Part shown: positions 1 through 64,000 of the stretch, in pieces
How the letters are laid out: each line of letters opens with the position of its first letter
How positions within the stretch are numbered: the first letter of the stretch is position 1
Origin: Polytrichum commune
Lineage: Eukaryota > Streptophyta > Polytrichopsida > Polytrichales > Polytrichaceae
NCBI GenBank assembly: GCA_950295325.1
Contig: OX485809.1
Location: forward strand, 25,854,001 to 25,918,000
DNA: 64,000 nt
Reading direction: 5' to 3'
Position numbers and translations under genes: made by a program
The notes under the pieces: generated by a model
What the model was told of the DNA's origin: nothing
Database searches by the model: none
Seen by the model: only the letters and a program-made list of their open reading frames with translations

Positions 1-824
1 CGCGATGACTTTGTAAGCGGGTCGGTCGAATTTGGTCACTTTTCTTAATTAGACACTTAATATTACATGACTGGTATTATAGTGTAGATCTTCTAAACCA
101 ATGATCAAGAAAATCATGTGTTACAAACACATCTTGGTGTTCAAAGTTTGTTGGTATTATACTTGTGAACATGGACTACCATGATTGGCATCATCTAGTT
201 ATTGTCACATAACGGACTCGCAGTTTTTCAAAATAAAGGTGTATCAAACGGCTCTAGAAACTTTTTCTAGTACGTGACGAGTCTTCTGGATATACATATG
301 ATGTGACTTCCATTCCATTTTGCCCTCACCAAGCCTAACAAATGGAACTGGGTAAGGACTCATTTGGTACGCATTAGGTGTGGAGATGCTCTCAAAAACC
401 CCTTCTCAGAAGGAAAAAAATATAGCAAAAGAAAATTATCGCATACTACCCTTCCTTCATTCAACAAAAATATAGATTAGAGGTTACTTTTTGAGAAATA
501 ACCCAACATCATAATTACTTTCAAAGACCCCTATTTAGTGTAATAACATCTAGAGTGAATCAACCACAAACCTAATAAGGAAGGAGTCAAGGACTAAGGA
601 TACAACTATACTACTGTAAGGGTAGGTCTTCAACATGGATCCAACAATTCCCTCCCGCCCACAAACAGTCAGCTTTCCGCACTTAATGTTGATATAAAGT
701 AGCAAGTTCTTAATCAATTACACAAACACACACACACAACCGTAAAAATTATTATTATAGAATGATTTTAAAATAGTAATCTGACATAATAATCACCTAT
801 GCTAGTAGTAATCTAAGTACTCAC

Positions 825-3800
825 CCAGACGACGTAACTCTGTCTGAGCTTCCGCGACCTGTTCGGCATTCAGAGTTGCAGTCCACCTCCGAATAATTCG
901 CTGCATGAAAATCAATGTTACATCAGAAGTTGGATTTTGAGTACCCATTTGAGTGAGTGTAACAAGCAAAGTTCATGTGATTGGTGCTCAAGTAATATCT
1001 TCCTGCCAAAATTCAATATTCCTGTACACTTGCAATTGAATCTGAGTCCAAAGTGTTTGGATTTCCTTGGAAGAACCAGGCTTCCAACTTCCAAGTCTAA
1101 GGGTCTTGGTGATTGACCTCCTTGTAAAGTTGAATAGGATATATATTAGTTGAGGGTATGAAGTGTTACATAATTCTAGGTGTGATCTAGGTAAAATTTT
1201 CTAATACATAAATTATCATCATATTCTAAGTATATTGGACTATGATCATTTATGAATGTGACGATGTGTTGAGTGAAACTCAATTATATCTTTTTCGTTG
1301 CATAAATTGGCATGTGTTTTGGATTCATTAGAAAGTGTCCCCGCCCCACAATGGGCTACGCTTCTAGCTAGCTACCTAATGCCACGTTTAATTTGGTATA
1401 CAATTCACTAAACTAAACTAAACGTTTGAATTAGTGTGCCATTAAATTGGTGTGTTATGTTAGCTAGAATGGTCTTTGTGATTTATCATCATGTAATACC
1501 AAATGTCATATGCCACCCTCTCTCTAGTTGTCATCCAATTATTACAAGACAAGTGATTTGAGTTGATAATATATAGTGTGGGCCACACTAAATCTAAATT
1601 TTTAGTGTAGTTACACACTAGAGGCTTGAAGAAATCTTACCGCAGACCCAGGTCCCATCCCGTGATACATCTGAAATTATTCACATGAATATAGTAGTCA
1701 GTTTTGATCAAACAAAGCATCATGACACATCGGAAGTAAGATTTTGAACCATAATATGTGCATAGTGGTATGTGTAGTTTGGTTGCCTTCCCAAATAGGA
1801 TGCCTCTTTACCAATTTACCCTAGGTTAAAATCGCATTACAAATACTTATAACTTTTTCTATTCATTTGTATAAGAAACACAATATAACCAGAATTATTG
1901 CGTTAAACTATTAAATATTGTAGTAATAAATATTTATAAATGATGTGGAGTGTTGATATATTAGTGTGGGGCAACCTAGTTCTACATATCAATGTGCACT
2001 AAATAGGGTCCTCATTGTGACTAACACTTTAAATTTCTCCAACATTTTATAAACATATATAACTTTATTATACCGCAATAATAACTATAATATTGGATCA
2101 AATTAATGAGAAAACTACAATAGGTAAGAAGACACACTCCTATATCTTCACATGTTAAAAAGTGAATTGACTTTATCTCAATAAATTAAAACCGCAATTC
2201 AACATAGCAAATCATAATTCTATTCAAAAGGTTACACTAATGATCCTATTTGGTGTAGTTAGTTTCAGCTATCATATTGTTTGAACCTCCCAGTTGTGAC
2301 AACGTATCACTTGACACACATGTCTTTCTTGTACATGTCAAATTAAGTTTTGACAGTTAGTCTCTTGAATGATATCAATGGAATGAGAAGTCGTTACCAA
2401 ACTTCTCACAAAGTCAAGGCTTTGCAACCGAAATTCCTAAGACCGAGGTCCAAAACTAATTACACAACTTGAGAGTAAATGGCAAGGGTAAAATTGCTGT
2501 GAACCCTGTTTTTCCTGGAGGACTTTTTATATTAGTAGAGCTGAAAAAATACTGGACTTAGCATCACAAATTCAGAATTAATCTTAAGGGGACCCATCAT
2601 CACAAGACTCAATGTGGTGCCTGGCTTCAGAGTACGTACTTGATTAGATTTTTATGATATATTCACATTTTGACATAATAATTGAAAGATACATAGTTGA
2701 AAATCATTAGATCACTTTTGAATAAATACAGACACTAAGATTTCATGGTTATATAATTGCATAAAAGGGAAATAAGCTTGGTAACTTTGAACATGATCAA
2801 CTTCTCCTACAGTCAAATGAAATGATGTTGTGAACTGTCTGTGTGTTGAAATTTGCAATCTGGTCAGTTGATCTTGTGATAACTCTCTCAGACAATTGGG
2901 AGAACTACACTAAATATTATGATATTATCTAGTGTCATATGGTTTTTAATGTCACTAGGGTAACTTCCGGGATGACACTTATTATGAATAAGTGACCAAA
3001 TATTGTCATGGATGATGGACGAGTTCATCCATTGGCCAAAACCCCTACCTTCTCTTGTCAACAAGTTGGTGTGAAACATAGTCATAGATGACTGAAATTT
3101 GGATGAAATATCACTTGGTAAGTGACAGTACTTGCAACACTAGAATTCTATAATCCCCCAAAAAATTTACATGGAATGACAAATAATGTTAGGTTAACAT
3201 TTAGTGTTGGTGACACTATACCGCAGTTTACAATTAGTATTGAGCAAGACAATTAGAATTGGTGACACTAAATATCACAATTAGTGTAGTCTTTGATAAA
3301 GAGTGAATTTCAATGAAGTGGTGAGCATGACTTGTTTGGACAGAAATTTCCCAGAGAAATCATAATACCTGCGTATAGTTATTGAAGTCCATCTTTAGGA
3401 ATTCAAACACTTGAGATCCGAAGATGTACTCTTTGCAAATCTACCAGACAGTGTGGGGAGTCACCCTGTGTGTGAAGGTCTCTGGAGCAACATGCACCAT
3501 AGTTAGTTAAATTTGGACTTACTGGGAAAGGGCTGGGAATACAAAACAGCAAACAACAACAAATCAGAACCGTGACAGTTTACAAGAGCACGCAAACTTA
3601 GAAGTTCTAAGAAGTTCTTAGATTCACTTAAATCTCAATTCATCTCCTGTTCAGTAAAGAGGAGAATATCATTTTCATAACTTCTCCTCTTATTGAAATC
3701 ACAAATTATGAACAAATGGCAGCATGAAAGAGTCATGCTACCTTAAGCTTTGGGTGGGCAGAATGAGATCTCTTCTCACGCAGGCGATCGATGTTACTGA

Positions 3801-3839
3801 CAGCAGTTTGATTCCGGATCTGGACTCTGAATGTTTTAC
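825..3839 (-). CDS. Partial unidentified host gene, four in-phase exons
   Basis: Four short exons on the minus strand fit together in one reading frame. Exon 3839-3742 follows an acceptor ending CTGCAG and stops before GTAGCA; it reads KTFRVQIRNQTAVSNIDRLR and onward to PKLK. Exon 3440-3369 (24 codons) begins ICKEYIFGSQVFEFLK and ends before GTATTA. Exon 1670-1641 is only 30 nt (MYHGMGPGSA) between AG and GTAAG. Exon 900-825 reads RIIRRWTATLNAEQVAEAQ, ending one base into a codon before GTGAGT. The internal junctions I could check are all phase 0, which is unlikely by chance. Neither end of the gene is seen; a possible 21-nt exon near 4026-4046 could precede it. I do not recognise the protein. 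It has no membrane segment or known motif that I can see. It could also be a captured or decayed gene. Confidence 0.5.
1671..3368 (-). other. Intron-like AT-rich sequence
   Basis: This stretch lies between two candidate exons of the minus-strand gene. It is AT-rich, has no long open frame, and I see no repeat or RNA gene in it. The 65-codon open frame at 2888-3085 shows no coding character. Confidence 0.35.
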
Positions 3840-5419
3840 CTGCAGCAAAAATCTATCATGTGAGAAATCAATCCTTCATTACAACCAAACAAACACTAGT
3901 TACAAGTAGTTCAATTACGTTTCTATGCATACATATTCAAAGCAGATCACACATCTATCACCATCTTCACTACTGGTAGTTACTACTGATTTCATACAAG
4001 CAGCTAGCGAAGCATACCGCAGTCTAAGCGACACTGATCTGATGTGTAAGAATAAAAGTTGAGGACAAACAAGAAAGTGAAGCATTTTCAAGATAACCGA
4101 AGATGTCTAATACAATCTTATAGGCTGGTGCAAAGATGAAAAACTTCTAGACCTATAAATTCTACTGCTGATGCATGAACACCTGTTAGCAGAAGTGATT
4201 GGGGACGACGAAACAATGATCATTCAAGTACACTGCTCCACAGTGCTCGTCTTGATGATCATCGAAATATACTTATACACAGTGCTCGGCAATGTATATA
4301 TACCTTCTTGATGCACCAAATAAAATATTGAAAGTCCAATGTATGATGTGCTTGATCTGGAATGTTAACTGCAGGACGACATGCAAATTTTGCAGTGCCA
4401 CCGAATGGGGAGTCCCCAAGCAAGCCTTACACACCGAATATCGGCTGTGATTCTTCCTGTGTCGAACTGGAGGTCATAGTTTAGTCGGGATTACTAGTGG
4501 TATTTTTTGGTGGGCCGACATGACCTTCGGGGGGTGTCGGCTCAAGTATTAATTCTTACAAATTTCCATGTTTTTGTCCTTCATGAACATGTTTGCCTGA
4601 AATTTGAACTCCATGAATCGTGATCACTTTTCCTGAAATCAGGATGTTGGCGGGACCTGGTTCCCGACTAGTAATACATCGGCGAAACTTGGAATTTGAA
4701 CGACAGTCTTGTAGCAATCAGTTATATAGTAGAGTGGCCAATGCATGTCAATCGATTTGTAATTGTCTCCATACAGATCTGGATGGCGCCCGCAAATCAC
4801 ACAATTCAATTTTGAAATTCCAGTAAGGAATGAATTTGGTTGTGGCAAAAGGCAAATTCACTACTACACGTGCGATATTCAGTTCAAGTCTTCAAGAAAT
4901 TTGGTTTCACATTTAAGTATTTAGAAATTCAACTGGAAGATGTTGCAGGGTGAGTACATTGATTTCACATGTGGAAATACTGATTGGGTCCCAGGAACGC
5001 GCAATTTTGCAAGACTCCATGGCTTCTGGTAGGGAGAATTTCAAGTGTACCAAGATGGATTTGGACTGGCAGCAGGCTGACCCCTGCCCAAGTTTTAAAT
5101 TTGACATGAAATTAGTCGATGAAGACTTCATGGAGTAGTTGGTGATGACGCCAATAAATCTTCGTTATTTATTTAGTTCTAAAGAGGCAAATAAGCTTTA
5201 AAAAAGCCACATGTCTGTCTGATTTGAGCAACACGTAGTCAGTCAAAGAATATTGCAGCTTGTCCACGTAAGCCAGGTCATTATCTAATCTCCAAATCAA
5301 GCCCTAACCTTGCACTTCACCGCAGGTTGAGCCACTTCGATTCTGCTCGAAGTCTATACCATATGACCCATTCAACCTGATCTGATCAAATATGGCAATG
5401 AATTAGCACTAGTTGGATA
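3840..5419. other. No gene seen
   Basis: AT-rich sequence with short open frames only. Overlapping frames on both strands at 4620-5140 look accidental. A candidate 21-nt microexon of the upstream minus-strand gene may lie near 4026-4046, but this is weak. Confidence 0.3.
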
Positions 5420-5930
5420 ATGGTATACACATTCAAATGGCTGAAGCTCTCATCCAGTGGCATCCGCCACAATCCTCGTGCAACTCGCGTCGACCTTTCA
5501 CTTCCCCACCTCCAAACCTGGATGCCCCTACTTTCTGTGAATGACTTCAACAACAACTTTGCCACTATGTTTGATTCAGAGCTTGATGGTTTAAAAAAAA
5601 AAATTAGGCGCCTCCACTATCATGTGTATCATGCATATCCATGTACTCTGAGACTCCAGACGTGTCTGTATGGAGAATTAGTGACACCGTAGACCGATGC
5701 TCCAACACTTAGCACTATCGACTGTGTCTATCGCACATAGCACTCACTTCACGTTGGATTGAGCAGGCCTTGACCAATGTGAATACGACAAAATTTAAAT
5801 GTAATTATTTTGTACCGAAAACAGACAACGGTCTACGTGGTTTGCGGGTTGCAAGGAGAATGACAGCAAAGTATCCAGCTTTCGGTGAAGAGAAACAAAC
5901 TTTGATCATTCCCAAATGGGTATCTTGAGC
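5420..5930 (+). pseudogene. Decayed unidentified coding sequence
   Basis: An open frame of 90 codons at 5420-5692 starts MVYTFKWLKLSSSG and contains MFDSELDGLKKKIRRLHYHV. About 80 nt later a second frame near 5776-5930 reads KCNYFVPKTDNGLRGLRVAR before a stop. Both have protein-like composition and no intron signals. I read them as pieces of one old coding sequence interrupted by stops and shifts. I do not recognise a family. It could belong to a retroelement or a decayed host gene. Confidence 0.3.
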
Positions 5931-6183
5931 CTGAGATTATGCCTGGACTCAAGCTCTGCAGACACTAAAACTCGAGCTTCAAATTGCTTTCAGTGGACAT
6001 GAAACCGTCTTTTGTCAATGACAGTCGAGTGCATCTGATTGGTTGTGGAAGTATAACGTTTGAAGCTTCCTTGCAGCACCATGGACGAGGCACGGTGCTT
6101 ATTAAGTGAGAAACAATAAACCAAATCATTAACAGGGTCTCGATAAATTTGTCTACGATGGTTATATCTATATGTAATGTAAC

Positions 6184-6400
6184 TTTAAATTGCAGACAAA
6201 TTCACAGCACACATCCACGCGGATCTTTAGGAGTTTGCAGTGCTCATTCAGTGAGAAAGAAAAAAACAAAATCGATTCCAGAGGTACTAACAATTTGTCT
6301 GCCGGTTCATATAATTAGACTTTTAATTGCAGACAAATGCTCAGCACATGTATACATAACCAGACTTTTAATTGCAGACAAATATTCAGCATGCATGTAT
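6184..6400 (+). repeat. Three copies of a short direct repeat
   Basis: The motif TTTTAATTGCAGACAAAT occurs at 6321 and 6366 (period 45) with a slightly changed copy at 6184. The copies continue with TCAGCA and a CATGTA-like tail. The open frames across it are translations of the repeat. Confidence 0.5.
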
Positions 6401-6429
6401 TATCTTCAGGAGTTCAAGTCACCACTTGT

Positions 6430-7854
6430 AGTAAATTCACATGGATAGACGTATTCCAGTTTCACACGATATTTGTCAACAGACAAATTGAATTTGAGCA
6501 GTTTGGAGTGAATTTAAAGATTGAATGCATTTTTCGTCAAAAACACTTGACAACTGTCTGACTTAATTTAATATTTGAATCACAAATGGAAACATGGCTA
6601 AGATGTGCTAACTACAGAGCTTGCAGAAGTGAACATTCAGGTATGTGTGCCTAAAAGCAACACTAGCACTGACCAGCACGTTTCTCTATTTTGGTGGCCT
6701 TAAAACATTCGGAAAAAAACTCCATAACAGCTTGATAGCTCTGCAAATGTATGGAGTGCACATCACACAGTTCAAAAAACTGATAAAATATATGCCCCTT
6801 ATAAAAATCTGCAAAGTCATCTCAAGGTTTAGACCATTTATTGTCACCCAAATGGGGTCCATTCCCACATACATTTACATTGTGAACGTATCTAGACTAC
6901 AACCTTTGTGAACCTAGAACGTCTATAATCATTAGATGTGAGCAGCCTAGATTAAATGGGATCCATTCACAGTGGTAGTGTGCTAGGTTTTAGGACTAAA
7001 ACTAGGTAAACTGGAGAAAAGTTGATAATCGTCATGTTTAGACACATGTATCTTATATTGTGCCTTTCCTAAAAAATTAAAGGGCTAGCATATTTTTTCC
7101 TTTTTTCCCCTTCTTTTCCCCTAATAGAGGATACAATGTTTATATCTCTCACCAAAAAAATAAAAAATAAAAAATATTTTTAGTTGGGTTTCGTGCATAG
7201 ATTGAGGAGGAAAACTTAACCTAACTACATTGGCAATTGGTGGTAATCTAACTTTCAAGTGTGGTCTTCTAGTGATTGCCCAATTCATTGTTTGAATGAG
7301 CCAAATAAAGACTTGGGAAGCTTTCAAAGTCCCAATGACCAAATTGGTCAAATTTGCGTTGTCTTTCCATTGCGGACAATCTTGGAACATTGTTAGAATG
7401 TGAATGAGATTAGTGTTGTACATGTGTTCTATATGAAAACAAAGGAACATTATTGAAATATGAATGAAAATAGTGTTGTATATGTGTGAGGCCAAACCAC
7501 CCACCCTTAAGCGTCCTAGTTCGGGTGAGGGAATGGTTATCACATTCATGTTCGCATAGCTCCCTCTTACCAACTTCATAAAACTCCGTTTCAATTCCCA
7601 CCAATTCTTGCAAACCCATTTATTCTATAATAAGAATACAAGCATTGAAAAATGCTCTTCTCTGTTTATCCCTTTCCTCCTACCCTACTTCTCAACCCCA
7701 CAATCAAATCCCAACTAAGACTCATTCCCTTATGCCCTTCCTTATTTATGTGAAAATAAATTCCCCTTAGGCTCTAGGACCTTGGCCCTTGGCCATTGTC
7801 ATATCCGATCGAGTTCGCAACTGGGCCCATTAAGGGTCCATACCCGGCTCCCAA
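6430..7854. other. No convincing gene
   Basis: This stretch holds an open frame of 157 codons on the minus strand (7594-7121) that spans a short internal duplication with a TGTTGTA core near 7410 and 7470. Its first part has protein-like composition but I recognise no family. The rest is AT-rich without features. Confidence 0.25.
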
Positions 7855-8319
7855 CTCGGCCACCGTCTTCAAATCCAATAGCCGAAGCCCACAGTATTTA
7901 ATCCCAGCCGAGCCACAGTTTTTAATCCAACCACACCACAATCTTCAACCCAGCCAAGCCACGGTCTTCAACCCAGCCGAAACCACAGTATTTAATCCCA
8001 ACCAAATCCACAGTCTTCAATCCAGCCACGCCACAGTCTTCAACCCAGCCAAGCCAACAGTCTTTAATCCAGCCAAGCCACGGTCTTCAACCCAGCCGAA
8101 TCCACAGTCTTCAATCTAGCCGAGCCATAGTCTTCAATCCAGCCGAATCTACAGTCTTCAATCCAGCCAAGCCACGGTCTTCAACCCAGCCGAAACCACA
8201 GTATTTAATCCCAACCGAATCCACGGTCTTCAACCCAGCCGAAACCACAGTATTTAATCCCAACCGAATCCACAGTCTTCAATCCAGCCGAGCCATAGTC
8301 TTCAATCCAGCCAAGCCAC
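7855..8319 (+). repeat. Minisatellite array, left half
   Basis: Tandem units of about 23-25 bp read CACAGTCTTCAATCCAGCC with variants (CACGGTCTTCAACCCAGCC, CACAGTATTTAATCCCAGCC). Open frames here only translate the repeat. The array stops at 8319 and resumes at 25072 in the same direction, so it is one array split by an insertion. An intact unit near 8171-8219 has the same order of variants that rejoining the two sides would produce. Confidence 0.85.
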
Positions 8320-8320
8320 A

Positions 8321-8349
8321 AACACTATATTCGTTAATCGGAGACTTTT
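8321..8349 (+). repeat. Left terminal inverted repeat of the 16.75-kb element
   Basis: It begins AACACTATATTCGTTAAT and ends GAGACTTTT. It matches the minus strand of 25043-25071 at 27 of 29 positions. The following 8350-8728 is the left subterminal region, which holds no gene and no clear subterminal repeat array. Confidence 0.8.
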
Positions 8350-8728
8350 GAAAGTCTCAAAATTAAATATGCCCATAGTTTGGGATGCCAATATTGTGGG
8401 CATATAGAATATTGGGAACATCAAGAACATGATGATTTATAAATTCGCATGCGCAGAATATTATCATTACTAAAAATAGAAAGTCTCAATTACAATGAAA
8501 ACGTGTACTAGTCCATGTAAAAAATAACAATGGACTTTTAAAAACAAATTGTTTTTGTCATTTTAGAGTTTAGGGTGCCCATCCCAAAAGTAAGGGTCTT
8601 ATAAAGTTGGATGACACATCCCAAACATATGCCACAATGGAATGTGACAAGTCTACTAAGTCTATTAAAAACCAAGCTTGCTAAGCTCACATGCCTCTTG
8701 CCATTAACTCCCACCTAGTATGTTATGT

Positions 8729-11700
8729 TTACCCATCTCCATCTTCCGCTTCATATCCATTGTCCGAGTCATTTTCCGCAGCTGCAATACGTGCCAAATT
8801 GTCCTTGGTAAAATCTATATGTTTTTGGTTGATGGTCATTGATTCTGTTTTGGAACCTTTGCGCGGCTTCCAAGCACAAAGTATAGTATCCGTGTTTATC
8901 CAAACACGTTTGTACGCTGAGTCCATTGTCCACTTGAAATTCTTTTTGGTGTCCCAACCTAAATAAGTGCGAAGCACGTTCTGGTCTTTAGTGCTTGGAC
9001 GGCAATATTCCACCTCAATTTGACAAAAGTTGGGGCTAGTTCGAACAAAATTGGGTGAAGACAATGCTTTCACCAACCAAATTGGTTTGGGATGCTCCTC
9101 ATCCCCAGCTCGTACGAGCACCATATAACCTTCGTGGCAATCAACCCCAACACGAAACGACGGTGCCGGTCAATTGCGGGCAGGGCCAACGTAATGTTCA
9201 TCCATTGCGAACTCTTCACGAACGTCTCCATTGCTGAAAAACATGGTGTCGGACTCGACAACCGTCAAACAACTTTGTGGCCAAAACCCTTGTGTCAAAG
9301 TCGTACGGGTGTCGCCATCAACTGTCACTAGTGCCGAGCGAATGCGATCCCAATATGAAATCAATGGTTCATGAGTATCTCTAACACGTCTAGTGATGTC
9401 CTCCTCACACAACTCCTTCCAATATTCAATGAATCCGGATATGCCTTTGATGATCTCCGGTCCATTCCTCATGGGGTCGGGTTTACAAGGCTTTGGATCC
9501 CCATCCGGGAGCAAACATTTCTCATCATTGTCTTGACGCCATACTAGTATACCATCATCCGGGCCCCAATTAGGAGATGTGCACAAAAGCTTGAATTGCA
9601 TGGCCGGGAGACCATCATCCCTTATATAGAATCGGAATTGTTGTGCTTTGGTGTGTCCCACCAAACGGTCCCCTCCTTTCAACATGTATGGCTTGATGAA
9701 GGCCTTAAAATCTGGTACTTCCTCGATCATGTGCGGAATCACCGGCATATGGTCCAAATCCATATACGATTTCATAAGAAGTGGTATGGTTGGAAAATCT
9801 TCCTCATGCAACTTCATGCTCCACCGTCCGAAGGACACATCAATGTCGTCATGTGTGTGTCCCACCATCAAGAAAGATACAAACACCTCCTTGAAGATAC
9901 CTTTTGCCACAAGCAAAGACCAAAAACAAAATACGTATCGACATTTGTTGTCCTTTGCGCAATTATCAAGTTGAACGTGGAGAGTTGGAGGCAAAGGTTT
10001 TGCACAAATAGGCTCTCCGGATGCTTCCGGCAATGACGACATACAAACCTCCTTACCCGCAAGCACTGCCTCATAAAGGGGTGTCGTTCCACACCCATCA
10101 AACAATGCACGTGGAGACTGTATCGGCGGTTTCTCTAGATCGCGCAAGAGTTTTGCAAATGAACCCACCGTGTGGTTAGCATCGCCAGGGTAAAAATCCA
10201 AACCATAATGGGCATATTTTACGTCCTCATGGCCGTGGGCAATCATACCTATAAAAAACAAACGATGGGTTAATCTCCAAAAAAAATGAAGAGACCACTA
10301 AAGTAGAACATTTGGAAAAACCACCCAATAAAATAGGATTTAGGGTGAATATAGGTTTGTTATGCCATACAAACCTGTTACAGATACGGGTAACTTGAAA
10401 AGACCATCCGTGGCCTTTATTTTGCGAGCATAACAAGGGCATGCGGTCTTCGAGTGGTCCATTTTATCATGGATAATTGTTAGAACCTCTGTAGGCCTCA
10501 TTATGGACAGAACACGGTTCTTGTAGTAATCTTGACGGTGAGCCTCTTGGTTGTTGACATGTTCAATATATTTTGCCTGATGCCTGGTATGAGACTCAGT
10601 ACCTATGGGGTGGGCATCTCGAAGACCTTTGTATTTTTCACACGTCGTGCACCTCGCGAACTTGTCACTAGGTCTCTTCAAAATATATTCTGCAAATTGT
10701 TGGTTTTTAATGACACTCAACTTGGACAAAGAAATGGGTCCACAACCCGCTATGCGACCCACTTCATTGACATCCATTAATATGTTCTTCCATTTTGTGC
10801 CCGTGGGCAACACCATTTGAACAACTTTCTCCCCTGTCGACAATGTCCTCGTCTTGTGGGGCATTGCATCGGCCAATGGCACTATGATCGTGTAGAGTGT
10901 GGCGGAGGCTTAGAGTGTAGACTCCCTAGGTTTCTTTGTGCCCGCATTGCCATGAAATCGAGAGCGACGACCCAATGATGAATACTTTCTAAACCTATTA
11001 AAGTCAGCCTTGGAGACGACATGAATGGTATACCATGCGGTACAACACACTTCCACATTCTCGAGGGTCACCACCTTATGGCCATGCGCATCAAGGTGCA
11101 AATTTCTATGGACCTCGAGTTTCTTTGCTGACCTCATACGAAAATCCGCGAGCCACATCTCCTGACGCAAAGACTTAATTTTTTCGCGGGGAAAAAATTG
11201 GCAACATCTTTTTGCACAACAGTCCTTGGCGGACACGAGACGGATAGAATCGTCTCCTATTATGCGATCCCGTCGACGCTCTTTATCATCAGGAGGCGCG
11301 CGGCTAGAATCATATCTACGGAGGCCTTTGCGAGGACGAGTGTTGGAAACCAAGGTTGATTGAATTTGCTCATGCCGTCGCCCATGATCCCACAAGCTTA
11401 CTTCTTCATGGAGAACCCGACGAAGGGGCCATCGGTGCAATGAAAACCTCCAAGTCACAGGGACCTCAAGCGGAAGCAAAGAATTCAAGATGCACACCCC
11501 AACATCATGGAGACCAAGGGGATTGGCATCAACACATTCACGGGGATCGGAGTTTCTACATATGTCATTTGCCACCGGGACACCTAGATCATTAAGTAGA
11601 ACCACATCAAGGCCCACCCATTTCTCCCTACCATATCCTGCACACAAAAGAATGTCATCGTCGTCCACACCGAAATGTAGAGAACTGTCGTGCACTTGAA

Positions 11701-11851
11701 AAGAATCATGAGAGGATGTACGCAATGACACACCCTCCACGTTTGTGTCGTCAAAACTACCCGCGGATGAGGATGAAATTTCACATTCACGAACGGAGGA
11801 CGACATGTCTGTTGACAACTCCAGAGAACTACCATCCACATGCATCGCCAT
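8729..11851 (-). pseudogene. DUF7869-type, DDE-like candidate transposase, two in-frame stops
   Basis: Start chosen at the ATG at 11851, just inside an acceptor-like TTTTTGTAG. Order along the protein: acidic/serine-rich N-terminus; a Cys-rich segment (DCCAKRCCQFFPREKI); a conserved block VVTLENVEVCCTAWYTIHV; then VVQMVLPTGTKWK. The core has IIHDKMDHSK, LDNCAKDNKCRYVFCFWSLL and GHTHDDIDVSFGRWS, which I read as three acidic positions of an RNase H-like DDE nuclease; this is inference. One intron, 10374-10249, has GT-AG ends and keeps frame. A TAA at 10912-10910 and a TGA at 9172-9170 interrupt a frame whose homology-like sequence continues beyond each, so this copy is probably dead. It is the nearest gene to the left end and diverges from the plus-strand genes. 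It is the best candidate for the element's own transposase. Confidence 0.7.
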
Positions 11852-12300
11852 CCCACCTACAAAAACCAGAGGCACCAGGAGACCCAAACGTAAACGAAAG
11901 AATGACAGCCAACATGGACGACATTCAACGTAGCATGTCAAATCAGTCAAGTTCTAAATACCAACGTCCGTTCGTATACGACTGCAATAGTGAATGTGCC
12001 TATGTGTGGAAGTCAATAACTTAGAAAGCCTTTCAAAGTGCTATCATATTGATCGCTGATGGAATTTACGAAAGTACGTTCGTTAATTACAGACCATCGA
12101 CCTGCATGAGCAGAACGTACAAGTTTTTTATACGAACGTACGTTCGTATAGCATAGGATGAATGAGTTTGGGTATAAAGGTTTATAAACGAGGAGTTTTT
12201 TATGGAAACCAGTACAGAACTCGCATGTTGTATTAACGACCAAAATTTGTAAACCACAACTATCCCGAATTTCGAAGAGTATATCGGGACAAAATAAATA
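11852..12300. other. Spacer with first palindrome copies
   Basis: The upstream side of the DUF7869-type gene. It contains an imperfect palindrome near 12064-12090 and a perfect 22-bp one at 12129-12150 whose outer bases are TAT/ATA rather than TTT/AAA. A promoter for the minus-strand gene presumably lies here, but I cannot point to one. Confidence 0.4.
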
Positions 12301-13259
12301 GCATGTTTACGAACGCACGTTCGTAAAACCACAGAAATCACTATCTGCAGGTGTACACCAGGAAATCATAGATGGCGTACTTACGAACGCACGTTCATAA
12401 ATGAACAACCATTATATTTATAATTGCACATACATAAAAGCGTAGATGCCACATTTACGAACGCACGTTCGTAAATGAACCACCATTCGCATTGCAAATG
12501 ATTGATATACATGTGTCACAACGTCGACTCTGGTATACTTTGGTAGTTACGAACGCACGTTCGTAAACCCACAACATTGCGTCCGATCCAACTGTGCTAC
12601 TGATGGGACCTCATACTTACGAACGCGCGTTCGTAAAACCACAGCAACCCCCATCTGAATGTATAAACTAGGAAATCATAGATGGCGTACTTACGAACAC
12701 ACGTTCGTAAATGAACAACCATTATATTTATAATTGCACATACATAAAAACGTAGATGCCACATTTACGAACGCACGTTCGTAAATGAACCACCATTCGC
12801 ATTGCAAATAATTGATATACATGTGTCACAACGTCGACTCTGGTATACTTTGGTAGTTACGAACGCACGTTCGTAAACCCACAACATTGCGTCTGATCCA
12901 ACTGTGCTACTGATGGGACCTCATACTTACGAACGCGCGTTCGTAAAACCACAGCAACCCCCATCTGAATGTATACACTAGGAAATCATAGATGGCGTAC
13001 TTACGAACGCACGTTCGTAAATGAACAACCATTATATTTATAATTGTACATACATAAAAGTGTAGATGCCACATTTACGAACGCACGTTCGTAAATGAAC
13101 CACCATTCGCATTGCAAATGATTGATATACATATGTCACAACGTCGACTCAGTTACTTTGGTAGTTACGAACGCACGTTCGTAAACCCACAACATTCCGT
13201 CCGATCCAACTGTGCTAGTGATGGGACCTCATACTTACGAACGCGCGTTCGTAAGTATC
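12301..13259. repeat. ~310-bp tandem repeat, three copies, four palindromes per unit
   Basis: The string GGAAATCATAGATGGCGTAC starts at 12361, 12671 and 12981, a period of 310. Each unit has four palindromes of the ACGAACG family at matching positions. Copies differ by few bases, so the expansion is fairly recent. A further palindrome at about 12306 precedes the first unit. The last palindrome, 13231-13258, is perfect over 28 bp, while its equivalents in the two earlier units are perfect over only 20. Confidence 0.85.
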
Positions 13260-14526
13260 CGGTATTTGCGGCGGTATATGCGGGATATGCTATGTCCTGT
13301 ACCTGTGAGGAATACGGTTGGCGAACAGGAGGGTGGCTTGAGTGCGCTCCGACGACTCTCTAGAGCGCACACCTCCCGTCAGCTGCAGAAAAGAGCTCTC
13401 CCGTGGGGGGAAAAGCTTTAAGTACCTCCCCCGGTGGTTCAAAATCTCTTGGATGCTCTTTAAAAAGCGGATTCCCGCCCCCTACCTAGACCTACCAATA
13501 TGCCATTCCCGCCATGACCAATTATATAAATAGCATTTTGTATGCAACATGTATTGCATGCACGCACATTATATTGGAAAAAAATGTAAATCGGTCGCAC
13601 ACCTTAGATGTAACCAAGGTCTGCACCACCAAATCTATATATATATATATATATACATATATATGTTTCATGATATTTAAATATTATGAATTTTGACATA
13701 GAAGATTAAATGATTTGCAACCAAGGTGTGAAGTCCAAGTTAATTAACAATTCGTATCTAATACAATAATGGTATATTTGGTAATTGGAGTCATTTAGTT
13801 GATTTTGAGAATATTTAAGAACGCACTTTAAATTTCAAATATGGACTTGTAATTACAAACTAAAACTTCCATACGTATAGTTTCCAAATCGGATACACCT
13901 TATATTAGACATAAAGGCATTGAAGGGAACGAAATTATAAAACATAGTTACATGAAAATATTTGCACATGAAATGAGAAATAGACCCCAAAGGAAGGGAA
14001 CATACCGAGAATTAATGGAACTTGAATCAATTCAATGGAAATACCATCCATAACTCTTCTTAACCTTGATATATAAAAGAAACTAAATATAGAAACTAAA
14101 TATAGAAACTAAATTTATATCACTCAATAAGGTGGGAGTGGGACTCATGGACCCATGAACAGAAAATCATTGACGCATGAATTAAGGGCCTAAGACATGC
14201 AAGTTATAATAATATTAAGTATGGATTGTGTGAACAAATTGTATAATAACTATTAAGTTATTATTTCATCAAAACTCTTAAGTTTCAAGTTTTATTAATC
14301 ACATAAACCAAATTTTTGTCTCAATTCAATTAATTTAGAATCTCCAAATGACAATCGGCATGATTCTCAATTATTACGATTGATATGAATCGAATAAAGC
14401 AATTTCCAATCCATCGAACATCGGTAGATCATTTTGACATGCCCATAGATCACAACATGGCCACATACAAGACTACCATGTAAGATACAAAGATGCAGGG
14501 ATGTAGAGTTTAGGGTTGGTGATAGT
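13260..14526. other. Gene-free stretch with a TA microsatellite
   Basis: A GC-richer segment to about 13500 is followed by AT-rich sequence with (TA)n at 13637-13663. No gene or RNA is recognisable. Confidence 0.4.
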
Positions 14527-14563
14527 GTTTAGGGTTTAAGGTTTAGGGTTTAGGGTTTAGTGT
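14527..14563 (+). repeat. Short interstitial telomere-type repeats
   Basis: Several tandem or near-tandem TTTAGGG units (the plant telomere motif) with one TTTAAGG variant. Too short to be a telomere; probably replication or repair debris within the mobile element. Confidence 0.7.
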
Positions 14564-14944
14564 ATTCGACCACGTGGCTGCAATGCACAAGTTCAATCTA
14601 AAATGTCCTCAGATGAATGACGATAAACAAAATTCAAGCATGTTTACTAAGTTATTGAAGTTAATGTGATAGACGCATCCATTACATATAGGGTTTACAA
14701 ATCATGAATTTAATGTGAACTCATTACTTATACATTCAAGTCGTTATAAGTGTTACATATTGTAGAATGTTTCATTCAATTAATACTTAAGTTGAATTAT
14801 ATATACTATCGTTTATGTTTTTTTTGTATTAAACCTTAGGGTCCTATTTTTAAAAACAATTAGTGTTAATTCTATAAATGTTCATGGTTTAGGGTTTTAG
14901 TTGTACAAGTGTTACTTATACATTTTGTATGGTTTTTCTTTTTT

Positions 14945-16200
14945 AAACCCCCCCACCGAAGGCTGATTTTTCACAAAGGTTTTGCCCGTCCACGTCCAAA
15001 AACCTTGAATTGAAAGGCAAAAAAAATTGCAACCCGTCCCAAAACCGGTAATTATTTCTAAACCAACCCGTCCATGGAAAGGTTAAAGAAAAAACAACCC
15101 GTCCCAAAACAGGTAATTTCTAAACCAACCCGTCCATGGAAAGGTTAAAGAAAAAACAACCCGTCCCAAAACAGGGAATTTCTAAACCAACCCGTCCATG
15201 AAAAGGTTAAAGAGAAAAACCAATTAATAAAGATAAACCGAAAGATGTTGGCATGTGATTGGTTGCACTTGGAAACAATAGGATCTTGCTTCAATGCCAT
15301 CAATACTATGTCTTTTTGCTAATTTCAGCTGCCACCACCAGCATTCCCTCCACGACATTGCCCCCCCCCCCAATTTTTTCCATTTGAGTTTTGAAGCTCT
15401 TCCCATCGAGCAGGTATTGAAGCTCTTCCCATTAACAAATATGAGTTAGTTAGGTATCTCTTACACACATTCTTTCTATATCTTTTGGGCATGAGGGATT
15501 ATGAGGTTTTGGGTGAAGGATTTGATTTTTTTTTTTGGAACAAGAACTGGTAGGCTTCGCGGTCGAGGAGATTCAACCTACCTTTTTTGTCATGCACTGC
15601 AATATGTGAGAGGGGTTTTCCTAAACAAAACCTAATCAAAAATCATCTACGTACTAGTTTGAAGTTAGAAACTTTGATGCGCATTTCATGTGCAAATATT
15701 CCAATTGAAAACATAAATTGGAATGCAGTGATGCTTGTTTGGAGAAACATGAAGGATAGGAGAATTCATCCACTTCTTTGAAGGGTAAGTAGGTATTTAT
15801 TTTAAATTTTTTGATCATATTCATATATAATGATTCTTATTCAATTGCTAAGTGTACCTTCAATTATAATCTTTGACATTATGTTAAAAAGGTTCTAAAT
15901 TTTGTGGTTGATGAATTAATGTATGCAGGTGAATCATGCACTTCAATTTGATATTTTGATTGGGTATTAGTGCTTTGATTGCATTATGCTTATATTCACA
16001 TGTCATATATGACATAATGATATTTATACCATTTATGTTTTTGAGACAAAAATTATAAAAACATTATTTTTAGAACCCGTCCAAAATAAATTTGAAATGT
16101 CCAAAAACCGATTCATTTTCTAAGAACCCGTCCACTGGAAATGATTTTTTTTAATGAACATGTCCCTAGACATGTTAGGGACCTTGTGAAAAATCATCAC
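14945..16200 (+). mobile_element. hAT-type transposon remnant
   Basis: An open frame at 15587-15781 reads CERGFPKQNLIKNHLRTSLK and later NIDWNAV-like NINWNAVMLVWRNM, resembling the C-terminal dimerisation region of hAT-type transposases (zinc-finger-862 group). This is recognition by eye. The segment is bounded by inverted copies of TGATTTTTCACAA(A)GGT near 14968 and 16170, which may be its degraded ends. Between the left end and the frame is a tandem repeat. The rest of the transposase is missing, so this is a small nested relic inside the larger element. Confidence 0.5.
15020..15212 (+). repeat. ~62-bp tandem repeat, three copies
   Basis: AACCCGTCCATGGAAAGGTT recurs at 15064, 15127 and 15189, alternating with CAACCCGTCCCAAAACAGG. 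AACCCGTCC also appears singly near 16075 and 16125, close to the other side of the hAT relic. Confidence 0.75.
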
Positions 16201-16201
16201 T

Positions 16202-16400
16202 GCCCCTACCCCCCTTCATCTACCCATATCTACCCATCCCATCCCATCCCCACCCATGTCCCCTCCCCCCATCCCATCCCACCCATCCCCCTCACACCCT
16301 CCCATCCCCACCCATCTCCCCTCCCCATCCCCACCCATCCCCCTCTCCTCATCCCTTCCCATCTCCCATGCTCATCCCTTCCCATCCCATCCATGTTAAG
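16202..16400 (+). repeat. C-rich low-complexity tract
   Basis: Imperfect CATCCCATCCC-type repeats. Open frames on both strands here are artefacts of composition. Downstream, 16400-17238 has no repeat and may hold the promoter and 5' untranslated exons of the plus-strand gene, but I see no decisive signal. Confidence 0.7.
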
Positions 16401-17838
16401 CGCGGTCCAGTGGAGGGATGCCACATGGCAACCGCAGGGAAACCCTAGCGGTGCTGGCTACCTCCCCGCGCCCCTCCTCCTCATTCTCATTCCCAGCAGA
16501 GAGAGGAGGAGCGAAGTAGAGCGGAGCGAAGCTCTGGCGAAATTTAGAATGCTTTAGTTTATGTGTTTTTTTCGCATCTTAGGAGTCGCATATTTCTCTT
16601 CAGTTTGGAATGAATCTGATTAGAGAGCTTCAGAGTTGTGCGCATCAGGAGTAGAGAGCTTGTGAGCTTGTGAGCTTGTGCAGGTTGCAAGCTTTCTTTT
16701 TTTTGTTGTTTTTGTGAGCTTCATAGTTGCAAGTTCGGAGAAGACAGCTTGCTAGGTGACAACTTGAAGTTTGTAGGCTTCAGAGTTGCAAGCTGTGTTT
16801 TAGTGGTTGTTTTTGTGAGCTTGATAGTTGCAAGCTTGGAAGAAGGAAGCTTGATGGTTGCAAGATTGCAATTTCAGTGCACATGAGTAGTTGCTAGGGT
16901 TTAGGTCTCATTCAATTGCATACAAGGAGTGTTCCAAAATTTTCAGCAAGAAGAAACAAGGTCAAGCACATTGCAATGTGAGTGAAGTAATCCTTCTAAA
17001 CTCGCTTCCCAAACATTCTGAATTTCTGCATTGTTGAATTCCATGGGTTTTGTTTGTATTGTCAACTTCTTTAGCATGAGATCTGGCATGTTGTGTATGC
17101 TTTATGAATTCTGCACTGATTTGGTTTGAGTATCCTGGTTCTGATCCAGTGTTGCAGGCACGAACGCAAGCATTCTTCAGAGCTGAAGTGTATATGTATA
17201 CGTATACGTACATGTACGGACAGAACGCTCTCAAGAAGTTCACATTTACGAACGAGCGTTCGTAAATGTGAACACAACCTGCAAACCAGAGATGTTGTGA
17301 CCCCTCCCAGTCCATATGTTTACGAACGCACGTTCGTAAACACGCAACCCATCCTCTTTTCATGTGTTTACGAACGCGCGTTCGTAAACACGCACCCCTA
17401 AACCCCTAAACCCTTAAATTTTACGAACGCACGTTCGTAAACAAGGAATACATAATAGTCTGAGTATTTACGAACGCACGTTCGTAAGCACATAATCCCT
17501 GCCCATACCTCATTATACGAACAAGAGTTCGTAAATGACTGCCTTGTGCCCATCAAAAGATTTACGAACGTGCGTTCGTAAACACATGTTGAACAAATTG
17601 AAGATATAAATCAGTATAAGTCACAACAAAACAAAATAATATAAACACATTGGTATTTAAAACACGCAAACATCTAAAGCCAAAAGAACAGCCTCTCAAA
17701 CAGAACACATTTACGAACGTACGTTCGTAAATATCTCAACAACTATTGTTCAAAATATTTGAAAATTATAGAACTCTGTCTGCTAAATACGAACGCTCGC
17801 TCGTAAATACGATCCTGACTACCTATGTTGTTTTGCAG

Positions 17839-20800
17839 ATGGCCATCCCTAACAAAAGCGCGATAGAGATGTTCGAACAGAAGTTGGAGAGTGTCCCAGA
17901 GTCAGTGACCGACGACAATGGGAATGACAATTATGTCCCACAGGAGGACTTCATGAAAGAGTGGACGGCGCTTCCAGAGATGTTAGAGGATGGAACATTC
18001 ATCCTCCGCTTCGTCTACCAGCTCAATACCAACGACGATGAACCAGAGCAGTGGGTGCAGATGGCAACATGGGAGATAGATTCCGTGGAGGCACAGGGCA
18101 ATTACGTAATCCTCAACATGAAGTACAACAATGACCACATCAACGTGTTGCTGGACTACTTGGCATACACCTTCTCCCACAACTACGTGCAGATGCATGC
18201 TAAAGAGGAGGGAAAGCGTTTCGACCTGCCAAAACTCTTCACAAGATATAGCCTAAGTCAACATTGGACAGCAAGGAAATTGACCGCTTTGTGCTTGAAC
18301 ATCTCCAAGACCAACAGTGTTGTGTTGGAGGCCAACAAGAAGAAGAAGAGTCCCAAGAAACCAACGCAATCCGGTGCAGGCGGATCCAGAAGTGCTCCGC
18401 GGCCTGTTCCCACTGCAAGCAGATTGACCGAAGGTACGAGCAGACATTCCACTCCTTCGAAGAGAACGAGGGACGACATGGAGAAGTCTGGCGTAACTGA
18501 GGGCGCAGAGGTCAGTTCCCCGCCAGTCATGCCGGCTCCGTTGCAGAAAGGAGAGGTACCGGACGGTGCGAAGGCCACGCGCATCCTTTGAGATTTTAAC
18601 AGTTACTCGAAGGACTGCTGGCCAATGGGTCGATTCTTCACATTCAACGTCGACTGCTTCAAATGTGAAAAATCTCCAAACAAGTGGGTAGTGAGGTCAC
18701 GGGAGACCGGGGGTGTGAAGTGGCAGTTGAATAACCTCTACAACAACGTCAAGTGGGACATGCAAACAGTTTGTGTGATGCCAAAGGGCTTCACTACCCG
18801 TCCCACGGAGAGGGATTGGCCACGAATCCTCAACGGAGATTTCTGGATCATCGACGGACAGCACAGCTTGGAGGCTGCTAAGATTGTTCTGAATGACGAC
18901 GCCTTCCAGCACGAGCTGAAGGGCGACTTGCGCTATTGGAAGTCGTTTCTGGTGTGGTCAGACGACTGGGAGAAGCTCCGCAAAATATCAACGTATTTGA
19001 ATAGCGGAAACAAGATGAAAGCTTTTGAGGCGTCCTGGGCTGCGAATATTGTTGCTGCAAGAGACGTCTGGGTGGCACACGGTAGCCCCCCTAAGGAGAG
19101 GGAGAACGCCAAGAAACCTTCTCCACAGTGGAAGGTAAGTTTACGAACGTGCGTTCGTAAACATCATCTCAATATTTCCTTTCTTGTTTGCATTTTATGA
19201 ACGTGCGTTCGTAAACATCAGCTCAATATTTCCTTTCTTGTTTGCATTTTACGAACGTGCGTTCGTATTTTACTCTTGACTGACATCCATTTTAATATGC
19301 AGGCGTTCTGCGACGCTATGGTGGACAAATTCTCCTCCATCGACATGAAGTCTACTTCAACCAAGTCGGTGCTGGAGTTGAAAGGTGAGCTCAGGCTCAT
19401 ATGTTGTACAACAGACACCTGGGATTTATGGACCCAGTTTTTTGACGCTCACACGTCGGGAGATTTAACCAACCCCGACACGGAGGAGAAGTACAATGCC
19501 GTTGAGAACTTCGAGTGCCCCCCGTTGCTCAGGGAGTTCTTCAGACCCCTCCAAGGGCTGACAGAATCGGAGTTGAAGCGATGCGCCGTGCACGCTCTAA
19601 TGAAAACAGAGGGAAGGAAACTTCCCTATCCAAAAATATTTTTGAAGAGACCCAAGCACAAGCCCGGGACGTACTCCATCAAGGAGTGGTGCGAGCATCG
19701 AAAGCTGAAGACAGCAGCAATGAGGGAATTGAGCGCACTGGCACCTCAATACCAAATCTTCGACGTCGACGGCGACGTGAAGTGGAATCACTGGAAGGTG
19801 TTCAAGCAAGCCTTTAATATTAGAGGCCCCTCAATGCGAAGTCTGGTCAGGGAGCACGCCGCATCTTTGAAACTGAAGGGCAACAAACGGACTAAGAAGT
19901 CCGAGACGGATGCCCAGGAGGTGGGCTTTTATAAAAAAAAATTGGAGAGGAAGAGGACAGCAACATTCGAAGGAGTGGCAAGGTTTTGCACTGTCACCAC
20001 CGGCCTGGAGAGGACCACATTCTCTAAGTGGGACGGTAGCTTCACCAGGGCGGATGTTAGGGAGGACCGACGGGGATGCCCATTTGCCTTGATCGATTTC
20101 AGGAGCATCCCGGGTGCGTCGAGCCGCGGGACAAAGGACCTGCCATTCTACAACCCATTCATGGCCAAGTTCATGGAGTACAAATCTCCTGCCATGAGGG
20201 AGCCCCACGTTTGGCTATGGATTGTCGAGCACGAGAGGCTGTCGGAAATTCTGGAACTGTACGAGAAGACCATCAAGTTCGAGTACAGTATTTACCACAG
20301 CACCTATGTTCCCGCCAAGATAGAAGGGATCGTTGTAATCAACGAGGCCAGGGGAAACAAGCAGGTGGGAGCAGTCAGCCTCGTCTTCCTGACCTTCAAC
20401 CAACTAAGGGATGGGAGGGTCCCTATCAAGGCTAGCAATGTATTCAAGAAGATATACAACATCCCGCACCCACCTCCCAAAGATCTATTCCAGGAGACGT
20501 TATTTACTGTCATTCCCGCAATTGAACTCAGGCTGGAATTCTACATATCCATTCTCCAGAGTTTGACAACCCATGGAGAGACGGTGTACAGCATATACAG
20601 GGGCAGCAAGTTTTTGTACGCGGCCATGGTAAGCCCACTCTCATTTGTTTACGAACGTTCGTTCGTAATGTTCATTGGTCTATTAGTCTTAGTAATACTA
20701 GTTATCATACTAAGCTTGACATTTACGAACGCACGTTCGTAAAGACCAAGGTCTGCACCTGAAATAATAGGTTAGACATGAAGTCATTGGGATTGCTGAC

Positions 20801-22414
20801 TTTTACGAACGCACGTTCATATTTGCTGACATGTTCTAGTTTATGCTACAGATGCTTGGCTTGGTCGTCAATTCCTATCTGGACGCAACCGACGAAAAGG
20901 AGTACAAGCGTCACAGGGCAAAGGCGTCAATGATGGACCTGGGTGACATGAGTGGCCCCAGGACAGACTTCAGCTTGCCATCGGAGGGGGGAACGCCGGT
21001 AATTGACACGGATGATGACGAGCCCACCCCCTCAGCTAACCTTGAAGCGATCATCCAGTCGTTGGATGTCACTCCTCTGCTGTTATTGCCGCCATCAAGA
21101 CAGCCTTCAGACCCCCATGGGACTCCTAGGGGCTACACCGGGTCGTCTGCTGGGGCAACCCAAGATGTCGCCCCCGCAAGAGTATCTGGACTGGATCCCT
21201 TCGGCACACCTGGGGGATGCTCGACGTCGGGGTCTCCCAGGACCTCCTCGGTGCCAAAGATGGAGACACTCGACCTCCTCGACCAACGGTCGCGTCCATC
21301 CTTGGACCTCTTCAGGAACACGAGGAGGAGGATGAAAAAGACGCCCTACGTGGAGCTGCCGCCAGGGGCAATTATCGATGTGTCCGACGAGGACGAGGGG
21401 GACATGGACATCATGTCCGAGCTAGGGGTGGAGTACGACATGAACAAGCGGGTGAAGGAGGAATCCCTCACAGTTGCCGAGCTCAACTCCAAGCTGGAGA
21501 AGAAGATGAAGGAGGAAATGGCGGCAGCGCAGGAGGAGAGCGCCAGACAAATGGCGAGGCTGGAGAAGGAGCTCAGGGATTCCGCCGCAAAGACAGACGC
21601 CATCTTTGAGATGCTGAGAAGCATGCAGAGCATGTCTGCTCCGGTGCAACAGCCCTACCCCTATCCCCCTGTAGGACACCCCTCACAGTCCTCTTCGCCA
21701 GGAATGTACCAAGCAGGGCCATCCCACCCCCGAGCGCATCCAACACCGGCTGGAAGTCCTTTTCCACCTGAACTGGCAACAACGGCAGCGCCTTCGCACG
21801 ATGCGGTCTCTGCGGCGATAAGAGAGGACGAAGATTTACGAACACGCGTTCGTGAATCTTCAGGTGCGGCAGTCCTCACCCCTCCCCCATCAAGGGTAGG
21901 ACTGCCCTCAACTGCAGACAGGGTAGTTGCTAGGAGGGGCGATGACACTACGGAACACACTGACATGCTCATTGTGGAGGACACGCAGGGGAGCCCCAAT
22001 GATGCGGCATGTATCGCGTGCATGGATGTGGAGAGCCTTGAGCATTGTCATCATCCTTCCGCGCGGATGGAGGATGTCCGCATGGAGACTCTCGACCTGG
22101 GTGGGGACGAAGACGAAGCGGATCTCATCGAACAGACCCAGGCGTCCCAGGCTGGCCATGCACCAGAGGCCATGGAGGCAGAGGCAGCTGCTCCGATGGA
22201 GGTTACGAACGCGCGTTCGTTAATCGAAGAGGAGGGAACTGCTCGGTCCAGCGCCGCTGCCCCTCCCCCCGATAACGAGGTAACTCATCTCTGAGAATAA
22301 CTTTCATTTTACGAACGCGCGTTCGTAACCAACTAACCCCCTCGTTTGTTATTGGCGCTTCATGTCCAGTGGCATCAGGAGGCCCGCGCGAGCCTTTTCT
22401 GCGTGACACCCTAG
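17839..22414 (+). pseudogene. ParB-like / degenerate permuted methyltransferase-like protein
   Basis: Start chosen at the ATG at 17839, directly after an acceptor TTTTGCAG. Exon 1, 17839-19134, carries a basic linker (NKKKKSPKK) and, near residue 339, FWIIDGQHSLEAA, the DGxH signature of ParB/sulfiredoxin-like folds. Intron 19135-19302; exon 2, 19303-20628; intron 20629-20851; exon 3, 20852-22279; possible last exon 22370-22414. All junctions are phase 0. Exon 2 has PFALIDFRSIPG and, at its end, ETVYSIYRGSKFLYAAM continuing MLGLVVNSYLD. I read these as eroded catalytic motif IV and SAM-binding motif I in permuted order, as in beta-class DNA methyltransferases; this is inference. Exon 3 has an acidic patch and a coiled coil (LNSKLEKKMKEEMAAAQEES). 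A TGA at 18589-18591 breaks exon 1, with frame and composition continuing after it. Palindromes fill both introns. Confidence 0.6.
19135..19302 (+). other. Intron 1 of the ParB-like gene, with a 57-bp tandem duplication
   Basis: GT-AG intron of 168 nt. Three palindromes of family 1 sit in it because a ~57-bp unit (palindrome plus CTCAATATTTCCTTTCTTG) is repeated twice and followed by a third palindrome. Confidence 0.75.
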
Positions 22415-22894
22415 GCCTGCCAGTTTTGTAGGACAATTTTGTAGGACACGGAAATTGTGATAGATTATCACGTGAGACATTTGTAAATATTCAACGGATT
22501 TAATATATGAGCAGTTTATCTCTGCATCGGATTTTCCCAATTTTGTGCATCGTCTATTCAATCCCTGTGTTGTGAATGGTCTGGCGTCTCTATAAACTCT
22601 TGCATGCCCCTTCCTCAATCACAAACGCTCGTTCGTAAATGTGTGCGACCCAGTGTCCACCTCCTTCACGAACGAGCGTTCGTAGATTATGCCTGTAATC
22701 TCACTCACTCACGAACGTTCGTAAATGACGCGCGCCGCCACCCGCAGCCCTCATTCACGAACGCGCGTTCGGAAGTGTGCCTCTGAGCGCATTCGCATTG
22801 CACTCTAAACCCTCGCTCCCTCGTCATTCCCTTAATGCAATTTTAATTTATTTATTGGACCATATCATTGAACTAGTTAAATTGTTAATCACAG
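22415..22894 (+). other. Spacer with degenerate palindromes upstream of the FCP1-like exon
   Basis: Four family-1 palindromes at about 22620-22765, all with the outer TTT replaced by CAC- or TCA-like bases. The acceptor of the next exon is at 22893-22894. The first exon of that gene should lie here, but neither ATG at 22604 nor 22726 joins it convincingly. Confidence 0.4.
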
Positions 22895-23662
22895 GACCCC
22901 ACGAAGTTAAATCGCAACCCGTCGGCGAGTGGGCCTCAGACCCGTCACAAGCCCTTCCTGGTTCTTGACCTTAACGGGGTGTTGTGTCACACCCAACACA
23001 TCCCCAAGGTCCCCACCCGTTCCTTCCGCCAACCCGACGAGATGGACTACGACGGCCAGCTCGACACTCTGATAAACCGCAAGGCCGTCCGCACCCGTCC
23101 AGGCGTGTGGGACTTCCTTCGAGAGGTGCTCGACCTCTTTCACGTGGTCGTCTGGAGCTCCATGATCATGGAGAACACGGAGGCCATCGTCGACTTCCTC
23201 TTTCGTGGCCTCCCGAGACCATGCCTCGTCCTCGGCCAAGATGCGTGCGACGATCTAGTCGACGAGAAGGGGTTTCCCGTGCCCAAGTTCGGCGGTCGAG
23301 GAGGGGGACAACAGTTCCTCAAGGTCCTCCGGTCCAGGTTGTGGCAAGGCATCCCCATTCTCAAGGGGGTCCCCCACGGACACTGGCCGACGCCGGAGAA
23401 CACCCTCCTCGTCGACGACAGCCCAACGAAGAGCGTCCTCAATCCCCCGGGCACCGTCGTCTTCCCCGACACTTGGACCGGCGATAGGAAAGATACCTTT
23501 TTGGTCGATAAGCTAGCACCTTATCTTAGAATGCTAGTGCTCCACCCCGGGAGCATCCCTGATTTTGTTAAGTCCAACCCCATCGGCAACGCCGCGCTTA
23601 GTCCCCGCGACAATGTATATAAGAGCATCGTGCGGCTTGCAAAAATCAATAAATTGATTTGA
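22895..23662 (+). CDS. FCP1/SCP-like HAD phosphatase, 3' exon
   Basis: Open from the acceptor at 22894 to TGA at 23660-23662, about 255 codons. Near the start is FLVLDLNGVLCH, the HAD motif I in the DLNG form common in plant FCP1-like proteins: the nucleophile Asp is kept and the second acid is Asn. Then come RPGVWDFLREVLDLFHVVVW and WSSM (motif II region), a KDLR-like zone, and NTLLVDDSPTKS (motif IV). FCP1-like enzymes remove phosphate from proteins such as the RNA polymerase II tail; the Asn makes catalysis doubtful. It has no stop or shift, unlike its neighbours, and its codons are GC-richer. The upstream exon is not identified. It may be a captured host gene fragment. Confidence 0.7.
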   Translation, partial: DPTKLNRNPSASGPQTRHKPFLVLDLNGVLCHTQHIPKVPTRSFRQPDEMDYDGQLDTLINRKAVRTRPGVWDFLREVLDLFHVVVWSSMIMENTEAIVDFLFRGLPRPCLVLGQDACDDLVDEKGFPVPKFGGRGGGQQFLKVLRSRLWQGIPILKGVPHGHWPTPENTLLVDDSPTKSVLNPPGTVVFPDTWTGDRKDTFLVDKLAPYLRMLVLHPGSIPDFVKSNPIGNAALSPRDNVYKSIVRLAKINKLI

Positions 23663-23861
23663 ATTGCCACCGTGTATTTGTTTGTTTCCATGTGGATCAC
23701 ATTTCTAATTCCTTTTTTGGATGCCTTTTGGTCGTGTTTGTTGTTGTTGTTGTTGTTGTTGTTCACAGTTTGCCCCGCCTTGCGACGCCCCCCTCCTCGA
23801 TGGCCCTTTCATTCCCCGCTCGGCCCCTCCCTCCCCCTCGCGCGACGCGTCGAACTTCCGA

Positions 23862-24697
23862 ATGCCATCCCTCTACCAATTCTCGGCGGTGGACGCGGCG
23901 TCGGCCGTGGATTACTCCCGTGACGTCGGGATCGAAGACGGCGTCGTCAATAGTCCTCCCCCCAAACTCCACTTGCGCACGCGCGCACCCTCGCCCTCTC
24001 CCCTCTCCAAAGAGAAACGAACTCTCGTTCGTTTGGCTACGACGTCAAGGGAGGACGGTGTCCCTCGTCGCGGTCCGAGCCGGCGTCTCCGCATGGAAGC
24101 CCACCCACAGGAAGCCCTCCCCTCCGCCTCCGCTCCTCCCCCTGCCAACTCCTCCCACGTCGCTCGTCCCCCTTGCATTGATCCCCCCGTCAACGGCCCG
24201 AAAGCCAAGGTGCAATTTCTTTTACTCCCCTACCACATTTCCCGCCGTTGGTTTACTTGTCTCCCATGTTTACATTCCCTTGTGGCCGCGATGTTTACGA
24301 ACATACATCCCAAACCGCCGTCGTTTCCCCCACTCCGTTCAAGCCTTTGATTTAATCCCACTAAATTTGCTTTCTTTCGCAGGTGGCTACTCGCTCGATG
24401 GGTGCCCATCCCTCCTCGACGTCGTCCTTGGATAGGCTGGCACCCAAGGCCACGTCCTCCGATTCCGATCGTTGTTTGGCCGTCCGGCGAACCACGAGAC
24501 AATCTGTCTCCCAAACGCAATCGTATTCCACTCACCATACCACTTCGTACAATTCGGGAGCGCGTCCGGATAATATTATATGGAAGAACGGCACATATTC
24601 CGGGTCCGTCAACAGTAATGGTTATAGCCACGGGCTGGAGATTTTTAGGGCCATGGAGGCTGCCAAAAAAAAAAAGATGGCCGCGACAAAAAAATAG
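23862..24697 (+). CDS. Small two-exon protein of unknown function
   Basis: Exon 1, 23862-24209, starts MPSLYQFSAVDAASAVDYSR; intron 24210-24382 has GT-AG ends (AAG|GTGCAA ... TCGCAG|GTGGCT). Exon 2, 24383-24697, continues in frame and ends EAAKKKKMAATKK-stop, about 220 residues in all. The middle is rich in Ser, Pro and Arg; the C-terminus is lysine-rich. I recognise no domain. Exon 1 contains the palindrome-like AAACGAACTCTCGTTCGTTT in the frame that keeps it open. It follows the FCP1-like exon by 200 nt in the same direction and could be a separate gene or more of the same locus. Confidence 0.5.
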
Positions 24698-25042
24698 TGG
24701 GACGGACTCCCTAAACTAAAAATAGGTTCAAGGCTATTAGATATTATCTATGACTTTAGATTTTATTTCGTGTTCTCCAAGACATTGATGGTTTTTCCAT
24801 TATCCTTGTATTTCATTCCAATTGAATTAATTCAATTTCCATTCATCATCCGTATCTTGCCTTCCATTCATGCCCATTTCTCATTTCATACGCCAATATT
24901 TTCATGTATGCTTCACATTTTCGTTCAATTCCATGCTTTTATGTCTTATTATTGTTTCCAACCCTATACATTTCCGAGTTTTAGTTCGTAATTACTAGTT
25001 CTTATTTGAAATGTGCGTCCTTAAATAGTCTCAAAATCATCT
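24698..25042 (+). other. Right subterminal region, no gene seen
   Basis: AT-rich sequence between the last gene and the right terminal repeat. No subterminal repeat array is visible. Confidence 0.4.
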
Positions 25043-25071
25043 AAAAGTCTCTAATTAACGAATATAGTGTT
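25043..25071 (-). repeat. Right terminal inverted repeat of the 16.75-kb element
   Basis: Read on the minus strand it begins AACACTATATTCGTTAAT and differs from the left end at two adjacent positions. The next bases are CAC, then the minisatellite resumes. Confidence 0.8.
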
Positions 25072-25405
25072 CACGGTCTTCAACCCAGCCGAAACCACAG
25101 TATTTAATCCCAGCCGAATCCACAGTCTTCAATCCAGTCGAGCCACAGTCTTCAATCCAGCCAAGCCACGGTCTTCAACCCAGCTGAAACTACAATATTT
25201 AATCCCAGCCGAGCCACAGTCTTCAACCCAGCCAAGCCACAGTCTTCAATCCAGCCAAGCCACAGTCTTCAATCCAGCCAACCCGCGGTCTTCAACCCAG
25301 CCGAAACCACAATATTTAATCCCAGCCGAGCCACAGTCTTCAACCCAGCCAAGCCAAGAATATTTAATCCCAGCCGAAGCTAACAGTCCTTTATCCCAGC
25401 CGAAC
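25072..25405 (+). repeat. Minisatellite array, right half
   Basis: Same unit and direction as 7855-8319. It resumes with CACGGTCTTCAACCCAGCC immediately after the element's right end. Confidence 0.85.
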
Positions 25406-25528
25406 TAATTATCTATCTAATTCTACCAAGCCCCCTACCTAATTACCCTAACCAAGCTCCCTAATTCCACTAAGCCCCTTCCTAATTCCCACATACTTCC
25501 TAGCTCTAAGAACTCAAATTCCTAGAGA

Positions 25529-25529
25529 G

Positions 25530-25564
<35 letters not shown>

Positions 25565-25570
25565 AGAAAG
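25529..25570 (+). repeat. GA microsatellite
   Basis: About 16 GA units followed by an AAGAAGAAAG tail. The flanking 25571-26590 has no recognisable gene. Confidence 0.9.
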
Positions 25571-26782
25571 AAGAGAGAAAGGAAAAGGAGGAGAGGGCAC
25601 CCAAGACCACAAACCCCTTAACCTTCTCCTACTTAGTAGGACCTTATCCTATCCATTAAACCCTCACCCCCTAAACCAACACAAACATGTTCTAAATCAA
25701 ACATTTAAATCCAAGGCCCTTCTCCTTGCTTCATCAAACACTACTCACTTAACCAAAACACTCCCTAATGTCACTAAGCTTCTAATTAACCACACAAAAC
25801 AGGCTTAAGGCCTAAAACATAAAACACACAAAGCCTCACTCTTTTTATACTTTTGATTGTTTCAATAACACTTCAAATGCAATTCTAAATAAATTCTAAA
25901 CATAAAACAAATATGAGCAACCATTTTGGGCTCATAATATGTTCCCATCCATGTTCACACATCCCCCAATGAATCTGTTCCAAGGGGATTCATTATTAAG
26001 ATTAATTAAACAATGTGCGTGCATTCCCTATCTACCAAAAACAATCGTATAAATCATAAGAACATACATGCAAATGGGATACAAATGTAAAGATACACAT
26101 AGCCTCAAATATACGTACCAAAAAAAGAACACACATAAAACCATATAGTACATAGTATTTTATGTGTCCAATAATTTTAAACTCCTCGAGTAAATTGCCT
26201 TCATTATGGCAAAAGTATACAAGTGCTTGGAAAAAAAGGAAAGCTTCCTTATCTATATGTTCATGAATCAATTTTTATTGAAAAACTTGTGATTCAAAGA
26301 GGTTTCATTCGTAAATAAAGCTTATATACACATTCATCTCCACTAGTATATATTATGTCACTCTTACGTCATTGGTTCCAAGACTATGATGACATTTAAT
26401 AACTCTATGATTACGCAGTTTGTTGTATCGTCGTTGTATCATATGTCCAAATCAAGTCAGTGATTTATATTGATACCCACAAAGACCTCTCTTCATATGA
26501 GAAGCCTAATCCTCGAGGTCCATCAAGTCCCTATATTCTAGCCACCGTTTTGAAGATAGCATAATTGTGTGAGTGCAAGAAATTGGATGAATTATGAAAT
26601 GGGATGCAAACCATCACTCGAAGAGAGTGCAATGTGTTGTGTTCGGAGGCAACACATTGCAAATTGTCTTGTTCATCTCAAATGACTCCATTGGGCATGT
26701 TTGTGACACTCAAATAAACGGCACTGCTAGTCTTAGCACAATTACACGAGGGATATCCTCATTCAAAGGCATGTGAGAGGTG
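25571..26782. other. No gene assigned
   Basis: AT-rich sequence. A 60-codon open frame at 26594-26776 (contains GGNTLQIVLFISNDSIGHVC) has protein-like composition and ends just before the hAT-like insertion; I cannot assign it. Confidence 0.3.
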
Positions 26783-28011
26783 GTCTTGTCCAGGGGCAAA
26801 GCTAGGCTTTTGACCTAGGGGGGCCTGACCTCATAATATGGAAATATCCAACACACAATAGCAACCATTCCACTGCATACTATACATTATGACCCCACAC
26901 CGGAATGGCCAAAATACTACCAATACACGGAACCAACACTCACATCAATAATTTGCATACATAACCAATAACACCCCACAACAAACCTACAAACTCCGCA
27001 AGAACTACAAAATGTTCTAAAAAGAACATTAAACACACACATAGACACCTATCTCATAACACCCACAATAACACACTACAAGTTTAAATTCTCCAAAACA
27101 TGGATGAACCCCCCCAAACCCCCCCCCCCCCCCCATGAACACCAATACAACACCTCTACCCACAAAATACCAACACATTTATCCACTTAAATTTCACCCA
27201 CAACATTGCATATACACAGATGGATCATTTATCCCACCAACCAAGAACCAAGATGGACAAATAGAAGGCAACACTGCAGGTTCTTGAATATACAGCCCCA
27301 ACAACAACATCCAAATATCAGATGACTACCAGGGTACCAAAACATCCTCAGAGCAAAGCTCAATGCAATACTCACCGCTATCAAAACCATCCGTACCACC
27401 CAGATAGACACTCACATATTTACAGACAGCCTTAACAGTATATTCCTAATTCACAACCACATAAGACATCCAACATCACAACATCACCACCCAGACAAGC
27501 TACTCATAGCAGCCATAGTACATCATATTTACTAGACCCGATACACAGTTCATATACACAAAGTATGTGCACACTCGGGCATTATCGGTAACGAAATCGC
27601 CGACACACTGGCCAACGAAGGGACTCTCAAAGATAAACCAGATAATACACCACACATACATATAGCCCACCCTACACCCTACTGGTTAGCCAGCTGCCCA
27701 ACTGCCACACACGATGGGGCCATCCGTAACCTCCGCATAACTATAATGAAAGAACACGGATCTCGCAAAGCAGCATTAGCCAAAAAAAAATTCCCATACG
27801 TTGACAATGGTTATCAAACGACCAAATAAACCACAAACTCTCCAACCACTTTTGGAAGAATGAAATGGTAACAGACGCACAAATATCTCAAACCTTCAAA
27901 TTTAGATACGCCCAATACATGGGCAACCATAAGAAAAACATCTTTTGGCCACGCACACACCAAAACCCCAACTGCACACTATAATGTCATAAAAACGCAC
28001 GGGTAGATCAC

Positions 28012-28076
28012 GGGGAGTGCTATCTTATGAGCGGTGAGCAATGAGCGGCGAGCGATGAGCGGTAACTTATGAGCAG
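28012..28076 (+). repeat. Left end of the Mutator-like element, GAGC-type subterminal repeats
   Basis: Starts GGGGAGTGCTATCTTATGAGC and continues as repeats of GAGCGGTGAGCAATGAGC type. The right end, 39218-39295, has the same arrangement on the opposite strand. Such short end repeats are plausible transposase binding sites. Confidence 0.8.
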
Positions 28077-31000
28077 TGAGGAAGATGAAAATTTTGGTAA
28101 TAGGGCCACCAATATCCTATAACCGTGGAATTGTGGCCTTAAAAATGATGATTTTAGGGTTTAGTAATAAGAGGGTTGAGAAGGATAAACAACATGAAAT
28201 CCAAAAATTTATTCATAAGTAGTAGCACTAGACATGAAACTATCTTTTGCCTCGTCATCTATATATATTCGAGCACCTTTGCATTGCGAATTGATTTTGG
28301 AACTATAGCAAGATTCTTCATTTGGATCCGAATCTTCGAGATTCAACATTGCAATTGCAACATTCTCGGCATATGATGGGAGACGCGGGCTACGACTTGG
28401 ACTTCGTAGGAATTGTCTATGTGCCCAAAACGGGAGACATGTCCTCTTCCCAATCGTATTCCCGAAATCAAATCGATGAAACATGTAAATAATGTGAAGA
28501 AATAAAAATGAACCAATGAATTGAATGAAACGAATGAATTGAATAAAAATTTATTGTATCAAAACTTACTCACACTCAAATTCAAGCATCTCCTCATCCG
28601 AGAGGTCATCATCTTCTTTTGTGAGATCTTGTATATTCTCCTTAGATGACCCCTCTTTCAAAACCTTTTCCAAAAGCGGTTTCAATATGTGCTCAAACAT
28701 GTCATTATCACCCTCAAATGCAAGAAGATGTTTGCCACATGCGCGTGTTGCTAGGATAGAAGCTCCAGTAGAACATGTCAAATCAACAACGCGTCCATTC
28801 GATGGTGTAAACAATTCAATAAGATCTTGAAAAAAAACGCGGCGATTTTTGATATGGCCCCCTCCAAGGTCTTCCCGATTTTTGAAGAAGCGTGTTTTTT
28901 TCATCCACAAAATTGAAAAGCAAGTTTTTGCTTTTCAATCCAGTCCCGAAAAAAATGGAGTTTGGTTGTCTCGTGGATTTTTTGGTAGTAAAATCCCTTA
29001 CCAAGACATGAGCCATAAATGCCGGAGTCTACAAAAAAATGTAAATTGTGTTAAAACTATATACAATGCAAATAACACCAAAATAATTAAATAGAAACAA
29101 TTATGATGTGTTATACTTACGGTGTAGGTTGGAGACTCTGGATCCTTGAACACCATGTACGAATTGAGGCAAATAAAAGTCCTAAGAACTTTCATGTTGC
29201 CGTTGTGTAAGGTTGAATTCAAAACCTTCTTGGTTTGCATATCGATAGCAGAAAATACTATGAGGACGCCATCATCAGACAAGATGGACTTGCACAAGGA
29301 CATTGTTGCAACCATCCAGTTCTTGTCATATTTATTCCAAAGAGGAATTTCAGCAGGTCTATTGGAGAGGTTGAAGTCAAAACCGTCCGGAAATTATAGA
29401 AAAACCAAGTCAACGGCAAATGGAGTCGGACTTCCCATGACATGAAATTCGCGATTGTCTTTGAACTGAAATACCACAACATATCACAATATAAGACACA
29501 AAATAAAATCCAAATGAAAGTAAGAACATTACGGAAAATATAAAATGAAGATTACTTACATTTTCAAGAAATGCCCGCCATTGGATCCACTCAGGAGGGC
29601 CTACTTCAACCCCTTCAGACTTGTTCTTGACAGCAGTAGATCGAGCAAAAGAGAGCGTAAGAAAGTTCTTCAGTATGAATAACTCTTTTCTCAAAACATT
29701 CGTTGGCGCACGATGAATAGCGTCATAGGTGCTGGAGTAATGAAATTCCAATACATCGCACCCGGATTTTGAACTTTCGCCTCCAAGTGTATTCTTATCC
29801 AAATCATTGGAAAGAACAAGCAATTCTTCATGTTGTGAAATTTCCGATTGACCTTGTATTTTGGTTTCAGGAACATGTTTTCTCTTACGACGTTTTGTCT
29901 CTTTTGGTTCTAGCTCTCTAAGTTTAAGCTGCACAATTTGTGCTTGCAAAATTGCAGTATCACGAGGATCTACATTTTTGGCATCATTTATCTGACGGAT
30001 TGTCTTCTCACTTGACGGATATGCATCCTTAGGACAATCAAGATACCAACCACAATCCTCATAGTGTGGGAGCGACCAATCTAAACAAATCTCAGTAGTG
30101 AACATGCATGAGTCTTCCGCACCAGTGTCACGCCAATTTGGAAAAAAACGAGGTTCTCCTATAACGCATTTGTGCGGAATCAAAACATATCGGAAATACC
30201 TACACACAAAAATATTATGAGCCAAATATTGAATGAAAAGTAAAATGTAATGAAAAAATATCAAGAAATAGTAAAGAATAAGTTGTACCTGTATAGAACA
30301 CGCTTCATAGCAAGATCAATATTCGGTTGCTCATCCCAAACGTTGTATTTTTTTACTTTTCCGCTTTTGAATTCACGATAGAATATTGAATTGAAAGCCG
30401 CAAACTTCCAGGTTTGGATATATTCGGAGAGAGTAGGCACATCTGCAAGCAATTGAAGAGGAGATGAAAGAATACTTTGAAGCTCTTCAATAGCTTTTTT
30501 CTCTAACTGTGCCCAATATGTAGCCTTTGATAACCAATCATCAAGTGCAGAATCAGAGAGGGGTGATTTCGGGAAATGCAATGCATCTTTGTCAAATCTA
30601 TTGCCATTCCAAAGCTTGAGCCATCCGACTTTGACATCTGGATCCACATTACTAACAGCAACACGATGAAATTTCTCTTGTAACATTTCAGGCACCGAAA
30701 ATGAACCCCAATGGTGCTTAATTTCTTCAAGAAAGCAGGGGTGAGGTTGATGTCAGCAATTGCTAGTTGTTTTGTAAAACTAGAAGACAACATTGCACGT
30801 TTTTTGTTGACAGCTGCGGACATTGCTTTAGAAACTCCTTCTGAAGTTCGTTCAAGAGGATGGGTTTCATTGTAAAGGTTGAGACCAATATCGCTAGCCT
30901 CGGCAAGTTCTTGCTGAAAAATCAAACAAAATCCAAAATTAATAAGTACATGTAGATGTGATGTAAATGAAAGATAAATAAACATTAAAAACATAGTAGG

Positions 31001-32235
31001 AAATGCTAGAAAAACTTACACTGTACATATAATCAAGAAAAATTGGCCGCGTCAAAGAATACCAAGTTTCAACGGACTTCTCCTCACATCGCTTATAACT
31101 TCTAGGATCCAGTTGTTTTTTAAAAGAAGTCAAAGGCATGGTGCCAATACTTTGCATCCGATACAAAGTATGCACCAAATTGGTAGAAACGTGAGAGTTT
31201 TCTGTTGACCTGAAAAAATATTGAATTCATGTATTTAGGATGATATAATTCAAATAACAAAATACAAACCAGAAATAAATGAAAATAAAGAAGTAAAAAT
31301 ATTACTTGTTGATGTCGTGCATAGCAGTCAACAAACTTGGAATGTCATCAAGCTCGGGCGCCAAAATGATGGAATCCACAAAGACATGACGCTCGTAATC
31401 TTCGGTATGCAAGCGGTCAATATAACTTTTCCAAGCAAAAAATCTGTGATTACCATCCCATATGAAGAACATCTTGTTCTTGTATGATGTAAATGAAGGA
31501 TCGGCATCTAATTCAGTTTCAAACACCGCATTAGCTTGAGCCCAATTTGGGCTCCAAGATGCACGAACCTCGTCATCCACAAATTGAAAATTTCCCTTAG
31601 AGTCGGTAGCCGATAGATAAAACACACGGTCACCATCACGATAACCATTGAAAAAGTCAGCCTCCAATTTAGTGATGTCGCCTTTCAAAGCAGGACGCAC
31701 AATAGGCATTGGAACCATGCGACATAAGGGTACACGCAAACGAGATTTCGGTCCAGCACGGATTGAGGAAATTGTTGAAGTGGAATTAATCTTTCGCTTG
31801 TCCGTAAGCTCCCAGACTTTCTGTTGATAGGTTTTATTGTCACGATCATTATCTTCATCCGAGTCAAAATCATCGAGAGATTCATTTATTTTTCTTATTA
31901 TGAAGATTTGACGATATGTCCTGATGAACATGAACTTGTTGAGATGGACGATCTTGAGTTGAATGCATTGTAGAATCATCACTAGTAGAAATAACAGTCG
32001 TTCTCTCCAAATCCATTGATTGGTCCTAAAACAAATGAAATAAGTTTCATAAATATTTCAAAACCAGTAGAAACACATTAGCAATAACATTACAAAAATT
32101 ACAGCAATAGCAACAACAATAACAACAGAATACCACGAACACAGGGAAGAATAACAAAAATTATTCTAGACACTACCATTTGCACCTTTAAATATTGTAC
32201 GATAAGGGTGGCCGCTCACCCCAAAACTACAAGGG

Positions 32236-32840
32236 CAGACCCTGTGCGTTAACGCACAGGGTCTGTGTGTCCAACTACAGGTCTACAAAAGTTGGGCGCG
32301 AGGTTTGGGTCGAACGACCCAAACTGTCCACGCGGTTTCGATCGAGCGACCCAAACCGCCTACAGCCAGTTTGGGTCGAACGACCCAAACCATGCTCACA
32401 GTTTGGGTCGAGCGACCCAAACTAGGCCGACAGTTTGGATCGCTCGACCCAAACTGCCCACAATTTACGCCTAATTATGCGCAATTACCCAGTCATCACG
32501 AAGGTACAAACAAACCTTGTACTGCACCTGTAGATGAGAGAGCTTGCAGCGACGAGCTCCGGTCCGATAGATGAGAGAAAAAAGACTGAATGCTTTGAAG
32601 GTGTGGCAATTTATACTACTCGTCCCTGCGGCCATATTTAGCGTGGCTCTTCGTGCCCCGCATGGCCGCTAGAAAGTTGCCAGCGCAGACCCTGTGCGTT
32701 AACGCATAGGGTCTACTTGCCCAACTTTGTGAAGCCTCTAGCTAGGCAAGTAGACCCTGTGCGTTAACGCACAGGGTTTGCGCTGGCAACTTTGAGGCCA
32801 CTGTGCGTTAGTGCATAAGGCCTGTGCGTTAATCGCACAG
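32236..32840. repeat. Palindromes family 2 and 3 in intron 1 of the methyltransferase-like gene
   Basis: Family 2 has arm GTTTGGGTCG and a 2-nt spacer: 32303-32324, 32369-32390, 32401-32422, 32433-32454, and an imperfect 32334-32357. Family 3 has arm CCCTGTGCGTT with no spacer: 32236-32265 (perfect 30 bp), 32687-32714, 32752-32779, and degenerate copies to about 32840. Two family-3 copies at 32674-32797 lie in a larger inverted pair that includes AAAGTTGCCAGCGCA. Confidence 0.88.
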
Positions 32841-33297
32841 GGCCGAGACATGAATTTGCTAAAAACTTTTTTTTTGAATTGGTAGATTTGCCAAAACTTG
32901 TAAAATCTGGAAAAAATGCTAATGGGGTCCAAAAAAAAATAAAAAAATATGCTATATTATCTAAATTTCTGTAGCTACAAAATCTTCTTATATTTTGTTT
33001 TGGTTTGAAATCATTCTCTTTTCTCATTCTTCTATCTATTTCCTTGTTTTGGGCCACCTCGTAGATTTTGGGTTTCGGGGCAAAAAAAAAATTATGCTAT
33101 TTTGTGTCATTTTCTAGCTCCTATAACGTATTGCATGAATACTTGAGTATACATATTTCTCATTTCTTGCATTCTAACCCCGTTTTGAATGGTTTTTTTG
33201 TTCCTACGCTCTGAAGATCGATTTAAATTCATACAATAGATATTTGTTTACTTTTAGGCTCTCCTAGTCGTTTTACCTCCCAGCTTTTGGCCTTCCT

Positions 33298-33720
33298 AAG
33301 TTGCTCTTACAAACCCTGTGCGTTAACGCACAGGGTTTCTCCTCCCAACTTTTTGCCTCCTAAGTTGCTCTTCCAAACCCTGTGCGTTAACGCACAGGGT
33401 TTCTCCTCCCAACTTTTGGCCTTCCCAAGTTGCTATTACAAATCCTCTGCGTTAATGCACAGGGTTTTAGCTCCCAACTTTTGGCCTTTCTAAGTTGCTC
33501 TTATAAACCTTGTGCGTTAACGTATAGGGTTTTACCTCCAAACTTCTCGCCTCCTAAGTTGCTCTTATAAACCCTGAACGTTCTTCTCCTGACTTCTAGC
33601 CTTCCTAAATTTCTGTTATATACCGTGTGCATTAACGTATAGGTTTTTTCCTCTCCAATTTATAACCTCTATAAATTGCTACTACATGATATGTGAGTGA
33701 ACGTACAAGGTTCTCCGTCC
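33298..33720. repeat. ~64-bp tandem array built on family-3 palindromes
   Basis: AAGTTGCTCTT recurs at about 33298, 33362, 33427, 33491 and 33555. Each unit holds one family-3 palindrome: 33311-33338, 33375-33402, 33440-33467, 33505-33532. Copies decay towards the right. Outer bases are AAA/TTT here but AGA/TCT at 32237-32264, changed on both arms together. Confidence 0.85.
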
Positions 33721-34053
33721 TAACTTACAACTTATGCACTATCAAATTATGTGAACGTTGAACTGACTTACCTTTTTGTTTGTCGTTTTCTTTGAACCCG
33801 TCTTCAATTCGGACTCTGATATACGATCATCTATATCTTCTTTGCTCTTTGCACCTTCATCATCCTCCATCGCATCAAAATCCAGTGTCTTCACAGTTTC
33901 TTCTACCGTACTCAACAAGTTTCTTTTCCCTTTCTTATTTGCATTCTTCTTTCCCACACTCAGTCTGAACCTCTTTTTCTCGGAAGTGAAATACAAAGCT
34001 TTCCTACGTCTTCTCTTCGGCCTCACGGGTGTTCTCTCTACATCGTCCACCAT

Positions 34054-34575
34054 CGTTGGTGTCTATGATATGTTTTCTATCAGGTACTATCATTTATTCT
34101 TCCAATGTATCTATCTCACAAAATCCGGCGTATATTACGATCACATGTTGTAATTGGCGTTCAATGAGCGAGATATTTCGACGCGTTTGTCATTATGTGT
34201 TTATTTTTGTTATATCCGCCAAAATTTTCTGACACCTACTTTGTTCTATTCATAATGAGCAATAATTTATTTTTCCAACCAATTTTAATTCTTTCTACAT
34301 CTACGTCAATCCACACATATATATTTTTGTTTTCTACCAATACTTTTAGTATTTGACGCCATTTTGTGTATATCTTGCTCGTAAATATTCTCTGACTATT
34401 ATTGTGTTATGTCAACTTCTGTATTATTAGATGTTATGTATCACACGCTTTCATCTCCATCCATTATTGTATCACACGTTTTCATTTCCATTCATTTCCT
34501 TATACAACTCTATACAAAACCAACATTCACCCCATATTTTTGTGATGTGTTGTTCATATGTTCTTTTGATTTTCT
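34054..34575. promoter_or_regulatory. Divergent intergenic region of the Mutator-like element
   Basis: The 522 bases separate the start codons of the two divergent genes of the element. Both promoters should lie here. The sequence is AT-rich; I cannot identify TATA boxes with confidence, and no palindrome of the three families is present. Confidence 0.4.
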
Positions 34576-37500
34576 ATGGCTACCATTAGAGCTCATGGAT
34601 CTTTTGTTCCCTTCATCTTGCCACTCCAAGATGATGGTCATGTGAGTGTTTCAGAGGATTTACTTAGTTTGAGATTCAACCTCCAGATAGGAACCATGTA
34701 TTTAGAGCATGAGATGTACTCTGCAGATGGAGAGGTGTATGAAACGATTTTGGTTCCAAAAAATAGAACTGATGTTGGTTTTATGTGGATCTTAGGACCT
34801 GGTTCATTTAGGGTGATAGGACTTTCTGAGTCTCAGATGCAAGCTTCAACTGTCATTTTGACAAACGAATCCGGTACATCCACAGTTCAAATTCCCTCTA
34901 TCGCACCTGTTAAGGTGGAACCCCTTGATGATAGTGTGTTTGTGCTATCAGATTCAGAAGATGACATTTGTGCATCTGTTGATCTTTCAAACACATCGCC
35001 ATTTCCATTCAGAAGTGTTCATTCTACTCCTTCCCAACTTCCTATACATATAGTCAAATCCCCTTGCGGTCTTATGTACAACAAGGTGGTTCCCCAAATC
35101 TCACCTTCTCAACGTCCTCCACTACACCCTTCACCTTCATCTACAGGGTTGACTATGGTTGATGCCTTGAAGCTGACAAAGTCAAGAAAAAGATCAAAGT
35201 CCGATCTTGCATCCATTGATTTTGACAGTATAGATGTTCGTGAAGTCAAGTACTTACCATCTTCTTTTAATGGTGATGTTTTGTTTCTCTTGCCTCCTGT
35301 GGCATTCAAAGCTCCAAGTACGTATGGTCACTCAATGGACGGCATGGACAAGATGTGCGACGGTCATCCTTGGTGCACCACCAAAACCACGAATATCCAA
35401 AATGACTTTGGACTGTCCTTCCGGCGCTCTACTTATGCTGGTCATCTCCAATGTCATAATGACTACTGTGATTACATGAATCGCAATGGGGGCCTCCGGA
35501 ACAACACTGAATGGGCCGGTTCAACTCCTATCCCATTTGCTGTGGGTGTTGTTCTCCCTACTAAGTCCACTATCGAGTGTAAGGTATGTCGGTCCACACC
35601 TGTGTGCATTGCTTTGTGTAATGCTCGAATTATATACATCCACTCCACATCCGTTGGAATGTCCAGGGCTTGCATTCATCTTGGTGTACATGATCACCCT
35701 GTGGCCAATGGCACATGCCGTGAATCATTGGACATGGCATACCAATGCGTTGCAAATGAAGTATTGAAAACACCCACAGCAAAAAATTCAGCCATAGTTA
35801 TGGCGGCGAGCAAACAATTCTTGGCCGATTACCTTCTCAAATCTCCCGCAAATGTCGAAGGCCATCACTTGGTTGGTTCATCCCTAGAGGTAGTCATGGA
35901 CAAATTCAGCACTCTTGCGTCTCCAAATTGTCGTAACTTTGTATCTGGATCAAAGCGTTTTTTGCGTAGTGGAATGGGAACTATGGATAGTATTATGGCG
36001 CTCAAAGACCACTCTGCTTTCAAATTCGTCCATGGTAGTCGGTTCCCAGGGCAGTCAAAGGACAAAGTGTTTGTTTTTAAGATGTCTGTAGACCTTCCAG
36101 GTAGTGGTGTGGAGCTTGTGAAGAGGATGCAAGTCGGTGGGGATATGGAGAATTCATGGATTATGTTTGACCATGTCAAACGTTTGAAGGACTGGACGAC
36201 CATGGCTTGCCATGTGTACAACAGTCGATATTGTAAAGTGTTGACTATTGCGTGTTGTGACATGCAATCTGAAGATGGTGCAGCACAAATTCTCTTTTGG
36301 GAAAATTTGAATGGTGTCATGGCAGAAAATGGTGTACCATACGTAAACTTCAAAGGGTTTATGGCTGATAGTGCTCAAGCTAATTGGAATGCGGTGAGGG
36401 CGATTTACGGGGATGGTGATCCAAGTCTACCCATGGTTGCACGTGAGCGTACATGTCTTTTCCATTGGTCCGCAAGCTTGGATAAGGTGATCCAAAAGTA
36501 TATCAAACCATCCTTGCAATTTCAACACAAACAAATATGCAAGGATTACAAAGACGCGAAAACAATGGACGACGCTGAGACCAAGTACCATGTGATTCGT
36601 TCTTGGTGGTTGTCATCTGGAGCTGCCTCCGAGGAAGGCATCCTTGGCCTTTCAGAGTGGTTGGGATTTTGACACTTTCGTTACAGACAATGGGGTGGTC
36701 ATATGCTACTTGTAAGTACATATCAAACTTCATTATTCAATGTAATATATCTTATGTTTTTCTTATCTTTGTCTTTCTGTATTGTTCATAGGATATGACA
36801 ATAGAAGAGCGTACGGGAATGCCAACATGCAACCTTGCAGAGACTGTACACAACAAACAACAAATAGTTTGGGTCGTTCGACCCAAACTTTGTATGCAGT
36901 TTGGGTCGTTCGACCCAAACCTTGTAGGCAGTTTGGGTCGTTCGACCCAAACGTGGCAGCCATTTTGGGTTGAACGACCCAAACCTAAATATATAATCTA
37001 TCTTATGTTTGTCTTATCTTTGTATTTGTGTGTTGTTCATAGGATATGACAATAGAAGAGCGTGCGGAAATGCCAACATGCAACCTTGCAAAGACTGTAC
37101 ACAACAAATGGCTCCAACAGTCCGGGAACAAGATGACTTGTTTATATGAAGCTACAGTGGACGACATGATCCGTGCTTTCATGCAAATTGCAAATTACCG
37201 GACATGGTTGAAAGGGGGGTCTGATGGTAAAGGTCCTGATTCGGCATCCTTGAAACTCAAAGCGGCTGCAAGGTGTGGAGATCCAAAAATGTTGGCCGAT
37301 GCCATGAAGTCTTATCCAGGGGCAGAAGACGTCAACACTAGAGATTGTGCATTGGAAGGGTCAGAGCTCTTTGGTTCCACCAAACACAAACTCAACCTAC
37401 CACCGGGTGCTGATTGTGACTCTCATCGACCCGACAAAGTAAACTATTCCATTCCCCGTCCGAACACCCGAGCAACTCGTCAACGCATAGAGGAATCGTT

Positions 37501-38410
37501 AAGTTCTGCAATTCATGGTGTGGCTCATACTACATCCGTGTTAGAGACTGATTGTCTTGCTTCCAACTGGCACATTGCAAGATTACCACCCAACTCAGCC
37601 AAATGATGTTGGGCACTGCAGGCCATCACAGGGACTATGTGCAATGCCAAAGTCGGGACTGGGAAACATGGCACACCTGCTCCAACATACAAAGGGCTCA
37701 GGAAGGAATTTCGCTCTCCCAACAATGTGGAGTATGAATTTTGGTTTTGCCCTGACGACATCAAACGTTGTGTGAGTGGTAGTAAGAAGAAATATGTGTT
37801 GGACTGGCCTATAGTACCCAACACGTGGCCGGTGAAGATGGGTACCAATCTATCGCGAGAGGAGGTTTTGGCACTTGAAGATGCTGGATTTCAACTACAG
37901 CAGAGGGAGGCATTGTCCCCTCGTCGTAGGCTTTCAACAATCGCAACTCTTCCCATCCCTCGCTCGCATTTTTCTATGCCACCAAACCCGGACGCCCACC
38001 CTACATTCAGGTTTGGGAAGACAGTGCGTCGTAATCCAACAGCACCGCTAGCGGATCACAAAAACAAATGGGAGAGCGCCGGACTCATGGAGGGTTACTA
38101 TGTGGTTGGGGTCACTGCCATTCCATATCCGGGCTTTGGAGTGATAATCAACATTGTCTCCAAGCAGGATATCACCTACCATGTCACAATTGGCGACATC
38201 CCGCATTGCACATGCCCGGATTTCACGAAAATGTCCTCTCATGCATTGGGAAAGAAAGGAAAATGGGTGTATTGTAAACATCTTTATTATGTGTTTAGAT
38301 TTTTATGCAAGGTGGATTACGAGAGTGACAAGTTCATTCATGCACCTACATATACCTATAACGAGGTCATGCGACTACTTGAACTTGCTGGTATCGTAGA
38401 GTGTGAATAG
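34576..38410 (+). pseudogene. Mutator-like transposase with SWIM zinc finger, two in-frame stops
   Basis: Exon 1, 34576-36711; intron 36712-37042; exon 2, 37043-38410; about 1168 codons. The N-terminus has acidic stretches (VLSDSEDD) and a basic patch (KSRKRSKSD). The catalytic region includes VLTIACCDMQSEDGAAQ and VNFKGFMADSAQANWNAVRA, likely the first two acids of a DDE nuclease, then RTCLFHWSASLDKV. Near the C-terminus is the SWIM finger HCTCPDF ... YCKHLYYV (CxCx(n)CxH), which binds DNA in Mutator transposases. A TGA at 36670-36672 and a TGA at 37604-37606 interrupt the frame; coding continues after each in the same frame. It is the nearest gene to the right end, as expected for an element's own transposase. 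I chose the ATG at 34576 because protein-like sequence begins there. Confidence 0.75.
36748..37119 (+). repeat. Duplicated acceptor plus exon start, with family-2 palindromes between
   Basis: The acceptor region and first codons of exon 2 occur twice (about 36748-36866 and 36992-37119, sharing GGATATGACAATAGAAGAGC). Between them lie four family-2 palindromes: 36867-36888, 36899-36920, 36931-36952 and 36963-36984. Only the second copy opens into the full exon. Confidence 0.85.
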
Positions 38411-39080
38411 TATTGCAAATGGTCTATTAAGTACCATATATTTGAATGTCAAAATATGACATGTTTTGGTTTGGATTTTTATAATAAAAATCAGCAATGG
38501 GCTGGAAGTATTTCAAATGATTCAGTACGACCCAACCGTGAGCAGTTTGATTGATTGACATGGATAAATAATAACAAGTTTCTATAAATAAAAAATAATT
38601 GAGAAGATTCTACGTACATCCGCGTAGTAACGTCTTCTTGGTATCCGCCTATAGATTATTCCTACTTTATCACTAGCTCAATTTGAGATAGCACCAGTCA
38701 ATGTAACCAACCGGATTCGAACCCGGGTTGATACAGACCTAATACCAGTCTCTTACACAACTCGCATCCACAGGCGGATGTCTCAAAACCTAGTAGTTAC
38801 CTACATATTGACTATTTCTAATATCTAATTTCCTTTCATTTGTAGATTCTGGGCCTTAATTCAACCCATGAGCAGTTTGAGTGGCTCACAATTATGGCAC
38901 CTAAATGTACGTATAATGAGGTTATGCACCTACTTGAACTTGCTGGTGTTGTGGAATGTGAGTAGTTGTGCAAGTGTTGGTTGTAACTACATGTATAAGG
39001 ATGTCAATAAATGACATGTATTGGTTTGGATTATTATAATAAAAATCAACAATGAATTGAAAGTGTTTTAAATGATCCAT
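38353..39080 (+). repeat. Duplicated 3' end of the transposase gene
   Basis: The last codons and 3' flank (38353-38525) recur at 38907-39080, including CTACTTGAACTTGCTGGT and TTGGTTTGGAT. The second copy is detached from any upstream frame. Confidence 0.8.
38620..38790 (-). mobile_element. tRNA-derived SINE-like sequence
   Basis: On the minus strand, TGTGTAAGAGACTGG (38759-38745) resembles a pol III A box and GGGTTCGAATCC (38724-38713) is a strong B box, at tRNA-like spacing. No cloverleaf acceptor stem forms, so this is a SINE or tRNA-related relic rather than a tRNA gene. It lies between the two copies of the transposase 3' end. Ends and target duplication are not resolved. Confidence 0.5.
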
Positions 39081-40734
39081 GGAAATAGGGCCCTTTCACT
39101 TGTGCTTCATTTAAAATATTGGCAATTTACAATTGAAAATATGCAATTAATTTGTCAAAATTTTGGTTGTGTACCCTAAACCCGTGTGTCTTTACTAAGT
39201 TTGGAATCATTGCTCATATGTTACTGCTCATTGCTCATGTGTTACTGCTCACCGCTCACCGCTCACTGCTCATCGCTCATAAGATAGCTTCCCTCGGTAG
39301 ATCACTCCATTGTCAAGTTGAACACCACGTGCGGCCAAAAAAAATCTTCTTTTGGTAAGTTGCACCACCAAAATGGGTCAAACTTTTATCAAATTTTTTT
39401 CATGAGTAGATATACACAATACCTATGACATAGTTAAAAGTGGTAACTAAATTTGATGATATGTTTTTTTCATAAAACATACCATTTCTAACTAGAATGA
39501 CACATAATTGAACTAAAACAATTACTAAAAAAAAAAGATGAATAAAAATTTCAAAAAAGTATACAAAAGATACCATCAATGGTTATGTATATGTAGAAAA
39601 AATATCATAAATTTTAAAATTATATATGGCATGTAATATAGAGGTAGCAAACTTTGTCCGCACGTGGTGTCAACTTGACAATGAAGTGACCTCCCCGTGT
39701 AGAAACGATAAAGATACATGGCCGCACCTCAACTCAATGTGTGAAAATCCCTACCTAAGAGGCCTAAGAGTTTCCAGACTTGACAAGGCGGTGCACCTCA
39801 TTACACAAACACTACAAGCTAATAAGAACACCCGTTTATTCACACTAACCAACGTTGGTAAAATCAACAACAAACCCCTTGACCAAACAATCCCATATTG
39901 GCTATTTAAATGCACATGCCCACAACCCCCTTGTCAATGCCATGCCAAACATAGACGAGACATCCTATGCATAATCTGAGTCCCAAAACATACACAAACA
40001 CCTATGGCACCCTCTCCCATGGCTATAGTCCAACTCATATAATTCACATACTGCCACGACAAAGTCCCAGAGTAGGCCATCACACAAAAACATACCAGAT
40101 ATGACCCATTAATTAACGCTATACAAAACAATGGATGGAAAACCAACCCCCTCATTACCATCACGACAGCCCGGGTAAGGGGGGCTAATGTACGCCAACA
40201 TTCTATCGAGAAACTGACCAAACTAAAAACCCCTAAAACCAACATCAAAACCCCCATGAAAGGCCTACACCACAATGCCATTAAATACCTCGCCTACATT
40301 ATCCTAAATAAAAGAAAACTAGACAATAAATAGGCACATGTCTCCCCACCATAATGAAATTGGATAACTATTACACCCCCCAGAGCCCACCTCCTAACGG
40401 AGGCATAAATTTTATGTTGCATCACGGAAAACCGTGATCAACACTAGACCAACAGGCTCAACTTCATGCCGGTATTTAGATACGGACGTAATTTTAATTA
40501 ATGGAAATACCCAATGTATATTTTATTTTCAAATTTCAATAGGTGATTGAATTGGATTATTTATTGAGAGATTTAGACTCATCGAGCTAACATCCCCATA
40601 CACAATTTGATAATCTCATTAATATCCAAAGCTTTGGCAACATGGACGAAGCCGGGGGGGACTTTCCTTCAATGTTAGGGAGGGTTGAGCTCCCCCAAGC
40701 CCCCACCACCCTTGGCGTCGCCCCTGGTCTTGTC

Positions 40735-41225
40735 AACGAATGGGGATAATTGACAGTTAGTTACAGGTGAGCCGGTTGAGTTTGAGAAATCACCAGTTCA
40801 AGTTCAAGACTTCAACAAAAATTTACCCATAAGTTTGGAGGAATCTAGAGAATATACTCCAAGTTAATGAAGAAAATCAAAAGATGTCAACATGTAACCA
40901 GTAATTGGACTTGGAAACACTAGGATCTTGACCGATTATGCCCAACACTCTCCCTCGACACTGTGACTTGTGTCACGGATGAATCACATGCAATGATCGA
41001 GGAGAACCGGCAGTTGGTTACTTATGAACCGGTTGAGTTTGAGAAAATACCAGTTGAAGTTCAAGACTGCATGAAAATTACCGATCATTTTAGAGGAATT
41101 TGTAGAACATACCCCAATTTAATGAAGGAAAACCGGAGGACGTCGTCAACATGTAACCGGTGGGACTTGCAAGCACTAGGATCTCAACCGATTAGTATGC
41201 CCAAAAAATCTCCCTGATCACTGAT
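40735..41225 (+). repeat. Two copies of a ~200-bp dispersed repeat
   Basis: Copies at about 40747-40945 and 40995-41220 share CCGGTTGAGTTTGAGA, then a tail reading ACTAGGATCT-AACCG. A third copy is at 60022-60215. The 41229-41520 stretch beyond shows no gene. Confidence 0.75.
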
Positions 41226-41520
41226 CATATGGCACAAACCCTAATTGACACAGCAATAATCAAGATTATCCCCCTCATCATCCCTTCCTTTCCTTTTCTT
41301 TCCCGTCCCGTCCCCTGTCCATTAGATCGGCCCAGCGTTGGGGAGGGATTTGTGGGAGCAACTCAGTACGTGGCCTGCCAGCCCAAGCTTGGAAATAGGC
41401 TAAGGGCGGTTGCCTAGTGCGTAGCAGCTGCAGTAATTCCATGCATTTGCTGCTTGAATCACTGCAATCAGTGTTCAAGATTGAAGCCCTCATGTGAGTT
41501 TCATTTTGAAGGGCTCCCAA

Positions 41521-44168
41521 ATTTCAGCCGTTCAGTTGAAGGGTTGGTTCAAATCTGAGACGTCAATCTAAGAATATAGAATTGAAATACAAAACTCATA
41601 TTAAACTTGTGCATGAATTATATGGTACATGTTTCTAGTACAATGTGAAGAATTAAGAATCAACCATCTAACTCTACTTCTTGTAGTGACAATGCCCTAC
41701 GCTTGTTGGTTCTTGTGGTGGGAAGATTATATTGAGGACTTCAAGTGATGTCTTCATTGTGAAGTTGGGGTTGCGGTTTTGAAGGGCCAAATCGCATTTG
41801 AAGGGAATTGAAGACTTCAATCTTGAACATTGACTACAATAAGCTTCAAAAAATTTAGGCTGAATATTCTGATACAGAGGATGTTGGAGTTGTCTGGAAA
41901 TTTTATCTTACATATTTCCGGACCCACTGCAAGCTCTAATGAAGCTGAATAATGTTATGGTTGTGATCATTCGGTTTTTAAAATTTAAATGAGTTATATT
42001 TTTTAGATTCCTCTAGAATGGTTGGTTGTTTTCCTGAAGTCTTGAATATACTGGCCATGGTTTACTTCAATTTCATATGTATGGTTTTAACAAAGGTGTG
42101 GGCTCATGTCTTAGGGGTTGTAATGACCAATAAGAACAATTAGAGATGCATAATATATAATTACAACGGCAAGTTTGGACAAAAAAACACAAACAATGTC
42201 CTCATGGAAGAAACAACATACATACAACCAATGAAAAACTAGAATGTTGCAGGTGCAGGAGGTGGCCAACTTACTATTGCTACCTCCGTAGCAAAAAACG
42301 TCACGTTAAGAGTTTTTTGTTATCTTCCATCATTTATCCCCCACTCTATTAATATTCCACATCATATGCTATTCAATTACATGGAAAATAATGTTTGTTA
42401 TAGATTATACAATAACTTATCAGTTATCAATAATAAGGTGGTAGATTATAGCTAGATAATAAATTATCTTCATGTTGAAGTCTTATGGTATCCCGACCTG
42501 CATTATTCATAGCGCATTTTAAAAAATTAATTATTATAAAAACATTTAATATAATATAGTTTATTATTATAATTATCATATAATCCATTTTTATTTTATT
42601 TTATTTTATAAATGTATTATAAACATAAATTATTTTAAATTATTTTAAAAATTAAAAATTAAAAAATCTCCACATTAAAAAAATTCTAAACATGTTGATT
42701 GTTTAATCATGTTTTGTAATACGTGTCTCTCAATTCCAACACCAGCTAACTTCATAAGAAGAAAAAACTTGGCATTTAAGTGACATAGTTGTTTCTAGAA
42801 AACAACAAACCAGCAATCGGGTATCCATCTCAATTATCTCTAACAGGAGGAATTAATCATCTCAGTAAGAAAATAAGAAAACAGAATTAAAGCATGTAGC
42901 GGCTAACTTTTTATATTGAAATTAATTCAAATTTTATCAAATTATACATTAATGTAAAGGATTAAAATTTTATTTTTTTGTACAACAAATTTTATTCTTT
43001 GAATTAAAGCATATTTAGAGAAATTACATGTCGGAGTAGTTGTAAATGGGGTCTTAAAAAAATGTATATTGGGTATAATTATTTATTTAGATATATTATA
43101 GATATTTTTAAAGATTTTGTATAACAATAGAATAATATATAAGAGGATAATATTTACATGATTTGTTATGTATATGATTTATTATAGAACGAAATATATT
43201 CTCCATAAAAAATTGGTCATACCATTGGGACCAATTGAATGAATAGAGAGATTCATACGAATTGGCACATAATTTATTATACTACTATTAATAATATTGT
43301 ATTTATAAAAAATAACTACCAAATTCGTCATGCACGTTATCAAGAAGATTGTGCATAATCCGGTAAACACGGGATTTCTTTTTATGGTAGTGTTTAAAAT
43401 CTTTTTAGTACCTTCCCCTTCTTCTACATTCTTGTTGTAAATTCCTCTCAATGTTGTCCTATGATATTTCAAAATAGTATAATTCTCAACTTACTCACTC
43501 CTTTCAAGTGAAACTTGGTATACTTATTGAGTACCTTATTAAAAGTTCACACACCAAAATTTATCACAAACAAAGCTTAAATAAAAAAGTAATGCATGAT
43601 TTACTAACTCTATATTCCTAGCATGAATATAATCAATCAATCTTAAATTTTGACACACAATAGATAGGTAAGATCAAAAGGTAGTATCAAATTTTTGTGC
43701 CCATAGCTATAATATTCTAAAAGATCCATATTTTCTAACATTGTTCTCTTAGTTGTCTTTGCTTCTAAACACCCTTCACTTCAACTCCTTACAATTTTTT
43801 CTTCCGAAAGACTGAAGCTTCCAAATTTTTATTTCAACAATTATATCTCACAAAAAACATTCTCTCAAATTTTCATATCAATCGAACACTCCAATCATCC
43901 ATAATTAACAAAATCCTTCAACCCAAAGTTTTGCTCATTCAATGACCAATGAAACAATACAAATAGTATATTTAGTGCAACCTATTGACTCTAAAACTCT
44001 CACTCTTACACCCTTAAGTATAGTAGAGCTTCCTAAACACTTCTCTATCTCAAATATTCAAAGCTCCTTCAAGTCTACACAAGTATCAACTCCAAATGCT
44101 AACTTCCCCCTCAACAATCTTCTAACACCCCTTAAATATTCTTCCACCTTGCCCCCTTCGGCCAATAT
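41521..44168. other. Gene-free AT-rich stretch
   Basis: Very AT-rich, with homopolymer and ATTTTATTTT-type tracts around 42500-42680. Short open frames (43182-43472 minus, 43942-44172 plus) show no recognisable protein. Confidence 0.45.
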
Positions 44169-44169
44169 G

Positions 44170-44395
44170 TAACTTTTGGAATAAAGACTTCTAGAACCCT
44201 AAGCGGCTAACTAATAGGAGACCTTTGGATTAAAGGTTCTAGAATCCTTATCCCGCTAGAAATAGGAAAGTTTTAGATTAAAGGCTTATCCGGCAAGCAA
44301 ATAGGAAATTTTGGATTTAAGGCTTCTAGAACCCTTATCCGGCTAACCAATAGGAAGTTTTAAGGTTAGGCCTTCTAGAACCTCTAGGTGGTTAG
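44170..44395 (+). repeat. Degenerate ~50-75-bp tandem repeat
   Basis: CTTCTAGAACCCTTATCCGG and variants recur near 44189, 44247, 44326 and 44371, each with an AATAGGA..TTT segment. Confidence 0.65.
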
Positions 44396-44847
44396 GTAAC
44401 AGCCACCGCCGGTAAATCCTATCATTTCTAAATCCTACCTACCACATCCTTCTACCAAGTCATCCAGTCTTGAACTTAAGATCGGATCTCAACTTAAACA
44501 ACTAAATTAGATCATCATATTAATTTCTATTTGAAAATAACAATAACATATAAAAATGCCTAAGTTCTAACTAGTAGCCGGTCCACATCACAACAACGTT
44601 AAATAATATTGGTTCGGATTGTTGTGAGGATTTTGATCCCTCCTTGGACAACAAATGAAGAACAAACATATATTTTTTGTTAAAGAATTTGTAAAAATAC
44701 TTTCTCACATTAGTAGATTTAAGTAGATTAAATATTCTAATAATAAAATATTAAATTCCAAAGGAGAACAATTATATGGTAATTATCAAATATCCAAGTG
44801 GCAAGTGCTAATTTGTGTGATTATGCCTTAGTGATTGATGATAATCT

Positions 44848-45464
44848 AATCAACCTTGCTTCAACTGGAAGCAAGTGGTGTTCGGGGAAAGAATTCTCAA
44901 AAGATACAGAAAAGTGATTAAAATCTAGCACCTTCTTAGGGGCATTACCCTTTAGACCATTTGGATTGAATGGAATGACAAAGTGTTTAACCAGACACAA
45001 TGGCATGAATCTAAGGTCAAACAACACATTTGGGATGCTTTGATCATCTACGCTAAGATGGCTTGGAAGAGGGTGTTGGAACACATTAAGATTAGCAGCT
45101 TCTCCAAAGAGGCTTTGGTGCACGGCTTTGACAAGACTTGGGGCGCGCGGGGAGTTCTTCGTCGTCGACGGGATTTACACATGGACTGGAATTGGAAGAG
45201 ACAGCGTAGGTAGGGAGGCGACCCTTTGTTTGGGTCCGGGGGGTTTTTGGTGGGTAGGGGGTTGTCCTTGGTTGGTGGGTGGGGGTTGTTCTTGGTTTGG
45301 GTGGTCCGGGAATTGTCCTTGGTTGGGGTCGGTTCTTTTCTCTTTTTACGTGGCGGTGTTCACGCGTCTGAGGGGCCCGCCTCCCCTCTGTGAAGGTGCG
45401 TGTTTTTTCTTTTGTGGTATCCATTTTGGCATTGGCCGTTTGGCCTTCTGTCTCAAAAAAAAAA
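44848..45464 (+). mobile_element. 5'-truncated L1-type LINE with poly-A tail
   Basis: Flanked by TGATGATAATCT at 44836-44847 and 45465-45476, with an A-run just before the second copy. The sequence encodes the tail of a plant L1 ORF2: TIWIEWNDKVFNQTQWHESK, later FDKTWGARGVLRRRRDLHMD, with two stops. A G/T-rich 3' untranslated region follows (45210-45455). Long open frames in that region, on both strands, are not genes. Confidence 0.85.
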
Positions 45465-46217
45465 TGATGATAATCTTAAAAGAATCTAGTATGAGGATAT
45501 TATTATTTCGCAAATTAGAATTGCAAAAACTTCTATGAAGACAATATTTCAAACATTGGATAAATAAATTGATTCATGCGCTCTTCGTTTTAGTCATGAA
45601 TCATTAGCTCATATTACACATGAAAATTGTATGAAGAGAACTAATAATCACGTTGTTGATGATGGACTTCTTAGAGAAGTCATTGTAATTTTACAATCAA
45701 CATTGTTATATGTTGAATAAAGTGATGATATAGATGGTAAAATTTTGAATGTGGCTCAAAAAATATCTTGAAATATTCTTTTATAATTAAAATATTATAT
45801 ACAAATCAGGTGAACAAGATGAAGTTAATTTTTGAACTAAACATACAGTCCCTTGAGAAGTTATCTTTGGACATGTTGAGACATGTGAGATAAAAACATA
45901 GATTTAGATGTTTATATGAATGGCGATGATCAAGTACATGTGGATTATTTGATGATATAGGGCTTTGGTTTTATAAGGGTAAGGGGAAGTTGGTATGGCA
46001 CACTGGAAGGGTACAGAAAATAATCAAGGTTGTTAGGAAAAAAGAACAAAAAAATATTTACATCCAAAGTATTTTTTCTTTTTGATAAGAAAATTAGTAT
46101 ATTACCGAAGGTATTACGAACACATTGTAAGATTGGAGTACATATATGGAAGTTATGAAGGAGTCGAATGCGACTTCATTGACTTGTAGAGTGTTGTATA
46201 TATTGTTTCAACAGTCA

Positions 46218-46347
46218 CCAAGAGTCCACCTCCTAACGGAGGCATAAAATCTCTTGTTGCATCACGGGACACCGCGATCAACATAAGACCAACGGGCTTA
46301 TATTCACGCCGGTATTTAAGCTACAGGCGTAATTTTTCTTTTCTTTC
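46218..46347 (+). mobile_element. 130-bp LINE 3'-end insertion
   Basis: Flanked by TTTCAACAGTCA at 46206-46217 and 46348-46359. It matches the 3' tail of the LINE at 40385-40500 (CACCTCCTAACGGAGGCATAAA, GCCGGTATTTA). Either an extreme 5' truncation or a SINE that borrows the LINE tail. Confidence 0.82.
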
Positions 46348-46388
46348 TTTCAACAGTCATAATTGATGCATATAAAGATGTCTACACA

Positions 46389-46619
46389 TTGGCTATAGAG
46401 GATCGTGGTGCCTTGAACAAACACATGGACTGTGAGATGAAGCGTAGACGCTCATATAATGGGAATAGAGGTAGGAAGAAAAAATGCTCTACACTTGTAA
46501 TTGTTGCAACTCCTCCCAAAAGAGGGAGACCTCTAAAGGATCCTCTAATATTTTTGAATACTATATTGACATCTACTTCTGACACTCTTCTTAGACGCTC
46601 TACAAGGTTTAAAAAATAA
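46389..46619 (+). CDS. Small AT-hook-like open frame, fragment
   Basis: An open frame of 76 codons with TPPKRGRPLKDPL, an AT-hook-like motif, and a basic end RRSTRFKK before TAA. The frame extends upstream of the ATG to the LINE insertion. It looks like the C-terminal end of a larger, probably element-derived protein. I do not recognise the family. Confidence 0.3.
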   Translation: MAIEDRGALNKHMDCEMKRRRSYNGNRGRKKKCSTLVIVATPPKRGRPLKDPLIFLNTILTSTSDTLLRRSTRFKK

Positions 46620-46844
46620 GTGTTTCAAATTTTTATATACATTGTGGATTTTTTATGAAATTAATATGCAATCCAAATTATTTTATATTTCATTTCATTT
46701 TATTTTGTATTCACCCAAATTTTTGGTCATTTTATTTTTGTATGATTTGAAATATTTTTTACAAAAGCCGTCATGTAAGCCATTTTAATGCCGATGCCCC
46801 TCGCCTATAATATGGGAGTTGTGTATCCGGGGTGTGGCCCCAAA

Positions 46845-47267
46845 GGTGGACTCTTCATACCATGTACAAACTAACATGAGTGTATAAAGGGGTATAATTT
46901 GAGGCATTAGCATACATAGTATACACAAGTAAAATGTATTATTTTTTCTTTTGTGTGTACATTGTAAAAGGGCCATCAATAATTTTGAAGTAAAGATAGA
47001 TGTACAAAAAGGGGTCCTAAGGTTTATAGAAAAATATTAACATTAGATGTGTTGGTTTCATCCAATTTTCTTTATTTCATCCAAATGACATGTGTCTTGG
47101 GGTCAGATTCTCATGAGCTACATCCTATAGATGAAAAAATGCTCAATGCTTGTCTTATATGAAAGTGAAAGTGGGATTTATATGTAGTAAAGGCCTATTT
47201 ATTTCATGAGTTATATTTTATGTATGTTGGGGTGGCATTTGTTAAATTAAATTGCAAAGCTTACTAA

Positions 47268-47307
<40 letters not shown>

Positions 47308-47315
47308 GAGTCCAA
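46845..47315 (-). mobile_element. ~700-bp inverted-repeat element, copy A (partial)
   Basis: Starts GGTGGACTCTTCAT and shares internal strings with copies at 48-57.9 kb (TGTACAAACTAACATGAGTG, GTCCTAAGG, TTTCATCCAAT). It is broken near 47266 by a (GT)n(TA)n microsatellite. Confidence 0.65.
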
Positions 47316-48003
47316 TTTATAGCCTTATTTTAGTCGATATACAAGAGATTTTTCTAATAAAATCTCTTAAACCTCTCTTTTTAATTCATATTCACCCACA
47401 CACATCATTTGGGTTACCAATTAAGATTCCACCCCTTGAGGGTGTGGCTTCAAAAACGAATACCAAAAGAAGTGTTAGAAGAGATTGGACTATGTGCTCA
47501 AATACGATAATCATTCTAGGATCAGTAGTCAACATGATTGGGGGAACCAATCTGACCATTTAATGAGCACAAGAATCTTCACTTTGATGATGCTATCCAT
47601 ATGAGCTCCAAAATCTATCATGAAAGTAATTGCGATTTCAATATGGTGTTGCTAACAATCTCCTCCTAATCACATGTTTCATATCATAGGTGAAGTGGGC
47701 TAGTTGCAATAACTATTCATTTAACCCGTTTATTATCAGTCAACTACTCCACATGGATTGCAACAATGGTCTAGTAGGCTAGTTGGTTGAATACAAACAC
47801 CCCACCCCCCACCCTAAAAAAAATGATCAAATGAATCTTGCAACCAACAAGATCGAATGGTCCAAAATTGTTATTGGAATCTCTATATTTTTTCTTTTTA
47901 TAGTTGGCTACCATGTTGATTGCAAAATAATAGTCAACTTTGCCGTCAAATAAATAGTTCACTAGGGATTGACTGCAGCAATTTACATGTTGGAGTCATG
48001 TGG

Positions 48004-49797
48004 GGTGGACTCTTTATTATAAACCTAAATGACGTGTGGGGGTCATCATGAAATTGAACTCCCTATATACAAGAAGTTTACAAAGAAAAACATATGTATA
48101 CATACTAACGGGCTGCTAGATAATAGACTCATATATTTATACTAAGCTTTTCAATTTAATATGATAAATTCCTCCACTACATATACATAATCTTCAAATC
48201 ACGAATTAAATAGGCCTTTATTACACATAAGATTCACTTTCACTTTCCAATGAGAAAATCATTGAACATTTTTTCATCCATAGCATGTAACTCAACGATT
48301 ATATCAAACAAACAAAGACAAGAGCATAATAACTTAACGACAATCCAAAGAGCAAAACTCAATGATGTTCATGAGTACTCCAAGAGCCCTCTAGTTTGGA
48401 ACCACCTAGAACCCATATGCAAACCCTAACAAGGACATACATGGTCATCTTCAAGGATAATGACCATATGACAACAATGAATGAAAATGTAAATTAAATG
48501 AAATTAAGATGTCTATTGTCAATTTCTTCTCTAAGCCTTAGGACCCCTTTTTGTACATTTACCTTTACTTCAAAAAAAAATTAATAGTTGTGTCATGATA
48601 GTCGTTGGCTCACAAACACCATGTCATGCCGATATCATGGTGTGACATAGCGTGAATTGTGATGATTGTCAATGTGTAATTCCGAAGTACACTCTTGAAG
48701 GATAATTTATGGTACCAAATGCCTATATGATTCTTGCGTAAGTTTTAACTCATTCAACTCTTCTACGCTAAAACTATGCTAAAAACAATCGCAACCGAAA
48801 TCAGCAGTTCCTTTGACCAGCCTGATCTGCAGTCTGTAAACGACTGTAGATTCTTCTTTTTGGTTTCGTGACTAAAGTTTAGTTATTTGGGGGCATGTAA
48901 TATATTGTTGGAAAGGGCTTGAAATTACCTTTCCAATGGTATATTATACGCCCAAAAGAAATATAAAATTGCAGACGCAAAATGAAAAAGAAATTTGTGC
49001 AGTCATTCACCCGACTACAGATCAGGCTGGTCAAAAGAACCGCAACCGATTTCGGTTGCGGTTCTTTTTGGCATAGTTTTCTACTAGTGTCCGACAAGTT
49101 GAATGAATTGAAATTTACGCAAGAATCATATAGGCATTTGGTACCATGAATTATCCTTCAAAGTGTACTCCATATTTACACATTGACAATCATCACACTT
49201 CACGCTATGTCATGATATCGGCTTGACATGGTGTTTGTGGGCCAACGACTATCATGACACAACAATTAATTCTTTTGAGGTAAAGGTAAATGTACAAAAA
49301 GGGGCCCTAAGGTAGAGAAGAAATTGACAATAGACATGTTAGTTTCATCGAATTTACATTTTCATTCATTGTTGTCATATGGTCATTGTCTTTAAAGATT
49401 ACCATGTATGTCCTTGTTAGGGTTTGCATTTGGGTTCTAGGTGGTTACAAACTAGAGGCTCTTGGAGTACTCATGAACATCCTTGAGTTTTGCTCTCTCG
49501 AATATCACTAAGTTATTGTGCTCTTGTCTTTGTTTGTTTAATATAATCATTAAGTTACATGCTATGGATGAAAAAATGTTCAATGATTTTCTCATTAGAA
49601 AGTGAAAGTGAATCTTATGTGTTAAAAAAACCTATTTAATTCAAGATTTGACTGAATTGTATATGTAGTGGAGGAATTTATCATATTAAACTGAAAAGCT
49701 TAGTATAAATATGTGAGTCCATTATCTAGCGTGCCATTAACATGTATACATATCTTTTTCTATGTAAACTTCTTGTACATAGGGGGTTTAGTTTCAT
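48004..49797. mobile_element. Foldback pair B/C of the ~700-bp element with a palindromic centre
   Basis: The left arm (48004 to ~48850) and right arm (~49010 to 49797) are inverted copies of each other over most of their length. The outer parts belong to the ~700-bp element family; the inner parts (GTGTCATGATAGTCGTTGGC at 48591 and its inverse near 49255) are a second inverted pair. The centre holds AACCGCAACCGA / TCGGTTGCGGTT. No gene is present. Confidence 0.75.
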
Positions 49798-49808
49798 GAT
49801 GATAGTAC

Positions 49809-50361
49809 ACGGGTAGATCACTTAGTGCATTTTAAAAACGACGTGCAGCATAATATAGAGAGGATTGAAATCATTTGAAATAAAAATTATAAAGGAATTC
49901 CAAATAATGAAGGGGCCATTAAATGTAGACAATCCCATTATAAGTAAGTTAGATGGACATAAAATGTGGGCCATTATTTTTTTGTAAAATTAATATAGGG
50001 GCTGAAGATAAGGATCCTAGAAGGTATGTTTAGTATGGTATGTAAATGGGTTTAGGACTCACGGGGATGGATGATAATTGGGATTTCCGTCTTTCCAAAA
50101 ATGGATGAAAAGGGAACGCGCCGTCGTTGGGGTCGTCTTCCCCACGCCCGTTTATTACTTAAAATGAATATAGAGTACAAAAAATTGCAGTGACTTGGAC
50201 AATATAAGTAATGGAAGGGTGCAAACAAAAGGGCCATTTTTGAAATTTAAGTAATTATAGGAAGGCTTTAATTTAGCCCTTGAAGGTAAATAGCCCCAAA
50301 ACAAAAAAAAAAACCTAGCCGCACGTGGTGTACAAAAATGCCTTAGAGTGATCTACCCATG
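49809..50361. mobile_element. 553-bp MITE with GGGTAGATCAC ends
   Basis: Ends ACGGGTAGATCACTTAG and, inverted, CATGGGTAGATCACTCTAA. The flanks are TGATAGTAC (49800-49808) and TGATAGTAT (50362-50370), 8 of 9. Related in its ends to the MITEs at 27998 and 51476. Confidence 0.7.
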
Positions 50362-51475
50362 TGATAGTATTCTACTAGTGATACTTGTGCTAACTTTCAG
50401 CAATGTGCCCCCATGTGCATGCTGAAAGGTTCTAGAAAAAAAATGGAAATTATTAAGAGAAGTTCCAGATTCTCAAGATTCTCGGAGAAATCCAAGAAAT
50501 CCCAGTAAGTTGCCAATGATGACAATAACTTTTGGCAATCTGCAAGTATCATAACATTATTTAGATTCATAATAGTGTTTAGTAGGAATGACAGTATTCC
50601 CCATAATATTATTATGGACCTGAATAATGTTATGAAGTTATCTGTAAGTTAGACTAATCTATTCAACATACCTTGTCACTTATAATAGTGGGGAAATTAT
50701 TAGTAGGTTGCCACCTACCCTTAGTTATATGTGTCCCTCTTTCGTAGACTCTTACAACCACCGCCACAAGCTCCATTATATATTTGGACTACTACATAAT
50801 TAGTGGTAGCCCAGTGATGTGTGCATGTTTGTTTCTAGCACTCTAGTGAGACCTTCCACATCAATTGGAATTTTTGTTTCAAATTAGAAACTCTCAATGA
50901 CTAAGGAGGCGGTGCACTCGCTTGTTGTTTGACACATTCCCAAGTTTTCTTTCAATTATATCTTACACTAAATTACCTTTATTCTTCGCTCTATTCTATT
51001 GGGGTGCAGTCATTGTTAGAATAGGGAACCACGTGTGTGCATGAGTGTGAAATGAATATCCCTAATATGCAAGATTTTTCCCCTCATAAAAATGATATAC
51101 GTACAAATATATAGCTAGAATATCCCCTCAAATACATGCACAAGAGAAACATAAATACATTGTTTAGACCCCAATTATATGTATATACCAAAAATATTAT
51201 GTGAAACTATTTGCTATAATATTTTTAGCAAGACATATTTATCTATCATTGATGAAATCGTTGAACACTTGTTCATCCATTGGTTGTAACTCATACAAAT
51301 TGGTTTTTACAATAAAAGTTATTGTAGCTAATGCAATGATGGTTTTTAACTCTACCATTAAATGATGTCAAATCATAGGTTCACATTATCCCATTCTTAT
51401 GTTGATACCAACATAACCTTATTTCTATATGGGAAAGTTGGTTCAAGAGGTTAAATTAATTATCGTTACTCAATC

Positions 51476-51900
51476 ATGGGGAGGTCACTCCATTGTCAAG
51501 TTGAACACCACATGCAAACAAAGTCTGCTACCCCTATATTACATGCCATAGATAATTTATAATTTATAATTTTTTTTCTACATAGACATAACCATTGATA
51601 GTATCTATTTTATATATTATTGAAATTTTTAGTCATCTTCATTTTGTAGTAATGTTTTTTAGTTCAATTCTACGTCATTATAGTTAGAAACTGTATGTTT
51701 TATAAAAAAATAAAAAAACAAAAATCAAATCCAGTTATCATTTTTTACTATGTTATAGGTACCTTGTACATCTACTCATGAAAAAAAATTGATAAAAGTT
51801 TGACCCATTTTGGTGATGCTTTATGTAAAAAATAGGATTTTTTACATGTAAAGTGTTCGCACGTTGTTGTTCAACCTTACAATGGAGTGACCTCCCTGTG
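51476..51900. mobile_element. 425-bp MITE, intact sister of the LINE-borne copy
   Basis: Ends GGGGAGGTCACTCCATTGT in inverted orientation, flanked by TACTCAATC at 51467-51475 and 51901-51909. The interior (GTTTGACCCATTTTGGTG) matches the copy split by the Mutator-like element. Confidence 0.85.
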
Positions 51901-51909
51901 TACTCAATC

Positions 51910-54018
51910 CACCTATTACCAATTCTGTGGTGCATCCTATAGAAAAATTCCCAAATACCAAGTCTTGGTGGTTAATGTTTTGGCCAACTTGCTTTTTCCC
52001 CTCTTTTCTTGACTCCTTCAACTACTCCTTGAGAGATAAGATAGTACCGCATAATCACATCCAATTTTCAAAGAATAATTATTAATCCCGTCTCTAGATA
52101 GTGGAACTTCAGGTTTCACATACAACATACCAAATTAAAATCTAGTGAACCTATCCTTGGACAAAGTGAGTCACACTTGAATAATAAGATTGGGATTGCA
52201 AGATCCAATGACCTTGACAAGATACACACCAATTCCGCTCTCGTATTCAGTATGAACAAATTAGGCAATGGCCATCACTGAGAAACAACAACCCACTTGG
52301 TTGAATTGAAATGCGGTGTAAGTAATAATGTGGAAGCACAAGTAAGGCAATGGCCAGAAACTGTTGACGTTGAAGATGAAGATGGGCACCAACTTCAAAA
52401 TGTTGACTCTACAACGGCCCACAAAACACCACAGTTTGCGGCAACATTCTCATTATTGGAACAAGAAGCAACCACAAGAAAAAAGATTAGGAAAACCACC
52501 TACAAGCTCCACCCTCACTCCACTCGCAAGCCCCACAATGAAATACCATAAGGGTTTCCAAAGAATGCTCTTCCCCCTCTCATCCTAAAGTTTAAATTTC
52601 ATGGATGGATGCAGTTCACATATTGGATGAAATATTCATTTGGACCTCTTATAGATTACCCACGTCATTATGATTGAATGTGGGCCTAAAGGTAGAAATA
52701 CAACTAGGATTATATGAATAATATGCCTAATATATTGACAAAGCTAGAATAAATAATACCCGTATCTTATGTATATTCTACAACCTCTAGGCATAATTAA
52801 TACCCCTTTTGTGCACCCACATGGATCCATACTTTTAACAATGAGTGCACCCCCCTCCCCTGGGAGATTCTATTCCACTCTAGAGAAACCTTCTTAATAC
52901 GGTTTTAAAGTATTTTGATTGTGCATAATTTGATTTTTTATTTTGAATTACCTATATATATATCGTATTTAACTATGTTTTAAGTAAATCTAGACATATT
53001 CATGTGTTCTAGATTCATGTGGATAATTGCCATAACAAGTAGGAAATATATTTTTCAAGTAGCTTCAACTCAACACCTAGACGGTTGAGAATTGTGTGCA
53101 AACATGTAAAAGACCAACTTTCTTCATGAGCTTTTCTCTTTTGCACAATTTGTGTATTCACAAATTTGTATTTGCTCTAGGTGGTAAGCATATTATTTTA
53201 CATGTCTCATGGTAAAGTGGATAGCTCTTGATCCTTACACATGTTTAAGTGACAGTGATTCAAAACAATATACTAACTTTGAATTTTGTGAAAAATAAAA
53301 AGCTTGTAAACAAGTAAAAAAATTATTTATCTACAAAGGTAAGAAATTTATTTTGACAAAAGCAATTTCAAAAAAGTCTACATATTTTAGAAGACAGTGC
53401 AAGTGACTGTGCAAGTGGTAATATTGAACAAGTAATTATTAAAGAAAAATTAGAATATCGTTAAATTACATCAAATTGATCATTTTCTACATAATAAATA
53501 AATAAACTGATGATGATCTCCATCTATAATGCATTCTTGGAATATGCAACAAAAAATCAAGTTCAAAATAGTTAAGGTCATGAAATTTATGTCCAAAACT
53601 AGATCTAGCCATTCGCTTTTGAGCACTTTTAACGATAAGTTTTTAAGATATGAGCTTGGTATCTTCATTTGAGTACTTAACACAACAATAGAGGTCACCA
53701 TGAAGAAATATTCAGTTAAAACAACATTTTGCTACTACGTTTAGGTGTTTGACCAAAAAACTATGGTTTTAAGATACTAGAGCATTTTTTTGCTCCACTT
53801 ACAATGCTTGCACCCATGGCTTTATTTATTTATTTATTTATTTTACATGTTTGGGTCCACTATGGTACCATATTGTACCATATTGGCATGGTCACATGCA
53901 CCCTGTTTGCAAGTTGGATATCCATCCTTGTTGGGGCAATATTTCCGGATGACAATGCAATAAGCTGGGCATTCCTTTGAAGCTAAATATATAATCACAA
54001 TTGTATGAACACCTGGGT
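51910..54018. other. No gene seen
   Basis: AT-rich. Two overlapping open frames at 52297-52588 are short and unlike known proteins. TTTA repeats occur at 53822-53843. Confidence 0.4.
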
Positions 54019-54723
54019 GGTGGACTCTTCATTGGAAACCTAAATGTGCGTCGGACACTAATAAAGTAAACTCCCTATATATGAGAGGTTTGTATAGAAA
54101 AAGAAAAAATATATGTACTAACAACATGCTAGAAAATGGACTTGTAATTCTACTATGCTTTGAAATTTGATGTGATAAATGCCTCACTAAGTATGCAAAT
54201 ATAAATCATGAATGAAATAAGTTTCTTACTTATAAAATATATTTTCACTTTCCAATGAGAAAACCATTGAGCAATTTTTCATCCATGAATTGCATCAAAC
54301 AAACAAAGACAAGAGCACAATAACTTAGCCCAATATGTAGTCCAATAACTTAGTTTAATATGTAGGGCAAAACTCAAGGGAGCCCATGAACACTTCAAGA
54401 GCCTCATGGCTAAACATCTAGAACCCAAATACAAACCCTAACAAGAATGAACATGGTAGTCATTAAGGACTATAAATATATGAGAAAAATAGATGAAAAT
54501 GTGTATTGGATGAAACCAACACATCTATTGTCAAATTTTCCTCTAAACCTCGAGGTCCCTTTCTAAACATCTACCTTTACTTCAAAAATCTTAATAGCAT
54601 TCTTAAAAGTACGCATTAGAGAAAAGTAGTACCACTCCCTTATGTAAACTATTTCAATTAATGTCTCAAATAATACCCCTCCTGACACTCGGGTTAATTT
54701 GTACATGTTATGAAGAGTCCACC
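54019..54723 (+). mobile_element. ~700-bp inverted-repeat element, copy D
   Basis: Begins GGTGGACTCTTCATTGGAAA and ends ATGAAGAGTCCACC. Non-coding. Confidence 0.75.
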
Positions 54724-55057
54724 TCTTGCGTATGAATAAGTGTGAATTGAAGTAAAGTCAACAACCCTTGATTTAGCCTTGATTTGTAGGTTGGGAGAAC
54801 CAACATTCAAGTATATTTGGACAAACCTCTTGTCCAAAAAACATAGGGGAAGTGCACTTGTGGGGAAAAAAACATCAAACAATAACAACAAAAAGCAACA
54901 ACACAACAATCACAACTTCAGATGTTTGTATTCCATGTTTGCCAACCACTATATTTGTGTCGTTTTGTGATCTAGAGTACGTCATATTGGCGGTTGGCAT
55001 TGTCCAAAAGTCACATATAAATCCAAATATACTTAAATGCATAGTTGGAGCCCGAGG

Positions 55058-55754
55058 GGTGAACTCTTCAGTGGAAACCTAAATGATGTGTGTGGGTCAT
55101 TATGAAATTAAACCCCCTATATATGAGAAGGTTATAGAGAAAAACAAATGTATATGTACTAACGACATGCTAGAAAATGGACTCATGTATTTATACTAAG
55201 CTTTTCAATTTTAAGGTAATAAATGCCTTCATTACATATATAAAATATAAATCATGCATTAAATATGCCATTATTACATATAAAATCCTTTTACACTTTC
55301 TAATGAGAATGTCATCAAACATTTTTTTCATCCATAGCATGTAAACCAATGATTGCATCAAATAGACAAAGACAAGAGCACAATAACAACCACAATATGA
55401 AGTGCAAAACTCAAGGGAGGCCATTGGCACTCCAAGGGTCTCTAGCTTGTTCTATAACCCAAATGCAAACCCTAATAGGATTAAACAAGAGAGTCATTGA
55501 GGACTATTACCATATGACAACAATGAAAGAAAAATGTGGATTGGATGAAACTAACACATCTACTATCAAAAAAATCTCTAAACCTTAGGCCCCCTTTTGT
55601 ACATCTACCTTTACTCCAAAATTCTTTATAGCCTTTTTAAATGCACACACTAGAGAAAATTAATACCTCTCCCTTATGTATACTATGTGCGCCAATGCCT
55701 CAAATAATACCCCTTACACTCACGTTAGTTTGTACTTGGTATAAATAGTCCACT
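55058..55754 (+). mobile_element. ~700-bp inverted-repeat element, copy E
   Basis: Begins GGTGAACTCTTCAGTGGAAA and ends ATAAATAGTCCACTCC, with the same interior order as copy D. Confidence 0.72.
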
Positions 55755-56479
55755 CCCTAGGACCCAACACCTACTTTGCAATATTTCTCAAGAACTTCTT
55801 GGTAATTTTTTCTATAATTATGAGTTTTTGTTTAAAAAATATTCATAAGGAATTTACATGGATTCCAAATATAGCAAGCTCAATGTTCATGTTCATGGCA
55901 TTTGGATTTCTTCATGTGCTCATACATATTTATAATTCTATTATCAAGCACCTTGGTATCCTTAAATGCTCAATTGTGTTCACTATAAATGCACCCACCT
56001 TATGTCTACTATATTGCATAAATTCATGAAAGTGATATAAGTATGGGGGAAAATGGGGAGGTCTACATTTTTTTATGGTATTTAGTGTTGTATGCGCAAT
56101 AGTGTCACTTAGCCTATTTTGAGGTATATGTGAGGTTATATAATGATAACAACTTCATCATTGGCATCACCCCATGACACTTGGTGTTCAAGTTTGCATA
56201 CTAATATCTTGGCACAAGTATGTTTAATAATGTTCCAAGATGTATGCCTATGTTTCACAATGGTCTAAAAGTCAAGTAAAGTGTATGAAAATGACACTTG
56301 GCATTATATCCTCAAAAATATTTTCCTCTTGCATACTAAAATGTAAACACATGACAATTGTCATTAGTATGCCTTATATTATCTTCCACATGCATACTAG
56401 CCCCCCCCCCCCTCCCCCCACAAAAAACATCATCTCAATTATCCCCAATGTGCTTCACTACATGTCATAATGCCTTGGA

Positions 56480-57862
56480 GGTGGACTTTCATTGAAAACC
56501 TAAATGGCATGCATGAATCACTATGAATCAAACCCCCCTATATATAAGAATTTAATAGAGAAGAACAAATTCATACATACTAACAACAAGCTAGAAAATG
56601 GACTCATATATTTATACTAAGTTTTCTAGTTTAATGTGATAAATGCCTCCACTACATCTATGAAATGAAATTCATGAATTGGCATCCACTTCCACTTTCC
56701 AATGAGAAAGTCATGAACATTTTTTTATCCATATCATGCAACTCAACGATTGCTTGAAACAAACAAAGACCAAAGCAGAATAACTTAGCCACAATTGGGA
56801 GAGTAGAACTCAAGGGAGCCACGAGCACTCCAAGAGCCTCCAATTTGTAAAATATAGAACCCAAACTCGATCCCTAAGAAGAATGGACTAGGTAGTCATT
56901 GAGGACTTTAACCATATGACAACAATAGATGAAAACATGAATTGGATGAAACTAACACATTCATTGTCGATTTTTCTCTAACCCTTAAGGCCCTTTTGTA
57001 CATCTCCTTTACTTCGAAATTCTTGATGGACTTTTTAATTGTACACACTAGAGAATAATAATGCCTCTCGCTTATGTATTCTTTTTATGCTAATGCCTCA
57101 GATAATATTCCTTCTTACACTCACATTAGTTCGTATGTGGTATGAAGAGTGTTGGGCCTGGGGGCAGATTCTTCATACCATGTACAAACTAAGGTGAGTG
57201 TAAGAAGGGGTATTATACGAGGCATTAGCGTACATAGCATACATAAGGGAGATGCGTTATTTTCTCTTGTGTGTACATCTGAAAATGCTATTAATTTTTT
57301 TGAAGCAAAGGTACATGTACAAAAGGGGGCCCTAAGGTTTAGTGAAGAAATTGACAATAGACATGTTAGTTCATCCAATTTACATTTTCATCCACTGTTA
57401 ACATAGGGTCTTTGTCCTTAATGACTACTATGTATGTTCTTGTTAGGGTTCACATTTGTGTTATAAAACAAGCTAGAGGCTCTTGGAGTGCTCACGGGCT
57501 CCCTTGAGTTTTGCTCTCGAGATTGTGGCTAGATTATTTTGCTCTTGCCTTTGTTTGTTTAATGCATTCGTTGATTTACATTTTATGATTGAGTCACTGA
57601 CTTTCTACTTTCTCATTAGAAAGTGAACATGGATTTTACATGTTATGAAGGCAAATTCGATACTTGATTTAGATTTTGTACATGTAATGGAGGCATTTAT
57701 CACATCAAATTGAAAAGTCTAGTATAAATACATGAGTCCATTTTCTAACATGCCATTGGTATGTACACATTTATTTTTCTTCATAAACTTCTTGTGTACA
57801 GAGGGTTCAATTTCAAAAATAACCCATGCATGTCATTTAAGTTTTCAATGAAGAGTCCACCC
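56480..57862. mobile_element. Foldback pair F/G of the ~700-bp element
   Basis: Copy F (56480-57150) and copy G (57165-57862) are tail to tail, forming ~680-nt inverted arms around a 14-nt centre (GTTGGGCCTGGGGG). Outer ends again are GTGGACT / AGTCCACC. Non-coding. Confidence 0.75.
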
Positions 57863-59194
57863 CATGAGTCGAAACCACCAACTTTTGTGTAAAATTATGT
57901 CAACCAATTTTTTGTTGGTATGTAAGGAGTTCATGGCTAACTCAATTTTTATATTCAAGAGTTATACTATGCAACATACTTAGAAGTAGAAACGGTTAAT
58001 GGCATGGTGAAAGATTTAATTGTAGTAGGACAGAATTAGGCAAGTATATGCACTGATGTGTAATTTGGTCTCCCAATGCTCATTTCTCAACACTCTACAC
58101 TGTTTGTTTTTTCAAAAAATAATTATTCTTTATCATAAAAATAAAATACATTAAATATTCTAGTACTCTTGTTGCCATTTCTGATTGATCAACAAAGTTA
58201 TGAGTTTCTTGTAATCTGGTTATTACACAAGGTAATTTGGATGATAAAGGGGCACTCTACTCGTGAAGGCGACCTATATGCAAAGGGGTTGGGGCAAACC
58301 AACCCATACACTGGTTCCTTGGAGGCAAGGCATCCAACAAGGAACGAATGTATGGGTTGATTCGTCCAAATCTATGCAAAGGGAACCTAGTATCTGCACA
58401 ATGGATTGTGGAATTGCACTTATCACATTCCATGACTCCACGTGCAATTCCATGACACCATAGCAAATTTAAGAAACTTGCCTTCGTGACTAAGTTGCCT
58501 ACTATAGTGTGTGTGTGTGTGTGTGTGAAAATTACCTAAGGTGGATCAAATTAGATCACAAAACTTGTAACTTTGTTCATTTTTTCATATACCAATCACA
58601 ATAACAAAGCAATTTTTTGTATATTGGTTAATGTGGCAACAAATATTCAAGATACAAGGTGGAATGTTGACAAGTTAGTGTGGGGCAACCTAATTATACA
58701 TTAGGTAGACAATCCTTATTTGATTGTAAATTATCTAAGTATTAGAACACCTATATTTTAGTAGTATGTGGTTTGGTGATGCTGCAATATCATATGTCAA
58801 AAGACACGTGTTAAAAAAAGCTAAGAATACATCATCAAAATGTGATAATCATATTAGGCTTAGTAGTCAACATATATATATATATATATATATGAACTTA
58901 TTTATTTTATTTATTTATACTTTTGGAGGGGGGACTTATGTGACCATTTAATGAGCAAAAGAACCTTCACTTTGATGATGATTAAGATATTCAAATGAGT
59001 TCCAAAATTTAAGAAGAAGTGGCTACGGTCTTGATTGGGATTTGCTAACCATCTTGTGAGAATTGCTTGTTTCATATCCAAGTGGGCTAGCGGGGAAAAG
59101 TAACCATTTAAAACCCATCTACCTTATCAATGAATGGAGAGTAATGGAAAAAAAAATGAGGATAGTGTTGAAAGTTGTACACTCCTACCTCTTT
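57863..59194. other. Gene-free stretch with microsatellites
   Basis: Contains (GT)n at 58507-58527 and (TA)n at 58871-58893. Open frames around 58170-58470 on both strands reflect local inverted sequence (GGTTGGGGCAAACCAACC). Confidence 0.45.
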
Positions 59195-59560
59195 AATATG
59201 GCACATTTGGGAAATGAGAAAACCATCATATTATGGAGGTGTCACTTGTTCAATACTATGACAAATTGGACCTCTTTGTCATAATAGCAAGGTATTGCAT
59301 GAAAACACACATTAGATATTTTCCCACATATGAATATACTTTTAGTAGTCTTTACAAATATACAAATTTATCTCATAAAATTCATGTGGACTTGAAGAAG
59401 GAATCAATAATCCGTTGATATTGACACTTCAAATTAGCAACAAACATCTTATTGAGCTTCTCTGATATGACGTACAATTTCATTACATTTGTAGGAATAA
59501 CCTCTAATCGGTTGTCCATAAAAACTATATAACTAAGTATTGAGCATGATGTTGAGCATG
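59195..59560 (-). pseudogene. 3' fragment of a pogo/Tigger-like element
   Basis: Shares sequence order with 60355-60640: a GGGAAA..ATGTCGTATTATCGAGG-like segment, then a minus-strand frame reading VISEKLNKMFVANLKCQYQR. The rest of the transposase is absent. Confidence 0.45.
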
Positions 59561-60021
59561 ATGTCCAAGGGCTCTGCATTAACGCTAAACTAGGTGGCTC
59601 TACTCTCTATGCCAGGGCTTTCGGACAATATGCAGTTCAAAGCAATCTAATATATATTGAGCTCAAAATGCTTGAAACACATTGTGCTCCTTGGTTTAAA
59701 GTTTTAGAGTAAAAAAAAAAAATTGCAAAAGAGGTCAAAGCTATTTTGTCTCTTGATTAGGTTTTGAGATAGAGAATTTAGTTTCCTTAGTTCCCATGTT
59801 TTAACATCATTTTACATTAAATTTTTCTAGTATCCACATTTCATAAGTGAAAGTTACATAAATTTAATATTAAGTATGTACTTATACATGTGTGAAACCC
59901 ACCATATATATACATTTATTACCTCTATGATATGACATTTTGGAAGTCCAGATGTGTCACATGAATAATGTCATCGTCGTATTTACAAGGTAGATTCGAA
60001 GTAGAAGTTTGGTTCTATGAT

Positions 60022-60215
60022 CAGGGAGAACCGGCAGTTAGATACAAGTGAACCGGTTGAGTTTGAGATATAATCGGTTGAAGTTCAAGACTGCATGAAA
60101 ATTACCGATCATTTTAGAGGAATTTATAGAATATACCCCAATTTAATAAAGAAAAACCGGAGGATGTGAACATGTAACCAGTTGGACTTGCAAACACTAG
60201 GATCTCAACCAGTTA
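60022..60215 (+). repeat. Third copy of the ~200-bp dispersed repeat
   Basis: Matches 40995-41220 closely, including GACTGCATGAAAATTACCGA and ACTAGGATCTCAACC. Confidence 0.8.
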
Positions 60216-60590
60216 TACCCAACTCAATAAAAATATTTTATTGCCTTTAATTCTTCTCCGGCACATCCACCATTTGCCTCATATAACCATGTCTTGGCCA
60301 AGCATTCTTGACTGACCGGAGGCCTTCTCCACCGTAGTGTAAACCGGCCCTTAGTATGGCACGCTTGGGAAACACAAAAAATGTCGTATTATCGAGGTGT
60401 AGTCTTCTCATTAATATGACAAATGGCGTAAAATTGTCGTACTATTGAGGGAATACAAAAACATAAGCAATATGACATTAAAAATATATACAACGAGTTT
60501 AAGCAATATAGATTGTATGAAATAATAACTTATAACTCCAAACAAATACAAATATTTTCAAGAACTCTTGAAATAGGAGTTCAAAGATTT

Positions 60591-61735
60591 CTAGTGTTGC
60601 CTACCCAAGTTAGCAATTGTCATCTTATCAAAATTCCCTACTAGCTTTTCATGAAAACTAATAATTTCATTAACACCAAAATGTAAAGAGTTGTCTAATA
60701 AGAAATTAGACAAACAATGATGCATGACGTTTAGCATCACTAAGCTATACTGTAGGTGGAGCAACATCATCCACATCTACTGAATGTAGATCAACATTAA
60801 GATCAAAGCCTTGTGCATAATTGATTCCCGAAGTAGCATCCACCAACTCATCAGTATTCAATTCTAGCTCAGTAATCTCTTCCCATGTCATCTGAATGTA
60901 ATTCTTGATTGACATTTCATCATCACCCAATCGCAACTTTGAAATCAAAACACCAAGTTCATTTTTGTCTTCTCCCTTTCATCAACTAGGGCAAAATCAA
61001 CATTTCATGTTGCAAGTAATATACACGCCATCCTCCAACAATTCCTGACTCTCTATGCATCCAACTCACTTCATACTTCTTAACTCCACATGATAGCATG
61101 TTTGATGTTGGGCACCACCTTCCTTAAGTCCTTCAGTGTAGCATCATCATACTATGATAAAACCCACTGCAAAAGTTTCTTCTTTTATTAAATTTTGAAA
61201 GATGCTATTATACTTTGAACCAAAGATTGAACTACACTTATAACATTGAGAGGAAGGAATACCAAAGTCATGTTGCTCAATTCCAAGGTTGAAGAACCAC
61301 GAGACTTGCCAACATTGGCAGAGCTAACAACATGTGAAGATGCATTATCCAAATCATAATCACCTTTTGATTTTGGCCTTTGAAATGAGTGTCAAGCTAC
61401 AAAATCCAAGCTTCAAATAGATCCCCCTTCATCCAAATTGTTTTATTTGAATGCCACTGAGCATACTCATGAGGTTGCCACCTTCCAAAACATCGTGGTT
61501 GCCTAGATGTATAAATCACAAGCAACTCCAACTTATCGGTCCTAGTTGAATTAACCCCAAAAGCAAGTGTCACACGCTCATCCGTAACTTCCGACCCTTC
61601 ACCTTCCCTTGTGCTAATGTTTTATTCGGATGTGCTCTAGAATACAATCCAATCTCATCCATGTTGTAAACATCTTCAGGCTCATAATCTGACAAAAGAA
61701 TAGAAAAGAGGCCACTCTAACCCTAAGCAGGTCCA
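60591..61735 (-). pseudogene. Pogo/Tigger-type DDE transposase, decayed
   Basis: Read on the minus strand from 61735. VYNMDEIGLYSRAHPNKTLA has the first catalytic Asp; after a frame change come LAFGVNSTRTDKLELLVIYT and a CFGRW block; after another come DLDNASSHVV (second Asp) and YDDATLKDLRKVVPNIKHAI; the C-terminal tail is at 60948-60591. Several stops and shifts; the N-terminal DNA-binding part is not seen. Sequences like TCGCATTATCGA near 61890 and TCGTATTATCGA near 60392 may be its ends. Confidence 0.7.
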
Positions 61736-63700
61736 TTCTACACTAGTAACCCTGATTACTATGAAGTTCCCAATGATAAGTGAAGTTCCCAAGTAGTTCC
61801 CAAGTGAAAATGGATGCATTTTAGATGTACACGACATAGATGGAAAAAAATTCAGCATTAACGACCTCTTTAAAATGGAAAAAACGGAGATTCTAAATGT
61901 CGCATTATCGAGCGTCGTAGTCGTATAAAGGAGGTAGTTTTGGACTTAAAAAGTTTGGTCTTGGCAAAAATGTGTCGTAATGTTGAGGGTGTCATGTACA
62001 CGACTATGTTCGGGGAAAACCGACGGCTAGTTCATTATCAGCCGATGGATTTCCCCTCATGGCCGGTCCAAATTTCCAACCATCGGATGGCAATCCGACT
62101 GTAATTTCAATCCTCCGGCAATTAGCCGATGGACCAGAAAATGTCCCGAAAATGTAGCCGATTCTTCTTGTGAGTTACTGGATTTTAGCCGGAAGCATCC
62201 AAAGCGCTATTTGTCTGGGGCATCTGATGATGCACTTGAGGAAGTACCCTAAACCTTAAACTTTTTGAATTATGCAACCTTTCCATGACCAAATCCAATT
62301 GCTTCTATGAAGAATTGGGGGACCCTTGGCCTTCAAGCGGTGAAGGCATTGCTAGGTTCAAAGCCTGCCAAGGATATTAACTCTTCAAATTTAAAGTTTT
62401 GAACATGCCTTTCTTTTCACTTATTCAAGATTTTGTACTAAGAAATGATTTCTAATAACTTTTCATACATTTTTAAAACAATTAGTGCCGATATGAATTC
62501 CATTTAATCGGATATTGGCCAATGAAAATATGAAAATATAGGCAATTGGCTGATTGATTTTACAAAAGAGCGGCTCTTGCCGATGTAAATCGGAAAAAAT
62601 CCGACCCTTCGTGTGAACCCTTTGAGTGGTCCACCACTCTGCGGGATCACTTTTAGTTAGAATGTTAGCATTAAAAGTTAGAATTGATAGGGAATTTAGG
62701 GAAAATTAGTTCATTTAGCATTTAGCCTAGAAGAAGGAAGGTCAAAATGAAACTAAGTAGTGCTAGAAGATAGCAAAGTAGAAAAAAATATGCTAGCTAG
62801 TAAAAACAACTAGCTAAGCAAATATTAGTAGATGCTAGCTATTAAGCAAATGTTAGTAAATGCTAGCTAAGCAAGTGTTAGTTTATTAGTTAGTGTGAGG
62901 CACACAAGACTATTAGAGGTGGTTTAGGTAAGAAGATAAAATCGGCTTGAAGACTTTTGAAGACAAAAAAGAAAGAGAGCAAGGGGGCTACTTGCCCACT
63001 TGCCTCCTTGCCAACTCGATGGCGGAAAAATTAGAAAGATTTCTAAAGGTTTTCTGTCGGAGCCACCTCGGCGAGAGGATGGCAACCTCAACCGGGAAAA
63101 CCCCCGAGCCAAAATTTCGGGAAAGGGTTTGAAAAATGGATCCGGTGGAGGAGGGGTCCAACCCTTTTGTGAGAGGGTTTAAAAACCCCTCCTTCCACCT
63201 TGTAGCTCTCTCTCTTTCTCTAGTTTTTGGGCGAAGCCCTGCTTCAATGTAGTTAGGAAAAAATCCTTTAGCATGTATTCTCAATGGTCTAGAAGAAAGG
63301 CTTGAGAACCTCCTCTACTCTCTCTCTCCTAGTTAGGTTGTGTGTTTATTAACACACCAACAAAATTATTCCTTCTTTTGTAGAGGTAGGTTGGATGGTA
63401 GAGTTTTGAGTAGAGGCATTATAGACCTCATCTGCCAATGCCCTGAAGGCTTAGTTCAAAAGCTAGAACAAGATACTTATCATTTTTCTCTTAGAGAGAT
63501 TTCATATAGCCATCCATAGCCGTTTCCCATTTGTGATTTGGTTGAGATGACAATTAGTTATGGATTTTCAAAGATGGAGTAGAAAAAACTGGGTGGTCTT
63601 GTGGGTAGCGGCTGCTGGATCAGACCTGCGAGCCCAATAGGAATTTTAATTCCAAGAAATTATATTTTTCCCAAGTAGAACTTTTGTGTAGCTTTCCAAA
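61736..63700. other. No gene seen
   Basis: No recognisable coding sequence. Repeats of AGTAAATGCTAGCTA type occur at 62790-62870. Small open frames at 62924-63284 lie on both strands and look accidental. Confidence 0.4.
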
Positions 63701-63707
63701 ATGGCTT

Positions 63708-64000
63708 AGAACATTTGATTTGAGCATGATTTGAATTAGATATGAATTGTGCAAGATGGGACACATAGTTTGAGAACTTTTGGTTGACTGCTGCATTACA
63801 GAGGACCTGCTGGGTTCACTTCGGCTTACCTTTCTAATCACATATTTTTATCAAATACATCTTTTTAATATCTCTCCAGGGTCATATAGAACGTTTGATT
63901 TGACTAAGATTTGAATTAGATATGAATTGTTGAAGGCGAGATACATAGTTTAAGCCTTCTTGATTGACTGCTGTGTTACAAGGAGTCCGCTGAATTTCTA
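63708..64000 (+). repeat. ~180-bp direct repeat, running off the window
   Basis: GATTTGAATTAGATATGAATTG occurs near 63728 and 63908, and TTGACTGCTG with TTACA follows in both copies. The second copy is cut by the window end. Confidence 0.75.

Follow-up and report, generated by a model that had tools for sequence, protein, structure and literature searches.

ParB-like proteins of two DNA transposons and their candidate cognate palindromes

Two unrelated DNA transposons in a 64-kb stretch of Polytrichum commune DNA (the window) each carry a ParB-like gene together with short palindromes, and we propose that the element-encoded ParB-fold proteins bind these cognate palindromes and keep the element expressed against silencing, a reading to which we assign a probability somewhat above one half (about 0.55). 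It is built on the sites and their placement, on the clade-wise co-variation of palindrome and protein among element-1-type genes, on a different palindrome array at a second element-2-type locus (L005) and on the ParB fold predicted for the element 2 domain; from these we infer protein binding to the palindromes, a dimeric state and an effect on silencing.

Element 1 (about 8323–25073) is a DNA transposon with inverted ends, read by eye, of CACTATATTCG and CGAATATAGTG, inserted in a 23-bp minisatellite that resumes at 25072. The CACTA superfamily has CACTA ends, a 3-bp target duplication and a CACTA transposase. The ends of element 1 start with CACTA and are possibly flanked by a CAC target duplication, ambiguous because it lies inside the repeat; the gene for its putative transposase (8729–11950, minus strand) has DUF7869 as sole match (PF25273, E = 2e-40 on the 9170–10261 ORF). 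The ParB-like gene (17839–22294, plus strand; exons 17839–19134, 19303–20628 and 20852–22294) encodes a DGQHS motif in exon 1 and has one in-frame stop (18589–18591), at which both relatives covering this part are open: P0043, whose alignment spans exons 1 and 2 (17893–20634), and P0003, which reads through intron 1. Downstream lies a NIF-like phosphatase gene (22979–23662, plus strand; PF03031, E = 3.3e-11), probably a captured host gene.

Mutator superfamily elements have inverted ends and a target duplication of about 9–11 bp, and element 2 (about 28012–39295) has both: inverted ends at 28019–28080 and 39227–39288, with the target duplication GGTAGATCAC on both sides. Its subterminal repeats are of the ATGAGCGGTGAGC type (28027–28063 and 39207–39281). 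The ParB-like gene (28570–32016, minus strand) comprises about six exons with several frame breaks, the ParB-fold exon being 31306–32016. A putative transposase gene (34576–38410, plus strand) contains a non-coding interruption at about 36680–37040; a Pfam scan of the 698-aa ORF, in which a MULE transposase domain was sought, gave no match, and the 37637–38410 ORF gave a weak SWIM match (0.035) below the cut-off.

Family 1 palindromes (ACGAACGNNCGTTCGT) number 39 at ≤2 mismatches, all within 11960–24032 and none in the rest of the window, against a shuffle mean of 0.06 and maximum of 2. At ≤3 mismatches, with no hits in shuffles for either, family 2 (GTTTGGGTCGNNCGACCCAAAC) has 9 sites (32303–32454 and 36867–36984) and family 3 (CCCTGTGCGTTAACGCACAGGG) has 7 (32240–33529), the latter rising to 9 at ≤6 mismatches. 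With counts so far above shuffles, the CpG-bearing short palindromes that the initial annotation had reported in both elements are real. Palindromes of families 1 and 2 have two free bases (NN) between fixed CGs at their centre, those of family 3 a near-fixed TTAA. None of 15 arm changes had a compensating change. In family 1, CpG positions were changed in excess, which neither family 2 nor family 3 shows. Searches for tRNAs and, at gathering scores, against Rfam gave no match.

The sites are placed around and within the genes of the elements. In element 1, 16 sites, degenerate ones included, lie 5′ of the DUF7869 gene (11960–13257), most of them in about three copies of a 310-bp tandem repeat, and nine lie 5′ of the ParB-like gene (17238–17805), partly in a probable 5′ intron. 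Both introns of that gene contain palindromes, three in intron 1 (19139–19267, in a 54-bp tandem unit) and three in intron 2 (20649–20825); five more lie between exon 3 and the NIF-like gene (22309–22772), and a final isolated site with one mismatch is at 24017–24032. The only two in assigned coding sequence are in the tail part of exon 3 (21838–21853 and 22205–22220), that is, 2 of 39 against 18.2 expected. In element 2, a family 3 site (32236–32265) and a family 2 cluster of five sites in a 32-bp unit (32303–32454) lie 5′ of the ParB-like gene, two good family 3 sites and a degenerate one lie at 32687–32820, and a 65-bp-unit array of four family 3 sites and a degenerate one (33311–33644) is 5′ of the transposase gene. 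Within the latter gene, four family 2 sites in a 32-bp unit (36867–36984) are flanked by 118-bp copies that are 92% identical (36740–36857 and 36991–37108). Tandem units of 310, 65, 54 and 32 bp hold many palindrome copies.

Exon 2 of element 1 has 62 relatives, and many of their ORFs extend into introns, where the tails spell palindromes. The family 1 pattern derived from the window occurred in 12 of 26 clade A tails and in 0 of 19 others, and the window-derived family 2 pattern in 3 of 6 clade C tails and in 0 of 39 others; clade B tails contain a variant palindrome, ACGGACG, this pattern and those of C2 and C3 having been defined post hoc from the tails themselves. Testing the tails for palindromes without a preset motif, an approach of little power, gave 11 of 41 at p ≤ 0.05 and 3 at p ≤ 0.01. 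Across clade A, protein identity ranges from 60 to 91% and the palindrome arms are retained; because the flanking intron sequence is mostly unalignable, the exception being three close relatives, the sites have been kept against a randomized background. For element-2-type genes, co-variation rests on one further locus: L005, on a stray contig that was the one find in a search of prokaryote genomes, is 42% identical to the element 2 gene and has a palindrome array of its own 0.2–0.5 kb upstream of the start, which differs from that of element 2. Tails of 120 of 129 element-2 relatives, checked by eye, showed no palindromes, as expected if the sites lie upstream of the gene. The element-1-type search of prokaryote genomes found no relative, and none was found in viral contigs.

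The check laid out in the initial annotation, whether the palindrome co-varies with the ParB-like protein, was thus positive for element-1-type genes, with clades A, B and C each having their own arms; together with the different array upstream of the L005 gene, this backs the cognate protein–site pair suggested there, and from sequence comparison such a pairing appears well supported. Its view of the palindromes as element-specific holds within the window, where each family is confined to its own element, and fails among relatives, in which family 2 also accompanies element-1-type clade C proteins.

The same evidence bears on three other explanations. That the palindromes are functionless repeats spread passively by tandem duplication would fit the frequent location of copies within tandem repeats, but arms that stay constant across clade A amid unalignable intron sequence speak against it, and passive hairpins, an alternative raised in the initial annotation, are disfavoured because no arm change is compensated and so few sites are coding; we regard this explanation as highly improbable. 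Alternatively, the palindromes could form RNA hairpins close to the 5′ splice site and control how their own transcript is spliced. Many window sites are intronic or in the probable 5′ intron, and in 18 of 20 clade A tails the first palindrome begins 18–24 nt from the donor. Against such hairpins stand the missing compensation, a loop of two bases, unfavourable in an RNA hairpin, the presence of further clusters 5′ of three genes and, within clades, conservation of arm sequence and not of pairing alone, which makes them quite unlikely.

The remaining one of the three treats the palindromes as sites for the transposase or another element protein, acting in transposition or transcription, with the ParB-like gene as a passenger. 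The biggest element 1 cluster (16 of the 39 sites) is indeed 5′ of the DUF7869 gene, and a transposase might co-diverge with its own element likewise. However, the element 1 sites are internal: 3.6 kb separate the left end from the first of them, and the right end is 2.3 kb beyond the last cluster and 1.06 kb beyond the isolated site. The ends of element 2 carry other short repeats, and in the relatives it is the ParB-like gene whose introns hold the sites. Family 2, moreover, is common to the Mutator-like element 2 and the clade C genes, which may travel with a different transposase. We consider transposase sites, which the initial annotation had also entertained, unlikely: the palindromes lie away from the subterminal regions, and family 2 occurs both in a Mutator-like element and with relatives of a gene whose partner in the window is a DUF7869 gene.

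As for the proteins, the element 2 domain is predicted to have a ParB/Srx fold, and the element 1 protein, which may belong to the same group, has the DGQHS motif and gave weak profile matches; a profile comparison of the two was not significant. DGNH occurs in 80 of 121 element-2-type proteins, and DGQH in both element 1 relatives that cover that part. The CTP-binding box of ParB is GERR, and the pattern GE[RK]R did not occur in the pieces taken from the window and from L005, nor in 63 element-1-type and 121 element-2-type proteins, many of these being fragments. A PDB sequence search returned nothing significant of relevance here.

A fourth explanation, in line with the modification sites that the initial annotation had considered, makes the protein a DNA methyltransferase, or something derived from one, that modifies the palindromes to mark its own element. 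It draws on the C-terminal part of element 2, which follows the ParB-like part, contains GRVVDLTCSTGAS, similar to the SAM-binding motif I, and weakly matches DNA methyltransferases (phrog_67, E = 0.0012; phrog_3008, E = 0.016), with PF13489 at E = 0.1 and with methyltransferases as the two best, non-significant PDB matches (E = 0.25 and 0.35); CpG in the palindrome arms would also fit. Motif IV of beta-class DNA methyltransferases is [DNS]PP[YFW]. This pattern was absent from the element 1, element 2 and L005 pieces and from the 63 element-1-type and 121 element-2-type proteins, the latter mostly represented by the ParB-like exon only; by eye, the corresponding position reads as a stop followed by FPD in element 2, DVPE in L005 and DFR in element 1. 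Neither the long exon of L005 nor element 1 gave a methyltransferase profile match, the resemblance of DDVILDITASTG in L005 and of a stretch in element 1 to motif I being by eye only. We judge this explanation very unlikely, even though, in the excerpts of a ParB-fold survey consulted, the ParB domain is often fused with N6_N4 methyltransferases in phages (PMC12704722). The element 2 order of a ParB-like and then a methyltransferase-like part resembles those fusions, but lacks a canonical motif IV and belongs to a eukaryotic mobile element. Separately, a by-eye reading of element 1 exon 2 as a degenerate methyltransferase was rejected for want of profile backing.

Returning to cognate binding, each element would encode a ParB-fold protein, probably a dimer, that reads its own palindrome as two half-sites with a short spacer between them. 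The sites, often tandemly repeated, lie in the introns and promoters of genes that the element itself carries, and protein loading there would most likely keep these genes on against host silencing, through anti-silencing or autoregulation. As proteins diverge, arms and protein would change jointly, giving self-specific recognition. The model follows VANC at VANDAL elements and the ParB-derived VirB at palindromic sites.

To our knowledge, the VANC family of Arabidopsis is the best-known case of sequence-specific anti-silencing by transposons. The VANC family domain is DUF1985, and the protein brings about a loss of DNA methylation together with derepression. DUF1985 had no Pfam match in the four element 1 ORFs, in exons 1 and 4 of element 2, in the pieces of its exons 5 and 6 that were scanned or in the relatives. 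According to the excerpts consulted, VANC is a second protein encoded by Mutator-like VANDAL elements, and its short motifs, tandemly repeated in introns and in non-coding DNA upstream, co-evolve with the protein (PMC5735166, PMC10398659). The present elements share an element-encoded protein, short tandem motifs in such regions and a motif that changes with the protein, here for the element 1 type plus one further element-2-type locus; they differ in having palindromes, where the VANC motif is given there as the 9-base non-palindrome YAGTATTAY, in the ParB fold predicted for element 2 and in not being limited to a Mutator-like element. As described in the excerpt consulted, VirB of Shigella is ParB-derived, loads at palindromic sites near promoters and counters silencing (PMC10770331); ParB-fold protein and promoter-proximal palindromes recur here, but VirB is bacterial and acts against H-NS, whereas here loading is a proposal and the setting is eukaryotic transposons. 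With ParB–parS of bacterial chromosomes and plasmids, the elements share palindromic sites linked to the gene and, as predicted for element 2, the ParB/Srx fold, but they show no ParA partner among the 10 ORFs scanned, have DGNHR or DGQHS without the GE[RK]R box, and use other site sequences of about 16–22 bp. Fungal DNA transposons of several lineages likewise carry a gene, TET/JBP, that may affect silencing; TET/JBP, however, is an enzyme, and the text examined mentions no cognate element-specific sites (PMC12730594).

Among the literature matches listed, titles and abstract beginnings gave no description of a ParB-like gene in eukaryotic transposons, and the main text of the ParB-fold survey, which covers eukaryotes and mobile elements, has 0 occurrences of 'transpos' or 'plant' (PMC12704722). 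More tentatively, and with considerable doubt, the elements may represent a means of self-recognition not described before in eukaryotic DNA transposons: ParB-fold proteins, in some cases joined to a part derived from a methyltransferase, would load at their cognate CG-N(2 or 4)-CG palindromes, spread over the element and exclude silencing. Such a system would have emerged in two transposon superfamilies or passed from one to the other, with exchangeable specificities, as family 2 in the Mutator-like element and clade C might indicate. If the proposal is true, it would add a second, ParB-fold-based anti-silencing solution unrelated to VANC and imply that self-recognition evolves repeatedly; protein–site co-evolution would be open to direct test, and orthogonal protein–site pairs could be used for silent-chromatin editing. 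The palindromic code has been read from about 30 relatives, and arm sequences are available for three clades. A search of viral contigs with the family 1 pattern found four contigs with a single palindrome in each.

The window holds two DNA transposons, each with a ParB-like gene of its own, and both gene copies are broken. Element 1 is a large DNA transposon (about 8323–25073) with inverted ends (first letters CACTATATTCG), inserted in a 23-bp minisatellite; it carries a minus-strand DUF7869 gene (PF25273, E 2e-40), the ParB-like gene (17839–22294) and a NIF-like phosphatase gene (22979–23662, E 3.3e-11). Element 2 is a Mutator-like DNA transposon (about 28012–39295) with inverted ends and a GGTAGATCAC target duplication, in which the ParB-like gene and a transposase-like gene are transcribed divergently, the latter matching SWIM weakly. 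Counts in the window revealed 39 sites of palindrome family 1, in element 1 (0.06 expected), and 9 and 7 sites of families 2 and 3, in element 2 (0 expected for each). Families 1 and 2 have constant arms and two variable central bases; the centre of family 3 is nearly always TTAA. Family 1 is clustered on the 5′ side of both the DUF7869 gene (16 sites) and the ParB-like gene (9); the two introns of the latter hold 3 sites each, another 5 lie past its last exon and upstream of the NIF-like gene, 2 are in coding sequence, and one stands alone at 24017. With the coding share set by assigned coding sequence (7821 of 16751 bases), 2 of the 39 sites are coding versus 18.2 expected (P 1.3e-8), and the depletion held when the second and third tandem-repeat copies were left out (P 2.3e-6). 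None of the 15 changed arm positions in family 1 was compensated on the opposite arm, indicating that the letters themselves are conserved, beyond pairing alone. Of these changes, 12 hit CpG, which makes up 8 of the 14 fixed positions, and 7 of the 12 are CpG transitions, perhaps reflecting loss of methylated cytosines; the excess was absent in family 2 (1 of 4 changes at CpG) and family 3 (3 of 17).

The initial annotation had proposed that each palindrome set and its linked ParB-like protein form a cognate pair. A profile search with exon 2 of the element 1 gene returned 62 relatives, which are predicted ORFs, many continuing beyond splice sites into intron sequence, so that palindromes outside the window were read from protein letters (except at L005, a contig described below). 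Translating the window palindromes in diagnostic frames, we scanned the 45 tails of at least 9 residues among 61 relatives (P0003 excluded). Consistent with the proposed co-variation, family 1 occurred only in protein clade A (12 of 26 tails; clade B, 0 of 13; clade C, 0 of 6) and family 2 only in clade C (3 of 6; A, 0 of 26; B, 0 of 13), and family 3 was in none of the 45. P0003, a clade A protein outside the count, also spells family 1. Third-frame RTxVR, found in 10 clade A and 4 clade B proteins, does not separate A from B. Patterns defined post hoc were ACGGACGNNCGTCCGT (5 proteins) and possibly, judging by two predicted proteins, ACGGCCGNNCGGCCGT in clade B, and TTTCGGTCGNNCGACCGAAA (2 proteins) and TTTGGGCCGNNCGGCCCAAA (1 protein) in clade C. 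In a tree of 61 rows (P0051, too short, excluded), clades A, B and C had support of 100/99, 98/95 and 100/100. All 23 rows with a readable palindrome type carried that of their own clade (5 B, 5 C and 13 A, the A rows including the window and, on a looser pattern, P0014); 8 others were ambiguous and 30 lacked a motif. Because the B pattern and the clade C patterns C2 and C3 were derived from the same tails, the independent part of the test comprises A and C1 only.

Tails that start at the splice donor contained the motif in 20 of 24 clade A cases under a loose pattern admitting decayed forms, beginning 18–24 nt from the donor in 18 of the 20; the four motif-free tails are 4 to 15 residues long. 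Among the 20 tails compared, 47 pairs were alignable with the motif unmasked and 3 with it masked, all within P0004, P0047 and P0051. The clade A motif is thus conserved against a randomised background. Donor-starting tails had their own clade motif in 6 of 15 clade B and 5 of 7 clade C cases. The motifs were absent from 23,681 residues of core protein sequence and present in almost no shuffled tails. A motif-free palindrome test, weak because codons are degenerate, reached p 0.05 in 11 of 41 tails and p 0.01 in 3 of 41. Altered motif copies in the tails of P0011, P0047 and P0057 (for example T to M, expected from ACG to ATG) look, from these letters, like CpG decay of dead copies.

The 4.7-kb contig L005, deposited as part of a cyanobacterial draft genome (uncultured Synechococcales), carries an apparently intron-bearing transposon gene and is therefore probably a eukaryotic stray or contamination. 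Its ParB-like exon is 42% identical to that of element 2, and its downstream exons are related to those of element 2 (E 2e-15, 22% identity). The region 0.2–0.5 kb ahead of the start codon contains four palindromes, TTGGGTCTCG-GATC-CGAGACCCAA and variants, in roughly 107-bp units; they match the array of element 2 in position and arrangement but differ in sequence. They have a CG-N4-CG core, as does family 3, whereas families 1 and 2 and the element-1-type clades have CG-N2-CG. With this one further locus to go on, our suspicion is that the protein of element 2 itself uses family 3, and that the partner of family 2 is an element-1-type clade C protein.

The ParB-like proteins would most likely bind DNA as dimers that recognise two half-sites, and would work on the promoters and introns of the element encoding them; that they bind the palindromes, dimerise and relieve silencing is inferred. 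The nearest working parallels are VANC, with motifs that are described as lying in intronic and upstream tandem repeats and as changing along with the protein (PMC5735166), and VirB, a ParB relative reported to load at palindromic sites and lift silencing at a distance (PMC10770331). Phage fusions of ParB domains to N6_N4 methyltransferases have been described (PMC12704722) and, by analogy, are a plausible source of the element 2 architecture; eukaryotic 4mC precedents are given for bdelloid rotifers and Marchantia (PMC8885841).

The NIF-like phosphatase gene, probably a captured host gene and perhaps under the control of element 1, has a palindrome cluster of its own upstream. The minisatellite (AGCCAAGCCACAGTCTTCAACCC) is split by element 1 into 7860–8320 and 25072–25404. 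An internal stretch (13773–14042) forms a 270-bp, 75% identical inverted repeat with the element 1 right end (24815–25066) and is perhaps a second end from a nested or older insertion. Subterminal repeats of element 2 (ATGAGCGGTGAGC; 28027–28063 and 39207–39281) are more likely than the palindromes to be transposase sites. A 118-bp duplication (92% identical; 36740–37108) brackets the family 2 cluster of the transposase gene; a duplication therefore probably brought in this array, which is now in non-coding sequence. Further along, 46844–58000 contains a repeat family of 0.1–0.7-kb copies in both orientations, about 67–82% identical.

Follow-up and report, generated by a model that had tools for sequence, protein, structure and literature searches.

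What is a ParB-like gene doing inside a plant DNA transposon? The question is raised by a 64,000-nt stretch of Polytrichum commune (assembly GCA_950295325.1, contig OX485809.1, positions 25,854,001-25,918,000, forward strand), called the window below, in which two transposons, E1 and E2, each contain such a gene. According to the original prediction, the two elements are unrelated, both genes join a ParB-like part to a methyltransferase (MTase), such a phage-like gene entered plant transposons at least twice or moved between them, and the products possibly mark or protect element DNA. Both genes are represented by at least 150 genomic matches each. Loci L045 and L047 were left out of all counts, L041 and L042 were unused, and L046 is only a truncated E1 fragment. 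The literature search found no paper on the Polytrichum genome, none on DUF7869, and no report of transposons from plants or other eukaryotes that carry ParB/methylase genes.

Two transposons of different types

E1 and E2 are two different, unrelated transposon types, the former characterized by DUF7869 and a 4-bp TSD and the latter by a 62-nt TIR and a 10-bp TSD; the predicted lack of relationship is thus borne out. E1 (E1a type) is a DUF7869-type DNA transposon of 16,751 bp (8321-25071) with 29-nt TIRs (8321-8349 and 25043-25071). The 4-bp TSD is exact in three of four E1-type copies (the burst copy, C1:639k and the sister element E1b), while the flanks of the window E1 are CACA/CACG, an inexact TSD. 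Its transposase exon (9173-10297, minus strand) contains DUF7869 (PF25273, E 1.2e-40), and the domain was found by tblastn between the TIRs of E1b as well. A further minus-strand ORF (10910-11953), which had no match in a Pfam search, probably belongs to the transposase gene and is 78% identical in the burst copy and 50% in E1b. The plus-strand NIF (FCP1/SCP1-like phosphatase) ORF (22889-23662; PF03031, E 3.7e-15) shows 80% and 45% identity in these sister elements, the lower value being that of E1b.

E2 (28012-39295) is Mutator-like, combining a long TIR (62 nt) with a TSD within the 9-11 bp range of MULEs, GGTAGATCAC (10 bp; 28002-28011 and 39296-39305). Its transposase gene includes two plus-strand ORFs. 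The one at 34576-36672 had no Pfam match, and the other (37607-38410) carries a possible SWIM zinc finger that falls below the cut-off (PF04434, E 0.043), the only hint of a MULE transposase domain in E2.

The ParB-like genes and their methyltransferase parts

The E2 gene lies on the minus strand. A putative exon 0 (33772-34053), read from the window sequence, is in frame with exon 1 (31306-32025; boundaries likewise read from the sequence), which encodes the ParB-like part with the hairpin peptide FIWDGNHRFFAW (31466-31431). Exons 2 (31020-31209), 3 (30289-30913) and 4 (29560-30199) are followed by exon 5 (29121-29465) with the motif IV region of the MTase and exon 6 (28566-29028; phrog_3008, E 7e-5) with WRG..K and motif I, VVDLTCSTGAS (28790-28758). 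The window copy is damaged by a stop in exon 5 and by frame breaks; in copies L011 and L012 all six exons are open (992 aa).

In its C-terminal part the E2 protein carries a DNA methyltransferase domain of the beta class, whose homology to phage ParB-methylases is confirmed well beyond chance. The alignment of the E2-family MTase with the phage proteins had an hhalign probability of 98 and an E value of 2.5e-13 over 186 columns, and none of 100 controls was as good. DpnA (4e-11) and CcrM (4e-7) were matched in the PDB. The expected PF01555 match was obtained in five of six E2 family members (best 1.8e-8), the domain being homologous to that class and its motif IV preceding motif I; in E1 no significant match of this kind appeared. 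The best PF01555 matches in the assembly came from the small, bacterial-looking contigs C10 and C12, which were left out. Phage and prophage fusions of ParB with N6/N4 methylases (for example M.PhiCh1-I; Wolbachia WO) share with E2 a ParB-like hairpin followed by a beta-class MTase, motif IV before motif I, and their MTase is homologous to that of the E2 family. Unlike them, the E2-type gene is a nuclear transposon gene with introns, is about twice as long, has a large middle region, and shows an inactivated motif IV and WRG..K in place of HPTQKP.

The ParB-like part of E2 is recognized by its DGNHR motif. The statistics are weak: against phage ParB it scored 18.13, and the best of 100 column-permuted controls reached 18.1. 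It had no significant database match, tblastn against phages yielded only nine unrelated matches (E 2 to 8), and the hairpin was not recovered when the E2 family was compared with phage proteins at full length. GNHR is present in all six E2 copies L008-L013 and in L015, L025 and L028; the damaged L014, L024 and L029 have GNHK, GNHP and GNHC, and L016 lacks the motif. E2 thereby carries the GxxR P motif of the ParB-CTPase fold. E2-type relatives occur in at least four more families of this genome, and identity between families is mostly 22-47% over aligned stretches; the gene is therefore old in this genome and not a recent capture. Viral contigs scanned with profiles A2, A3 and A4 contained no relatives. 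Row 6 of A3 (the L014 fragment) was dropped before the control-tested profile comparisons, and the whole-protein family alignment was made without L003 and without phage or viral rows.

The E1 gene, on the plus strand, comprises exon 1 (17839-19134; in-frame stop at 18589-18591 in the window copy), intron 1 (19135-19302), exon 2 (19303-20628), intron 2 (20629-20851) and exon 3 (20852-22294). Its hairpin peptide, WIIDGQHSLEAA, contains DGQHS and was read at 18844-18879, three bases from the 18847-18882 first given; all four peptides cited for the two elements are present on the strands indicated, and ParB-like motifs do occur in both genes. Exon 2 contains a weak MTase-like region with FALIDFRSIPG (20083-20115), HPPPKD (20467-20484) and the motif-I-like VYSIYRGSKF (20584-20613), and exon 3 the end of this last region followed by a long low-complexity tail. 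Exons 1-2 are open in the sister copies L002 and L003, and exons 1-3 in L007 (1,356 aa), whose exon 3 acceptor is CAT, AG being found in the other seven of the eight E1-type copies checked. In the E1b copy L066 exons 1-3 are also open, and AG acceptors precede exons 2 and 3. Sister copies of both types, those named here and L011 and L012, thus agree with the exon models. Purifying selection acts on both genes (dN/dS 0.10 and 0.14): the ratio is 0.105 for E1 at dS 1.49 (874 ungapped codons), 0.136 for E2 and 0.06 for E1b exon 2 (286 codons).

The E1 likeness to ParB-methylases could be due to chance, with E1 being an unrelated DNA-binding regulator, and we regard this as distinctly possible. 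The E1 protein had no significant Pfam, PHROG, NCBIfam or PDB match and no tblastn match to phages. Its hairpin surpassed all 100 controls against phage ParB over only 21-23 columns, and two of 60 controls reached its score with the whole protein. In the methylase part, 39 of 100 controls were as good for close copies, and 51 of 100 when exon 2 was taken whole; with a 34-37% identical relative included, the number fell to one of 100. Against the E2 family it was 29 of 100. The MTase predicted for both genes is upheld in E2 and marginal in E1. The arginine of GxxR is missing as well. Since GQHS, present in E1a and E1b, stands where ParB-CTPase folds need GxxR, binding of NTP by E1 is doubtful. 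Against chance, however, the best alignments of E1a/E1b are the DGQH hairpin to phage ParB and motif I to phage MTase, each properly placed, and FGGSK is retained in E1b. AlphaFold models of two single window E1 exons (18595-19131 and 19303-20628) had a pLDDT of 35, were uninformative and were discarded. For both proteins, profile scores for a ParB/Srx fold were at or above controls over the short hairpin and not over the full length. E1 and E2 gave no match to each other by direct blastp, and 14 of 40 controls were as good in the whole-protein profile comparison. E1 encodes a conserved protein of its own, whose ParB-like hairpin has weak profile support; its degenerate methylase end is less certain.

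Marking of element DNA by an active E2-type methyltransferase is rejected on motif IV and is very improbable. The MTase domain and motif I are retained, and one locus, L024, has DIPY. However, the catalytic aromatic is replaced by D, E, N or Q in 28 of 29 readable loci, which makes methylation by an E2-type protein unlikely, and the eight sister loci of L024 have DIPD, while L024 itself contains a stop in the ParB-like exon. The count covers 33 loci (criterion [DNS]-x-P-[YFW]), four of them unreadable: L014, lost on the score limit (by eye FTDTQY), and L062-L064. In the six sister copies read, motif IV of E2 exon 5 is QFPD or QFPN. The E2 protein has lost catalytic motif IV and kept a motif-I-like SAM region and the hairpin GxxR residues.

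Palindrome arrays of the two elements

E1 contains 35 copies of the palindrome TTACGAACGNNCGTTCGTAA (pE1a; up to two mismatches) upstream of and inside its genes. Fifteen are located upstream of the transposase gene (12066-13254), partly in three 310-bp tandem repeats, and eight just 5' of the ParB-like gene (17246-17806). Three lie in intron 1 (19141-19268), three in intron 2 (20649-20822), two inside exon 3 (21836 and 22203) and four between exon 3 and the NIF-like ORF (22309-22774). No pE1a copy occurs in the 36 kb of the window outside E1 and E2, and none in 20 local shuffles even at three mismatches. Genome-wide there are 3,737 perfect copies against none of the backward control. The sites are discrete, with 91% identity in the core versus 35% in the 30-nt flanks (eight sites). 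There are 28 copies in a sister element with a gene at dS of about 1.5, and a derivative devoid of long ORFs retains 41 palindromes.

The whole E1b element contains 40 copies of another palindrome, GTTTGGGTCGNNCGACCCAAAC, in the places used in E1, namely 5' of the gene, in both introns and in exon 3, with an array upstream of the transposase as well. Only pE1a occurs in the burst copy, in the E1 of the window and in a derivative flanked by TIRs, and only GTTTGGGTCGNNCGACCCAAAC in the two E1b loci. Between E1 and E1b the regulator is 26-44% identical depending on the part, the transposase exons 50-67% and the NIF ORF 45%; the regulator has thus diverged more than the transposase exons. The palindrome switch accompanies regulator divergence, a co-divergence seen in five loci only and with a transposase that has also diverged. 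The arrays, specific to each family, and the switch between E1 and E1b had been missed in the original prediction.

In E2, five copies of GTTTGGGTCGNNCGACCCAAAC (32303-32454) and five of GACCCTGTGCGTTAACGCACAGGGTC are found between exon 0 and exon 1 (32238-33401), and four of GTTTGGGTCGNNCGACCCAAAC between the transposase ORFs (36867-36984). GTTTGGGTCGNNCGACCCAAAC is thus common to E1b and E2, yet the E1 and E2 proteins lack significant similarity; hence the E2 protein is not the owner of this site, or the site is borrowed. Among other E2-type loci, L028 has eight copies of GGTGCCGTTAACGGCACC (up to three mismatches), seven of them between the exons preceding the MTase exon, and L026 and L029 have tandem repeats. 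In the pieces read of L024/L025 and L014-L016, no comparable palindrome array was found.

Possible role of the proteins and their sites

The preferred reading, to which we give a probability of slightly under one half (about 0.48), is that the E1 and E2 proteins are element-encoded sequence-specific regulators or anti-silencing factors, which would work in the manner of VANC while being unrelated to it. Each protein would bind the palindromes of its own element, in promoters and introns of element genes, and binding would control how these genes are expressed or keep the host from silencing them. We infer binding and anti-silencing for both proteins. Against this reading stand the sharing of GTTTGGGTCGNNCGACCCAAAC by E1b and E2 and the E2-type families that showed no comparable array in the pieces read. 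The proteins may load or spread by means of a nucleotide-dependent ParB-like module; this is least certain for E1, which lacks the GxxR arginine.

VANC is a DUF1985-type protein that binds motifs of its element and removes CG methylation. DUF1985 had no Pfam match among the scanned exons of E1 (exons 1 and 2) and E2. VANC of the Arabidopsis VANDAL elements, themselves MULEs, resembles the present case in that, according to PMC5735166, an element-encoded protein is accompanied by dense family-specific motifs in non-coding regions, in introns and upstream, with tandem repeats, and protein and motifs co-evolve. Its published motifs are short (YAGTATTAY, AGTTGTCC/AC), whereas E1 and E2 have long CpG-containing palindromes and ParB/MTase-like proteins, with anti-silencing only putative. 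The ParB-CTPase fold proteins of ParABS share the GxxR hairpin with E2, and the palindromes recall parS; E1 differs in lacking the arginine. A survey of these folds (PMC12704722, PNAS 2025) names sulfiredoxin as the commonest eukaryotic form, and neither 'plant' nor 'transpos' occurs in its main text.

A eukaryotic parS-like system is rather improbable; here ParB-like pseudo-methylases would load at the CpG-containing palindromes of the element's promoters and introns, spread and exclude host DNA methylation in lineage-specific protein-palindrome pairs, with E2 and others borrowing a palindrome to share the shield. TnpA of Spm/En also binds repeated CpG-containing motifs and affects methylation; binding of this kind is predicted for E1 and E2, although the TnpA sites are subterminal and the protein is unrelated. 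In CACTA elements, repeated subterminal motifs are bound by a transposition protein. This precedent, along with the divergence of the transposase itself (50-67% identity between E1a and E1b), would fit palindromes that are transposase binding sites for excision or strand exchange, the ParB-like genes doing something else. The E1 sites, however, lie inside the element, at a distance of about 3.6 kb or more from its left end and of 2.3 kb from its right end, and cluster at gene starts and in introns, so we consider this unlikely. That the genes are captured passengers with no role in the element accords with the tendency of MULEs to acquire host gene fragments, noted in PMC6446971, but dN/dS of 0.06-0.14, retention of the genes in several families and recent bursts with open frames already largely refute it, making it the least probable reading of all.

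Among sequence-specific systems by which plant transposons counter silencing, VANC is the one that the literature search found. Two further protein types with family-specific palindromes, one of them derived from a phage methylase, would suggest that such systems have originated repeatedly, and the ParB-methylase architecture would then have a use in eukaryotes too. With its thousands of sites, and with E1a and E1b as protein-site pairs already to hand, this land plant would suit tests of how specificity changes.

The two elements and their gene models

The assembly around the window comprises 408 Mb and belongs to a land plant: PF03195 (LOB), a family specific to land plants, has 10 matches in it, against none in 14 prokaryote controls. 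The first transposon, E1 (8321-25071), has 29-nt TIRs at both ends and carries a DUF7869 transposase on the minus strand and a three-exon ParB-like gene with a NIF phosphatase-like ORF on the plus strand. The 4-bp TSD is exact in two sister copies and, as a third case, in the sister transposon E1b; in the window copy three of four bases agree. The second transposon, E2 (28012-39295), is bounded by 62-nt TIRs and a 10-bp TSD. A sub-threshold SWIM finger was the sole domain match of its transposase ORFs, and the label "Mutator-like" is therefore based on TIR, TSD and this finger. Among the features compared, E1 and E2 had none in common except the palindrome. Inverted copies of the E1 right-end region were observed at 13773-14042 and 24815-25066, about 11 kb apart within E1; they may represent a solo end, nested in E1, from a related element. 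E1 sits within a minisatellite-like array of AGTCTTCAACCCAGCC-type units present on both sides (7890-8320, 25072-25400). An RNase H-like reading frame, probably LINE-type, was seen by eye just beyond the left end of E2 (27536-27829).

The window copies of both genes are damaged. The predicted exon models nevertheless proved real in sister copies. All six E2 exons are open in loci L011 and L012 (992 aa), with GT-AG junctions after slight shifts of the cut points. E1 exons 1-2 are open in L002 and L003, and exons 1-3 in L007 (1,356 aa), a burst-type copy in which the exon 3 acceptor (L007 3517) is CAT; this acceptor is AG in the window E1, in L001-L004 and in both E1b loci. In the E1b locus L066, exons 1-3 are open and the acceptors are AG. 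For E1, the dN/dS ratio was 0.105 (L003 vs L007, 874 codons free of indels, dS 1.49); for E2 it was 0.136 (L011 vs L013, dS 0.21; one stop in L013). Genome searches gave 946 candidates for the E1 exons and 736 for E2, with at least 150 matches each (all 150 scored matched). The E1 matches include a run of 87% copies with equal scores, which looks like a recent burst.

Relationship to phage ParB-methylases

The last exon of E2 matched phrog_3008, a phage DNA methyltransferase family (E 7e-5), and tblastn of E2 against phages returned 70 records, with annotated methylases making up 18 of the 25 listed (best 2e-3). M.PhiCh1-I was matched at 22% over 222 aa (tblastn, E about 1) and has the same order as E2: ParB-like GEHR hairpin, motif IV, HPTQKP and motif I. 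A profile of E2 and its relatives from the same genome found DpnA (4e-11) and CcrM (4e-7) in the PDB. Against nine phage ParB-methylases the E2-family profile aligned over 186 columns with probability 98 and E 2.5e-13; all 100 column-permuted controls scored far below this methyltransferase match. By sequence comparison, the E2 protein is a ParB-methylase relative. Its ParB-like exon had no significant database match; the best alignment with phage ParB was the DGNHR hairpin (18.13 vs 18.1 for the best control), which was absent from the alignments returned at full-length comparison with phage proteins. Of the gene originally predicted in E2, the methyltransferase part is upheld; the ParB-like exon is named so by motif and position, which is not proof.

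In E1, the hairpin part of the same prediction fared better than the methylase part. With a profile of two close sequences, the DGQHS hairpin scored 23.1 vs 18.1 against phage ParB, exceeding 100 controls; for the methylase region 39 of 100 controls were as good against phage (51 of 100 when all of the exon was used) and 63 of 100 against E2. When the profile was enlarged with E1b relatives (34-37% identical), the ParB region exceeded all 100 controls against phage and likewise against the E2 family. The enlarged methylase region, aligning on motif I, was equalled by one control in 100 against phage methylases and by 29 in 100 against E2. In whole-protein comparisons, the ParB score with phage was equalled in 2 of 60 controls and the score with E2 in 14 of 40. 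Domain libraries and the PDB gave nothing significant for E1; sub-threshold matches include GmrSD_N (0.05) and FecR_C (0.011), each in one of four members. According to a PNAS 2025 survey, the GxxR arginine is needed for NTP binding (PMC12704722); E1 and E1b have serine at this position. On these comparisons, E1 is an uncertain member of the ParB-methylases.

Carriers L014-L016 were recovered by genome search with E2, and L024/L025, L026, L027/L028 and L029 by PF01555 and phrog_3008 searches. Their best tblastn HSPs with E2 ranged from E 7e-9 to 2e-77; for most of them the similarity extends over much of the protein, for L026 and L027 over parts of it. L024 and L025 are probably the same kind of transposon as E2, because outside the gene they carry, as judged by eye, GAGCGGTGAGCAATG-like sequence of the kind present at the E2 terminus. 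Motif IV was readable in 29 of 33 loci examined (these 29 form about seven or eight groups and are therefore not independent): DIPD (8), QFPD (5), DLPE (4), EYPD (3), DIPE (2), and QFPN, DIND, DIYD, DIPQ, EYPN, NLPE and DIPY (one each). The aromatic residue is kept in L024 only (DIPY), eight sister loci of which have DIPD; the groups have the change from aromatic to acid or amide in common. Most E2-type loci retain a readable motif-I-like stretch. The plain reading is that the E2-type protein would be a pseudo-methylase, which speaks against the earlier proposal that methylation marks element DNA.

Several further observations concern these loci. In L003 (195-1140), an E1 copy is broken by a stretch coding an L028-type methylase, one carrier inside another. 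A protein-kinase-like frame, seen by eye, precedes the ParB-methylase gene in L024 (345-1261) and L025 (162-1729). Strong bacterial-type DNA methylase matches on the small contigs C10 and C12 are likely contamination.

Palindrome arrays and the sister element

E1 contains 35 copies of TTACGAACGNNCGTTCGTAA (up to 2 mismatches): 15 upstream of the transposase, eight just 5' of the ParB-like gene, three per intron, two in exon 3 and four before the NIF-like ORF. None was found in the remaining 36 kb of the window outside E1 and E2. The genome holds 3,737 perfect copies (backward control 0), and four of the five dense clusters among the matches listed coincide with E1 gene matches; the fifth is a TIR-flanked derivative with 41 copies and without long ORFs. 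Among 187 pooled sites from seven loci, some of them related copies (up to 3 mismatches), CpG positions make up 8 of the 18 fixed positions yet 33 of 121 mismatches; transitions account for 28 of these 33 and for 42 of the 88 elsewhere. The CpGs of the E1 palindrome are conserved, with a methylation-like mutation bias.

E2 has nine copies of GTTTGGGTCGNNCGACCCAAAC, before exon 1 and between the transposase ORFs, and five of a second palindrome; the sites before exon 1 would lie in an intron if the inferred exon 0 is correct. GTTTGGGTCGNNCGACCCAAAC has 9,231 perfect copies genome-wide (backward control 0). The E2-type gene L028 has eight copies of GGTGCCGTTAACGGCACC (up to 3 mismatches; 259 perfect copies genome-wide), seven of them between exons preceding the methyltransferase exon.

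Two loci located through their dense GTTTGGGTCGNNCGACCCAAAC sites, L066 and L067, encode a diverged E1 protein and not E2. L067 is a broken copy of E1b, and the whole element around L066 (contig C1) measures 18,084 bp, with a TIR start as in E1 and the TSD AAGT (4 bp). The NIF/FCP1-like ORF of E1 (22889-23662) and E1b (L066 from 9238) is conserved between elements (45-80%; 45% for E1b vs E1). The motif of NIF/FCP1-like phosphatases is DxDxT; this ORF has DLNGVL instead and is probably another captured or inactive regulator.

E1b bears 40 palindromes of GTTTGGGTCGNNCGACCCAAAC type at positions matching those in E1. This type is absent from the E1 of the window, from the burst copy and from the derivative, and TTACGAACGNNCGTTCGTAA is absent from both E1b loci. 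The regulators of E1b and E1, that is, their three-exon ParB-like genes, are 26-44% identical by part. The simplest explanation would be a site-recognising protein changing jointly with its palindrome; the transposase changed as well, though less than the regulator (63-67% identity in the DUF7869 exon, 50% in the other). Between L066 and L067 the palindrome is unchanged, at an exon 2 dS of 1.73 and dN/dS of 0.06 (286 codons); exon 1 is saturated. The use of the E1b palindrome by E2 may reflect either borrowing or similar specificity. Borrowing has a parallel in the AT9TSD1 element, which shares VANC6 motifs (PMC5735166).

Likeness to anti-silencing proteins

Phage ParB-N6/N4 fusions are already known (PMC12704722), and such a fusion also occurs in a Wolbachia prophage (PMC3089641). 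In the open-licence literature no report of ParB-methylase genes in eukaryotic transposons was found. The pattern matches that of the VANC anti-silencing proteins of Arabidopsis VANDAL elements in where the sites lie (promoters, introns), in how densely they occur, in their tandem repeats, in co-divergence and in a regulator that changes faster than the transposase (PMC5735166, PMC10398659). Binding to the palindromes, use of SAM or NTP and any effect on methylation are predicted steps. Given these likenesses, the favoured reading is that the proteins would serve as element-encoded regulators or anti-silencers.
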